The translations under genes and the position numbers were made by a program. Below the pieces are notes generated by a model. The model was not told where the DNA came from. It was given only the letters and a program-made list of their open reading frames with translations, and searched no databases. From contig OZ014413.1 of NCBI GenBank assembly GCA_963965975.1, positions 7,652,501 to 7,716,500 of the forward strand: a stretch of 64,000 nucleotides of DNA, in the 5' to 3' direction. Below are positions 1 through 64,000 of the stretch, in pieces; the first letter of the stretch is position 1, and each line of letters opens with the position of its first letter. Source of the DNA: Xestospongia bergquistia. Its lineage: Eukaryota; Porifera; Demospongiae; Haplosclerida; Petrosiidae.

Positions 1-910
1 AAACAAATCTTTTCTGTTGTGACATGACAGATGGAAGCATAAAATCAATTCGTCAACAACTCTTGACAATTGGAATTGTGTTAATATGTGTTTGACTTGT
101 CATCATAACACTATTTTCAGTGGGTGTATACACTTTATACAACTGAGGCTAATGTTATTCAGTTTGGTACTGATCGACTGCAGCTTTCAACAGCTAAAGA
201 GCTGAGTAGTTTTATTTACTGTTTTTTGTACACGTATTCTTGCCCCCTAGCTGTAGTACTTGTAATGGCATTTATTTTAACAGGATTAGTACATAATAAC
301 ACTATCTATTATGTTTTTACTGTTATGTTTTGCTTCAGTTTGTTTTTTATTTCCTTTTCATTCTTGTCCTTTGTTGTTTTAAGCATCACTTGAGACATAG
401 GTAAGCAGAAAAATTAAAAACTGTATACGGATGTCAAAAGTTTTTTGTACATATTTAGTACTCTTTATGGATCTTTGATTATAAGATATTAGATCAATAT
501 TTTAGACGTTTAATGTAATGAAAAGTGTTTTGTTAATATACCCACTGGCAATTGCATATTGTGCAATTGTATTCGCTGTTCCTTTATATCAATTTGTAAT
601 TATTCCTTGTTTCTCTCAATTTATTCCTAGTATGTTCAATCATATATGGATTGGACTAGTGGCAGTATTAGTAGTATCTTTCATTACAATTCTTATTAAC
701 TACATTATCATTCATTGAAAATATAACATTTGATAATGAACTAAATTACATGAACTTGCACTACCTTTGCATATCATGGCTGTTCCTTTTTTCTGTTGCT
801 GGGAGTTTTTGCTGTTAAGTCAGGTATTGCTTTCATTTCAATTACTGTTTTTGTTACAGAATTTACTGAGAGAACAAGAACAGGAATATAACAGGAATAT
901 ATATAATTCT
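1..910 (+). pseudogene. POT-like transporter pseudogene (copy 1, left end off window)
   Basis: Degraded copy of the array transporter. Readable pieces include the TM4-TM5 signature (ANVIQFGTD, then ELSSFIY) at about 140-230, TM6 at about 290-390, the TM8 segment (IYPLAI...FAVPLYQF) at 535-600, and the C-terminal 'gagaacaag' region near 875. The cytoplasmic loop between TM6 and TM7, strongly conserved in all good copies, is almost wholly deleted at 393-480, and the TM10-TM11 segment is missing near 820. Several frameshifts and stops are present. The N-terminal third is lost or lies outside the window. It cannot make a working carrier. Confidence 0.85.
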
Positions 911-1489
911 ATACGCTGTAAAGGAAAGCTAGTCTTTGAAACAGTTTTGATCTATGCATATGTAGTTTTCACATAGACATAAAATTTATAGTATTAAATA
1001 TATTAATTGTACTTGATTCACTAATATATCCTGTTTTATCTGTAACAGTGTGAGTGTATTATTATTATTGTAAGGAATTTTAGGAATTAATTTTATTATT
1101 TTAAAAATATCAATACATTTGCATATATTGGTTGGTATACTTGAAAAATCAACATTTTAAATACAATGTTATCATTATTATTTTTGATGACAGAAATTAG
1201 AAGATAGTTGCTCTATATTTGAGAACTATTCGTGTCTACATGCGTGTATGTTTTTGGTGTATTTTTTGTGTGTTTGTACAATTACATAAAGCAGTATATA
1301 TATAAAAAAGCAGTCTATATATTGATTCTGTAACACATAATTTCTGGTATCAAATATGATATAACGATAAATTTGTTAGTCACTAGGTTGCTACATAATG
1401 CAAATTAGAGTCACACATATACATACATACATATATAAATATACATATGTACATATACACACACATACGTACATATACATACATGTGTA
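911..1489. other. AT-rich spacer
   Basis: No gene seen. The first part is decayed 3' flank of copy 1, alike to flanks downstream of other copies (compare 41220-41330). The remainder is low-complexity, ending in alternating tacata/tatg repeats. Confidence 0.5.
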
Positions 1490-1704
1490 TATATATATAT
1501 ATATATATATATTATATTTTTTTCTATTGATATGATTACTTTTCTATATACCTTGTTATTGTTATGGCTATGATATTGAAATTAAACCATAATAGTTATG
1601 TAAATAGTGGAAGGTTTAAAAAATACACATTTTTATTCATTTGCCAATACTAAGTAAATGTTGTATGAATCATAAAGATTGTATAGACCTCTAACCAGAG
1701 TTGA
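1490..1704 (+). promoter_or_regulatory. (TA)n tract and conserved 5' leader of copy 2
   Basis: A (TA)n run at about 1490-1512 is followed by a diverged form of the leader found before most array copies: a gttattgttatg-like start, a gttatgtaaatagtg-like middle, then the block ending just before the ATG. Its position and repetition suggest the core promoter and 5' UTR. No experiment supports this. Confidence 0.5.
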
Positions 1705-3404
1705 ATGGCAGAATCAATACCTTTAATATCAAATAACTCTTCAAATAAAAATATATCGTGTTCTTGTTTCAGGAGCAGGTGCAAATGTGTCTGCATTCAA
1801 TCAAAAGGAGCGCTGTTAGTTTTAGTTATCAGTATTCTACTGGCTAACATAGTCATTATATCTGGAGCTCTTTCTACATATTTCACTGACAAACATTCTT
1901 GTCTTATTTTTGCTGCAGTTGGACTGTACTATCTTTTCTACCCTATCCTTGGTTTATTAGGTGAGAAATGGATGAGATATAAAGTAATGATAATTGGAAT
2001 AGCATTAACATGTGTGGGATTTGTCATTATAACAGTATGTTCAGTGGGTCTGTACTTTATACAGTTTGATAGCATTACAGCTGTGACATTATCGATAACT
2101 GTAACTTTTCCTTTCTTTCTTGGATATGGCTTGTTTCAGGCTAATGTGATCCAGTTTGGTACTGATCAACTACAGTTTTCAACTTCTGAAGAATTGAGTA
2201 GTTTTATTTACTGGCTTTTGTACATGAATTATTGTCCACTAGCTGTAGTACTTGTAATGTCATCTATTGTTACAGGATTAGTACATAATAACACTATCTA
2301 TTATGTTTTTACTGTTATATTTGGTTCTGGTTATGTTTTTATTATCTTTGCAATCTTGTCTTTTTGTTGTTTTAAACATCACTTGGTTATTGAACCAGCT
2401 CAACACAACAATCCTGTCAAATTAATATGGAGAGTAATAAAGTATGCTTGGAAACACAAACAACCAGTGAGACGTAGTGCCTTTACCTTTGGTGAATCTC
2501 CTCCTTCAAGATTAGATTTAGCTAAAGAGAGATATGGTGGACTATTTACTACTGTACAAGTAGAGGATGTGAAAAGCTTTTTGTATATACTCAGTATACT
2601 TTTGAGAATCTTTGCATATGACCTTGTGGACACTGAATCAAAGCTTTTAGATCAATATTTACAAGTTGTACGATTGAAAAATGAGACATATTACAATGTG
2701 ATGGAAAGTATGATATTAATATATCCTCTGACAATACCTTATTGTGTGATTGTATTTGCTGTTCCTTTATATCAATTTGTAATTATTCCTTTCTTCTCTC
2801 AATTTATTCCTAGTATGTTGAAACGTATATGGATTGGACTAGTGGCACTGTTAATAGAGTCTGTAATGACAACTGTTATTAGCTACATGATAAATCATGA
2901 CTTTGGAAATGCTTTAATTAATAAAGACATCTGTTTATCATTCATTGACAACATAACCTTTGAAAATGGACTACAATCAAATGAACTCACACTACCTTAC
3001 TATATCATGGCTTTCCCTCAGGTTTTTGTTGGTATTACTAATTTTTTGTTAAGTTCACAAGTTTTGAGTTTATTTTAGCTCAAGGTCCTCGTACTATGCA
3101 AGGATTGTTAATTGGAATATGGTTCATTAATAATGGTATTTATTGTGTACATCTAACTCTTGTAAGCTCACGATATGGTTGTTACTGGGAATATTATGCT
3201 GTTAAGACAGGTGTTGTTTTCATTTCAGTCATTGTTTTCACTATTGCTGCATATAAATACAAGTATAGACAACGTAATGAACTATCTGATGTTAATGAGA
3301 GAGTTATAATTACAGAATATACGGAAAGACAACTAGAGCATATTTATAGCATAGAAGATGAGGAAAATGAAGACGATAATGATAGTGACCATGATTACAA
3401 GTGA
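1705..3404 (+). pseudogene. POT/PTR2-like MFS transporter, copy 2, one frameshift
   Basis: Nearly whole 12-TM carrier. ATG at 1705 is in the same place as in every full copy (MAES/MAEA start). The reading frame is open for 457 codons, through TM1-TM6, the cytoplasmic loop with PSRLDLAKERYGG, and TM7-TM10. One base is then lost from a T-rich run near 3045, relative to intact copies. The downstream frame (3096-3404) carries on with QGLLIGIWF (TM11), TM12 and the acidic tail ending in HDYK. Everything else is intact, so this is either a very young pseudogene, a polymorphism, or an assembly error in a homopolymer. As written, a product would stop after TM10. Confidence 0.85.
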
Positions 3405-3607
3405 TGTTAATTGTTGTATATAAAATGTTTGCTGCTTTTCATTTAGTATTGACTAGTTTAGTTTGCAACTCTCTTTATTTGTTTAGTATATCTTGTACTG
3501 TGTGAATGCATTGATGTTATGAAAATAGAATGTTGAACACAATTTGAACATCCCTTTTTGATTTAGTCATAAAACAAAGCACGTGACTTGTTAGAGTTAG
3601 ATCTTAC
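3405..3607. other. 3' flank of copy 2
   Basis: Opens with the conserved post-stop stretch (tgtatataaa, gctgcttttcat) shared with the flanks of the 42718 and 55549 copies. No gene seen before the ferlin exon. Confidence 0.5.
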
Positions 3608-4914
3608 AAAACAGGAGAATACCATTTTTAGAGTCTCTATCAAAAATGGTTGCTCAAAATCCACTAAAGTCTTAATGGTATGAGAACCAACCAACGGGAT
3701 CTGGCAAAATTGTTGTTTATCATATACTCTGATAGTAAATGGAGGAACATACATATGTTGTTCCTGAAATGTTAAGGAAATAAGCCAAAAAATAAAGAAG
3801 TGAAAAACTTCTTAGGTATAATATTGTATAAAGGTACATCAGACTGTTGGAGCACTGCGTTAAATGTCTATTATAATCTATCCAATTATATTGTATGACT
3901 ATTACATGTACTATATACTACTACTGACAACAGTCCAGTGTATCATAGTGATATTATAGTGTATAGTAATGCATTGCAATGTATAATATCATATAAACTG
4001 TATTATACATCATATCTGGTATCTTTATCATACTACTAGTGACAGTAGTCATTGATAAAACAGTTCCGAGGAAATTGACATTTGTCTTCATATTTTTGAG
4101 CGGCAAAGTTCTTTTTTCTTTGACTACCACACTCGATTTCTAATACAGGTGAGTATATTGGTAGTATTTGGAATATTTCACATCTTGTAAACCCTAGCAA
4201 TAATACTGTAATCAATAGATAAATGGATTAAAGATGGATGAATATTAAATGAATGGATAAATGGATGGACAGATGAAGAGATAGCTTAATGGATAAGGAC
4301 ATTACATATAATTCACTTCAATTTCTGATGTAATAATCAATGAACAAATATCTTTATGGAATTTCAAAATGCTTCCTATCTGTAGGATGAGGGTTTGGTT
4401 TAGTTCACTATAATGCATTAATATTATTAGGAAGCTCAAAAGCTACCAATAGCTTTCCAGTATACTGACAATAGTGTTTTATTCCTTACCACTTTAAGCT
4501 AGGTTTCTCATAAGTGTTTTAGATTCTTTTGTCTCAGAAAAAAACCTAAGAGTAGGAATACACATAAAAATCCTAAAAAATCTCGCCACTATGTATGGAC
4601 AAGATAAGAATTGATACTACTGTCTTTCATCCATCAATCCATCTATCCATCCAACTGTCCATCCAGCCTCTATAACCAGTCATCTATTCATCTATTATGG
4701 TGATCCATTTAGCAATTAACCTATCTACTTACAATAACATCCTGGTCATACAAATCAATAATAACATGAGGTGGAGAATCTTTCAGGATAGCTTTATTGA
4801 CAAATATCTCCACATTTTCAAAAATATATGTTTCATTCCAAACTGGAGTAAGAGTCTGTTGTTTAACAAGAGTTTTTTGACTGTACTTTCCAAAAGAAAC
4901 AATACAACAAGGAT
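3608..4914 (-). CDS. Ferlin-family gene fragment (C2 domain and following exons)
   Basis: Exons on the minus strand fall in the order known for dysferlin/myoferlin/otoferlin, calcium-binding membrane-fusion proteins with several C2 domains. Exon 4914-4733 encodes most of a C2 domain (DPCCIVSFGKYSQKT, TLTPVWNETYIFENVEIF, PPHVIIDLYDQDV), with acceptor tgacag and donor GTAAGT. A weaker piece at 4464-4421 reads GKLLVAFEL, matching the ferlin GELLASFEL stretch. Exon about 4139-4062 gives EIECGSQRKKNF, matching VVECGGQ. Exon 3763-3608 gives VPPFTIRVYDKQQF...LVGSHTIKTL, matching PPITVKVIDNRQFG, between acceptor atttcag and donor GTAAGA. No exons were found on either side before the next transporter copy or the SOD-like block, so this is probably a stranded internal part of a ferlin gene. 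Phases between the two weaker exons and the strong ones were not reconciled. Confidence 0.75.
4190..4700. repeat. Degenerate GGAT/ATCC repeats in ferlin introns
   Basis: Short imperfect runs of atggat-type repeats at 4203-4290 and of atccatc-type repeats at 4628-4700. They are on opposite strands and lie in the presumed introns of the ferlin fragment. Confidence 0.55.
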
Positions 4915-6150
4915 CTGTCATTAAGAATAAGGAAAACTAAATGTCAATATTTTTGCTATTAATTCACATAATAATGTAATGTCATTATGAACATTAATTC
5001 AGCTGCAACTAAAAAGTATACATGCTATGTGTGTGGAGGGGAGGGAAGAGTGAGTGAGTCTGTGTGTGTAACAATGGCTCAACAGAGAAACCAGTCTTAT
5101 TTCCAGCATATAATTCGTGTGCTTAATAGAAATAGGCTCTGAGTTGGTAGTAATGACACTCTAATTGCATGGAATAAGTAAATGTACATTAGCATGTGCA
5201 TTGAATCTGTACATGTGAAATTTCTTTCCTTCTAGTGGTACTATGGGCGAGTCATTATAATATGAGGAAAACAAAAAAAGAGAGAAAGACAGAGATCTGA
5301 CAGACATATAAAGAGAAAAGAATTACCTGTAACCTTTCCTAACACTTCTTGCTTAGATCATTAATGACAACTATTTTCCTTTTTCTGTCTTCTCTTCTTT
5401 TTTCAGCAGTTGGGAAACTATATGTCATTTGGAGAAAGATAGTGGACTGTGTGATATTGAAAATGAAAGTTACATTGAAACTGAAATAGCCTATCAATAT
5501 CATGTGCTTTGATCTAACTGACTGTTCATAAGTCTAATCTAGCTTCAAGATAACTAATCGTGTAATTGTGAAAGATACAAACATTACATGTGCAAGTAAA
5601 TATGGCAATATACTTTAACTTCTGATGAACACGACAAATACAAATTGATTTACATTACATTATCACATACTACATGGAAAGTGATGTGATATACATTTGA
5701 TTAATGTGATGTAATTCCATAAATTTAATAGGTAATCTTAACGTAAACTATATTATAAAAATTTATACAGAAAACTACGTCATGTACATGTTAAGTTGCT
5801 TTCCACTCAGTGTTACTATGGTACTATGTAATATTCAACACTCTTATCTATTCTTGAACATATTGATGTTAATAATATTCATAGTCTTATTTTCTTATAA
5901 ACCACACCCCCTATAGTACATTTCCACAATGCTCTGATTGTCAAATATATACAATTATGTACCACATTTGGGAGCTAACTGTTACTGTTTTCTGTGTCAA
6001 AAGGTTCTCTTCAGAAGTGTATACAAGGAGAAGATTCTAGAGTAATAGTTATAGCAGACGAGGGATGCTGATAGTGATGTTCCACCAGCAATGGCATATG
6101 ACATCTAAAGTATAAAATGAACTGATGTCAGTTGCTTTCTGGTATTAAAA
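4915..6150. other. Spacer, no gene recognised
   Basis: I looked for the ferlin exon that should precede 4914 on the minus strand and did not find one. From about 5880 on, the sequence (cacaccccctatag, then gtacatttcc and agctaactgttactg) recurs at 14335-14620, so the duplicated minus-strand block begins here. Confidence 0.5.
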
Positions 6151-6179
6151 CCACACCCCCTATAGTATCAATGATATTA

Positions 6180-7180
6180 TATACTCAATCATGGACTTCT
6201 ACTTCAGAGAGAAACTGGCATGGAAGAAGAATGCGTAATCAATATAATTGTCAGGTTTATCAGCTACAATGAGGTTATTATATCTACTAGACAGATCAAT
6301 TACTAAGTTAGAACCTCCAGCAAAAAAAATATTCCCTACTTCACAAACAGCCTCTCTATACATCATACCAGGCTATAAAAGAATTATTGAGTAAGTACAC
6401 ATTAAAATAAAGTAAAATTATCTGGTTTGTATGGATATACCAAAGGTGGTCTGTAGATGTTTCAGAGTTTGTTACTATATACAACTTGCCAAAATAGAGG
6501 CTTCCTTATCAGCAACCTGTCTCATATAAATGGTGCCTCCAATAGGATAGACAGAAGAGGCTTGCAATGTAATCAATTGAATATTTCTGTTCATAACTTC
6601 AGTGTTGGAGTAGTTGGTAGTACATACATCTTGTGTGCCATCAATTTTAATGGATCGTCCTAATATTTCATGTTCGTTGAACAGACCTTAGTGATCAAAA
6701 TAGTTAGAGGTACCAGTCCTAAGAGGCTAAAGTCTACCTAAAAATCTAAAGTTTAAATCTTTTAATGTTCACGTTGATATTGTTTTTATTAGATATTAAC
6801 TTGATACTCCCTATTATACCACACATTTTGAAAGTAGCAATACCATAAATGCCATCCTGACCTATAAATAATGAATATAGAAATTGAGAGGATAATATTT
6901 TTACCAATAGCTTAGTAGTTGTAGTCTTTGTTAGGAATGGCTGAGAATGTATCCTGTAATATCTATGGTTTGCAGAAGTTAAAACGAGTGGGTGTAGCTC
7001 ATTTGATATGGGTGGGGCTAAGAGAAGAAAGATGTTAATAATGTATCTTTATTTCAAGTGAAGCAAAATAATTTATGAAGCTATTTTCAGTGTACTTTAA
7101 ATGTTGTTAGCAACCATTCATTATCAAGAATTTCAACTGCCTGAATCTTATATCTTAGTTGACCCTAATTTTACACGAGA
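6180..7180 (-). pseudogene. Cu/Zn-SOD-like extracellular gene remnant, block 1
   Basis: Minus-strand exons of a gene with Cu/Zn superoxide-dismutase-like strands. The first is at about 6865-6800 (QDGIYGIATFKMCGI), after acceptor ttatag. Then 6700-6507 is open across ILGRSIKIDGTQDVC...PIGGTIYMRQVA, matching the SOD 'IIGRSIVIH' strand and the GTIYFRQ motif of tandem SOD-like proteins. A further exon at about 6372-6190 follows acceptor cttttatag and reads PGMMYREAVCEV, GNIFFAGGSN and LIVADKP before a stop. An exon near 7170-7100 (about LDNEWLLTT) lies upstream on the same strand. The copper-ligand exon (HWHIH) kept in block 3 was not found here. A stop precedes ILGRS, so I treat the block as decayed. 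Confidence 0.6.
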
Positions 7181-7202
7181 GACTAAAAATTTACAATTAT
7201 AC

Positions 7203-7415
7203 TTACCTCTTTCATTAACATTAGTGCATGTACATTTATTATCTTGTCCAGTTATTCCAGTTAAGAACAACATCTGTATCAACAAATACAACATGTTCTA
7301 GTGAACTATAGAAGTACTATTACTTCTCTCATTAGTAAGTTGAGTATGTGTAGTTCTAGTACCTTGTCCAGTAGCTGCTCTAGTAGGAACATCATCTATA
7401 GAAGAAGTAGCACCT
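7203..7415 (-). repeat. Repeated small exons (VPTGQGT type), block 1
   Basis: Related minus-strand units of about 75-100 bp encode variants of DVVPTGQGTTTST...TNE, most followed by a GT donor-like step. Here the variants read DDVPTRAATGQGTRTTHTQ and DVVLTGITGQDNKCTCTN. They join directly to the pogo transposase remnant at about 7415. They may be a Thr/Ser-rich tail of that transposase or a linker of the SOD-like gene; I cannot tell which. Confidence 0.5.
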
Positions 7416-7910
7416 TTATCCGATGGTTGGGTATAGTGTGCACTGTCGGAAGGAAGACACAGTTACATTACTATGATTTTGTCATTTGCTGCCCTATGTC
7501 TGAAATCAGGTGTGAAATGAGATGAATGACCATCCATTAGTATCAATAATGGATGAGCTGCTGGGGCATATCATAGTAATTAAGTAGTAGAGAAAATTTA
7601 TTTTTGATCCACCCACTTTCCAACAAACCATATATAGTTTTTGGAACTTTCCCTACATCCATTCAATCTTGTGATGTTTGTAATTCAAAAATTTTTAGGA
7701 GTCATGTAGTAGCCTGCATCAGTAACACAAACTAGAACAGTAACTTGGCTCTTCTTGTAACAACTAAGAGATGTTGGATACTTTAGATATTTCTTTGCAA
7801 CTATTTATGATGGATTAGTGAATTTCCATCTCATCTAAATAAATTAAACATCTGTCATGGTACTCTTGTAATCCTTCCTTAGACAAGGTTTATATAATAA
7901 ATTTTATCCA
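7415..7910 (-). mobile_element. pogo-family (Tc1/mariner) transposase remnant A
   Basis: Decayed minus-strand DDE transposase. About 7900-7620 matches the first catalytic block in copy C (the 'DEMGIPLNPPP' region, then 'SQFTVLVCV'). 7575-7510 reads LILMDGH..HF, the second Asp block, and 7500-7420 gives LCLPSDSAHYTQPSDKGA, matching the family's CLPPHTTHLTQPLD. Small indels break the frame. No terminal inverted repeats were identified. Related remnants lie at 12771-13745 and 39245-40130. Confidence 0.75.
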
Positions 7911-8275
7911 ATTACCAATGTGCACTTAGCAAGTATTAAAAAATATTTTTATATTATATCATTAATAGAATTAAAACTATACCAAAAGTGTCTGAATGTG
8001 TAACTATTCTTTCTTAATAAATTTGATTGATTCTGTGTAAATGTATGTATTCTGAAAATTATATATGTTAGATGAGTTGAGCAAGTGGTAATAGCTTGCT
8101 GAGATAATATGTTTGATGAACTGACTATATAATAGATTGAAACGGTGACAGATGATGTGGTAGATGAGTTAACTTAATTGGTTATGGTTGCAAACAGTAT
8201 ATGCTTTTGTTGATTTGCCAACTATTTATAAGTTGATAAATGTGTTTATCATATTTGACGTCTTTATATAATGTG
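7911..8275. other. AT-rich spacer
   Basis: No gene seen. Low-complexity tga/taata-rich sequence between the pogo remnant and the upstream block of copy 3. Confidence 0.5.
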
Positions 8276-8279
8276 AAGG

Positions 8280-8562
8280 CATTTTATTTACAGCTCATTA
8301 TATAAATGAAATTACTCACTGTCAAGGAGTACAGCTGTGGAAGGTTTTCTAACTAAATTTACTGTACTTCTCTTATTTTCTCTTAAGTTGAAAATAAGTG
8401 ATATTTTATCATTGTTACATACTGTGTAAGTTATGAAACACTCAATCCTGATATATCAATTCAAGGTGAAGCTGATTAAGCTTGGGGCTCATAACAAGGT
8501 GTGAAGGCCTTATATCAGTGGTATACACCAACATACAATTAATGATAATACAATACATATCA

Positions 8563-8606
<44 letters not shown>

Positions 8607-8617
8607 CTAATTGCTAA
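8280..8617 (+). repeat. Duplicated upstream block and (TA)n before copy 3
   Basis: A block of about 280 bp (ggcattttatttacagctc ... cttatatcagtgg), followed by a (TA)n tract at about 8567-8604. The same block precedes copy 5 (about 18800-19110) and the intact copy at 52186 (about 51620-51930), so it was duplicated as part of the gene unit. A distal regulatory role is possible but unproven. Confidence 0.6.
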
Positions 8618-8760
8618 TTATCATTATTATGGCTATAATATTGAAACTAAAAACATAATGGTTTTGTAAACAGTGAAAATTATTATAAGACATATACTAC
8701 TGTTTTTTCGTCATTTGCTGATTGAAAATAGATATTGTGTAGACCATAAAGTAGTGCTGA
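8618..8760 (+). promoter_or_regulatory. Conserved 5' leader of copy 3
   Basis: Leader of about 145 bp shared by most array copies: a ttatgactat..attgaaact start, gtaaacagtgaaaattatt, agacatatactactg, tttgctgatt, then the 'cataaag' stretch ending at the ATG. No clear TATA box is separable from the nearby (TA)n. Confidence 0.55.
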
Positions 8761-10466
8761 ATGGCAGAAGCAAACCCTTTACTGTCTAGTAACTCTTCAA
8801 GTCAAAATTTATTGTCTTCTCGTTACAGGAGCAGATATAAAAATGTTTGTGTTCAATCAAAAGGAGCACTGGTAGTTTTAGTTATCAGTATTCTACTGGC
8901 TAATATCACTATTATAACTGGAGCTCTTTTTACACAGTTTATTGGCGGATATTCCTTTCTTTTATTTGCTGCAATTGGACTGTACTATCTTTTCTACCCT
9001 ATCCTTGGTTTGGTAGGTGAGAAATGGATGAGATATAAAATATTGATAATTGGAATGACATTAATATGTGTGGGATTTGTCATCATAACAGTATCTTTAG
9101 TGGGTCTGTACCTTTTACAGCTTGATAGCGTTATAGCTGCTATTTTATTGACAACTCTATGTTGTCCTTTCTTTCTTGGATTCGGCTTGTTTCAGGCTAA
9201 TGTGATCCAGTTTGGTACTGATCAACTACAGTTTTCTCCTTCTGAAGAATTGAGTAATTTTATTTATTTGTTTTTGTACATGTATTATTGCCCGCTAGCT
9301 GTAGTACTTGTAATGGCATCTATTGTAACAGGATTAGTACATAATAACACTAAATATTATGCTTTTACTGTTATATTTAGCTCTGGTTATTTTTTTATTA
9401 TCTTCGCAAAATCTTGTCTTTTTGTTGTTTTAAGCATCACTTGGTTATTGAACCAGCTCAACACAACAATCCTGTCAAATTAATATGGAGAGTAATAAAG
9501 TATGCTTGGAAACACAAACAACCAGTGAGACGTAGTGCCTTTACATTTGGTGAATCTCCTCCTTCAAGATTAGATTTAGCTAAAGAGAGAAATGGAGGAC
9601 TATTTACTACAGAACAAGTAGAGGATGTGAAAAGCTTTTTGTATATACTCAGTATACTTATGGGAATTCTTGCATTTGGCCTTGTGGACAGTGAATCAAA
9701 GCTTCTAGATCAATATTTACAAGTTGTACGATTGAAAAATGACACATATTACAATGTGATGGAAAGTGTGCTATTAATATATCCTCTGACTATACCATAT
9801 TGTGTGATTGTATTTGCTGTTCCTTTATATCAGTTTGTAATTATTCCTTTCTTCTCTCAATTTATTCCTAGTATGTTGAAACGTATATGGATTGGACTAG
9901 TGGCACTGTTAGTAGAGTCTGTAATGACAACTGTTATTAGCTACATGATAAATCATGACTTTGGAAATATTTCAATTAATGATGATAATTGTTTGTCATT
10001 TACTGACAACATAACATTTGAAAATGGATTACAATCAAATGAACTCACACTACCTTACTATATCATGGCTGTCCCTCAGTTTTTTGCTGGTATTACTATT
10101 TTTTTGGTTAGGTTCACAACTTTTGAATTTATTTTAGCTCAAGGTCCTCGTACTATGCAAGGATTGTTAATTGGAATATGGTTCATTAATAATAGCATTT
10201 ATTGTGTACATCTAACTCTTGCAAACTCACAATATGGTTGTTACTGGGAATATTATGCTGTTAAGACAGGAGTTGTTTTCATTTCAGTCATTGTTTACAC
10301 TATTGCTGCATATAAATACAAGTATAGACAACGTAATGAACTATCTGATGTTAATGAGAGACTTATCATTACAGAATATATCGAACGACAACTAGAGCAG
10401 GAATATTACATAGAAAATGAAGAAAATGACCACGATGATGCTGATAGTAACTATGATTACAACTGA
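8761..10466 (+). pseudogene. POT/PTR2-like MFS transporter, copy 3, one frameshift
   Basis: Whole-length carrier copy. Frame one (8761 to about 9405) gives MAEANPLLSSNSS, TM1-TM6 and the ANVIQFGTDQLQFSPSEE signature. Frame two (about 9410-10466) gives FCCFKHHLVIEP, the PSRLDLAKER loop, TM7-TM12 and the acidic tail ENDHDDADSNYDYN. The frames are separated by two extra A bases at the end of TM6 (gcaaaatc where intact copies have gcaatc). 'YGG' in the loop is 'NGG' here. AATAAA occurs 14 nt and 43 nt after the stop. It is either a young pseudogene or an assembly or allele error. It shares private variants with the intact copy at 42718 (INDDNCLSF, EYIERQLEQ). Confidence 0.85.
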
Positions 10467-10915
10467 TGTCAATTCTTGTAATAAAGTGTGTGCAGACTTT
10501 TCACAGACAATAAATTATTTAGTGCTGACTATTTTAGTTTATCTTTATTTGATTAGAATATTTTGTTTAGGACGTAACAGCACCTGTGTATTATTATTAT
10601 GAAAATAGAACGTTGGACATAATGTGAACTTAACACTTTTTGATTTAGTAGTCAAAACCATCCTTGTTGTCCCAAAAACTTTCAAGCAAATGAATGTATA
10701 TAAGTAATTAATATTACTATGTGACAATGTTGTACAGGATCTTTATCAAAGTTGTTATTCAAAAAGCTATTCAATGGATACCAAAGATCCTGTCCAAATG
10801 ACTGCATAACTCTCACGTATGCACAACTTTTCATTTGTAATTTTCAGTGCAGCAAATGTAGTATTCCCAAATAGGGTCACAATAATTATTGTATGTCGGT
10901 GTGTCTCACTGTAAT
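10467..10915. other. 3' flank of copy 3
   Basis: Shared 3' flank (ataaagtgtgtgcagac, acagacaataaattattt, then accatccttgttgtccc), repeated after copies 4, 5 and the 52186 gene. No gene seen. Confidence 0.6.
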
Positions 10916-11580
10916 GTTCATGTTATAAACTTGATACTTCCTCGTATACCATGCATTTTAAAAGTAGCAATACCATTAATACCATCCTGACCTATAAAAA
11001 CAATGAATATATAAATTGAGAGCATCAGATAGTGTATGTAAGCAATTAACATTAGAATGTGACCATGTTGTACAGGATGTTTATCAAATTTGGTATTCAA
11101 GAAGATAATCAATAGATGCCAAAAGATCCTGTATAAATGACTGCATAATAATCATGTTTACACAACTTTTTATCTGTAATTTTTATTATAATAATGTAGT
11201 TTTCCTAAATAGGGTCACAATAATTAATTTACGATGATGTGACTCAATATAATGTTCATGTTAATATCATTTTTTTGGTATAAACTTGATACTCCCTCGT
11301 ATACCACAGATTTTAATAGTAGCAATACCATATATGCCATCCTCACCTATAATAACAATGAATCTTTGTTAGAAAAATAGGGATGGCTGAGAATGTATCT
11401 TATAGCGTATGTAGCTCATTTGATATGAGTGGAACTAAGAAAAGAAAGATGTTAATAATGTATCTTTATTTCAAGTGAAACAAAATAATTTTTCAGTGTA
11501 CTTTAAATGTTGTTAGCAATCGTCCATTATCAAGAATTGCAACTGCTTAAATCTTAAATGTTAGTTGACCCTATTTTTAA
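10916..11580 (-). pseudogene. Cu/Zn-SOD-like exon remnants, block 2
   Basis: Two tandem copies of the first SOD-like exon, both after an acceptor of the type ...tatag: about 11000-10925 (QDGINGIATFKMHGIRGSIKF) and about 11350-11280 (a diverged GIYGIATIK form). A remnant of the LDNGRLLTTFKVH exon lies at about 11575-11510. The other SOD exons are absent, so the block is a partial, internally duplicated remnant. Confidence 0.55.
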
Positions 11581-12565
11581 CGAGACTACAGGGAGGTGAT
11601 AATGTAGTCTAAGCTAGTTTCAATTTTAAACATAATTTTACTAGTTTGTTATGAGGTTAGAACCCACTATGATGATAGTTACATCCATCACATTATGAAC
11701 TGTTCATCAACAATGTATTCAACTTAAAAGACCTTCATAATAATAAAATCTTGTACCAGAGATTATAAAGTGTACCACGCATTTTTCCTTAAACCATTCA
11801 GAGCACTAATATATATTCAACATTTCTTGCACATAAGTACTAATCTTTAAATCGAAAAATTAGTTCAAGGTGATGAATACCAAGTGTAGTTATGAAACAA
11901 AATAATTTTTATCTTTATCAGATAAACAATGAATACTATTCATTTATGGGCTGATTGTGATGGAGTCCACCTATTTTTGGATAATGTTCTTTATAAATTC
12001 ATTACTTTTATTGCAATGTCATAGTGTAGAATAGATATAGACTGATGAATTAAGATTACATGCAGGCACAGAACTATACAATATTATAGGAGAATGCATT
12101 GGTAACAATATCAGTTACAAACTTGGACTTCATGAAGGATGTACACAAGTCTTTGACAGGACAGTGAAGCTGCAGTTGCATATTACTTTAATGATAATTG
12201 GTACTATAGGTCAGCAGGTAGTGATTATTTTAAAATCCTAGACTTTGACAACTGTAGAACAATCCTCTCACTTAACTTGTTATGATCAAGGAATAACAAT
12301 TCATGGGATATACAATTTAAAGAGTGTCTTTATCTTGCTACTGACTACATTCCCAATGCCCTCACTTATTCAAATACTGTTTATATAAATTGACTATACA
12401 GAAATACAAAGCTATCATTCCATTTCCTAACAGTGTAGGATGTAGTATGTAACAAAAGTGCATGCTCACATTTCTTATCTTTACAATTTGTAATAACTTG
12501 TCCAGTGTCTATTGGATAAAAAATAAAATGAGAAAATCAAAATAAAATTTAAAAAAACGATTATA
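11581..12565. other. Repeated spacer with one possible plus-strand exon
   Basis: This stretch recurs at about 22380-23200 and 54590-55130. Within it, 12067-12220 is open on the plus strand between acceptor acatgcag and donor GTAGTG, reading TELYNIIGECIGNNISYKL then TQVFDRTVKLQLHITLM. The other two copies carry disabling changes. I do not recognise the product, and it may not be a real exon. Confidence 0.35.
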
Positions 12566-12569
12566 ATTA

Positions 12570-12770
12570 CCTCTTTCATTAACATTAGTGCATGTACATT
12601 TATTATCATGTCCAGTTATTCCAGTTAAGAACAACATCTGTATCAACAAATACAACATGTTCTAGTGAACTATAAAAGTACTTTTACTTCTCTCATTAGT
12701 AAGTTGAGTATGTGTAGATCTAGTACCTTGTCCAGTAGCTGCTCTAGTAGGAACAATATCAATAAATACT
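12570..12770 (-). repeat. Repeated small exons (VPTGQGT type), block 2
   Basis: Minus-strand units like those at 7203-7415. The next unit, about 12890-12800, is continuous with the end of pogo remnant B (KMFNNIDVVPSGQGTTTST). That is the best evidence that these units are the tail of the transposase gene. Confidence 0.5.
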
Positions 12771-13745
12771 TTATACTCTATTTAACCATATAATAACTAT
12801 TACCTCTTTTTCATTTGTAATTTGAGTGCATGTAGATGTAGTAGTACCTTGTCCACTAGGAACAACATCTATATTATTAAACATCTTCAGCAGGGAGCAA
12901 TTTTTTACTGTCAAAAGGGTAAATACCTGTGTCACAAATCTCCAAATTTTATTCAAAGGTGTCATAGCTATCAGACATGCTTTGCTAAATATTGCAGAGA
13001 AAGAAAACGTAGAAATGACTTTTCCAGAGTTCATTAACAGGAGTGCATGACATACTTCTCTCCACGTTTAAGGATAAAAGTAGCACCTTTATCAGGTTGG
13101 GTACATTGTGTACTGTTGGAAGGAAGACACAGTCACATTACTATGATTTTCTCATTTGCTACCTTATGTCTGAAATCTGGTGTAAAATGAGATGAATGAC
13201 CATCCATTAGTATCAATAAATGGATGAGCTGCTAAGGCATATCATAGTAATTAAGAAGTAGAGAAAACTTCTTTTTGATCCGTCCACTTTCCAACAAACC
13301 ATATATAGTTTCTGGAACTTCCCCTACATCCATTCAATCTTGTAATGTTTGTAATTTAAAAATTACTAGAGGAGTCATGCATCCAGTTGCCTGCAGCAGT
13401 AACACAAAACTAGAACAGTAACTTGGCTCTTCTTGTCACAACTAAGAGATGTTGGAAGCTTTAGACATTTCTTTGTAACTACTTTTGATGGAGGTGGATT
13501 TAGTGGAATTCCAATCTCATCTAAATAAATTAAACATCTGTCATTGGTACTCTTGTAATCCTTCCTTAGACAAGGTTTATATAATAAACCAAAGTATTTT
13601 TCTAGTTCTACTTTATTTGTCCCAATAGCTCTAGCACAAGAAACACGTTTCCTTACTCTTAATGATAATTCTGTGTACTTATAAAAGATGTCTACCAGCT
13701 AGTTGTTACATTAGCCTTTATTCTTTTCTTGTATGAGCAGAGCCT
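12771..13745 (-). mobile_element. pogo-family transposase remnant B
   Basis: The longest pogo remnant, on the minus strand. In protein order: LSLRVRKRVSCARAIGTNK at about 13690-13630, typical of the segment before the DDE domain; the first Asp block (DE.GIPL.PP) at about 13510-13490; LILMDGH at about 13215; the AHYTQPDKGAT block at about 13120-13080; and IFSKACLIAMTPLNK at about 12990-12950, matching the family's FSEAFSKAMTP segment, followed by a VPSGQGTTTST tail. Several indels and stops break the frame. No inverted-repeat ends were recognised. Confidence 0.75.
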
Positions 13746-13854
13746 AACTTCAGACTGTTTATTTTAAAAAATGGTGACAAGTTTGTTTCTTCAAGAGTGT
13801 TTAAAAGCCTTCTATTTCAGATGCTGTTAGTTACATATCAATAGCATGTTTAGG

Positions 13855-13858
13855 TCTG

Positions 13859-13937
<79 letters not shown>

Positions 13938-14071
13938 GTGTATGTATATACATGTGTGTGTGTCTATATATATATACAATCTATATAATTTTATTATGTA
14001 TATATAATACCTATATATATAGTATATATATATACATATTTATATATATAATATAAGTATATATAACTTTT

Positions 14072-14110
<39 letters not shown>

Positions 14111-14180
14111 GTATATTATATAATTCTGTTCTATATATATATAGAACAGAATTAAAGGACAAAAGAACATATGTATATAT
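13855..14180. repeat. Long (TA)n / tatg microsatellite
   Basis: About 300 bp of near-pure alternating TA with tatg/tgtg interruptions. Reading frames here are artefacts of the repeat. It sits where the (TA)n tract upstream of a transporter copy would be expected. Confidence 0.9.
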
Positions 14181-14335
14181 ATTGCTAATTATCTTCTCCT
14201 TGTTATGACTATAAATTGAAACTAAAACATGACGATTATGTAAACAGTGACAATTATTATAAGACATATGCTACTGTTTTTGTTCATTGCTGATTCTAAA
14301 AAGATATTATATAGTCCATAAAGTTGAGTTGAATG
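14181..14335 (+). promoter_or_regulatory. Orphan transporter leader with no gene
   Basis: A full copy of the array 5' leader (ttatgactataaattgaaac, gtaaacagtgac, agacatatgctactg, tgagttgaatg) including the start ATG at 14333. The next bases are tatagtacatttcc from the SOD-like block, not transporter coding sequence. The gene body has been lost, leaving a candidate promoter facing antisense SOD-like exons. Confidence 0.75.
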
Positions 14336-14640
14336 TATAGTACATTTCCAAAATGCTCTGATTATCAAATATATACAATTATGTACCATGATGAGAATGT
14401 TCTACTTGTGACCACATTTGGAGCTAACTGTTACTGTTTCCTGGGTCAAAAGGTTCTCTTCATAAGTATATACAAGGAGAAGATTCTAGAGCAGTAGTTA
14501 TAGCAGATGAGGGACTCAATTCAATAGATAAAGATGTATGATAGTGATGTTCCTCCTGCAGTAGCATCTGACATCTAAAATATAAAATGAACTGATGTCA
14601 GCTGCTTTGTGATATTAAAACCACACCCCCCTATAGTAGT
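14336..14640. other. Repeat of the 5880-6180 spacer
   Basis: Same sequence as 5880-6180, including the ccacaccccc motif; forms the 3' side of SOD-like block 3. No gene seen. Confidence 0.6.
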
Positions 14641-16130
14641 ATACACTCAATCATGGACTTCTACTACAGAGAGAAACTGGCATGGAAGAAGAATGTGTAT
14701 ATAATCGATATAATTGTCAGGTTTATCAGCTACAATGAGGTTACTATATCTACTAGACAAATCACTCACTAAGTTAGAACCTTCAGCAAAAAATATTTCT
14801 TACTTCACAAACAGCCTCTCTATACATCATACCAGGCTCAGCAGGATGACAAAGAATTATTGAGTAAATACACATTAAAATAAAGTAAAGTTAACTGGTT
14901 TGTATGGATATACCAAAGGTGGTCTGTAGATGTTTCAGAGTTTGTTACACAATACAACTTGCTAAAATAGTCTTCCTTACCAGCAATCTGTCTCATATAA
15001 ATTGTGCCTCCAATAGGATAGACAAAATGTAGTCAATTGAATATTTCTGTTCATAACTTCAGTGTTGGAGTAGATGGTAGTACATACATCTTGTGTGTCA
15101 TCAATTTTAATGGATCGTCCTAATATTTCATGTTTGTTGAACAGATCTGAGTGATCAAAATAGTTAGAGGTACCAGTCCTAAGATGCTAAAGTCTACCAC
15201 CTAGATCTCTTACTTCACATGCAGTTGTATTATTTGGTTCATAATATGTAAAATATAAGCTATCCAATTCAACCTTACCTCCAAGGGATTCATAATGGTC
15301 ACCAACATAATTGAGGTGGAAGTGAGATTTCAACTGGAAGATAGTGAATATGCCAATGAGGATGCATTCTTGCCCCTTGAATATGAACCTAATTAGAAAA
15401 CAATTGATAAGGTTGTACTAGGCCTATTATTTTGCAATGATTTGGAAAACCATACTTGTTGTCCCGAAAAATTTCAAGTGAACGAGTATGTATAAGCAAT
15501 TGATATTACTATGTGACCATGTTGTACAGGATGTTTATCAAAGTGGGTATCCAAAGAGATAATCAATAGATACCAAAAGATTCTGTACAAATGGTTACGT
15601 AACAATCGTGTCTACACAACTTTTCATTCGGAATTTTCAGTGCAACAGATGTAGTTTTCCTCAATAAGGTCACAATAACTATTGTGTGTCGATGTTCCTC
15701 ACTGTAATGTTCATGTTGATATTGTTTTTATTAGATATTAACTTGATAGTTCCTCGTATACCACACATGTTAAAAGTAGCAATACCATAAATACCATCCT
15801 GACCTATAAAAACAATGAATATAAAATTGAGAGCATAATATTTTTTCCAATAGCCTAGTAGTTGTAGTCTTTGTTAGAAAAATAGGGAGGGCTGGGTATG
15901 TATCCTGTAATGCAGAAGTTAAAGTGAGTGGGTGTAGCTCATTTCATATGGGTGGGGCTAAGAGAAGAAAGATGTTAATAATGTATCTTTATTTCAAGTA
16001 AAACAGAATAATTTTATTAAGCTATTTTCAGTGTACTTCAAATGTTGTTAGCAACCATTCATTATCAAGAATTTCAACTACCTGAATCTTAAATCTTAGT
16101 TGACCCAATTTTTACACGAGACTAAAAATT
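14640..16130 (-). pseudogene. Cu/Zn-SOD-like extracellular gene remnant, block 3 (fullest)
   Basis: The fullest set of SOD-like exons, on the minus strand. Exon about 16105-16030 contains EILDNEWLLTTFEVH. Exon from 15803, after tttttatag, has QDGIYGIATFNM, GTIKLIS and NMNITV, like the first SOD strands. Exon about 15388-15279 has ARMHPHWHIHYLPV, the copper-ligand HxH motif, then in another frame VGDHYESLGG, matching GGHYNP, before donor GTAAGG. Exon about 15262-15180 has EPNNTTACEVRDLGGRL, matching SOD CEVGDLSGK. Then come ILGRSIKIDDTQDVC and PIGGTIYMRQIAG, before donor GTAAGG at about 14985. A last exon (PGMMYREAVCEV) lies near 14840. At least two frame changes break it. Order and motifs make the family clear. 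Confidence 0.7.
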
Positions 16131-16139
16131 TACAATTAC

Positions 16140-16450
16140 AATTACCTCTCTCATTAAATTAGTGCATATAAATTTATTATCTGGTCCATTTATTCCAGTA
16201 GAAACAACATCTGTATCAACAAATACAACTTATTCTAGTGAACTATAGAAATACTCTCTCATTAGTAAGTTATGTGGAGTTCTAGTACCTTGTCCAGTAG
16301 TTACTCTAGTAGGAATATCATCTGTATCAATAAATATGTTATACTCTATTTAACCATATAAGAACTATTATATCTTTCATTCATAATTTGAGTGCGTGTA
16401 GATGTAGTAGTACCTTGTCCAGTAGTAACAACATCTATATTATTAAATAC
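16140..16450 (-). repeat. Repeated small exons (VPTGQGT type), block 3
   Basis: Minus-strand units related to those at 7203-7415, here without adjoining pogo sequence. One reads DVVTTGQGTTTST. Confidence 0.45.
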
Positions 16451-16623
16451 ATTCTATTGTTGTTAGCTATTAAAGTGCTATTACGTCTATACACCAACAA
16501 TTCATGATATTACAATATATATTCAATAACTTTTAAAAACATCTGGATCTTCATTAATTTTTTATCATGTTCAAGGATATACATATATATATATATGTAT
16601 ATATATGTATATTTATGCATCTA

Positions 16624-16776
16624 TAATTGCTAATTTCTTGTTATTGTTATGACTACATATTAAAACTAAAAACATAATGATTATGCAAACCGTGAAAATT
16701 ATTATATGACATATACTGTTTTTTTTGTTCATTTACTGATTTTAAGTAGACATTGTTAAGCCGTAAGCAGAATTGA
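16624..16776 (+). promoter_or_regulatory. Conserved 5' leader of copy 4
   Basis: Array leader preceded by a short (TA)n/tatg tract at about 16580-16610. It runs to the position of the normal ATG. Confidence 0.55.
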
Positions 16777-17605
16777 ATGTAAGAATCAAATCCTTTAATG
16801 TCTAGTAACTCTTCAGGTCAAAATTTATTTTCTTCTTGTTGCAGGAGCAGATATAAAAATGTTTGTGTTCAATCAAAAGGAGCACTGGTAGTTTTAGTTA
16901 TCAGTATTCTAATGGCTAATATCACTATTATATTTGGACCTCTTTTTACACATTTTATTGACAGATATTCCTTTCTTTTATTTGTTTCAATTGGACTGTA
17001 CTATCTTTTCTACCCTATCCTTGGTTTGTTAGGTGAGAGATGGATGAGATATAGAGTCTATAATGACAACTGTTATTAGCTACATGATAAATCATGACTT
17101 AGGAAATGTATCAATTAATGATGACATTTGTTTGTCATTTACTGATAACATAACTTTTGAAAATGGATTACAATCAAATGAACTCACACTACCTTACTAT
17201 ATCATGGCTGTCCCTCAGTTTTTTGTTGGTATTACTATTTTTTTGATTAGGTTCACAACTTTTGAATTTATTTTAGCTCAAGATCCTTGTACTATGCAAG
17301 GATTGTTAATCGGAATATTGTTCATTAATAATAGCATTTATTGTATGCATCTAACTCTTGCAAACTCATGATATGGTTGTTACTGGGAATATTATGCTGT
17401 TAAGACAGGTGTTGTTTTCATTTCAGTCATTGTTTACACTATTGCTTCATATAAATACAAGTATAGACAACGTAATGAACTATCTGATGTTAACGAGAGA
17501 GTTATTATTACAGAATATATGGAAAGACAACTAGAGCAGAAATATTGCATAGAAGATGAAGAAAATGACCACGATGATGATGATAGTAACCATGATTACA
17601 ACTGA
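16777..17605 (+). pseudogene. POT-like transporter pseudogene, copy 4, internal deletion
   Basis: The normal start at 16777 is followed at once by TAA (ATGGCA has become ATGTAA). Reading can restart at ATG 16798 (MSSNSSGQNLFSS) and runs through TM1-TM2. At about 17052 the sequence jumps from LGERWMRYR straight into the TM9 coding segment (tctataatgacaactg), a loss of roughly 870 bp. Both original sites have gagt-like sequence at the junction. The C-terminal third then follows in another frame with a TGA in place of the Arg codon near 17369, and ends with the usual acidic tail. Confidence 0.9.
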
Positions 17606-18070
17606 TGTCAGTTCTTGTAATAAAGTGTGTGCAGACTTTTCACAGACAATAAATTATTTAGTGCTGACTATTTTAGTTTATCTTTATTTGATTAGAATAT
17701 ATTGTTTTCGATGTAACAATGTGTGTGTATTATTATTATTATTACGAAAATAGAAAGTTGGACATAATTTGAACATTAAGTTTTTGATTTAGTAGTCAAA
17801 ACCATCCTTGTTGTCCCAAAAACTTTCAAGCAAATAAATGTGTATAAGTAATTAATATTACTATGTGACAATGTTGTACAGGATGTTTATCAAAGTTGTT
17901 AATTAAAAAGATATTCAATGGATACCAAAGATCCTGTACAAATGACTGCATAACTCTCACGTCTACACAACTTTTCATTTGTAATTTTCAGTGCAGCAAA
18001 TGTAGTATTCCCAAATAGGGTCACAATAATTATTGTATGTCGGTGTGTCTCACTGTAATGTTCATGTTAT
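17606..18070. other. 3' flank of copy 4
   Basis: Same 3' flank as copies 3 and 5 (ataaagtgtgtgcagac, caataaattattt, accatccttgttgtccc). No gene seen. Confidence 0.6.
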
Positions 18071-18775
18071 AAACTTGATACTCCCTCGTATACCATGCAT
18101 TTTAAAAGTAGCAATACCATAAATACCATCCTGACCTATAAAAACAATGAATATATAAATTGAGAGCATAACATTTTGCCAATAGCTTAGTAGTTGTTAG
18201 AAAAATAGGAAGGGCTGAGAGTGTATCCTGTAATACTTTGCAGAAGTTAAAGTGAGTGGGTGTAGCTCATTTCATATGGGTGGGGCTAAGAGAAGAAAGA
18301 TGTTAATAATGTATCTTTATTTCAAGTAAAACAGAATAATTTTATTAAGCTATTTTCAGTGTACTTCAAATGTTGTTAGCAACCATTCATTATCAAGAAT
18401 TTTAACTGCCTGAATCTTAAATCTTAGTTGACCCTATTTTTACATGAGAGACTAAAAATTTACAATTACAATTACCTCTCTCATTAAATTAGCACATATA
18501 AATTTATTATCTGGTCCATTTATTCCAATAGAAACAACATCTGTATCAACAAATACAACTTATTCTAGTGAACTATAGAAATACTCTCTCATTAGTAAGT
18601 TATATGGAGTTCTAGTACCTTGTCCAGTAGCTGCTCTAGTAGGAACATCATCTGTATCAATAAATATGTTATACTCTATTTAACCATATAAGAACTATTA
18701 TATCTTTCATTCATAATTTGAGTGCGTGTAGATGTAGTAGTACCTTGTCCAGTAGTAACAACATCTATAAAAGTG
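18071..18775 (-). pseudogene. Cu/Zn-SOD-like first exons and small repeated exons, block 4
   Basis: Minus-strand SOD-like exon (QDGIYGIATFKM) at about 18142-18075, the LLTTFEVH exon at about 18430-18360, then the small VPTGQGT-type units at about 18475-18770. The HWHIH and later exons are absent. A truncated duplicate of block 3. Confidence 0.5.
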
Positions 18776-18799
18776 CTATTACTGGATAGCTGTCCTACA

Positions 18800-19110
18800 A
18801 TTGGAAGGCATTTCATTTATAGATCATTATCTAAATGATATTACTCAATGTTGAAGTGTACAGGTGTGGGAGGTTTTATAACTAAATTTACTGTGCTTCT
18901 CTAAAGTAGAAACATAAGTGATGTTTTACTGTACATACTGTGTGAGCTAAATTCTCAATCCTGATATATCAACCCAAGGTAAAGCCCAGGGCCTATAACA
19001 AGGTGTGAAGGTCTTATATGATTGATATATACCAACAATTCATGATAATACAATATATATTCAATAACTTTTAAAAACATTTGGATCTTCATTAATTTCA
19101 TCATGATCAA

Positions 19111-19146
<36 letters not shown>
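18800..19146 (+). repeat. Duplicated upstream block and (TA)n before copy 5
   Basis: Same upstream block as at 8280-8560 and 51620-51930, followed by a (TA)n tract at about 19112-19146 into which a hAT element has inserted. Confidence 0.6.
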
Positions 19147-19149
<3 letters not shown>

Positions 19150-19627
19150 GTTGGGGTCAAATACATGAGTATTTGTATTTAGCTGTATTTAAATACTTTT
19201 TTGAATATTTGTATTTGTATTTTGAAATTTTGAAAGAGGAAGTATTTGTATTTGTATTTGAAATACTTCATGAAATTTTCAAATACTCCTTTTTAAATTG
19301 TTTGTTTCTGTGGAAAGACTGTTCAGCATAGCAGGAAAACTTTTTTGCCACGATCATATCGCCAAACTGACTAAACATTTGAAGAACTTATGCTTATTAG
19401 ATTCAATCAATAATTTGTAATGATTTGTCCATTACATGTAAAAGCAAATAATGGGGATGTTCTGGGATAATACAAAGAAGTATTTGGAAAGTATTTAAAT
19501 ACTTCTCAAAGTATTTGTATTTGAAATACATTCCTACTAGATGTATTTGTATTTTGTATTTCATGTTTTTAGAGTATTTGTATTTGTATTTATTAAATAC
19601 TATTCAATGTATTTGACCCCATGCCTG
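19147..19627 (+). mobile_element. Internally deleted hAT element with transposase C-terminus
   Basis: A 481-bp element with terminal inverted repeats: the left end CAGGTTGGGGTCAAATACAT pairs with the right end, which reads CAGGCATGGGGTCAAATACA in reverse. Subterminal gtatttgtattt repeats are typical of hAT elements. The flanks are TA repeats, so an 8-bp atatatat target duplication fits but cannot be proved. Inside, 19307-19420 encodes SVERLFSIAGKLFCHDHIA, KLTKHLKNL and a stop: the C-terminal dimerisation region of hAT transposases (usually PVERLFS.AG). It is therefore a deletion derivative of a full hAT that kept the last transposase exon. It lies between the (TA)n tract and the leader of copy 5. 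Confidence 0.85.
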
Positions 19628-19654
19628 ATATATATATGTATCTCTCTATATATA

Positions 19655-19813
19655 ATTGTTAATAGCTAATTATCTTGTTATTGTTATGACTACGTATTGA
19701 AACTAAAAACGTAATTATTATGCAAACCGTTAAAATTATTTTATGACATATACTGTTTTTTTGTTCATTTGCCGATTCTAAGTAAACATTATATAGCCAT
19801 AAAGCAGAGTTGA
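19655..19813 (+). promoter_or_regulatory. Conserved 5' leader of copy 5
   Basis: Array leader (ttatgactacgtattgaaac, gcaaaccgttaaaattatt, catatactg) ending at ATG 19814. The hAT insertion just upstream separates it from the (TA)n tract and distal block. Confidence 0.55.
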
Positions 19814-21524
19814 ATGGCAGAAGCAAACCCTTTACTGTCTAGTAACTCTTCAAGTCAAAATTTATTTTCTTCTCGTTGCAGGAGCAGATATAAAAATGTT
19901 TGTGTTCAATCAAAAGGAGCACTGGTAGTTTTAGTTATCAGTATTCTACAGGCTAATATCACTATTATATCTGGAGCTTTTTTTACACATTTTATTGACA
20001 GATATTCCTTTCTTTTATTTGCTGCAATTGGACTGTACTATCTTTTCTACCCTATCCTTGGTTTGTTAGGTGAGAGATGGATGAGATATAAAGTAATGAT
20101 AATTGGAATGGTATTAATATGTGTGGGATTTGTCATTATAACAGTATCTTTAGTGGGCCTGTACTTTTTACAGCTTGATAGCATTACAGCTGCTATTGTA
20201 TTGACAACTCTAAGTTGTCCTTTCTTTCTTGGATATGGCTTGTTTCAGGCTAATGTGATCCAGTTTGGCACTGATCAACTTCAGTTTTCTCCTTCTGAAG
20301 AATTGAGTAGTTTTATTTACTGGTTTTTGTACATGTATTATTGCCCACTATCTGTAGTACTTGTAATGGCATGTATTGTAACAGGATCAGTACATAATAA
20401 CACTATGTATTATGTTTTTACTGTTATATTTGGCTCTGGTTATTTTTTTTATTTGCTTTGCATTCTTGTCGTTTTGTTGTTTTAAGCATCACTTGGTTAT
20501 TGAACCAGCTCAACACAACAATCCTGTCAAATTAATATGGAGAGTAATAAAGTATGCTTGGAAGCACAAACAACCAGTGAGACGTAGTGCCTTTACCTTT
20601 GGTGAATCTCCTCCTTCAAGATTAGACTTAGCTAAAGAGAGATATGGAGGGCAATTTACTACTGTACAAGTAGAGGATGTGAAAAGCTTTTTGTACATAC
20701 TCAGTATACTTTTGGGAATTCTTGTATTTGGCCTTGTGGACAGTGAATCAAAGATTTTAGATCAATATTTACAAGTTGTACGATTGAAAAATGATGCATA
20801 TTACAATGTGATGGAAAGTGTGCTATTAATATATCCTCTGACAATACCATATTGTGTGATTGTATTTGCTGTTCCTTTATATCAATTTGTAATTATTCCT
20901 TCCTTTCGCTTCAATCCAAGTATGTTGAAACGTATATGGATTGGACTAGTAGCACTGTTAGTAGAATCTGTAATGACAACTGTTATTAGCTACATGATAA
21001 ATCATGACTTTGAAAATGTTTTAATTAATGATGACATTTGTTTGTCATTAACTGACAACATAACTTTTGAAAATGGATTACAATCAAATGAACTCACACT
21101 ACCTTACTATATCATGGCTGTCCCTCAGTTTTTTGCTGGTAATCCTGGTATTACTATTTTTTTGATTAGGTTCACAACTTTTGAGTTTATTTTAGCTCAA
21201 GGTCCTCGTACTATGCAAGGATTGTTAATCGGAATATTGTTCATAAGTAATAGCATTTATTGTGTACATCTAACTCTTGCAAACTCACGATATGGTTGTT
21301 ACTGGGAGTATTATGCTGTTAAGACAGGAGTTGTTTTCATTTCAGTTATTATTTACACTATTGCTGCATATAAATACAAGTATAGACAACGTAATGAACT
21401 ATCTGATGTTAATGAGAGAGTTATTATTACAGAATATACGGAAAGACAACTAGAGCAGAAATATTGCATAGATGATGATGAAAATGACCACAATGATGAT
21501 GATAGTAACTATGATTACAACTGA
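19814..21524 (+). pseudogene. POT/PTR2-like MFS transporter, copy 5, one frameshift
   Basis: Full-length copy in two frames. 19814 to about 20450 covers TM1-TM6, and about 20450-21524 covers the loop PSRLDLAKERYGG and TM7-TM12 with tail DDENDHNDDDSNYDYN. One extra base in the T-rich run at the end of TM6 (about 20444-20455) shifts the frame. This is the same place as in copy 3, but with a different change. Two in-frame oddities: the TM8-TM9 loop reads SFRFNPS where others have FFSQFIPS, and a 9-bp insertion in TM10 adds a second Gly-Asn-Pro stretch (AGNPGITIF). Probably a young pseudogene. Confidence 0.85.
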
Positions 21525-21990
21525 TGTCAGTTCTTGTAATAAAGTGTGTGCAGATATTTCACAGACAATAAATTATTTAGTGCTGACTATTTTAGTTTAT
21601 CTTTATTTGATTAGAATATATTGTTTTCAATGTAACAATGTGTGTGTATTATTATTATTACAAAAATAGAAAGTTGGACATAATTTGAACATTAAGTTTT
21701 TGATTTAGTAGTCAAAACCATCCTTGTTGTCCCAAAAACTTTCAAGCAAATGAATGTGTATAAGTAATTAATATTATTATGTGACAATGTTGTACAGGAT
21801 GTTTATGAAAGTTGTTATTCAAAAAGATATTCAATGGATACCAAAGATCCTGTACAAATGACTGCATAACGATCACGTCTACACAACTTTTCATTTGTAA
21901 TTTTCAGTGCAGCAAATGTAGTATTCCCAAATAGGGTCACAATAATTATTGTATGTCGGTGTGTCTCACTGTAATGTTCATGTTATAAAC
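21525..21990. other. 3' flank of copy 5
   Basis: Same flank as copies 3 and 4. No gene seen. Confidence 0.6.
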
Positions 21991-22345
21991 TTGATACTCC
22001 CTCATATACCATGCATTTTAAAAGTAGCAATACCATAAATACCATCCTGACCTATAAAAACAATGAATATATAAATTGAGAACATAATATTTTACCAATA
22101 GCTTAGTAGTTGTAGTTTTTGTTAGAAATATAGGAAGGGCTGAGAGTGTATCCTATAGTGTCTATGGTTTGGGGAATTTGAAGTGAGTCATTTGTGGGGG
22201 CTAAGAAAAGAAAGATGTTAATAATGTATCTTTATTTCAAGTGAAACAAAATAAGTTTTGAGTTATTTTCAGTGTACCTTAAATGTTGTTAACAACCATC
22301 CATTATCAAGAATTGCAACTGTCTATATCTTAAATGTTAGTTGAC
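21991..22345 (-). pseudogene. Cu/Zn-SOD-like first exons, block 5
   Basis: Minus-strand QDGIYGIATFKM-type exon at about 22052-21985 and a decayed LLTTF-type exon at about 22330-22270. Later exons are absent. Confidence 0.45.
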
Positions 22346-23530
22346 CCTATTTTTACACAAGAGACTACAAGGAGGTGATAATGTAGTCTAAGCAATTTTA
22401 AGTATAATTTTACTAGTTTGTTATGAGGTCAGAACCCATGCACTATGATGATAGTTACATCCAGCACGTTATGAACTGTTCATCAACAATGTATCCACCT
22501 TAAGACCTTCATAATAATAAAATCTTGTACCAGTCATTATAAATTGTACCACCCATTTTTCCTTAAACCATTCAGAGGATAATACATATTCAAAATTTAT
22601 TGCACATAAGCACAAATCTTTAAATTGTAAAGTTAGTTCAAGGTGATGAATACACAGTGTAGTTATGAAACAAAATAATTTTATTTTTATCAGATAAACA
22701 TGAATACTATTCGTTTATGGCTTATTGTGATGGAGTCCACCTATTCTTGGATAATATTCTTTATAAATTCTTTACTTTTATTGCAATGTCATAGTGTTGA
22801 ATAGATATAGACTGATGAATTAAGATTACATGCAGGCATAGAACTATAAATGTTTATAGGAGTAACAATATCAGTTAGACTTCTTGAAGACATACACAAG
22901 TCTTTGACAGGACAGTGAAGCTGCTGTTGCATATTACATTAATGATAATTGGTAGTATAGGTCAGAAGGTAGTGATTATTTCAAAATCCTAGACTTTGTC
23001 AACTGTGCGACATTCTTTTCACTTAACTTGTTATGATCAAGGAATACTGATTCATGGAATATACAATTGAAAGAGTGTCTTGATCTTGCTACTGACTACT
23101 TTTCCAATAGCCTCACTGATTCAAATACTATTTTATATCAATTGAAATACAAAGCTATCATTCCAATTCCTAACAGTGTAGGATGTAGTATGTAACAAAG
23201 TGTATGTTATTATTATTACATGAATACAAAAATTATACACATATATCTCGGAAGGATATATTTTTCATTTTTGTTTTAATAGTAAAAGTGTATGTTAGAT
23301 TATTGCATAAAAACAAAAATTATTGACATTTGTCACAGATTTTGTTAACTGTATTTTCATCTTTAGTTTTAATCAACACAAACTTGATGAATCAATCCTC
23401 CACAGTACTCTTATTCTACCCACTTACGAGTTTTGGGGTGCTCACATTTCTTTATAATTTGTAATAACTTGTCCAGTGTCTGTCAGATACAAAATAAAAT
23501 GAGAAAATAAAAATAAAATAAAAAAATGAT
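22346..23530. other. Repeated spacer (copy of 11581-12565)
   Basis: Duplicate of the spacer after copy 3, with a private stretch at about 23200-23450. The possible plus-strand exon of the first copy is broken here. No gene seen. Confidence 0.5.
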
Positions 23531-23534
23531 TTTA

Positions 23535-23893
23535 GTAACCTCTCTCATTAACATTAGTGCATGTACATTTATTATCTTGTGCAGTTATTCCAGTAGAAAC
23601 AACAAATACAACATGTTCTAGTGAACTAACTATAAAAGTACTATTTCCTCTCTCATTAGTAAGTTGAGTATAGATCTAGTATCTTGTCCAGTAGTTACTC
23701 TAGTAGGAACATCATCTGTATCAGTAAATACGTTATACTCTATTTAACCATATAAGAACTATTACCTCTTTTTCATTTGTAATTTGAGTGCGTGTAGATG
23801 TAGTAATACCTTGTCCAGTAGGAACAACATCTATATTATTAAGGAACAACATCTATATTATTAAACATCTTCAGTAGGGAGCAATTTTTTTAC
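23535..23893 (-). repeat. Repeated small exons and pogo tail, block 5
   Basis: Three VPTGQGT-type units, with a short direct duplication (ggaacaacatctatatta twice at about 23820-23860), ending in the pogo 3' segment (cttcagtagggagcaattt). The pogo sequence is then interrupted. Its continuation (tgtcacaaaatctcc) is found at 30059 and 39247, so the whole 23.9-39.2 kb block lies inside a pogo remnant. Confidence 0.6.
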
Positions 23894-24188
23894 TCAAAAA
23901 TTTAAATTAATTTAATTCAAATTGATACATGAAAGCATGCATGAATTTGAATTAAATAATAAAAATGTATTGCTTGAATTTCTAATCAATTTTTACAATT
24001 ATATATAAATGCGCATATCTAGTTCAAACTTTATTGTTACAATAGATTACACTTTTAATAGCCTTTATGCGTCATTTAAAATGGTGTCTTTGTTAAAAAT
24101 GAATTATCAATACAATGTAAACCCAAAACAAAGTAACCACAACTACAAGTCAAAAAAAATCTTTGTAGTTTTTGCATAATAATTATAA
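23894..24188. other. Unique AT-rich spacer
   Basis: No gene or repeat recognised. The segmental duplication begins at about 24189 (ataatttagaagaatta), within what is the apolipoprotein-L-like coding end in the second copy. Confidence 0.5.
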
Positions 24189-24468
24189 TTTAGAAGAATT
24201 AGAATCATCTTCTGCTTAAACTATTTCCTTACTTGCTAATGTTGTACATTATTTTTTACAATCCATCCATTAAGATATCCATTTATGCACACATCTGTCC
24301 ATTCTGTCTGACTCAAGGTAGTTTTTGTCATATAGCTTGTGTTGTTCATTCATTTTGTATACTTGTTTTAATTAAAGTGCTAGTTTGCTATTTAATGTGA
24401 TTATATATTGAATAGCTAAAACTAATTAACTTATTCATAACTACTGGAAGTAAATCCAATTGAAGAAA

Positions 24469-25103
24469 ATGGCTGCTAAGAGCGAGACTATTTCTCAGGT
24501 CTCACAGCATCATACTAGTAATTGTAAGTTCTTAAAATTTTAAAATCACTTGGTTTTTGTTTCTCTGATTATAATAGTACATTCAGATTGTGACAGTTGG
24601 TGGTGGTTATCAAGAACAAAGTGTAAGTACTTTTAATGAAGGGGCTTTCCATGTTTCCTTAGAAGATCCTCACAACTGATCCTGACTATCTTCCTCTATC
24701 ACTATATAATAATATATTACCATACCACACTATACCTATGTGGTAAGTTGAGTATGGCCCATAGACAGTGATATATACTTAATATATTGTAATATTGTAC
24801 TTAGACATGTACATATACTTCCAATATCATAACATTATCTATACTTGTACTATAATAATTATAAATGTAAGTTTGTTCCTTTTATCTAGTTATCTGTTTA
24901 TCTAGAATATATGTCTATATACTTTGTCCATCTTATATTCTATTTAACTGTACTACATTTCAATTTTCTCTAGTTTTATATATGGCACTGAAGATTACTA
25001 CTACCTTACTGATCCAATGGTTATCATATTGTTACCCAGTTATCATATTGTTACCCCTTTAATTAAGTTATTTAATGATCACTTACCTCCTGATCTTCAA
25101 TAA
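24469..25103 (+). CDS. Small four-exon gene of unknown family (copy 1)
   Basis: Gene model read from splice signals: exon 1 24469-24498 (MAAKSETISQ, donor GTCTCA), exon 2 24578-24622 (YIQIVTVGGGYQEQS, after aatag, donor GTAAGT), exon 3 24663-24742 (KILTTDPDYLPLSLYNNILP..., after ccttag, donor GTAAGT), exon 4 24974-25103 (after tctctag; IYGTEDYYYLTDP, IVTPLIKLFNDHLPPDLQ, stop TAA). Phases agree at all three junctions (0, 0, 2) and give 94 residues. An alternative first donor (GTAAGT at about 24525) breaks the phase. The start is in good context (gaaaATGG). I do not recognise the family and see no signal peptide. The protein is short and Tyr/Pro-rich at its centre, and exon 4 may instead splice on into the coiled-coil exons downstream. 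Confidence 0.5.
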
Positions 25104-25129
25104 TCATTATCACAACATGTTAGTTAATG

Positions 25130-25860
25130 AAGTTTGTCCATCAATCCAACCATTCATCCATTGTTCATCTATTTGTCCATTTATCTAACCATTCATCCAT
25201 TGATCATCTATTTGTTCATCTATTCAACGATTAATCCATTAATCATTTATTTGTCCATCTATCCAACCGTTCATCCATTTATGTTCTTTTTGTCCATCTA
25301 TCCCAACCATTCATCCATTTATCGTTTATTGTCCATCTATCTAATCATTCATCCATTAATTATCTAATCTATTTGTCCATCTATCCAATTATTTGTCCAT
25401 TAATCATCTATTTGTCCATATATCCAAACATTCATCCATTAATTATCTAATCTATTTTGTTCGTCTGTCCAATCATTCATCCATCGATGATCTATTTGTC
25501 CATCTATTCAACCGTTCATCCATTTATGTTCTTTTTGTCCATCTATCCAACCATTCATCCATTTATCGTTTATTGTCCATATATCCAAACATTCATCCAT
25601 TAATTATCTAATCTATTTGTCCATCTATCCAACTATTTGTCCATTAATCATCTATTTGTCCATCTATCCAAACATTCATCCATTAATTATCTAATCTATT
25701 TTGTTCATCTATCCAACCATTCATCCATTGATGATCTATTTGTCCATCTATCCAACCATTCATCCACTGATTATCTATTTGTCCATCTCTCCAACCATTC
25801 ATCCATTAATCATTAATTTGTCCATCTCTCCAACCATTCATCCATTAATCATCTATTTGC
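25130..25860. repeat. 39-bp minisatellite (copy 1)
   Basis: About 18 degenerate units of a 39-bp repeat with consensus parts tttgtccatctatccaacc and attcatccattaatcatc. The repeat is open in more than one frame, giving false proteins of 13-residue repeats. The second copy (34022-34808) is more regular and has about 20 units. Confidence 0.9.
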
Positions 25861-25959
25861 AAACATACTACATACTACAAGAACTGGTAAACTCTCCATC
25901 ATGACAACCTTTTTGATTTATTCATTTAACTTAATAATATTTACAACTGAACTTTATAT

Positions 25960-26790
25960 TTCTTTAGTTGGTTACTATGGAAAGTAATGCTTCTCTCTAT
26001 CCATCCATTTATCTATGCATCCATCCACACACCACTCAGCTGTTCATGTACTCATAATTCTATTCACTTATTGATTTATTCACCTATCTGTCCAGTAATC
26101 CATGTATCTATCAATTTATCAATACATCCAACTTGAGGAGAAGGACATAGAGATCTCAAAACTTCAAGAAGCCCTACCATTCCATTCCGAGGGTAGCAGA
26201 GAACTCCAACAACATCTTGATGCAGTACTAAATTAGAAAACTGTTCAACAAATTGAAACAAGAATTGATAAATACAAAAAGGAAAGAGACACTGCAAAAG
26301 AGAACTTGAAACAACTCAAAATAAGTTATGAAGAAATATTAAAGCACTTACAAATACAACATGATGCAGCTATGACCAAACTCTATACCAATTTGAAGCC
26401 GAAGGTGGAAGATTTTATAGTATTAATGACAAAACCTGAAGAATACAAGTCTAAAAGACAAAAGTATCGTAAATTGAATCAACATTTAGATTAAGAGAGA
26501 GATGACTTAGCTTTGGAGCTCCATCAGAAAGATGACATTATCGATAGTCTACACCATGCCCACAATGAGGGATATATAGGTGGTTATTCTGAATAAGATC
26601 ATTTGAATGACAATGATAAACAGGGGAATGGCTCCGATGACAGAGAGGTGGAGGTACATGTGCCATATGTATTATCTGATTCACCTATTTGTATAAAACC
26701 TAACCCATATAGCCATTTTTCTATGGGATCAATGCATTACTTACCTCTAATGATAGTCAAAATTTCAACTACTCAATAGTGAAGTGTTAC
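25960..26790 (+). pseudogene. Coiled-coil protein exons, decayed (copy 1)
   Basis: Plus-strand heptad-rich coding sequence from about 26133: EKDIEISKLQEALPFHSEG, ELQQHLDAVLN, a TAG, then QQIETRIDKYKKERDTAKEN, LKQLKISYEEILKHL and a stop at 26492-26494 (Gln codon CAA in the other copy is TAA here). The preceding exon (LVTMESNARQLKIEEDQ in copy 2) is deleted. The stop after AVLN is in the same codon in both copies, so the decay began before the duplication. Family not recognised; the composition suggests a long alpha-helical rod protein. Confidence 0.55.
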
Positions 26791-27240
26791 ACTGTCTGAT
26801 GATCCCATTTGCAACCACCAGTCACATGACTTCAGCACTTATTTTATCGTCAGATAAGCCACACCTCAAATTTTCAACACATTATTTTACTGTAAGAATG
26901 CTAGACTGCAAAACCATTTAAACACCCTTTACAAATATAACATTTCCCTCCAAGCTACTATATAGCACTATATAGCACTGGCAGATCTGAGTTCATAGAA
27001 CTAGTTGGATACACTATGATAGCTGTCTACTAGTTTCACTAATTCATAATATTATATTGATATACACATTATGTAATAGAAAATGACTGAAACCTTTAAA
27101 CTGACTAGTTTGGAATTTTCTGATAGAAATATAGTACCCTATATCACGTATAGACATTGTATTATAAATATATTTCTTTCTAGTAACAAGTTGTAGAATA
27201 GTAAAAGTACTGTTGAAGACTTAATTAATTGTTAATTGGA
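26791..27240. other. Spacer within duplication
   Basis: 3' flank of the coiled-coil exon. No gene seen. A short internal tandem (tatagcacta twice) at about 26963-26980 is single in the second copy. Confidence 0.5.
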
Positions 27241-27400
27241 TCAATTAAAAATCCAATTAATTCTGGTCACGTGGGTGTTGGTGGAGGTGACAAACTTTTC
27301 ACGCGTTTTCTTGACTGATTGTCAAATTGAAGCGTGAGAAAGATCTCTTGATAATATAAAAGGTACTCCATTTTTCATGTCTCTATCTTCTCTACGACTC
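27241..27400 (+). promoter_or_regulatory. Possible promoter with E-box and TATA-like motif
   Basis: A GC-richer patch in an AT-rich region: a CACGTG E-box at about 27268, cacgcg at about 27300, and a TATA-like gataatataaaagg at about 27350, about 30 bp before the minisatellite-like ATG region. Repeated at about 36430-36540. Suggestive only. Confidence 0.3.
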
Positions 27401-27521
27401 GCCTCGTCGCTGGATCATCTCGTCACTTCGTTGGATCGACTCGCCTCGTCGTTGGATCATCTCGTCACTTCGTTGGATCGACTCGCCTCGTCGTTGGATC
27501 ATCTCGTCACTTCGCTGGATC
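27399..27521. repeat. 42-bp tandem repeat (copy 1)
   Basis: Three units of 42 bp built from ctcgtcgttggatcat and ctcgtcacttcgttggatcg. Open in frame as LASSLDHLVTSLDR repeats, but I see no support for a protein. Same at about 36569-36691. Confidence 0.85.
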
Positions 27522-27661
27522 ATCTTTTTCTTTTAGTTATGTCATCTTTATTTATTTCTTTTCTTTTTTTATTTTATTTTTTAATTCTTTGTTTGTGTAA
27601 AGATTTTTATTTTCACCCTTCGTTTCTACAGGACTCAACTTGGAAGTTCTTAGTGATTGGC

Positions 27662-27845
27662 TGATGTTCTTGACTGTTCTTCTCTCTGTTCTCTGATGTT
27701 CTTGACTGTTCTTCTCTGATGTTTTTGACTGTTCTTCTTTGATGTTCTTGACTGTTCTTCTCTGATGTTCTTGACTGTTCTTCTTTGATGTTCTTGACTG
27801 TTCTTCTCTGATGTTATTGACTGTTCTCTGACGTTCTCTTGATGC
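27662..27845. repeat. 23-bp tandem repeat (copy 1)
   Basis: About eight units of tgatgttcttgactgttctt plus ctc/ttt. Same at about 36831-37012. Confidence 0.85.
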
Positions 27846-27990
27846 AAAAGATGAGTCGCTCTCCTGCTCACTCTTTCCTGTCTTCCTTCAAGCCTTCTTT
27901 CCTTTCTTTTATTTTTTATTTTTTTTTATTTTGGGCTATCTAGCCTATCTACACCATACACACACTCATACAATCTCTAAAAATCATATT

Positions 27991-28055
27991 CCCCCTGCCG
28001 CCTGGCGGCCAAAAAAAATTTTTTTTAATATCCAAGGCCGCCAGGTGGCGGGGGG
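27991..28055. repeat. GC-rich 20-bp hairpin (copy 1)
   Basis: Inverted repeat: arm CCCCCTGCCGCCTGGCGGCC pairs with GGCCGCCAGGTGGCGGGGG about 25 bp on, across an A8/T8 loop. Its GC-rich arms stand out sharply from the AT-rich surroundings. Same at 37161-37225 with a slightly different A/T loop. A (gt)n run follows. Confidence 0.85.
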
Positions 28056-28299
28056 AACCTCTGATCTTCTAGGGTGCGTGTGTGTGTGTGCTGTGTGTGT
28101 GTGTGTAGGTTGGTAGTCCTTTTTCACTTCCTCTGTCTCTCTTCACTCTCTATCCATTCATTGTCACCAGTTCAGTTATGACTACTCTTTTTCTTTCCCT
28201 GCAGGAGCAGCACAGTTGAAAAGGTTAGGTATTCACCATCCATCAATTCTTTAGTAATCCAGTTGTTCCAGACAACTTTCTTTTTCTTCCTCTATGCTC

Positions 28300-28445
28300 T
28301 CTACTTGTGGACTGACTGACTGGCTGGAAGACTCTTGTGGACTGACTGAAGGGTTCTTGTGGACTTGTGGACTGACTAGAAGACTCTTGTGGACTGACTG
28401 GAAGACTCTTGTGGACTGATTGGAGGACTCTTGGGGACTCTTCAA
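28300..28445. repeat. 22-bp tandem repeat (copy 1)
   Basis: About six units of ggactgactggaagactctt plus gt. Same at about 37476-37625 with a different arrangement. Confidence 0.8.
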
Positions 28446-28890
28446 CTATGGAGACTGTCTTATTTTATTTTTTTATTTTTTTACTGTAATTTTTAATGCT
28501 CTTCTTTATAGTTTGTTTGTATATTGTTTTAAAATTCTCAAAAACATTTTTTAATCTAAACTTTGTCAAAAGTCAATCTTCACTTAAAATTATTTATTAA
28601 TCTTCAAATCAAACATTCTATTTTTTTTTAAACTTTGAAATTGTTTCATGACAATTGAGTTAGTTAAGAATTGAGTTTTTTACAACTACAATAGACACTG
28701 AATATCTTAGTAATCTTTTTACAACTAATGTATTATACCAATATAGATCATTTTTTATATTATTGTTAATTGTTCATTTGGAAAACTAAGAACTTTATTA
28801 ATATTAGTTTGTATCATATGATCATTAATGTTTTTAGCAAAAAGCTGTACCAATTAATTAATAATCTTTTTTTTAATAATTAATAAATCT
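28446..28890. other. AT-rich spacer within duplication
   Basis: Poly-T/ttaat-rich sequence; nothing recognised. Confidence 0.5.
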
Positions 28891-28909
28891 ATTAAGTTCT
28901 TACTGTTCT

Positions 28910-29110
28910 CTGCAATGTAGTATGTCCCGCGAAAATATTGGTGGTCACGCGTTTGTTGTTCCTTCCTAGGTGTGTGCTCGTGATAATTTCCCGCCTAGCC
29001 AACGTGTGAATTCTCATTGGCTGGAGACCTTTGATCCTTTGACTGGACTCTCTCCCTCCTTTGATTGACTCTTTCCGTTTTAGTGTTCCACTATATTCAC
29101 TTACTTTATC
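28910..29110. promoter_or_regulatory. GC-richer promoter-like patch with E2F-like and CCAAT motifs
   Basis: Contains tcccgcgaaaa and atttcccgcc (E2F-like), two acgcg/aacgtg motifs and ctcattggctgg (inverted CCAAT). It is kept almost unchanged at 38096-38280. No start site or gene can be tied to it. Confidence 0.3.
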
Positions 29111-29496
29111 ATAGAATGTGCCAAGAACAAGATTATTGAGAGGGAGTGTCAAAAGAACACTTCATATTTATGGATGTTATGTAGCCATGTTTGAACAATG
29201 GATAAACAAAACAATGATTGGAGGTAATATGTTAGAAACTTAACATTTGAGTATAATTTGACTATAGTTCTCCTATCAGTTATTTTAATCAACTTTACAG
29301 CTACTGTATATAGCAGTAATAATTAGCATAAGAATGAGACTTTTTAATAAAGTGTCATTCCCATATCATAGATTGATTCTCATACCATATCATAAAGATT
29401 GTATGAAAAGAAGTCTCATTTCCAATCCTCATGTTTCATTCTCGTATATAGAAAGTAATAGATGCTATGCTTCAAAATTTAAATCTCATCTTTTAG

Positions 29497-29680
29497 ATTA
29501 TCTAAACTTGAAGAAGAGAACAAAACTTTACATCAAATGTCTAATCGACTCTCATCAGAAATAGAGGAGTATCGGAAACAAGCTAGGGTACTTGTTCAAG
29601 ATTTAGAAACTAACACTAGAGAAGTTGAAATAATAAGAGAATATTTACTGAGAACTGAACAAAACAGAATTGTCTCTAAA
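29497..29680 (+). CDS. Coiled-coil exon (copy 1)
   Basis: Clean 184-nt exon between acceptor catcttttag and donor GTACGT. It enters after one base of a codon and leaves in phase 0. It encodes LSKLEEENKTLHQ, SSEIEEYRKQARVLVQDLE and EVEIIREYLLRTEQNRIVSK, a heptad coiled coil. It is open in both duplicates with few substitutions. It probably belongs to the same rod-like gene as the exons near 26.2 kb. Family not recognised. Confidence 0.6.
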
Positions 29681-29689
29681 GTACGTTAA

Positions 29690-30058
29690 CATCAAATTGT
29701 GTCTATCTGGACATTTCATACTAGTATGTTCGTTTATCCATTTGAATCATTATACATCCATTGATTACATATAAATTAACCATCATTTTATTTATATATT
29801 AATCCATTCATTTCTCAATTCTTTATAGATCTATGTATGCATCCATTAATCAATGTATTTGTCCATTTTTATAATAGTGAGTGATGTACTAAATTTCAAC
29901 AAACAATTGGTGAAATGACATGAATGACTGTAAGTTCCCATTTCTTAACTACTCAATTCCAATTTTTGTATGTGATAAAAATGCATTCATGTCCTTATGG
30001 TCATCTCACAAGAGAATATATAGATAGAGAAATTAATTTAATTTTTTTTACTTAAAAT
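29690..30058. other. Spacer within duplication
   Basis: No gene seen; scattered atccatt repeats like those of the minisatellite. Ends at the junction with pogo sequence. Confidence 0.5.
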
Positions 30059-30388
30059 TTGTCACAAAATCTCCAAATTTTATTCAAAGGTGTCATAGCT
30101 ATCAGACATGCTTTGCTAAATATTGCAGAGAAAGAAAACTTAGAAATGACTTTTCCAGATTTCATTAACAGGAGTGCATGACATACTTCTCTCCATGTTT
30201 AAGGAGAGAAATAGCACCTTTATCTGATGGTTGGTTACAGTGTGTATTGTTGGGAGGAAGACATAGTGACATTACTATATATGATTTTCTCATTTATATA
30301 TGAAATCAGGCATGAAATGAGACAAATGACCATCCATTAGTATCAATAATGGATGAGCTGCTCTGCCATATCATAGTAATTGAGAAGT
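30059..30388 (-). mobile_element. pogo remnant, duplicated piece
   Basis: Minus-strand pogo transposase segment (the KACLIAMTPLNKIWRF region at about 30115-30070, the LILMDGH region at about 30350) that matches 39247-39574. It ends abruptly at the start of a Gypsy fossil. Confidence 0.7.
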
Positions 30389-32035
30389 CTTCAGATCCAT
30401 CTCCTAGGGCAACCAGCAACCCATCTAGTTCAACAACTACTGTGTCATCTGAAGTATATACAATGTTTCCAGTGGTCTCCAGATCCAAACCGTTCACCCT
30501 GTCCATTATGATTAATAACCATCCACTCCCTATGGAATTGGATACGAGAGCATCAGTTTCTGTTATTAGTGAGTCTACCTACAATACAGTCTTGAAGGAT
30601 ACAGTACCCTTGGAGTCAACAGATATTAGTCTACGTAGGTATATGGGGGAAGAGTTACCAGTGTTAGGTGTGGCCACAGTTGCTGTCGGCTATTAGTCGC
30701 AAACAACATCTCTTCCATTAGTGGTCATTAAAGGTGACGGAGCATCCCTGTTTGGCCGTTATTGGCTAGAACATATCAAACTGAATTGGTCTGTCATTCA
30801 TAGTGTGTCTAACAATCTGGAGGTGGATGTACTTCTCCAGAAACATCAACAGTTATTCCGCAAGGAGTTAGGAACTCTCAAGGGCGTGGAAGCTCAAATA
30901 CATGTTACACCCAATACACAACCTTGTTATTTCAAACCTAGGCCATTGGCATACTCACTAAAAAACCAAAGTGGAGAAGGAGCTTCACCGGTTGCAAGAA
31001 GCTGGAGTCATCAGGCCAGTCCAATTTTCAGACTGGGCAGCTCTGATAGTACCCATTGTGAAAGTGGATGGAAGCATCCACATCTGTGGTGACTATAAAG
31101 TGACAGTCAGAACTGTGTCAAAATTGGACAATTACCCATTACTGAGAGTGGACGAGTTATTTACTGCAATGTCCAGAGGAAAAGTATTTTCAAAACTCGA
31201 CCTCACATATTCTTTTATTCTGTTATCAGAGAGTTCAAAAAAGTATACTACGATAAACTCTACCAAAGGTCTTTTTGAATACCAATAACTACCGTTTGGC
31301 ATATCATCAGCACCAGCTATTTTTCAACAAGCAATGGAGGGCTTATTGCAAGATTTACCTGGTGTTGTAGTTTATTTAGACAACGTGCTGGTGACAGGTC
31401 CAAATAAGGAAGAACATCTCAAGAACCTTGATAAGGTGATGGATCGCCTAATATCAGCTGGGCTAACTCTAACGCAACCCAAGTGTATTTTTCTGGCCCC
31501 ATCTGTCGAGTTCCTTGGACGTATAATTGATAAGGATGGTCTGCACCCTGCACCTGAAAAAGTCCGAGCAATTCAGGATGCCCCCGAAACATGTAACTTG
31601 TCAGAACTAAAATCCTTCCTGGGACTCATAAGCTATTATTCTAAATTCATGTCTAACCTTGCCATGTTTCTTTCTCCCCTCTATAGGTTGATGCAAAAAG
31701 ATGTTAAATGGTCATGGACAAAAGAACACTCTAAAGCATTCAAACAAGCCAAACAGCTATTACAATCGTCCACCATGTTAGTTCATTATGATAGTGAACA
31801 AGAACTGATTGTGTCTTGTGATGCATCACAATATGGATTGGGTGCTGTTTTAGCCCATAGGATGGATGACAACTCCGAGAAATCCATCGCTTTTGCCTCC
31901 TGTACTCTCGCTAAAGTGGAGCAGAAATACTCCCAAATTGAAAAAGAAGGGTTAGCCATAATATTTGCAGTAAAAAATTCCATCAATATTTGTATGGACG
32001 GCCCTTCACTATCTATTCAGACCATCAGGTAGACT
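30389..32035 (+). mobile_element. Ty3/Gypsy retroelement fossil (protease, RT, RNase H)
   Basis: Plus-strand remnant of a Ty3/Gypsy LTR retroelement with, in order, aspartic protease, reverse transcriptase and the start of RNase H. No gag, integrase or LTRs were recognised, so it is a fragment. It is broken, with roughly three or four breaks, and is an old inactive copy. Its left edge lies inside the pogo remnant. Confidence 0.85.
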
Positions 32036-32278
32036 TGGACTAAGAATACAATATATGTTAATATATCTATATTGTAACATAGGCTATAGTGGAACCTCTC
32101 ATAAAAAAAGTTCAAATTTGAGGATATAATCTAGACAGTTGATCTACAAAAGAGTAAGTTGGTTGCTATTGAAATGAATTTTGGTTGTTCCTTACATTTT
32201 ATCCTAAATTTAAATGTTAATTTGTCATTATTGCCATAGCTTTTGTTAAGTTATTTTATTTACTTTGTTATATAGTAT
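32036..32278. other. Spacer, possible intron
   Basis: AT-rich; ends in tttgttatatag, an acceptor-like sequence just before the next coding stretch. Nothing else recognised. Confidence 0.4.
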
Positions 32279-32917
32279 GAGTGCAGAAATTTTCTCAGAA
32301 TTCGTAAGGGACTCTAAACTTGATGACATCTTAAAAGTTATTACTGATATCAAACAAAGTCTTAGAGATTCATTATCAAGTTCAAAAACTACAATAACTA
32401 ATCTCAGGATAATGAAACAATAGGTTGAGGATAGTTATGACAAATCCAGGAAGGCTTGTATTGGTGGTACTATTGCTCTATAGTAGGATCTACACTCACC
32501 ATTATTGTTTTTTTTTTGCTTTGTGACATTAGGAGCTAGCTTATGCTTATCTATACCTGGTAATGCCTTGGTATCAGCTGTAGAAATAATTATAGTTGGT
32601 ACTGAATTGGGTATTATATAGTTTCAAAGACCACTCTTAAGAATGCTTGAAATTCATGCAATGTTGATCAAGATTTGATGAAGGTAGTTGAGAACAACAG
32701 AAAGAAATTTAGTTGTCATATAGAATCACTTGCAAAAAATATTCCAATAGATCTTACTGTAATGATGAAGTCTGCCTATGATGTTCACAAGTACAATACT
32801 GGACATGGATCAAATTCAGCTGTTGCTAATGAAATTGATAAATTAATATCTGATCTTGAAGAACATGACCAAAAGATGAAAGATAATTTAGAAGAATTAG
32901 AATCATCTTCTGCTTAA
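32279..32917 (+). pseudogene. Apolipoprotein-L-like gene, broken
   Basis: Coding traces from ATG 32279 (MSAEIFSEFVRDSKLDDIL) to the stop at 32915, interrupted by several stops and at least two frame changes. Pieces include KACIGGTIAL, the hydrophobic VTLGASLCLSIPGNALVSAV, and an open 3' part from 32675 (MKVVENNRKKFSCHIESL ... DLEEHDQKMKDNLEELE). The layout of a helix, a Gly/Ala-rich membrane hairpin and a helical tail resembles apolipoprotein L-type proteins. That assignment is tentative. The last codons also occur at 24189, where the segmental duplicate starts. Confidence 0.45.
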
Positions 32918-33167
32918 ACTATTTCCTTACTTGCTAATGTTGTACATTATTTTTTTACAATCCATCCATTAAGATATCTATTTATGCACACATCTGTCCA
33001 TTCTGTCTGACTCAAGGTAGTTTTTGTCATATAGCTTGTGTTGTTCATTCATTTTGTATACTTGTTTTAATTAAAATGCTAGTTTGCTATTTAATGTGAT
33101 TATATATTGAATAGCTAAAACTAATTAACTTATTCATAACTACTGGAAGTAAATCCAATTGAAGAAA

Positions 33168-33994
33168 ATGGCTGCTAAGATCGAGGGTCCTTCTTGGTGT
33201 AACTTCTATGATGATGTAACTTGTACTATGATGATGACATCACTATGTGTCATAAGGTTTGGTTTAGGGTGTAGGTGATGGATTTAGATGATGTCATCAT
33301 ATATGATGACATCACTACCTGTCATTTAATGATGATGTCATCAGAGTGAAGTTACACCAAGAACCACCCAAGATCAAGACTATTTCTCAGGTCTCACAGC
33401 ATCATACTAGTAATTGTAAGTTCTTAAAATTTTAAAATCACTTGGTTTTTGTTTCTCTGATTATAATAGTACATTCAGATTGTGACAGTTGGTGGTGGTT
33501 ATCAAGAACAAAGTGTAAGTACTTTTAATGAAGGGGCTTTCCATGTTTCCTTAGAAGATCCTCACAACTGATCCTGACTATCTTCCTCTATCACTATATA
33601 ATAATATATTACCATACTACACTATACCTATGTGGTAAGTTGAGTATGGCCCATAGACAGTGATATATACTTAGTATATTGTAGTGTTGTACTTAGACAT
33701 GTACATATACTTCCAATATCATAACATTATCTATACTTGTACTATAATAATTATAAATGTAAGTTTGTTCCTTTTATCTAGTTATCTGTTTATCTAGAAT
33801 ATATGTCTATATACTTTGTCCATCTTATATTCTATTTAACTTACTACATTTCAATTTTCTCTAGTGGTATATATGGCACTGAAGATTACTACTACCTTAC
33901 TGATCCAATGGTTATCATATTGTTACCCAGTTATCATATTGTTACCCCTTTAATTAAGTTATCTAATGATCACTTACCTCCTGATCTTCAATAA
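33168..33994 (+). pseudogene. Small four-exon gene (copy 2), exon 1 split by a MITE
   Basis: Same gene as 24469-25103: ATG at 33168, exon 2 33470-33514, exon 3 33555-33634, exon 4 33865-33994, all with conserved splice sites and the same lengths (45, 80, 130 nt). Exon 1 holds a 185-bp MITE after the fifth codon, which brings an in-frame TGA. Exon 4 begins with a Phe to Gly change (GIYGTEDYYY). The intact exons 2-4 suggest the insertion is recent, or that another start is used. Confidence 0.55.
33185..33369. mobile_element. 185-bp MITE, 8-bp target duplication (hAT-like)
   Basis: Terminal inverted repeats of 22 bp (left end GGGTCCTTCTTGGTGTAACT, the right end its inverse with two mismatches). 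The flanks are aagatcga (33177-33184) and aagatcaa (33370-33377), an 8-bp target duplication with one difference. Internal tgatgacatcac repeats are arranged in both directions. The empty site is preserved at 24477-24484. It codes for nothing. Confidence 0.9.
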
Positions 33995-34021
33995 TCATTA
34001 TCACAACATGTTAGTTAATGA

Positions 34022-34808
34022 GGTTTGTCCATCTATCCAACCATTCATCCATTGATCATCTATTTGTCCATCTATCCAACTGTTCATCCATTTATGTTCT
34101 TTTTGTCCATCTATCCAACCATTCATCCATTAATCATCTATTTGTCCATCTATCTAGCTGTTCATCCATTGATGATCTATTTGTCCATCTATCCAACCAT
34201 TCATCCATTAATCATCTATTTGTCCATCTATCTAGCTGTTCATCCATTGATGATCTATTTGTCCATCTATCCAACCATTCATCCATTAATCATCTATTTG
34301 TCCATCTATCTAGCTGTTCATCCATTAATGATCTATTTGTCCATCTATCCAACTGTTCATTTATTGATCATCTATTTGTCCATTTATCTAACCATTAATC
34401 CATTAATCATCTATTTGTCCATCTATCCAACCATTCATCCATTCATCATCTATTTGTCCATCTATCCAACCATTCATCCATTAATCATCTATTTGTCCAT
34501 CTATCCAACCATTCATCCATTAATCATACATTTGTCCATCTATCCAACCATTCATCCATTAATCATCTATTTGTCCATCTATCCAACCATTCATCCATTG
34601 ATCATCTATTTGTTCATCTATCCAACCATTCATCCATTGATCATCTATTTGTTTATCTATCCAACCATTCATCCATTGATCATCTATTTGTCCATTTATC
34701 TAACCATTAATCCATTAATCATCTATTTGTCCATCTATCCAACCATTCATCCATTAATCATACATTTGTCCATCTCTCCAACCATTCATCCATTAATCAT
34801 CTATTTGC
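34022..34808. repeat. 39-bp minisatellite (copy 2)
   Basis: About 20 units of a 39-bp repeat (tttgtccatctatccaacc, attcatccattaatcatc). Long reading frames in two frames are by-products of a 39-bp (13-codon) period without stops. A higher-order pattern of paired units (tctagctgttcatcc variants alternating) is visible at 34150-34345. Confidence 0.9.
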
Positions 34809-34937
34809 AAACATTCTACATACTACAAGAATTGGTAAACTCTCCATCATGACAACCTTTTTGATTTATTCATTTAATAAGTTATAATATTATATTTAAC
34901 TTAATAATATTTACAAGTGAACTTAATATTTTTTTAG

Positions 34938-35959
34938 TTGGTTACTATGGAAAGTTAAAATGCTCGACAACTTAAAATAGAGGAAGATCAGAAACAGTTA
35001 AAAGATCTACAAAATTTGAGAGTTAAAATGGAAGCTGATCTGTTTGGTCTGAGATCAGAAAGAACACAGACATTGGAACAAAATGCTCAATTTTTAGAAG
35101 CTTGTGATCTTGAAAAATATACAAAATTTTAGAAAGAGGTAATTATTTGTTTCTCCATTTAACCATCCACTTGTACACTACATGCATTCATCTATCCTAG
35201 TAACCACCCATCCATTCATCCTTCTATCTATACATCCATTTATCTATGCATCCATCCACACACCACTCAGCTATTCATGTACTCATAATTTTATTCACTA
35301 AATGATTTATTCACCTATCTGTCCATTAATCCATGTATCTATCAATTTATCAATACATCCAACTTGAGGAGAAGGACATAGAGATCTCAAAACTTCAAGA
35401 AGCCCTACAATTCCATTCCGAGGGTAGCAGAGAACTCCAACAACATCTTGATGCAGTACTAAATTAAAAAACTGTTCAACAAATTGAAACAAGAATTGAT
35501 AAATACAAAAAGGAAAGAGACACTGCAAAAGAGAACTTGAAACAACTCAAAATAAGTTATGAAGAAATATTAAAGCACTTACAAATACAACATGATGCAG
35601 CTATGACCAAACTCTATACCAGTTTGAAGCAGAAAGTGGAAGATTTTATAGTATTAATGACAAAACCTGAAGAATACAAGTCTAAAAGACAAAAGTATCG
35701 TAAATTGAATCAACGTTTAGATCAAGAGAGAGATGATTTAGCTTTGGAGCTCCATCAGAAAGATGACATTATTGATAGTCATTTGAATGACAATGATAAA
35801 CAGGGGAATGGCTCCGATGACAGAGAGGTGGAGGTACATGTGCCATATGTATTATCTGATTCACCTATTTGTATAAAACCTAACCCATATAGCCATTTTT
35901 CTATGGGATCAATGCATTACTTACCTCTAATGATAGTCAAAATTTCAACTACTCAATAG
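34938..35959 (+). pseudogene. Coiled-coil protein exons, decayed (copy 2)
   Basis: Exon 34938-35138 (after tttttag, before GTAATT): LVTMES, a TAA, then NARQLKIEEDQKQLKDLQ, KMEADLFGLRSERTQTLEQ, and a TAG near its end. The next coding stretch from about 35369 (EKDIEISKLQEAL ...) has a TAA after AVLN, then is open from 35537 to 35959 (LKISYEEILKHLQ, EEYKSKRQKYRKLNQRLDQE, then a non-helical tail ending KISTTQ). Heptad patterns indicate a long coiled coil. Three stops make it non-functional as one protein. Confidence 0.55.
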
Positions 35960-36568
35960 TGAAGTGTTACCCTTGTCTGATGATCCCATTTGCCAACCAC
36001 CAGTCACATGACTTCAGCACTTATTTTATCGTCAGATAAGCCACATCTCAAATTCTCAACACATTATTTTACTGTAAGAATGCTAGACTGCAAAACCATT
36101 TCAACACCCTTTACAAATATAGCATTTCCCTCCAAGCTACTATATAGCACTGGCAGATCTGAGTTCATAGAACTAGTCGGATACACTATGATAGCTGTCT
36201 ACTAGTTTCACTAATTCATAATATTATATTGATATACATATTATGTAATAGAAAATGTCTAAAACCTTTAAACTGACTAGTTTGGAATTTTCTGATAGAA
36301 ATATAGTACCCTATATCACGTATAGACATTGTATTATAAATATATTTCTTTCTAGTAACAAGTTGTAGAATAGTAAAAGTACTGTTGAAGACTATTAATT
36401 GTTAATTGGATCAATTAAAAATCCAATTAATTCTGGTCACGTGGGTGTTGGTGGAGGTGACAAATTTTTCACGCGTTTTCTTGACTGATTGTCAAATTGA
36501 AGCGTGAGAAAGATCTCTTGATAATATAAAAGGTACTCCATTTTTCATGTCTCTATCTTCTCTACGAC

Positions 36569-37012
36569 TCGCCTCGTCGCTGGATCATCTCGTCACTTCG
36601 TTGGATCGACTCGCCTCGTCGCTGGATCATCTCGTCACTTCGTTGGATCGATTCGCCTCGTCGTTGGATCATCTCGTCACTTCGCTGGATCATCTTTTTC
36701 TTTTAGTTATGTCATCTTTATTTATTTCTTTTCTTTTTTTATTTTATTTTTTAATTCTTTGTTTGTGTAAAGATTTTTATTTTCACCCTTCGTTTCTACA
36801 GGACTCAACTTGGAAGTTCTTAGTGATTGGCTGATGTTCTTGACTGTTCTTCTCTCTGTTCTCTGATGTTCTTGACTGTTCTTCTCTGATGTTTTTGACT
36901 GTTCTTCTTTGATGTTCTTGACTGTTCTTCTCTGATGTTCTTGACTGTTCTTCTTTGATGTTCTTGACTGTTCTTCTCTGATGTTATTGACTGTTCTCTG
37001 ACGTTCTCTTGA
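36569..37012. repeat. 42-bp and 23-bp tandem repeats (copy 2)
   Basis: Same two repeat arrays as 27399-27521 and 27662-27845, with single-base differences. Confidence 0.85.
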
Positions 37013-37160
37013 TGCAAAAGATGAGTCGCTCTCCTGCTCACTCTTTCCTGTCTTCCTTCAAGCCTTCTTTCCTTTCTTTTATTTTTTATTTTTTTTTATT
37101 TTGGGCTATCTAGCCTATCTACACCATACACACACTCATACAATCTCTAAAAATCATATT

Positions 37161-37225
37161 CCCCCTGCCGCCTGGCGGCCAAAAAAAAATTTTTTTAATA
37201 TCCAAGGCCGCCAGGTGGCGGGGGG
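37161..37225. repeat. GC-rich 20-bp hairpin (copy 2)
   Basis: Same arms as 27991-28055, loop of A9/T7. Both arms are unchanged between duplicates. Confidence 0.85.
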
Positions 37226-37475
37226 AACCTCTGATCTTCTAGGGTGCGTGTGTGTGTGTGCTGTGTGTGTGTGTAGGCTGGTAGTCCTTTTTCATTTCCT
37301 CTGTCTCTCTTCACTCTCTATCCATTCATTGTCACCAGTTCAGTTATGACTACTCTTTTTCTTTCCCTGCAGGAGCAGCACTGTTGAAAAGGTGAGCTAC
37401 CTCTCCATCCATCACTTCTTTAGTAATCCAGTTGTTCCAGATTACTTTCTTTTTCTTCCTCTATGCTCTCTACTT

Positions 37476-37625
37476 GTGGACTGACTGGAAGACTCTTGTG
37501 GACTGACTGAAGGGCTCTTGTGGACTTGTGGACTGACAGGAAGACTCTTGTGGACTGACTGGAAGGCTCTTGTGGACTGACTGGAAGACTCTTGTGGACT
37601 GATTGGAGGACTCTTGGGGACTCTT
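37476..37625. repeat. 22-bp tandem repeat (copy 2)
   Basis: Units of ggactgactggaagactctt plus gt, with a different order of variants from copy 1. Confidence 0.8.
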
Positions 37626-38682
37626 CAACTATGGAGACTGTCTTATTTTATTTTTTTATTTTTTTACTGTAATTTTTAATGCTCTTCTTTATAGTTTGTT
37701 TGTATATTGTTTTAAAATTATCAAAAACATTTTTTAATCTAAACTTTGTCAAAAGTCAATCTTCTCTTAAAATTATTTATTAATCTTCAAATCAAACATT
37801 CTATTTTTTTTTAAACTTTGAAATTGTTTCATGACAATTGAGTTAGTTAAGAATTGAGTTTTTTACAACTACAATAGACACTGAATATCTTAGTAATCTT
37901 TTTACAACTAATGTATTATACCAATATAGATCATTTTTTATATTATTGTTAATTGTTCATTTGGAAAACTAAGAACTTTATTAATAGTAGTTTGTATCAT
38001 ATGATCATTAATGTTTTTAGCAAAAAGCTGTACCAATTAATTAATAATCTTTTTTTTAATAATTAATTAAAAATTTATTAAGTTTTTACTGTTCTCTGCA
38101 ATGTAGTATGTCCCGCGAAAATATTGGTGGTCACGCGTTTGTTGTTCCTTCCTAGGTGTGTGCTTGTGATAATTTCCCGCCTAGCCAACGTGTGAATTCT
38201 CATTGGCTGGAGACCTTTGATCCTTTGACTGGACTCTCTCCCTCCTTTAATTGACTCTTTCCGTTTTAGTGTTCCACTATATTCACTTACTTTATCATAG
38301 AATGTGCCAAGAACAAGATTATTGAGAGGGAGTGTCAAAAGAACACTTCATATTTATGGATGTTATGTAGCCATGTTTGATCAATGGATAAACAAAACAA
38401 TGATTGGAGGTAGTATGTTAGAAACTTAACATTTGAGTATAATTTGACTATAGTTCTCCTATCAGTTATTTTAATCAACTTCACAGCTACTGTATATAGC
38501 AGTAATAATTAGCATAAGAATGAGACTTTTTAATAAAGTGTCATTCCCATATCATAGATTGATTCTCATACCATATCATAAAGATTGTATGAAAAGAAGT
38601 CTCATTTCCAATCCTCATGTTTCATTCTCGTATATAGAAAGTAATAGATGCTATGCTTCAAAATTTAAATCTCATCTTTTAG

Positions 38683-38866
38683 ATTATCCAAACTTGAAGA
38701 AGAGAACAAAACTTTACATCAAATATCTAATCAGCTCTCATCAGAAATAGAGGAGTATTGGAAACAAGCTAGGGTACTTGTTCAAGATTTAGAAACTAAC
38801 ACTAGAGAAGTTGAAATAATAAGAGAATATTTACTGAGAACTGAACAAAACAGAATTGTCTCTGAA
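38683..38866 (+). CDS. Coiled-coil exon (copy 2)
   Basis: Same 184-nt exon as 29497-29680 between catcttttag and GTATGT. It differs at a few codons (HQISNQLSSEIEEYWKQ, RIVSE) and stays open. Confidence 0.6.
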
Positions 38867-39244
38867 GTATGTTAACATCAAATTGTGTCTATCTGGACAT
38901 TTCATACAAGTATGTTCGTTTATCCATTTGAATCACTATACATCCATTGATTACATATAAATTAACCATCATGTTATTTATTTATTAATCCATTCATCTC
39001 TCAATTCTTTGATAGACCTATGTATGTATCCATTAATCAATGTATTTGTCCATTTTTATAATAGTGAGTGATGTACTAAATTTCAACAAACAATTGGTGA
39101 AATGACATGAATGACTGTAAGTTCCCATTTCTTAACTACTCAATTCCAATTTTTGTATGTGATAAAAATGCATTCATGTCCTTATGGTCATCTCACAAGA
39201 GAATATATAGATAGAGAAATTAATTTAATTTTTTTACTCAAAAT

Positions 39245-40130
39245 GTGTCACAAAATCTCCAAATTTTATTTAAAGGTGTCATAGCTATCAGACATGCTTT
39301 GCTAAATATTGCAGAGAAAGAAAAATTAGAAATGACTTTTCCAGATTTCATTAACAGGAGTGCATGACAGCATTCTCTCCATATTTAAGGAGAGAAATAG
39401 CACCTTTATCCGATGGTTGGTTACATTGTGTACTGTTGGGAGGAAGACACAGTGACATTACTATATATGATTTTCTCATTTATATATGAAATCAGGCATG
39501 AAATGAGACAAATGACCATCCATTAGTATCAATAATGGATGAGCTGCTGTGGCATATCATAGTAATTGAGAAGTAAACCAATCAGAGAATGTTTCTTTTT
39601 GATCCACCCACTTTCCAACAAACCATATATAGTTTCTGGAACTTCCCCTACATCCATTCAATCTTGTAATGGTCGTAATTCAAAAATTTTCTAGGAATCA
39701 TGCAGTAGCCTGCAGCACTAACACAAACTAGAACAGTAAATTGGCTCTTCTTGCCATTAGTAAGAGATGTTGGATGCTTTATACATTTTACAACTACTTT
39801 TGATGGAGGTGGATTTAGTGGAATTCCCATCTCATCTAAATAAATTAAACAATTGGCATTGGTACTCTTGTAATCCTTCCTTAGACAAGGTTTGATATAA
39901 TAAATCAAAGTATTTTTCTAGTGCCACTTTATTTGTTCCAATACCTCTAGCATGAGAAACGCATTTCCTTACTCTTAATGATAATTCTGTGTGCTTATGA
40001 AAGATGTCCACCAGCTAGTTGCTACATTAGCCTTTATTCCCTTTTGATTGATCACCTGTCATGCAATAGTAATAGCTTCTTTTCTTGTATGAGCAGAGCC
40101 TAACTTCACACTGTTTATTTAAAAAATAGT
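39245..40130 (-). mobile_element. pogo-family transposase remnant C
   Basis: Minus strand. 39908-39648 is open for 86 codons and holds the first catalytic block: LIYLDEMGIPLNPPPSKVVV, then KKSQFTVLVCVSAAG and PRKFLNY. This matches the DE(T)G...P..V...SQITVL.C..A.G pattern of pogo/Tigger/Jerky transposases. 39550-39510 gives the LILMDGH block. 39990-39920 gives the LSLR...RGIGTNK segment. C-terminal blocks continue to 39247. The frame is broken between these parts. The left side of the same remnant is at 23535-23893. Confidence 0.8.
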
Positions 40131-40244
40131 GACAAGTTTGTTTTTTCAACAGCGTCTAAGTGCTTGTTGTGACCACGTCTAGCTTTAAGTGATACTTTAC
40201 CTAACACATAATTATAAAGGGTAGATTAGGCTAGATCATATTCC

Positions 40245-40247
40245 TCT

Positions 40248-40284
<37 letters not shown>

Positions 40285-40315
40285 AAAATTATATTATATA
40301 TATATATATAATACA
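40245..40315. repeat. (TA)n microsatellite
   Basis: Alternating TA broken by one ctaaaat stretch. Confidence 0.9.
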
Positions 40316-40325
40316 TGTAACACAG

Positions 40326-40719
40326 GAGATAGTTGGTGGAACAAAGACTATGAAGGAAGACTTGAAGTGTGTATAAATCAAGTCTGGAGTACAGTGTGTA
40401 GTATATACTGGGATAGTGTTGACATAAGAGTAGCCTGCAGACAACTTGGATACCGACAACTAGGTTTGTTGTTCTTTAATAGTACATTGTTAGTGATATA
40501 ATATTATTAATAGGTAGATTCATATATGGCAGTAGTACTTATGGACAAGAAAATGGTCCAGTAATGTTTGGTTACATGTACTGTAATGGAAATGAAGGTT
40601 CTTTATTTGATTGTAATAGGAGTGTGTTCAATGTAACCTCTTTCTGTTCTGATCATTACAATGATGTAGGATTAAAATGTGAACATACAGTTCTACAAAG
40701 AAATACTAAATTTCTTTGA
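40326..40719 (+). CDS. SRCR domain, two exons (partial gene)
   Basis: Exon 40326-40463, after acceptor gtaacacag, encodes DSWWNKDYEGRLEVCINQVW, STVCS, then VACRQLGY. Donor GTTTGT. Exon 40514-40719 (acceptor attaatag) encodes IYGSSTYGQENGPVMFGYMYC, EGSLFDCNRS and SFCSDHYNDVGLKCE. Both junctions are phase 1. Together they make one scavenger-receptor cysteine-rich domain with six cysteines, as found in secreted and surface receptors. No exons before it were found. After GLKCE it reads HTVLQRNTKFL and a stop that lies in transporter leader sequence, so the 3' end of the gene seems to have been replaced. Confidence 0.8.
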
Positions 40720-41165
40720 TGAAGGACTCAATAGATAGTTGTAAGATGAATTACAAAATGTTTATGTTCATTCATTGTTGTCCCTTAGTGTGCTTATAGT
40801 GTTAGTATGTTTTGATTGTGTTCAAAAGTTTATTCTAGCTGAATGTCCTCATACTATGCAGGATTGCTAATTAGGAGACTAGAATATGGTACATAAACTA
40901 TATAGCATTTAACTTGTACATTTAACTCTGGCAGGCTTTGGTTGTTACTGGGAATATTATGCTGTTAAGATATATATAATCTTAGTCCTTGTCTACACTA
41001 TTGCTGCATATAAATACATGTTCAAGTCTTGACAATGTCACGAACTATATATCTGAATTCAATGAGAAAAGTATTGTAACAGAATATAATAAGAAACTAG
41101 AGCAGGAATATTGTATTGACAATGAATGTTGATGATAATGATGATGTGACAGTGACACCACTTCA
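40717..41165 (+). pseudogene. POT-like transporter remnant, copy 6
   Basis: Begins like the 59984 and 50225 copies (MKDSIDSCKMNYKMFMFIH for MEGSRGCCNMKYKNVCVH), then jumps to the TM11 segment (cctcatactatgcaggattg), TM12 and a shortened acidic tail. More than two thirds of the gene is deleted. Confidence 0.8.
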
Positions 41166-41169
41166 ACTG

Positions 41170-42122
41170 ATGTTAATTCTACTTATGCATATAAAGTGTT
41201 TAATGCTTTTAATGGACAATGACCTGTTTTGTTTTCACTATTTTACTTTTAAAATATTTCTAGTTAATTAGTACATTCTGTTTCATCTGTAACATTGTGA
41301 GTTTACTATTTGCATAAAAAGCATTTTAGGTATATTTAGATAAAATTTGGTAAACTTAATGAGTTAATTCATCTATTTATAAAAATATTTTAGCATATCA
41401 CATAACTTGCTAGTGTTAAATTTGACTCATTATTGGAATTTCATTTAATTTTAGTCTTATATGAAAAGCCTTCATTTCATTTGGTGAACACAAATACAGT
41501 ATACTGATTGACGCAAAACTGAATTATAAGACAATTGATTTTTTCTATTATATATGAAAGAGATGTATGTTGTCTATTATGTCTTGCATTACTGAAATAT
41601 ATTTTGAAACAAATATTATTAATGCAGTAGATAATACAATCAACTTTTTATTTTTTTGTAACATCCAGTTCTATGCAATGAATTACAATCAATATGTGAG
41701 AATTCAAACAGAGATAAAAAGAGCTTGTGGATTCTTTTTACTGTTGCGACATAACTGTATTTAATTAATATTAACAGGAGCCCATGTACTTCTCATCTTA
41801 CATAGCAAGTATGGTTGTAGGTACCAGAGATTACTTATTTAACACCATTTTGATTTAGCTCTGCAAAAGTACTAAGTGCCAACATCTCCATGTTGATAAG
41901 TGATCTTTTAAAAGTAATAATTATTAATGATGATATCTTATTATACAAAGTAATGGTGTCTAAGACATTCATCAAAAAACAAGAGTTGATCATCCTTTGT
42001 TGATTTGTTGAAGCATATACTGAAAGTCTTATCTTTTTATGTCACATTTAATATAGCTGTTATGAATTATCTAATATCAATGAAAGAGTTATTATTATAT
42101 AATAATTATATTAGTAAGACTA

Positions 42123-42201
<79 letters not shown>

Positions 42202-42570
42202 ATTGTTTTAACCTTATACATATCAATATTCACTATTTATAAACAATTCTTATAGTAGTATAATTTGAAAAATGTGTCTTCATGTGTGAAGGTCTTTATG
42301 TGTTATAGTGAATGTAAACAGTTACATAAGCAATACCTATTACTGATTATGTACCACTCGATTTCAGGCATTGAAATGTTATTAAATAATAAAATGTTAT
42401 TATTATTGTTATTAAACATTATGTAATGATGTTATTACTCACTAGATTATTGTGTATTCTGCTAAAATGGATTAATTTGACGTAATAATTTTTGTATGTG
42501 TGTGTGTCTGTCTGTCTATGTGCATGTATGTGTCTGTGCATGTGCATGAATATATGTATATATATATATA
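41170..42570. other. Spacer with duplicated 3' flank and (TA)n
   Basis: About 41265-41650 matches 50560-50900. A long (TA)n lies at 42125-42198, and a tgtg/tatg tract at about 42500-42575. No gene seen. Confidence 0.55.
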
Positions 42571-42573
42571 TAT

Positions 42574-42717
42574 ATTGTTATTGTTATGACTGTGTATTGA
42601 AACTATAAATGTAATGATTATGTAAACAGTAAAAATTATTATAAGACATATACTACTGCTTTTTTGTACATTTGCTGATACAAAATAGACACTGCAAAGA
42701 CCATAAAGCAGAGTTAA
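42574..42717 (+). promoter_or_regulatory. Conserved 5' leader of intact copy 7
   Basis: Short (TA)n then the array leader (ttatgactgtgtattgaaac, gtaaacagtaaaaattatt, catatactactgc, cataaagcagagtta), ending at ATG 42718. Confidence 0.6.
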
Positions 42718-44421
42718 ATGGCAGAATCACAACCTTTAATATCTAGTAACTCTTCAGGTAAAAATATATTGATTTCTTGTTATATTAGCAGATGTAAAAA
42801 TGTTTGTGTTCAATCAAAAGGAGCAATATTAGTTTTAGTTATCAGTATTCTACTGGCTAATATTACTATTATAACTGGAGCTCTTTCTACACATTTTATT
42901 GACAAATATTCCTTTCTTATATTTGCTGCAATTGGACTGTACTATCTTTTCTACCCTATCCTTGGTTTGTTAGGTGAGAAATGGATGAGATATAAAGTAT
43001 TGATAATTGGAATGGTATTAATATGTGTGGGATTTGTCATCATAACAGTATGTTCAGTGGGTCTATATTTTATACAGCTTGATAGCATTACAGCTGTGAC
43101 CTTATCGATAATTGTAACTTGTCCTTTCTTTCTTGGGTATGGCTTGTTTCAGGCTAATGTGATCCAGTTTGGTACTGATCAACTTCAGTTTTCTCCTTCT
43201 GAAGAGTTGAGCAGTTTTATTTACTGGTTTTTGTACATGTATTATTGCCCACTAGCTGTAGTACTTGTAATGGCATCTATTGTAACAGGATTAGTACATA
43301 ATAACACTATCTATTATGTTTTTATTGTTATATTTGGCTCTGGTTATGTTTTTGTTATCTTTGCAATCTTGTCTTTTTGTTGTTTTAAACGTCACTTTGT
43401 TATTGAGCCAGCTCAACACAACAATCCTGTCAAATTAATATGGAGAGTAATAAAGTATGCTTGGAAACACAAACAACCAGTGAGACGTAGTGCCTTTACA
43501 TTTGGTGAATCTCCTCCTTCAAGATTAGATTTAGCTAAAGAGAGATATGGAGGACCATTTACTACTGTACAAGTAGAAGATGTGAAAAGTTTTTTGTACA
43601 TATTCAGTACACTTCTGGGAACCTTTGCATATGGCCTTCTTGACACTAAATCAAAGATTTTAGATCAATACTTACGAGTCGTACGACTAAAAGATGTCAC
43701 GTATTACAATTTGATGGAAAGTATGCTATTAATATATCCTCTGGCTATACCATATTGTGTGATCTTATTTGCTGTTCCTTTATATCAATTTGTAATTATT
43801 CCTTTCTTCTCTCAATTTATTCCTAGTATGTTGAAACGTATATGGATTGGATTAGTGGCACTGTTAGTAGAGTCTGTAATGACAACTGTTATTAGCTATA
43901 TGATAAATCATGACTTTGGAAATGTTTCAATTAATGATGATAATTGTTTGTCATTTACTGACAACATAACATTTGAAAATGCATTACAATCAAATGAACT
44001 CACATTACCTTATTATATCATGGCTGTCCCTCAGTTTTTTGCTGGTATTACTATTTTTTTGGTTAGGTTCGCAAGTTTTGAATTTATTTTAGCTCAAGGT
44101 CCTCGTACTATGCAAGGATTGTTAATCGGAATATGGTTCATTAATAATAATATTTATTGTGTACATCTAACTCTTGTAAGCTCACAATATGGTTGTTACT
44201 GGGAGTATTATGCTGTTAAGACAGGAGTTGCCTTCATTTCAGTCATTGTTTTCACTTTTGCTGCATATAAATACAAGTATAGACAACGTAATGAACTATC
44301 TGATGTTAATGAGAGAATTATCATTACAGAATATATCGAACGACAACTAGAGCAGAAATATGGCATCGAAGATAAAGAAAATGACATCAATGATGATGAT
44401 AGTGATCACGATTACAACTGA
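42718..44421 (+). CDS. POT/PTR2 (SLC15)-like 12-TM MFS transporter, intact
   Basis: Single-exon gene, 567 residues. About twelve hydrophobic segments: 36-58, 64-86, 94-117, 123-148, 165-191, 196-223, 288-308, 333-363, 373-397, 428-458, 463-487, 494-518. POT-type marks are the loop after TM2 (PILGLLGEKWMRYK, 80-93), NVIQFGTDQ at 147-155 (POT: N.x.FG.DQ), and FEFILAQGPRTMQGLLIG at 454-471 (POT: E...AQ.P..M.GLL.G). The TM6-TM7 cytoplasmic loop, 224-287, carries PSRLDLAKERYGGPFTT. The last about 50 residues are cytoplasmic and acidic (ENDINDDDSDHDYN). An NIT glycosylation site lies in the TM9-TM10 loop (416-418). The POT helix-1 motif ExxERF is absent. Family assignment is by motif; the substrate is unknown, with oligopeptides or related solutes only by analogy. 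Confidence 0.85.
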   Translation: MAESQPLISSNSSGKNILISCYISRCKNVCVQSKGAILVLVISILLANITIITGALSTHFIDKYSFLIFAAIGLYYLFYPILGLLGEKWMRYKVLIIGMVLICVGFVIITVCSVGLYFIQLDSITAVTLSIIVTCPFFLGYGLFQANVIQFGTDQLQFSPSEELSSFIYWFLYMYYCPLAVVLVMASIVTGLVHNNTIYYVFIVIFGSGYVFVIFAILSFCCFKRHFVIEPAQHNNPVKLIWRVIKYAWKHKQPVRRSAFTFGESPPSRLDLAKERYGGPFTTVQVEDVKSFLYIFSTLLGTFAYGLLDTKSKILDQYLRVVRLKDVTYYNLMESMLLIYPLAIPYCVILFAVPLYQFVIIPFFSQFIPSMLKRIWIGLVALLVESVMTTVISYMINHDFGNVSINDDNCLSFTDNITFENALQSNELTLPYYIMAVPQFFAGITIFLVRFASFEFILAQGPRTMQGLLIGIWFINNNIYCVHLTLVSSQYGCYWEYYAVKTGVAFISVIVFTFAAYKYKYRQRNELSDVNERIIITEYIERQLEQKYGIEDKENDINDDDSDHDYN

Positions 44422-44943
44422 AGCTAATTGTTGTATATAAAGTGTTTGCAGCCTTTTCATGGACAATGAGTTATTACGTATTGACTATTTAATTTTACAA
44501 CTATTATATTTGATTGATATATCTTATTTTGAATGTAGCAGTGTGTGTGTGCTATTATCATGACTAGAAAGTTGATAATAATTTGAACATACAATTTTTG
44601 ATTTAGTCATTAACAGAATTCCATTTATCTTAGTCTTGCATGAGAATCTCAAGTACGTAACTATCTTTGTCATTGTGCACTCGTTATGGCAAATAAATGA
44701 GACATTTTTTGTCTACGAATTGCATGTGCAAACATTTTTGTAGTATTACCATTATTTTAATGCATATAACGATTGAGCTAATCTTATATGTCATCCAATT
44801 CTGCTACACATGCAATGTAAAAAGAATAAAATAGAGAATCAAAGCAATATGTTTTCAAATTATTTATCATTTCTACATGATTTAATTAGAACTATAAAAC
44901 AAGTAAAATTTTATGTGGCAGAAACTTATTATTATTATTATTA
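44422..44943. other. 3' flank of copy 7
   Basis: Shared with 57255-57840 (gtatataaagtgtttgca, cttttcatgga, then agtcttgcatga). No gene seen. Confidence 0.6.
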
Positions 44944-45690
44944 TTGCTAACTGGGAAATGGATAAGATATAAAGCTAATTAATTATACGATCACTGGTAT
45001 TATTTTTTATTTATTTGCTTAATATGATTCGTTGAGAGCTATCTAATTCTTTACCGTTTGGTTGTCCCTTAGTTTGTCTATGGTGGTAGTATTTTTGGTG
45101 GTTTTTAGTTTTTTTTCTAGCTGAAGGTTTCGTACTATGCAAGGATTGCTAATTATACACTGATACATAAACTATAGCATTTACCTTGTACATTAGCTAG
45201 CTTATATAGGGCGCCATTTGTATCAAAATTGGAAAATTATCATGATATATTAAATAAGTTATTATTTATCAAATAATTATTGATTTACTTCTTATATTTT
45301 TTAATAATACATGTATTAATTTAGTAAACATCATACATCATTTACTAAATCAAGTATTATTTAGTAAATCACAAGTTATTTGACAAAATAATGAGCATTA
45401 AAATGAAATCGTAACATTGAATGCGTCCAATTTTGATGGAAACGGCACCCCATAAGCTTTCAATTTGGTTGTTACTGGGAGTTGATGCTGTTAAGATACA
45501 TGTTATATAACATCAGTCACTGTCTACACTATTGCTGCATATAAATACATGTACAAATACTGACAATGTAATGAACTAACTAACATCAATGTGAGAAATA
45601 TCATAATAGAATATAAAGCTAGAATATTCCATTGAAGAGGAAGTTTATGATAATGATGATGATAAGATAGTGACATCACTACATACGAAT
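44944..45690 (+). pseudogene. POT-like transporter remnant, copy 8, carrying a MITE
   Basis: Short traces of the TM2-TM3 loop (gaaatggataagatataaag), then the TM10-TM11 segment (gtactatgcaaggattgcta), the MITE, then TM12 (ttggttgttactgggag) and the acidic tail. Closely alike to copy 13 at 57841-58640, including the MITE position. Confidence 0.75.
45204..45454. mobile_element. 251-bp MITE in copy 8
   Basis: Inverted-repeat ends: left atatagggcgcc then tatcaaaattgga; right tccaattttgatggaaac then ggcaccccata. Possible 5-bp flanking repeat agctt on both sides. The interior is AT-rich and non-coding, with several ttatttagtaaatca-type repeats. A second, more decayed copy sits at the same site in copy 13. 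Confidence 0.7.
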
Positions 45691-46741
45691 TGACACAAGG
45701 CTAAATTATAAGATTAATAACTTTTATTTATAAATGAGACGTATGGTGTATTTAAGGATATATTTTGAAGCAAAAACTATGAACATAGTGACTAATACAA
45801 CTTTTTATGATGACATACAGGATGATTATTACATTTGTTTTGGTTTTGTGGTAGTAGTTAATTAATATATTTAGGTGATACTGATTAATATATCTAGCTT
45901 TATTTAAATCAGTCTTAACAATTTTTATTAAGATAATTCAACAATAATTTTTTGTAAGTGTTGATGCTTCATGTTCTATTAGTTATCATTTGTTGGTGAT
46001 GTAACATTGACATGTTATATTATTTATTGATATATTTCATCAAGTTTATATTCAAACAATTCCCATTTGTAGCATAGTAGGTGTTACATTAATAAGATTC
46101 AAAATTTATATCATAGGTTTAATAATCCATTTTATGTACAGTCAGTGTTGCAAGTACAATAAAGTAAAAGTAGACAATACTGTCATAATAAATTATTTAA
46201 TTTTTGTTGGTGACCTTTAATAAAGTTTTTGAATAAATTGTACTTTTACTAATATTCTAAAGATTTATTAAAATTAACTTTACTTTCAAGAGATAATATG
46301 AGTAGGTTTGTCTAGTAGTGTTTTAGATCTAAATCATAACTTGTGTCAATTTATGCATACAATATCTAAAAATTACAAAATCTTATATCAATTTAAACAT
46401 TTTATCTAATAAACAATGGTTTTGCATACTTTACATGTACATTGGCATAAAACATTGTTGAAGTTTAGAAATATGTGAATATTTGTTCTTGTAATGATTG
46501 TTTTTTGTCTAATTATGATATTGCCACAATTTTGGTAACAAATAAAGTAAATTTCATTTCGTTAGTTCAATGAAGTCCTATCAATTCATATATATGCATG
46601 TTCAAACAGGGACAATTACTGGATAGTATATTTATTTATAGTTCATTATTTCTAGTTTGGGAATCAAATATGATTTGAGGATAAAGTGTTGATACTCATG
46701 AGGTTATTAGATATTGAACTAAAAGGTATTAATTTGAAATG

Positions 46742-46797
<56 letters not shown>

Positions 46798-46800
46798 TAC
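45691..46800. other. Spacer and duplicated upstream sequence
   Basis: No gene seen. About 46540-46680 (tgcatgttcaaacagggac ...) resembles 51530-51650 upstream of the 52186 copy. (TA)n at 46744-46794. Confidence 0.5.
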
Positions 46801-46927
46801 TTTTCTATTGTATGTAAATATATCTTGTTATTACTATAGATTTTGAAATTAAACCATAAAAATTATATAAACAGTGAAAGTTTTGCACTATTGTTTGGGT
46901 GTGCTGCTAAGTAGATGCCGGAGTTGA

Positions 46928-48080
46928 ATGGCAGAATTAAAACCTTAAATATCTAGAAATTCTTCAATTAAAAATAAATTGTCTATTTTTACAGGGACAA
47001 GTACAAATATCCCTGTGTTTGATCAAAAGGAGCACTGTTAGTTATCAATTTCTACTGGCTAATATCACCATTATATCTGGAGGTCTTTCTACACATTTTG
47101 TTGACAAATATTCCTCTCTTATATGTGCTGCAACTAGACTACACTTTCTTTCCTATCCTATCCTTGGTTTGTTAGGTAAGAAATGGATGAGATATCAAAT
47201 AATAATAATTGAAATTGTGTTAATATGTGTGGGTTTTGTCATCATAATAGTATGTTCAGTAGGTCTATACTTTATACAGCTTGATAGCATTTAGCATTAA
47301 AGCATTGACTTTAGCAATATCTGTAACATGTCCTTTCTTTATTGGATATGGCTTGTTTCATGCTAATGTGATCCAGGATTAGGACTTCTTGACACTAAAA
47401 CAAAAATTTTAAATCAATATTTACAAGTTGCGTGAATGAAAAATGGTGCAAATTACAATGTCATGGAAAGTGCACTGTTTGTATATCCTCTGACAATTCA
47501 GTATTGTTTCCTTTTGTTTGCTGTTCCTATATATCAATATATAATTGTTCCTTTCTTTACTCGCTTTATTCCTAGTATGTTGAAATGTATGTGGTTTGGA
47601 CTTGTGACAATGTTGGTAGAATCTATCATGACAACTCTTGCAAGTATTGAAGATGTCTATTTAGCATTAATTGACAACAACACATTCCAAAATAAACTAC
47701 AATCAGACGATCTCACACTACCCCCAGTTTCTTACTGGTATTAGTATTTATTTTATTTAGTTTGTAAGTATTGAATTTATTTAGCTCATGGTCCTCGTTC
47801 TATGCAAGGATTGTTAATTGGAATATGGTTCATGCATCTTAGCATTACTTGTATACATTTAACTCTGCAGTTGGAAGTATTATGCTGTTAAGACAGATGT
47901 TGTTTTATTGCAGTCATTGCTGCTGCATATAAATACAAATATAGACAACATAATGAACTATCTGATGTTAATGAGAGAATTAATATTACAGAATATACTG
48001 AAAGACAACTAGATCAGAGATATGACATAAAAGATGAAGGAAATGACGACGACAACGACAGTGGTCATGATTACAATTGA
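46928..48080 (+). pseudogene. POT-like transporter pseudogene, copy 9
   Basis: Start ATG 46928 (MAELKP then stop). TM1-TM4 are readable at 47019-47295 in one frame, with a deletion from TM4 to the end of TM7 near 47375. TM8-TM9 lie at 47436-47640, followed by a shortened TM9-TM10 loop, and then TM10-TM12 and the acidic tail (GNDDDNDSGHDYN) in broken frames to TGA 48078-48080. Many breaks; older than the single-frameshift copies. Confidence 0.9.
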
Positions 48081-48082
48081 CG

Positions 48083-48647
48083 TTAATTCTTGTATATAAA
48101 AAGCATTTCAGCCTTTCATGAACAATAATTTGTTTAGTTTTGATATTTTTATTTGACAACTATATTTGATTAGTGTATCTTCCTTTATATTTAAACAGTG
48201 CATGCAAGTGGAATTTTCTATGAAATAAAACTAGGACAAAATTTTAGTATACCTTCTTGATTTAGCCATCATGATATCATTTGGTTTTACATATTAGTTG
48301 AAAGAAATTTTATGTTAGTCTTACAAGAGAGTTTTTATTTCATTTTTTGAACACAAGATTGAATTTGGATTGAAGCATGACTTATAAGGTAGACAGGAGT
48401 ATATGATTGTCTTATGCCATTATTTACTCTTGAAGGGAAATAAATGAGACATTCTTCATGTATGAATTACTTCAACTTAATGACAACAATCTTTATGCAG
48501 GAGATGACTTAAATAAACAAAACAATGTCTCGACAAAGTCACAACATTAAGTTTTTCTACTTGAAACTATTTGGACCATAAACTAAAAGCAACTTTATAA
48601 TATTTATTACTCCTTAATAACTAATATTTATAACTAATATTTATAAC

Positions 48648-48687
<40 letters not shown>

Positions 48688-50224
48688 GAGTAAAATAGCT
48701 CAAGTTATAAGGATGCTATATAGCCTGTTTCCCAGGAATCTGAACTAGATTCTCTTCTGTTGTTACAACTACTACACAACCAACACTCAGTTTTATTTTA
48801 GCTTAGGAAAACAACAACAAGAAAAAAACATTTCGACTGTTCATATATACTTCTCCATTTCCTAATTTACAACATTTTATCACAAATGTAGACGTTTCAT
48901 TAGTTGGAAGTGAAGTAACATATATTTTTTGTATTTACATGAGACTTATGGTGTATTTGATGTTTTGATGTACTGACATATATTTTGAAACAAAGATTAT
49001 TATTTCTAGTTAACTAGTACACTTTGTTTCATCTGTAACGTTGTAAGTGTACTATTTGTATGAAAAGCATTTTAGGTATATTTAGATAAATTGGTAAACT
49101 TCATGAGTTATTCATATATACATATTAGTTGAAATACATTTAATGTTAGTCTTACAGTAGAGTTTTTATTTCGTTGTTTTAATACAAGATTGAATTTGGA
49201 TTGAAGCATAACTTATATGGTAAACAAGAGTACATTATTGTATTTTGCCATTATTTGCTCTTAAAGGGAAATAAATGAGATATTCTTTGTATATGAATCA
49301 CTTCAGCTTAATAACAACAATCTTTATGCAGGAAATGACTTAAATAAACGAAACAATGTCTCAATAAAGTCACAACATTAAGTTTTCTACTTGAAACTAT
49401 TTAGACCATAAACCGAAAGCAACTTTTTAATATTTATAACTACTTAATAACTAATATTTATAACTATTATTATTATTATTATTAAGTAAAAAAAGCTCAA
49501 GTTTAAGGATGCTATATAGTTTGTTTCCCAGCAGACTCAACTAGATTCTCTTCTGTTGTTACAACTACTGCACAAGCAACACTAAATTTTATATTAGTTT
49601 AGGAAAACTGTAACAAGAAAAACATTTTGACTGTTTATATACCTCCTCATTTCCTAATTTACAACATTTTACAGCAAATTTAGATGTCTCATTAGTTGCA
49701 AGTGAAGTAACAAAAATGCATATACATTTTCAAGTGTCATCCTTACATATTGAGCACTACTGTACTGTACTTAATGTTATAATAAATTACTTGATTATTG
49801 TCAGTGGCCTGTTTGTTTTGGAAATAATTTCCTTTTAACTAATATTATAATTTTAATAATAAAAAAACAACTTTTGTATTAACAATCTTAAAAGCTAACT
49901 TAAAGAGTTAATGGTATTTTTGACCTAATTTTTATTTTCATCAACAGTACACAACATGCATCTTTGAGATATTGTTTCTTAAATAATACATCATGTATAA
50001 TAATTGTAGTGTATCACATGACTGAAACATTCTATTGTCTATTTGCTTTTCTATTCCTATTTAAATTGAAACCTGTACTATCAGTAACAGTCATCATATC
50101 TATTATTAGTAAGTGTTAAATTACTATTTTAATATACACAATAATAAGCATCACTTTAATTATTTCTTATAAGGCTCTTCTGATATTTTCAAACATCATA
50201 ACTAGCTATTTAATGAATTTCTTT
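48083..50224. repeat. Triplicated 3' flank block and (ATT)n
   Basis: A block of about 550 bp (tattagttgaa, ttagtcttaca, attgaatttggattgaag, aaataaatgagatattctt, caatctttatgcaggaa) occurs at about 48290-48860, again at about 49120-49650, and at about 58870-59410. (ATT)n at 48645-48695 and a shorter run at about 49465. No gene seen. Confidence 0.65.
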
Positions 50225-50346
50225 ATGGAAGGCTCAAGAAGTTGTTGTAAAATGAAGTACAAAAATGTTTGTGTTCATTCTAAAGGAGCTCTTGTGGTAC
50301 TGGTAACAAGTATCTTGCTAACAACTACCACTATAATATCATGAGT
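50225..50346 (+). pseudogene. POT-like transporter 5' fragment, copy 10
   Basis: First 39 codons (MEGSRSCCKMKYKNVCVH, SKGALVVLVTSILL, then ISTOP at the TM1 end), matching the start of the 59984 gene. The rest is missing. The upstream flank also matches that gene's (about 49700-50224 with 59460-59983). Confidence 0.9.
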
Positions 50347-51619
50347 GGCCTCTGATTGATTTTGAATAAATTGTTCTTAACTAATATTCTTAAGATAAAT
50401 TTAAATTAGCTTCAGCTTCGAGAAATAATATAAGTAGATTTGTCTATTAGTGTTTTAGATGTAACTTACAATTTTTATCAACATATGGATACAATATCTT
50501 GAGATTGTTTCTCAACTAACACATTATGTATGAAATTTGTTCCCACTATCAGTAATCAGTATTAGTTTGCTATTTGTATGAAAAGAATTTTAGGATAAAA
50601 TTTGCTAAACTTCATGTGTTAATTCATTTATTCATAAAAGTACAACATATAACTTGCTAGTGTTGAATTTGACTCATTAATGAAATTTCTTATGAAATCC
50701 TTCACTACATTTGGTGAACACAAGCACTGCATACTGATTGACGTAAAACTAAATTATGAGATTATTAATTTTATCTATTGTATACGAATAAGATGTAAGT
50801 TATATGTTATGTCTTGCAGTACTGAGATATATTTTGAGACAAAAATTATTACGAAGTGGCTAGTACAACCATCTTTTTATTTTTTCATGACATCCACTTT
50901 GTACTAAAACAATGAATCAATACATGAAGAACCAAAATAACAATAAAAGGAGCTTTGATACAGTTGGTACATGACTTTACTTAATTAATATCACCAGGAG
51001 CACATGAGTGTTGCAATACACTCTTGATCTTACATAGCAAATATAGTTATGGGCACCAGAGACTGCTTATAAATGTAATTTACTAATGTTTAGTGTCAAT
51101 ATGATTTGGTTCTTCAAAAGGACTAAGTGCCAGCATCTCCATGTTTATAACAGATGTTTATCAACCAAAAAAAAGAGCTGATTATGCATTGTTGAAGCAT
51201 ATACTTTAAATGTTAACTTCGTATGCCACATATAATATAGCTCTTATGAAAAATACAAACATCTAATGTTAATGAACCTCATTAGTCTTTATATAATGTG
51301 TATTAGTTAGGTAGAAACAACTTTAAAGGGATAGTAATTCCTCATAACTCACTTAATGAACGTATAGGATAAAATTACCTTGATTTTCATCAGTCACTAT
51401 CTCAATTTCTTGTACAATTGCCTCATTTAACATCAAATGATTATCACTTGTGCAAATTTTCCTAACTATTAATATATTTAAAGATATTGTCACAATTATA
51501 GTACCAAATGCAATAATTTTAATTTTGTTAGTTCAGTGGGATCATATGATGATTCCATATATATATATATATATGGATGCTCAAACAGGGGTGATTACTG
51601 AACAGCCATCCTACAATTG
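50347..51619. other. Spacer
   Basis: About 50560-50900 matches 41265-41650. No gene recognised. Confidence 0.5.
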
Positions 51620-51928
51620 GAAGGTATTTTATTTATAGATCATTATCTAAGTGAAATTACTCAATGTCGAAGTGTACAGCTGTAAAAGGTTTTCTAACTA
51701 AATTTACTGTGCTTCTCTAATGTTGAAAGATAAGTGATGTTTTATTATTGTTACTGTACATACTGTGTGAGCTAAATTCTCAATCCTGATATATCAGCCC
51801 AAGGTAAAGTCTATGGCCTATAACAAGGTGTGAAGGTATTATACACCAACAATTCAATACAGTATATAATCAATAACTTTTAAAAACATTAATTTCATTA
51901 ATCTTCATTAATTTCATCATGATCAAGG

Positions 51929-51968
<40 letters not shown>

Positions 51969-52023
51969 TTGCATCTCTATATGGACATATATATATACTT
52001 ATATATATATATGCATCTCTCTA
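51620..52023 (+). repeat. Duplicated upstream block and (TA)n before copy 11
   Basis: Same block as 8280-8560 and 18800-19110, then (TA)n tracts at about 51929-51960 and 51990-52010. Confidence 0.6.
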
Positions 52024-52185
52024 TATTATGTATAATTACTAATTATCTTGGTATTGTTATGACTATGTATTGAAACTAAAATCATAATGATTATGCAAAC
52101 CGTGAAAACTATTATATAACATATACTGTTTTTTGTTCATTTGCTGATTCTAAGTAGGCATTGTATAGCTGTAAAGCAGTGTTGA
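52024..52185 (+). promoter_or_regulatory. Conserved 5' leader of intact copy 11
   Basis: Array leader (ttatgactatgtattgaaac, gcaaaccgtgaaaactatt, catatactg, taaagcagtgttga) ending at ATG 52186. Confidence 0.6.
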
Positions 52186-53889
52186 ATGGCAAAATCAAAC
52201 CTTTTATTGTCTAGTAGCTTTTCAGGTAAAAGTTTATTGTCTTTTCGTTACAGGAGAAGATATAAAAATGTTTGTGTTCAACCAAAAGGAGCACTGGTAG
52301 TTTTAGTTATCAGTATTCTACAGACTAATATCACTATTATATCTGGAGCTCTTTCCACACATTTTGTTGACAAATATACCTTTCTTATATTTGCTGCAAT
52401 TGGACTGTACTATATTTTCTACCCTATCCTTGGTTTGTTAGGTGAGAAATGGATGAGATATAAAGTATTGTTAATTGGAATGGTTTTAATATGTGTAGGA
52501 TTTGTCATCATAACAGTATCTTTAGTGGGCCTGTACCTTTTACACCTTGATAGCATTACAGCTGTGATTTTATTGACAACTCTAAGTTGTCCTTTCTTTC
52601 TTGGATATGGCTTGTTTCAGGCTAATGTTATTCAGTTTGGTACTGATCAACTTCAGTTTTCTCCTTCTGAAGAATTAAGTAGTTTTATTTACTGGCTTTT
52701 GTACATGTATTATTGCCCACTAGCTGTAGTACTTGTAGTGTCATCTATTGTAACAGGATTAGTACATAATAACACTATCTATTATGTTTTTACTCTTATA
52801 TTTGGCTCTGGTTATGCTTTTATTATCTTTGCAATCTTGTCTCTTTGTTGCTTTAAGCATCACTTGGTAATTGAGCCAGCTCAACACAATAATCCTGTCA
52901 AATTAATATGGAGAGTAATAAAGTATGCTTGGAAACACAAACAACCAGTGAGACGTAGTGCCTTTACATTTGGTGAATCTCCTCCCTCAAGATTAGACTT
53001 AGCTAAAGAGAGATATGGTGGACCATTTACTACTGTACAAGTAGAGGATGTGAAAAGCTTTTTGTACATACTCAGTATACTTTTGGGAATCTTTGCATAT
53101 GGCCTTGTGGACACTAAATCAAAGATTTTAGATCAATATTTACGAGTCGTACGACTAAAAGATGTCACGTATTACAATGTGATGGAAAGTGTACTATTAG
53201 AATATCCTCTGACTATACCATATTGTGTGATTGTATTTGCTGTTCCTTTATATCAATTTGTAATTATTCCTTGTTTCTCTCGCTTTATTCCTAGTATGTT
53301 GAAACGTATATGGATTGGACTAGTGGCACTGTTAGTAGAATCTGTAATGACAACTGTTATTAGCTACATGATAAATCATGACTTTGAAAATGTTTCAATT
53401 AATGATGACATTTGTTTGTCATTTACTGACAACATAACTTTTGAAAAAAAATTACAATCAAATGAGGTCACACTACCTTACTATATCATGGCTGTCCCTC
53501 AGTTTTTTGCTGGTATTAGTATTTTTTTTATTAGGTTCACAATTATTGAGTTTATTTTAGCTCAATGTCCTCGTACTATGCAAGGATTGTTACTCGGAAT
53601 ATGGTTCATTAATAATAGCATTTATTGTGTACATCTAACTCTTGCAAGCTCACAATATGGTTGTTACTGGGAATATTATGCTGTTAAGACATTATTTGTT
53701 TTCATTTCAGTCATTGTTTACACTATTGCTTCATATAAATACAAGTATAGACAACGTAATGAACTATCTGATGTTAATGAGATAGTTATCATTACAGAAT
53801 ATACTGAAAGACAACTAGAGCAGAAATATTGCATAGAAGATGAAGAAAATGACCACAATGATGATGATTGTATCCATGATTACAACTGA
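52186..53889 (+). CDS. POT/PTR2 (SLC15)-like 12-TM MFS transporter, intact
   Basis: Single-exon, 567 residues, collinear with the 42718 protein with no gaps. It keeps GEKWMRYK, ANVIQFGTDQLQFSPSEE, PSRLDLAKERYGGPFTT and the acidic tail (EDEENDHNDDDCIHDYN). Private changes: the N-terminus MAKSNLLLSSSFSGK with a very basic FRYRRRYK before TM1; Glu in place of Ile at the start of TM8 (LLEYPLTIP); AQCPRTMQG where all other good copies have AQGPRTMQG; KTLFVF for KTGVVF in TM12. The Gly to Cys change falls in the most conserved POT-like motif and could alter function. The 3' flank is of the copy 3/4/5 type. Expression and substrate unknown. Confidence 0.85.
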   Translation: MAKSNLLLSSSFSGKSLLSFRYRRRYKNVCVQPKGALVVLVISILQTNITIISGALSTHFVDKYTFLIFAAIGLYYIFYPILGLLGEKWMRYKVLLIGMVLICVGFVIITVSLVGLYLLHLDSITAVILLTTLSCPFFLGYGLFQANVIQFGTDQLQFSPSEELSSFIYWLLYMYYCPLAVVLVVSSIVTGLVHNNTIYYVFTLIFGSGYAFIIFAILSLCCFKHHLVIEPAQHNNPVKLIWRVIKYAWKHKQPVRRSAFTFGESPPSRLDLAKERYGGPFTTVQVEDVKSFLYILSILLGIFAYGLVDTKSKILDQYLRVVRLKDVTYYNVMESVLLEYPLTIPYCVIVFAVPLYQFVIIPCFSRFIPSMLKRIWIGLVALLVESVMTTVISYMINHDFENVSINDDICLSFTDNITFEKKLQSNEVTLPYYIMAVPQFFAGISIFFIRFTIIEFILAQCPRTMQGLLLGIWFINNSIYCVHLTLASSQYGCYWEYYAVKTLFVFISVIVYTIASYKYKYRQRNELSDVNEIVIITEYTERQLEQKYCIEDEENDHNDDDCIHDYN

Positions 53890-55150
53890 TGTCAGTTCTT
53901 GTAATAAAGTGTGTGCAGACTTTTCACAGACAATAAATTATTTAGTGCTGACTATTTCAGTTTATTGATTAGAATATTTTGTTTTCAATGTAACAGTGTG
54001 TGCATATTGTTATTATGAAAATAGAAAGTTGGACATAATTTGAACATAAGTTTTTGATTTAGTTGTCAAAACCATACTTGTTGTCCCAAAAAACTAAAAG
54101 CAAATGAGCGTATGTAAGCAATTAGTATTAGATTGTGACCATGTTGTACAGGATGTTTATCAAATTTGGTATTCAAAAAGATAAGCAATAGATACTAAAA
54201 GATCCTGTATAAATGAATGTGTAATAATCATGTTTACACAACTTTTTATTTGTAATTTTCAGTGTAACAAATGTAGTTTTCCTAAATAGGGTCATAATAA
54301 TTAATTTTTCTCAATGTACCCAATATAATGTTCATGTTAATATGTTTTTTTGGTATAAACTTGATACTCCCTCGTACACCACTCATTTTAATAGTAGCAA
54401 TACCATAGATGCCATCCTCACCTATAATAACAATCTTTGTTAGAAAAATAGGGAGGGCTGAGAATGTATCCTGTAGTGTCTATGCTTTGGAGAAGTTAAA
54501 GTGAGTGAGTGTAGCTCATTTGATATGGGTGGAGCTAAAAAAGAAAAATGTTAATTATGTATTTTTATTTCAAGTGAAACAAAATAATTTTATTTTCATC
54601 AGATAAACAATGAATACTATTCGTTTATGGCTTATTGTGATGGAGTCCACATATTCTTGGATATTGTTCTTTATAAATTCATTACTTTTCTTGCAGTGTC
54701 AGTGTTGAATAGATATAGACTGATGAATTAAGATTACATGCAGGCACAGAACTATAAATGTTTATAGGAGAAAGCAGTAGTAACAATGTCAGTTACAAAC
54801 TTTATGAAAGATGTACACAAGTCTTTGACAGGCCAGTGAAGCTGCCTTTGCATATTACATTAATGATAATTGGTAGTATAGGGCAGCAGGTAGTGATTAT
54901 TTCAAAATCCTAGACTTTGACAACTGTGCGACAATCTTTTCACTTAATTTGTTATGATCAAGGACTAATGATTCATGGAATATACAATTTAAAGAGTGTC
55001 TTGATCTTGCTACTGACTACTTTCCCAATGACCTCACTGACTCAAATATTATTTTATATCAATTGACTATACAGGAATACATTCCATTTCCTAACAGTGT
55101 AGGATGTAGTATGTAACAAAAGTGCATGCTCACACTTCTTATCTTTAATA
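53890..55150 (-). pseudogene. Duplicated 3' flank with Cu/Zn-SOD-like exon, block 6
   Basis: 3' flank like that of copies 3-5 (ataaagtgtgtgcagac), then a minus-strand SOD-like exon at about 54423-54360 (DGIYGIATIK) after an acceptor-like tatag, then the spacer seen at 11581-12565 with its possible exon broken. Only traces remain. Confidence 0.5.
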
Positions 55151-55154
55151 ACTT

Positions 55155-55222
55155 GTCCAGTGTCTATTGGATACAAATATATATAATATATATAATACAT
55201 ACATATAAATATATATAATACA

Positions 55223-55282
<60 letters not shown>

Positions 55283-55400
55283 ATGTATATATATATATTT
55301 ATGTATATATGTATGTGTATATATATATATATATATATATACATATATGTATATATATAGGATGCCGAATATATAAATATTCGTGAAGTCAAATTTTCGT
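55155..55400. repeat. (TA)n/(CATA)n tract
   Basis: About 190 bp of tatata, catacata and tatgtata repeats, then a short unique piece (aatattcgtgaagtc) before the leader. Confidence 0.9.
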
Positions 55401-55404
55401 GGTT

Positions 55405-55548
55405 GTCTTGTCCTTGTTATGACTATAAATTGAAACAAAAACACGACGATTATGTAAACAGTGACAATTATGATAAGACATATGCTAATGTTTCTTGTTC
55501 ATTTGCTGATTCAAAATAGATATTGTATAGTTCATAAAGCAGAGTTGA
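55405..55548 (+). promoter_or_regulatory. Conserved 5' leader of copy 12
   Basis: Array leader, closest to the orphan leader at 14181-14332 (both have ttatgactataaattgaaac and the cgattatgtaaacagtgaca stretch). Confidence 0.6.
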
Positions 55549-57254
55549 ATGGCAGAATCCCGACCTTTAATGTGTAGTAACTCTCCAGGTAAAAATATAT
55601 TGTCTTCTTGTTATAAGAACAGATAGAAAAATGTTTTTGTTCAATCAAAGGGAACTCTGTTAGTTTTGGTTATCAGTATTCTACTGGCTAATATCACTGT
55701 TATATCTGGAGCTCTTTCCACACATTTTATTGACAGATATTCCTTTCTTATATTTGCTGCAATTGGACTGTACTATCTTTTCTACCCTATACTTGGTTTG
55801 TTAGGTGAGAAATGGATGAGATATAAAGTAATGCTAATTGGAATGATATTAATATGTGTGGGATTTGTCATCATTACAGTATCTTCAGTGGTTCTGTACT
55901 TTATACATCTTAATAGCATTACAGTTGTGATTTTATCATTAACTTTATCTTCTTCTTTCTTTCTTGGATATGGCTTGTTTCAGGCTAATGTGATTCAGTT
56001 TGGTACTGATCAACTTCAGTTTTCAGCTTCTGAAGAATATAGTAGTTTTATTTACTGGTTTTCATACATGTATTATTGCCCACTAGCTGTAGTACTTGTA
56101 ATGGCATCTATTGTAACAGGATTAGTACATAATAACACTATCTATTATGTTTTTACTCTTATATTTGGCTCTGGTTATGCTTTTATTATCTTTGCAATCT
56201 TGTCTCTTTGTTGCTTTAAGCATCACTTGGTAATTGAGCCAGCTCAACACAATAATCCTGTCAAATTAATATGGAGAGTAATAAAGTATGCTTGGAAACA
56301 CAAACAACCAGTGAGACGTAGTGCCTTTACATTTTGGTGAATCTCCTCCTTCAAGATTAGACTTAGCTAAAGAGAGATATGGAGGACCATTTACTACTGT
56401 ACAAGTAGAGGATGTGAAAAGCTTTTTGTACATACTCAGTATACTTTTAGGAATCTTTGCATATGGCCTTATGGACACTAAATCAAAGATTTTAGAGCAA
56501 TATTTACGTGTGGCGCAACTGAAAAATGTCACGTATTACAATGTGATGGGAAAGTATGCTATTAATATATCCTCTGACTATACCATATTGTGTGATTGTA
56601 TTTGCTGTTCCTTTATATCAATTTGTAATTATTCCTTGTTTCTCTCGCTTTATTCCTAGTATGTTGAAACGTGTATGGATTGGACTAGTGGCACTATTAA
56701 TAGAGTCTGTAATGATAACTCTTATTAGCTACATGATAAATTATGATTTTGGAAATGCCTTAATTAATGAAGATGTTTGTTTGTCATTCATTGACAACAT
56801 AACATTTGAAAATGGATTTCAATCAAATGAACTCACACTACCTTACTATATCATGGCTGTCCCTCAGTTTTTCTCTGGTATTAGTATTTTTTTAGTTAAG
56901 TTCACAAGTTTTGAATTTATTTTAGCTCAAGGTCCTCGTACTATGCAAGGACTGTTAATCGGAATATGGTTCATTAATAATAATATTTATTGTGTACATC
57001 TAACTCTTGCAAGCTCACAATATGGTTGTTACTGGGAGTATTATGCTGTTAAGACAGGAGTTGTTTTCATTTCAGTCATTGTTTTCACTTTTGCTGCATA
57101 TAAATACAAGTATAGACAACGTAATGAACTATCTGATATTAATGAGAGACTTATCATTACAGAATATACCGAACGACAACTAGAGCAGAAATATGGCATC
57201 GAAAATGAAGAAAATGACATCAATGATGATGATAGTGATCACGTTTACAACTGA
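55549..57254 (+). pseudogene. POT-like transporter pseudogene, copy 12 (mosaic)
   Basis: Full length, three breaks. ATG 55549 gives MAESRPLMCSNSPGKN, then TAG at 55624-55626 just before TM1. The frame is open from TM1 to the loop (to about 56335), where an extra T (acattttggtg) shifts it. An extra G near 56548 (gatgggaaag) shifts it again, and it is then open 56556-57254 to tail ENDINDDDSDHVYN. The middle (about 56150-56330) matches the 52186 copy base for base, while the last 250 bp and the 3' flank match the 42718 copy. That makes it a recombinant or converted copy. Confidence 0.9.
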
Positions 57255-57840
57255 AGCTAATTGTTGTATATAAAGTGTTTGCAACCTTTTCATGGACTAT
57301 GAGTTATTTCGTATTGACTATTTAATTTTACAACTATCTTTATTTGATTGATATATCTTATTTTGAATGTAACAGTGTGTGTGTGTGTACTCTTATCATG
57401 AAAATAGAACGTTGGACATAATTTGAACATACTTTTTTGATTTGTTCATCAACAGAATTCCATTTATCTTAGTCTTGCATGATAATCTCAAGTTTATTTG
57501 TAAACACAAATTTTACATTTGCATTGAAGCATGGTGTATTAGATTATTACTTTTATCTATGACAAACACATAATTGTTTTTGTCATTATGCTCTCTTGAA
57601 GGAAAAAGAATGAGACATTCTTTGTCTACAATTTACACATTTTGTTGCTGTATAACCACTTATTTTAAAGCATATTATGATTGAACCAATCTTAAATGTC
57701 ATCCAGTTCTACATAGAACTACTACACATGCAATATAAAAAGACTCATAATAGAGAATTAAAGCATTGTGTTTTCAAATTTGTATCATTTCTACATGACA
57801 TGTTGGCATCAGAGACTAATATATATTTATTAATATTATT
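57255..57840. other. 3' flank of copy 12
   Basis: Matches the flank at 44422-44943. No gene seen. Confidence 0.6.
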
Positions 57841-58640
57841 GCTAAATAAGAAATGGATAATATATAAAACAAATTTATTATATTTTATTTATTTATTTTA
57901 TTTACTTTCACTGTATAATTGGCTATGGTATGATTATTCTTAAATTATTCATTTATTTGTTTAATGTGATTTATTGAGAGCTATCTAATTCTTTACTGGT
58001 TGGTTGCCCCTTAGTTTGTCAATGGTGGTAGTATTTTTTGGTGGTTTTCAGATTTTTTTCCTAGCTGAAGGTTTTGTACTATGCAGGAATTACTAATTAT
58101 AATATGGTACATAAACTATAGAATTTACCTTGTACTTCTAACTCTGACTAGCTTTTATAGCTTTTGTATCAAAATTGGAAAATTATTATATTAAAAAAGT
58201 TATTATTTTTGAAATAACTCTTGATTTACTTTTAATTTTTTTAATAATACATACATTATCTAGTATCATACATTATTTAATAAATCTAGTATTATTTAGT
58301 AAATCACAAGTTATTTAACAAATAATGAACATTAAAAAGTAAATCATAACTTGTTAACTGTACAATGAAGGCATCCAATTTTAATACAAAAGGCAACCCA
58401 TAAGCTTTCAATTTGGTTGTTACTGGGAGTTGATGCTGTTAAGATACATGTTATATAACATCAGTCATTGCTACATTATTGATGCACATGTACAAGTACT
58501 GACCATATAATGAACTATCTGACGTCAATGAGAGAGATATCATAATAGAATATAATGAAACCAAGTCAATGCAAGAATATTCCATTGAAGAGGAAGTTTA
58601 TGGTAATGATGATGATGTTAAGATAATGACACCACTACAT
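57841..58640 (+). pseudogene. POT-like transporter remnant, copy 13, carrying a MITE
   Basis: Traces of the TM2-TM3 loop (gaaatggataatatataaaa), TM10-TM11 (gtactatgcaggaattacta), the MITE (about 58155-58402), TM12 and tail. Duplicate of copy 8 at 44944-45690. Confidence 0.75.
58155..58402. mobile_element. MITE in copy 13 (same insertion as 45204-45454)
   Basis: Same ends (tatcaaaattgga ... tccaattttaatac) and same position in the transporter as the copy at 45204-45454, but more decayed at both tips. The insertion predates the duplication. Confidence 0.7.
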
Positions 58641-59980
58641 ACAAATTGACACAAGACTAAATTATAAGATTAATAGCTTTTGTATTTAAATGAGACTTAT
58701 GGTGTATTTGATGTTTTGATGTACTGACATATATTTTGAAACAAAGGCTATTATTTCTAGTTAACTAGTACATTCTGTTTCATCTGTAACATTGTGAGTG
58801 TACTATTTCTATGAAAAGCATTTTAGGTATATTTAGATAAATTGGTAAACTTCATGAGTTATTCATATATACATATTAGTTGAAATACATTTAATGTTAG
58901 TCTTACAGTAGAGTTTTTATTTCGTTGTTTTAACACAAGATTGAGTTTGGATTGAAGCATAAATTATATGGTAAACAGGAGTACATTATTGTATTTTGCC
59001 ATTAGTTGCTCTTGAAGGGAAATAAATGAGATATTCTTTGTATATGAATCACTTCAGCTTAATAACAACAATCTTTATGCAGGAAATGACTTAAATAAAC
59101 GAAACAATGTCTCAACAAAGTCACAGCATTAAGTTTTCTACCTGAAACTATTTAGACCATAAACCGAAAGCAACTTTATAATATTTATAACTACTTAATA
59201 ACTAATATTTATAACTATATTATTATTATTATTAAGTAAAAAAAGCTCAAGTTATAAGGATGACATATAGTTTGTTTCCCAGCAGACTCAACTAGATTCT
59301 CTTCTGTTGTTACAACTACTGCACAAGTAACACTAAATTTTATATTAGTTTAGGAAAACTATAACAAGAAAAACATTTTGACTGTTCATATACCTCCTCG
59401 TTTCCTAATTTACAACATTTTACAGCAAATTTAGATGTCTTATTAGTTGCAAGTGAAATAACATAAATGCATATACATTTTCCAGTGTCATCCTTACATA
59501 TTGACCATTACTGTACTGTACCTTAATGTTATAATAAATTATTTAATTATCGTTAGTGGCCTGTTTGTTTCGAAAATAATATGTTCTTAACTAAAATTAT
59601 AATTTTAATAAAAAAAATATTATATTAAAAATCTCAAAAGCTAACTTAAATAGTTAATGGTATTTTTGACCTAACTTTTATTTTTCATCATCAGTGCACA
59701 ACATCTTTGAGATTGTTTCTTAAATAATACATCATGTATAAGAATTGCAGTGTATCATGTGACTAAAACATAAATACTGACTTTTAGTTTATAGTCTATT
59801 ACTTTTCTATTGCTATTTATATTGAAACCTGTACTATCAGTAACAGTCATTATATCTATTATTAGTAAGTGTTAAATTACTATTTTAATATACACAATAA
59901 TAAGCATCACTTTAATTATTTCTTATAAGGCTCTTCTGATATATTTCAAACATCATAACTAGCTATCTAATAAATTTTCT
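58641..59980. other. Duplicated flanks before copy 14
   Basis: About 58870-59410 is the third copy of the block at 48083-50224, and 59460-59980 matches 49700-50224, the upstream region of the 5' fragment copy 10. Unlike the main subfamily, there is no (TA)n tract and no gtaaacagtg leader here. The upstream region of this subfamily is therefore different. Confidence 0.6.
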
Positions 59981-59983
59981 TTG

Positions 59984-61675
59984 ATGGAAGGCTCAAGAGG
60001 TTGTTGTAACATGAAGTACAAAAATGTTTGTGTTCATTCTAAAGGAGCTCTCGTGGTACTGGCAACAAGTATCTTGCTAACAACTACCACTATAATATCA
60101 GGAGGTCTTTCCACACAGTTCATTGATAGCTATTCATATATCATCTTTGCTACTGTTGGACTTCACTATCTCTTTTATCCCCTCCTTGGCTTGTTAGGTG
60201 AGAAATGGATGAGGTATAAAGTTATACTGGTTGGAATAATATTAACATCTGTAGGATTCCTTATCATTTTGGTTACATTAGTGACAATACACTTCATAAA
60301 TCTCAATGGAGTTGTAGTTGTTTGTATTTGTTTATTTGGAAGTGCTTTTTACTTCATTGGATATGGTCTATATGAAGCTAATATTATTCAATTTGGTACT
60401 GATCAACTTCAATTTGCATCATCTCAAGAGTTAAGTAGTTTTGTGTATTGGGTTTTATACATATACTATTTTCCACTTGCTATACTACTGCTAGTAGCAT
60501 CAATTATAACAGGTTTCGTTTATAAAAATATCATCTATTATACTTTCACTGTAATATTTGGTTCTGGCGTGCTCATTATCATCATTGCAATCTTGTCATT
60601 TTGTTGTTTCAAACAACATTTGATTATTGAACCAGGACAGCAAAATAATCCTGTCAAGCTAATTTGGAGAGTGATAATTTATGCTTGGAAATGCAAACTA
60701 CCACAAAGACGTAGTGCTTTCACTTATGGAGAATCTCTTCCTTCCAGGTTAGACCTGGGTAAAGAGAGATATGGTGGACCATTTACTACTGTACAAGTGG
60801 AGGATGTCAAAAGCTTTTTATACATGGTAAGTATTGTTTTAGGGACCTTTGGATATGGATTTCTTGACACTAAATCAAAACTTTATAATCAATATTTAAC
60901 ACTTATGCAAACTGATGGACCAAATAGTTTCTTGAAAAGTCTGTTACTGATATATCCTCTTACAGTTCCATATCTTGTTATTACATTTACTGTGCCTTTG
61001 TATCAATTTATAATAGTTCCTTTCTTCTTTCACTGCATTCCTAGTATGTTGAAACGTATATTGATTGGACTAGTGGCACTGTTAGTAGAGTCTATAATAA
61101 TAAGTATTTTGATCTACATAATGACAAAAGATATTAGAAGTGCTTCAACAAATAGTGAGATGTCAATCTGCCAACTGACTCTCACAAATAACATAACTAC
61201 TCAATATGAACAACAATCACATGAACTAACTTTACCTTTCTTTGTCATGGTTGTTCCTCAGTTTTTTGTTGGTGTTAGCATTTTTTTTGTTCAGTTCACA
61301 AGTATCGAGTTTATTCTAGCTCAAGGTCCTCGTACTATGCAAGGATTGTTAATGGGAATATGGTTTGTTCATTTTAGCATTTATCTTCTTCATCTAACTC
61401 TCGCAAGCTCACCATTAGGTTGTTGCTGGGAGTATTATGCTGTTAAGACAGGTGTAGTTTTTATATCTATCATTGGTTACAGTATTGCTGGTTATAAATA
61501 CAAGTATAGACAACGTAATGAACTATCTGATGTCAATGAGAGAGTTATTATTACAGAATATACAGAGAGACAATTGGAGCAAGAATATGGTAGAATCTCA
61601 AAAGGTGACATATATTCTAACAAATACAATGCCATGTCTAAAAGTCAATTAAATGTTTTGTTAAGGCAGAAATGA
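59984..61675 (+). CDS. POT/PTR2 (SLC15)-like 12-TM MFS transporter, divergent subfamily, intact
   Basis: Single-exon, 563 residues from ATG 59984 (MEGSRGCCNMKYKNVCVH); a TTG codon just upstream is not a likely start. Twelve hydrophobic segments as in the other copies. It keeps LLGEKWMRYK, ANIIQFGTDQLQFASSQE, PSRLDLGKERYGGPFTT and FILAQGPRTMQGLLMG. It differs from the main subfamily by a shorter N-terminus, an altered loop (GQQNNPVK, WKCKLPQRR), a longer TM9-TM10 loop with NNIT, and a C-terminus that lacks the Asp/Asn-rich tail and ends instead in a basic KSQLNVLLRQK. AATAAA lies at 61827-61832, about 150 nt after the stop. Substrate unknown. Confidence 0.85.
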   Translation: MEGSRGCCNMKYKNVCVHSKGALVVLATSILLTTTTIISGGLSTQFIDSYSYIIFATVGLHYLFYPLLGLLGEKWMRYKVILVGIILTSVGFLIILVTLVTIHFINLNGVVVVCICLFGSAFYFIGYGLYEANIIQFGTDQLQFASSQELSSFVYWVLYIYYFPLAILLLVASIITGFVYKNIIYYTFTVIFGSGVLIIIIAILSFCCFKQHLIIEPGQQNNPVKLIWRVIIYAWKCKLPQRRSAFTYGESLPSRLDLGKERYGGPFTTVQVEDVKSFLYMVSIVLGTFGYGFLDTKSKLYNQYLTLMQTDGPNSFLKSLLLIYPLTVPYLVITFTVPLYQFIIVPFFFHCIPSMLKRILIGLVALLVESIIISILIYIMTKDIRSASTNSEMSICQLTLTNNITTQYEQQSHELTLPFFVMVVPQFFVGVSIFFVQFTSIEFILAQGPRTMQGLLMGIWFVHFSIYLLHLTLASSPLGCCWEYYAVKTGVVFISIIGYSIAGYKYKYRQRNELSDVNERVIITEYTERQLEQEYGRISKGDIYSNKYNAMSKSQLNVLLRQK

Positions 61676-62860
61676 TCATTTGACAATATCATTGATATTG
61701 TCTGATGTTAACAACTGAATTAAAGTAGAAAATTTAATATTTGTTGTTGTTTGTATGACATTAAAGATTAATGCTGTAAATTTGTGTCAAAATTAAACTT
61801 TTAATTTGTTTGCAATACAAAAGTATAATAAATAACAAATAATAATATGATGTATAGGATATTCACAAATAGAATACATTTTGTTTATCTAAGTATATAA
61901 ATAAGGTAAGGTTTGTTATAATAATATAGTTGTCTGTCTGTTTAAATTTTAAATAAACTAAATATTATATAATTTTGTCAACACTACCTGTTCATTTGAT
62001 TCATACTTATCAAGTATATAAATAAATACCTATAGATATCTAACACAAACTTTCATGTACTAATTGATAAATTAATATATTGATGTTGCTTATTTATCTC
62101 TTTTTGTTAACTTTTGTTATTGAAATGGAATCTAATATAGTGTTTGCTTGTATTTGTCTATTTAATGAGTCCATTAGAAGGATATTCACTCTCAAAGCTA
62201 TTGGACTATATCATACATATTAAATATCTATAACTATTGGTACACTCATTGGAATTTCATGCTCATTAGACCCCACATAGTGTTGCATTATGTAAAAGAG
62301 ATGTTACCTAAGCATATACCCAACAGGCCAGTACTAGAAAATGAACAGCTTGGATCATTTGACTATAAATAGAAGCTATAAAGGTAGCAGGAAAGTGATA
62401 GGTTATGGAAAAATAATGCTTAGATGTATGATGGTTTATTTATTTTATGCACACAAATAATAACAACAATTATTGTTTACGTAAAGGCAAGTTTCAACTT
62501 TTGTTCCATTTTTAAAACAAATAAAAATAGATATTAAGGATATGTATCTGCAGGACTGTCTGTAAATCCATTTGTTCAATTAACTGTCATCAATCTATCC
62601 ATTCTTCCATTTATACATACAGTTAATGGATTTAGTAAATGTAATAATCTCTTTTTTTGATTGTTTAATGTTTATCTATACATGTTAGCACTGCTCATTG
62701 TATTATCATTATTTATTATTTCCTCTCTATCTATACCTGTATATAAGAGAGTTATTTTAGTACTGCTACCAGTATAACAGCCTTGAATTGTATACCTGCT
62801 ATTTGATTGTACTATATTTGTCCTGTTGACTCCCTTATTAAACTACAAGAAAAAACAAAG
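61676..62860. other. Spacer before last copy
   Basis: AT-rich with short catcaatctatccattc-type repeats near 62590. No gene, no (TA)n leader. Confidence 0.5.
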
Positions 62861-64000
62861 ATGATGTATGATAACGTTTGTGTTGGTTCTAAAGGAGCTC
62901 TTGTGGTTATAGCAACAAGTATCTTACTAACAATTACTAGTGTAGTAACTGGAGGTCTATCGACAAAATTCATTGTTAACTATTCATATGTCATTTATGC
63001 TGCAATCGGACTCCACTATCTCTTTTATCCTCTTCTTGGCTTGTTAGGTGAGAAATGGATGAGATATAAAGTTTTACTGGTTGGAATAATATTACTATTT
63101 GTCGGATTCTTTATCTCCATAGCTACATTAGTGGCACTATACTTTGTACATCTCAATGGCATTGCCATATTTGGTATATCTTTAGTTCTAAGTTTTCCTT
63201 ACTTCTTTGGATATGGTATTTTTCAAGCTAATTTGATCCAATTTGGTACTGATCAACTTCAGACTGCATCATCTCAAGAGTTAAGTAGTTTTGTGTATTG
63301 GGTTTTATACATGAATTATTTTATAATTGCTTTGGTATTGTTAATGGCATCACTAGTAACTAGTTTTGTATATAATAACACTATCTATTTCACTTTCATT
63401 GGTATATTTAGTTCTGGTATACTTATTGTAGTTATTGCAGTCTTGTCTTTTTTTTGTTTCAAACATCACTTGGTTATTGAACGAGCTCAACACAATAATC
63501 CTGTTAAACTAATATGGAGAGTGATAAGATATGCTTGGACTCATAAACAACCAGTGAGACGTAGTGCCTTTACTTATGGAGAGCCTTTACCCTCTAGACT
63601 TGAACTAGGTAAAGAGAGATATGGAGGACCATTTACTACTGTACAAGTGGAAGATGTCAAAAGCTTTCTATACATACTTAGTATTGTTTTAGGGACCTTT
63701 GGAATTGGATTAGTTGACACTGAATCAAAAATATTCGATCAATATTTAAGTCTAATACGAACTGATGGTTTAAGTAGTTTCATGGAAAGTCTGTTACTGA
63801 AATATCCTCTTACAGTACCATATCTTGTCATTGTATTTGCTGTTCTTTTATACCAATTTATAATAGTTCCTTTCTTCTCAAACTACATTCCTAGTATGTT
63901 GAAATGTATGTGGATTGGACTAGTGGCACTGTTAGTAGAGTCAATTATGACAACTCTTATAAGCTATTTCATGACTAGAGATATCAGAAATGTTTTAATG
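62861..64000 (+). CDS. POT/PTR2 (SLC15)-like transporter, divergent subfamily, runs off window
   Basis: Open for 380 codons from ATG 62861 (MMYDNVCVGSKGALVV; a second ATG follows at once) to the right edge, ending in the TM9 region, so about two thirds of the gene is present. It keeps LLGEKWMRYK, ANLIQFGTDQLQTASSQE and PSRLELGKERYGGPFTT. It groups with the 59984 gene (TASSQE, FVYW, LGKERYGG). Private changes include IERAQHNN for IEPAQHNN. The N-terminus is the shortest in the array. No break seen in the visible part. Confidence 0.85.
   Translation, partial: MMYDNVCVGSKGALVVIATSILLTITSVVTGGLSTKFIVNYSYVIYAAIGLHYLFYPLLGLLGEKWMRYKVLLVGIILLFVGFFISIATLVALYFVHLNGIAIFGISLVLSFPYFFGYGIFQANLIQFGTDQLQTASSQELSSFVYWVLYMNYFIIALVLLMASLVTSFVYNNTIYFTFIGIFSSGILIVVIAVLSFFCFKHHLVIERAQHNNPVKLIWRVIRYAWTHKQPVRRSAFTYGEPLPSRLELGKERYGGPFTTVQVEDVKSFLYILSIVLGTFGIGLVDTESKIFDQYLSLIRTDGLSSFMESLLLKYPLTVPYLVIVFAVLLYQFIIVPFFSNYIPSMLKCMWIGLVALLVESIMTTLISYFMTRDIRNVLM

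What the first reader, a model, noticed from the sequence alone, without database searches (positions are those of the whole stretch)
1..64000. Fifteen-copy tandem array of an intronless POT-like carrier in all stages of birth and death
All copies point the same way. Three are whole, one is open to the edge, three have a single small frameshift, one has three breaks, and seven are remnants. This is a textbook birth-and-death series inside 64 kb, and the family lacks obvious vertebrate one-to-one relatives by motif.
Basis: partly seen in the sequence, partly recalled or inferred. Interest (0 to 1): 0.7.

Follow-up and report, generated by a model that had tools for sequence, protein, structure and literature searches.

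The report
Giant family of transporter-like genes
This stretch of an animal genome, probably a sponge's, is one piece of a very large, fast-turning family of one-exon genes that look like peptide transporters but have mostly lost the parts that grip peptides and couple to protons, so they probably do a new job.

Summary
The window lies in a 146.5 Mb, 21-contig genome, an animal and probably a demosponge (3 Wnt loci, 163 SRCR matches). The array is a small part of something larger. At least 175 distinct places in this genome hold an open, one-exon family frame, and a degenerate DNA pattern for the family's cytosolic linker motif occurs 424 times against 0 for its reversed control. Sequence places the family in the POT/SLC15 superfamily, nearest PHT1 (SLC15A4) among solved structures. 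Of 66 open members examined, 0 have ExxER, 1 keeps the TM4 lysine, 4 the TM10 glutamate that clamp peptides; an intron-bearing PepT-like gene in the same genome keeps all three. The linker is near-invariant (pN/pS 0.13-0.14), the helices freer (0.49-0.72). Best reading: a lineage-specific, birth-and-death family of PHT-derived carriers that lost proton-peptide coupling and diversified their pocket. A sensor ("transceptor") role is not excluded. Function is untested.

The parts
9..793 (+). c1, POT-like remnant (several frameshifts, one stop)
   Evidence: 42-793; 9-715
1705..3398 (+). c2, near-whole POT-like copy, one frameshift at about 3041 in a T run, no in-frame stop
8761..10463 (+). c3, near-whole copy, one frameshift at about 9410 in an A run, no in-frame stop
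16777..17602 (+). c4, internal deletion of about codons 95-383 (junction about 17050) and one stop at 17369
19814..21521 (+). c5, near-whole copy, one frameshift at about 20447 in a T run, no in-frame stop
40772..41145 (+). c6, C-terminal remnant
42718..44418 (+). c7, whole gene, 567 aa, no intron
45407..45663 (+). c8, C-terminal remnant; shares a lesion with c13 (block duplication of c7-c8 and c12-c13)
46928..48077 (+). c9, decayed copy (stops, frameshifts, internal deletion)
50225..50299 (+). c10, 25-codon N-terminal remnant inside a block (48927-50345) duplicated at 58678-60104, 92.8% identical
52186..53886 (+). c11, whole gene, 567 aa; the only one of four window proteins scored by Pfam PTR2 (E 3.4e-12)
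55549..57251 (+). c12, three breaks: stop at 55624, frameshifts at about 56332 and 56549
58400..58616 (+). c13, C-terminal remnant
59984..61672 (+). c14, whole gene (older subclade, about 64.6% identical to c7)
62858..64000 (+). c15, frame open at the edge; 541 codons to its stop in the contig

Best explanation
The window is a segment of a very large, lineage-specific family of one-exon carriers of the POT/SLC15 superfamily, descended from a PHT1 (SLC15A4)-like ancestor in an animal that is most likely a demosponge. SHOWN: at least 175 open places genome-wide; 424 linker-motif sites; intact, freshly broken and fragmentary copies with block duplications; purifying selection on the protein; loss of the proton-coupling and peptide-clamp residues in nearly all of the 66 members examined; a very conserved cytosolic TM6-TM7 linker beside much more variable helices. 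INFERRED: an ancestral PHT-like gene lost its introns (probably by retroposition) and then spread by tandem and block duplication with pseudogenisation and some gene conversion; having lost ExxER, the TM4 lysine and the TM10 glutamate, members no longer do proton/di-tripeptide symport but move (passively, or with another coupling) diverse other small molecules through an altered pocket, plausibly across endolysosomal or plasma membranes of bacteria-eating cells; the linker is kept because members share the same gating or partner interaction.
For: Homology: (SLC15A4 1.5e-55, SLC15A3 4.2e-38, NPF2.10 5e-36, PepT1 5.7e-33). Size of family. Motif validity: 72 of 72 motif matches in the letters held lie in family-like stretches (letters chosen for the family); 56 of 62 open non-window frames carry it. 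Residue loss: 0 of 66 with ExxER/K in the first 200 aa of the untrimmed frames (one, L066, lacks the TM1 part); TM4 position K in 1 of 66, R in 18; TM10 position E in 4 of 66, D in 9; 0 of 66 have both a basic TM4 and an acidic TM10 residue. Same-genome positive control: L009 keeps ExxERFSYY, GGIKPC and GEVLF in separate open stretches, read as exons. What these residues do: PMC10502012 (passages), PMC9309889 (passages). Selection: dN/dS below 1 in 101 of 101 close pairs (0.23-0.70; pairs not independent), linker pN/pS 0.13-0.14 against helices 0.49-0.72; within the window 0.25-0.62. Recent death: 6.2 stops expected on the c3 and c5 lineages together had both been neutral since they split, 0 seen. 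Block duplication.
Against: No expression, localisation or transport data. 18 of 66 members keep a positive charge (R) at the TM4 position and 13 an acid at the TM10 position, so some could still handle charged substrates; 40 of 66 have some charge in the TM1 core. The structure prediction from window proteins failed (pLDDT 39), so the pocket mapping rests on sequence alignment. Part of the linker's conservation (GGPF, VEDVK) is shared with SLC15A4 and may be ancestral. Only c11 of the four window proteins scanned scored in Pfam. The species is inferred, not named.
Confidence: 0.6

Rival explanations
1. An ordinary tandem array of peptide transporters: the members still carry di/tripeptides or histidine by proton coupling, and the expansion simply raises dosage.
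For: POT family and closest relation to SLC15A4; purifying selection; acidic-dileucine-like N-terminus in 11 of 66, which recalls the lysosomal motif that PMC10589346 places in residues 1-31 of SLC15A4 (passage).
Against: 0 of 66 have ExxER, 1 of 66 the TM4 lysine, 4 of 66 the TM10 glutamate, and none combines a basic TM4 with an acidic TM10 residue. The same genome has an intron-bearing gene that keeps all three. Identity of the non-window members in the alignment to c7 is 21-36%, not a dosage pattern.
Confidence: 0.12
2. A sensor ('transceptor') repertoire: hundreds of one-exon receptors with a variable membrane pocket and a near-invariant cytosolic linker that engages one shared partner, comparable in design to chemoreceptor families and to the receptor-like role of SLC15A4 with TASL or of plant NRT1.1.
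For: Variable helices and near-invariant linker (0.95 bits in columns 263-293 against 2.0-2.8 in helices, 48 sequences; pN/pS 0.13-0.14 against 0.49-0.72); the TM4 and TM10 clamp positions are more variable than 75-80% of helix columns; large, one-exon, clustered birth-and-death family; SLC15A4 acts as a TASL platform (PMC10502012, passages); NRT1.1 is called a transceptor (PMC3950950, title and abstract start).
Against: No expression pattern or partner is known. dN/dS is below 1 overall. A conserved linker is also expected of a plain carrier, and its GGPF and VEDVK parts are shared with SLC15A4.
Confidence: 0.17
3. Assembly or base-calling artefact: the frameshifts, and perhaps some copies, are errors, so the 'death' series is partly false.
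For: All 5 frameshifts in c2, c3, c5 and c12 lie in short homopolymer runs, and c2, c3, c5 carry no in-frame stop.
Against: Near-whole copies differ from each other by about 8-26% in DNA, too much for false duplication; c12 has a stop; the seven remnants carry many lesions of other kinds; open family places lie on 8 contigs.
Confidence: 0.08
4. The family is mostly neutral debris of runaway duplication with little function.
For: 11 of the 15 window loci are remnants or broken.
Against: dN/dS below 1 in 101 of 101 close pairs, linker pN/pS 0.13-0.14, at least 175 frames open for 480 codons or more.
Confidence: 0.03

Closest known systems
SLC15A4 / PHT1 (peptide/histidine transporter 1) and SLC15A3 / PHT2
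   Same: Best sequence match among solved structures (1.5e-55 and 4.2e-38 for the family profile); shared GGPF...VEDVK linker, TM4 FGxDQ region and TM10 LEF...P region; some members have an acidic dileucine-like N-terminus (11 of 66).
   Different: Clamp residues Arg44 (TM1), Lys180 (TM4) and Glu473 (TM10) of PHT1 (numbering of PMC10502012) are absent in nearly all of 66 members; one exon; hundreds of loci instead of one each (number in vertebrates recalled).
Canonical POT / PepT (SLC15A1, SLC15A2; bacterial POTs)
   Same: POT relation (PepT1 5.7e-33; PTR2 in 37 of 44 members).
   Different: ExxER and both peptide-clamp charges mostly lost; the same genome holds a separate intron-bearing PepT-like gene that keeps them (L009).
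Plant NPF/NRT1.1 transporters
   Same: Large POT expansion with changed substrates (PMC12780319, abstract start); NPF2.10 5e-36 and NRT1.1 1.8e-30 in the profile search.
   Different: Closer to animal SLC15A4; animal genome; one exon, dense same-strand arrays.
Atypical POTs (E. coli DtpC/DtpD)
   Same: Precedent for altered ExxER (QxxEY in DtpC) with changed ligand choice (PMC9309889, passages).
   Different: DtpC keeps E2; here no ExxE[RK] is found in TM1, and TM4 and TM10 positions are changed too.

Membership tests
POT / PTR2 superfamily (Pfam PF00854) | Significant PTR2 profile match | tested here: met
   c11 E 3.4e-12, three other window proteins none; 37 of 44 family members
POT / PTR2 superfamily (Pfam PF00854) | 12-helix MFS fold | tested here: inconclusive
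   AF2 on window proteins pLDDT 39; hydropathy gives 10 clear helices in c7; profile aligns along most of SLC15A4
Canonical proton-coupled peptide transporter | E1xxE2R in TM1 | tested here: not met
   0 of 66 open members (first 130 aa after trimming; first 200 aa untrimmed; L066 lacks the TM1 part); present in L009 of the same genome
Canonical proton-coupled peptide transporter | TM4 lysine (PHT1 Lys180) | tested here: not met
   K in 1 of 66 (L040), R in 18 of 66; Q or E in the window copies
Canonical proton-coupled peptide transporter | TM10 glutamate (PHT1 Glu473) | tested here: not met
   E in 4 of 66, D in 9 of 66; I in the six window copies with letters there
PHT / SLC15A3-SLC15A4 subfamily | Closer in sequence to SLC15A4 than to other POTs of known structure | tested here: met
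   POTs without a solved structure (such as SLC15A5) and non-vertebrate animal POTs were not compared
PHT / SLC15A3-SLC15A4 subfamily | N-terminal lysosomal sorting signal | tested here: inconclusive
   [DE]xxxL[LI] in the first 35 aa in 11 of 66, also readable in broken copies c2, c3, c5; localisation not testable here
PHT / SLC15A3-SLC15A4 subfamily | TASL binding | not testable with these tools
   Lys180 and Glu473, needed for TASL binding in PHT1 (PMC10502012, passages), are mostly absent
Birth-and-death tandem family | Intact, broken and remnant copies side by side with duplication of blocks | tested here: met

The most novel reading that the evidence does not exclude
A sponge evolved a repertoire of several hundred one-exon 'pseudo-transporter' receptors out of a PHT1-like carrier: the membrane pocket is the variable sensing part and the near-invariant cytosolic linker is the shared signalling part, a chemosensory or microbe-sensing system built on the POT fold.
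Probability: 0.15. Interest if true: 0.92.

Novelty: new variant of a known kind. Interest (0 to 1): 0.72.

Why it matters
If the count holds (at least 175 open places, 424 motif sites), this would be, to my knowledge, an unusually large family of multi-pass membrane proteins for an animal genome of 146 Mb, and one that has mostly shed the residues that define its superfamily while staying under selection. Sponges live by engulfing bacteria and hosting symbionts (recalled), and how they sort, take up or sense that chemistry is open; this family makes that testable. It is also a natural experiment in how a proton-coupled peptide carrier is turned into something else.

Tried and rejected
Horizontal or viral origin: no close relatives in IMG/VR, GTDB contigs or plasmids with c7 (the first two reach close relatives only; phage records were not searched); rejected in favour of the animal SLC15A4 relation. 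Structure: one AF2 job on window proteins gave pLDDT 39; no fold search was run on it. Rfam (gathering scores) and tRNA: none in the window. NCBIfam: 0 of 4 window proteins. A codon-model omega was not obtained (print none). An 18S rRNA search for the taxon did not complete and was dropped for Wnt and SRCR. Paper searches for prior description (listings and abstract starts only) showed none; subscription papers and supplements were not searched. Correction made while checking: the union of open places is 175, not 176, because C1:24745018 has a stop in its other piece.
Full report
Observation. Translated searches of the window with intact copies and a frameshift-aware alignment to c7 find 15 POT-like loci, all on the + strand. 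Whole: c7, c11, c14. Open at the edge: c15, a frame of 541 codons from 62858 once the adjoining contig bases are read. One frameshift: c2, c3, c5. One stop and two frameshifts: c12. Remnants: c1, c4, c6, c8, c9, c10, c13. No POT copy was found between about 22 and 40.7 kb. Copies were duplicated in blocks: c7-c8 resembles c12-c13 (42575-44654 against 55408-57493, 91.2%; 44655-45753 against 57568-58709, 75.9%), and 48927-50345 resembles 58678-60104 at 92.8%, carrying the remnant c10. Synonymous differences between c14 and the six younger copies fall from 0.71 at the N-terminal end to about 0.28-0.32 in codons 331-420 and 421-540 (0.45 in the overlapping 391-450 window), which suggests gene conversion.

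Death is recent or partly apparent. The five frameshifts of c2, c3, c5 and c12 sit in short homopolymer runs, and c2, c3, c5 have no in-frame stop. If both c3 and c5 had drifted neutrally since they split, 6.2 stops would be expected on the two lineages together (36 synonymous differences) and none is seen. So these copies were under selection until very lately, or the indels are errors; reads would decide. Pairwise dN/dS is 0.25-0.31 between c14/c15 and the younger copies, 0.32-0.62 among the younger six and 0.41 for c14-c15 (373 codons) or 0.36 with the whole of c15.

Family. Pfam PTR2 scores only c11 of four window proteins (3.4e-12), but PDB searches give SLC15A4 at 1.9e-13 for c7 and 3.9e-13 for c14, and a 44-member profile gives SLC15A4 1.5e-55, SLC15A3 4.2e-38, plant NPF2.10 5e-36, PepT1 5.7e-33. 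PTR2 is found in 37 of 44 members. It is a POT family nearest to PHT1 among POTs of known structure.

Genome. The window is C3:7652501-7716500 of a 146,460,797-base, 21-contig genome. Three Wnt loci and 163 SRCR matches, with 150 of 4312 first-look candidates scored, mark an animal. PMC10855680 (abstract) reports massive SRCR expansion in the sponge Amphimedon queenslandica and in a sea urchin; a set of only three Wnt genes fits a demosponge (recalled).

Size of the family. PF00854 gives 100 matches (105 of 384 candidates scored), 83 with a frame of at least 480 aa and no stop inside the match; none lies in the window. Protein c7 gives 85 rows in 71 places, 44 of them open by row; two of these (C3:7642228 and C1:24745018) have a stop in their other piece and were dropped, leaving 42. 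Protein L047 gives 83 rows, 75 open. The union, after also removing C4:7152088, which flags with a stop, is 175 distinct open places (176 before C1:24745018 was dropped). One search puts 104 of them on C3. This is a lower bound, since each search scores only its best candidates. Independently, the pattern for [KR]YGGP[FY] occurs 424 times (215 forward, 209 reverse) against 0 and 0 for the reversed control (100 of the sites are listed there). In the 326 kb of letters held, 72 of 72 matches lie in family-like stretches (those letters were chosen for the family, about 45% of them family-like), and 56 of 62 open non-window frames carry it. The 424 include broken copies: in the window 5 sites mark four whole genes and c12. 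The array runs on at both sides of the window: 24 places, all +, in C3:7.64-7.79 Mb, 15 of them outside the window.

What was lost. In PHT1, Arg44 and Lys180 clamp a peptide's C-terminus and Glu473 its N-terminus (PMC10502012, passages); canonical POTs carry E1xxE2R in TM1 for proton coupling and ligand binding (PMC9309889, passages). Sixty-six members with a frame of at least 450 aa were collected (62 from elsewhere plus c7, c11, c14, c15; no two identical). None has ExxER or ExxEK in the first 130 aa or in the first 200 aa of the untrimmed frame; one, L066, lacks the TM1 part. At the TM4 position K is in 1, R in 18, Y in 16, E in 10 of 66; at the TM10 position E is in 4, D in 9, F in 15, Y in 12. 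None has both a basic TM4 and an acidic TM10 residue. The window copies have Q or E at TM4 and, where letters exist, I at TM10. TM1 of c7 holds no charge, though 40 of 66 members have some charge in the TM1 core. The positions come from sequence alignments, not a structure. As a control, the intron-bearing PepT-like gene L009 of the same genome keeps ExxERFSYY, GGIKPC and GEVLF in separate open stretches that I read as exons.

What was kept. The cytosolic stretch between TM6 and TM7 is near-invariant: Y277, G278, G279, P280 and R269 in 66 of 66, K274 and E287 in 65 of 66; entropy 0.95 bits in columns 263-293 and 1.50 in 226-262 against 2.0-2.8 in the helices (48 sequences). The two clamp positions are more variable than 75% and 80% of helix columns. 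In 101 close pairs (not independent) dN/dS is 0.23-0.70, never above 1; pooled pN/pS is 0.13-0.14 in the linker and 0.49-0.72 in the helices. An acidic-dileucine-like N-terminus is seen in 11 of 66.

Mechanism. Shown: family membership, size, loss and retention pattern, purifying selection, birth and death. Inferred: one loss of introns (probably retroposition), spread by tandem and block duplication, and a change of task. I think it most likely that members are carriers with altered pockets for non-peptide small molecules and no canonical proton coupling; a sensor repertoire is a serious rival because a variable pocket with a near-invariant cytosolic part is what one expects there. Against over-reading: the GGPF and VEDVK parts of the linker are shared with SLC15A4, R at TM4 in 18 of 66 keeps a charge, and nothing is known of expression.

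Limits. Structure prediction failed. No eukaryotic collection was at hand, so spread among sponges and the tree with SLC15A1-A5 are untested. Paper searches showed no earlier description, but cover open-licence papers only and were read as listings and abstract starts.

Noticed in passing
window 24185-30388 and 32883-39574: A 6-7 kb block repeated in direct orientation (about 87-99% identical by piece), with its own minisatellites (39-, 42-, 23-, 22-base units); 39244-40310 also resembles 12928-13936.
   Followed up: partly
window 30389-32882 (frame 31289-32032): A retroelement fragment with reverse transcriptase and RNase H domains between the two repeat blocks; described only.
   Followed up: partly
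window 35468-35959: A 163-aa coiled-coil-like open frame inside the second repeat block; only a sub-threshold Pfam match (Fic-like_C).
   Followed up: no
window, just after the stop codons of c3, c4, c5, c11: AATAAA about a dozen bases after the stop codon, which suggests very short 3' UTRs; c2, c7 and c12 have a changed version.
   Followed up: no
G000:C1:3263771-3265468: An open copy 86% identical to c7 on another contig, as close to c7 as the copies inside the array: movement between chromosomes or a recent jump.
   Followed up: no
G000, SRCR domain matches on many contigs: Very large SRCR expansion: 163 matches, with 150 of 4312 first-look candidates scored.
   Followed up: no
L009 (G000:C13:6283000-6292500): An intron-bearing PepT-like gene with full ExxERFSYY, TM4 lysine and TM10 glutamate; a ready internal control.
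   Followed up: yes
G000:C12:34415-35323 (L027) and G000:C13:2506971-2507699: Two further PTR2 matches with several stops inside; not examined.
   Followed up: no
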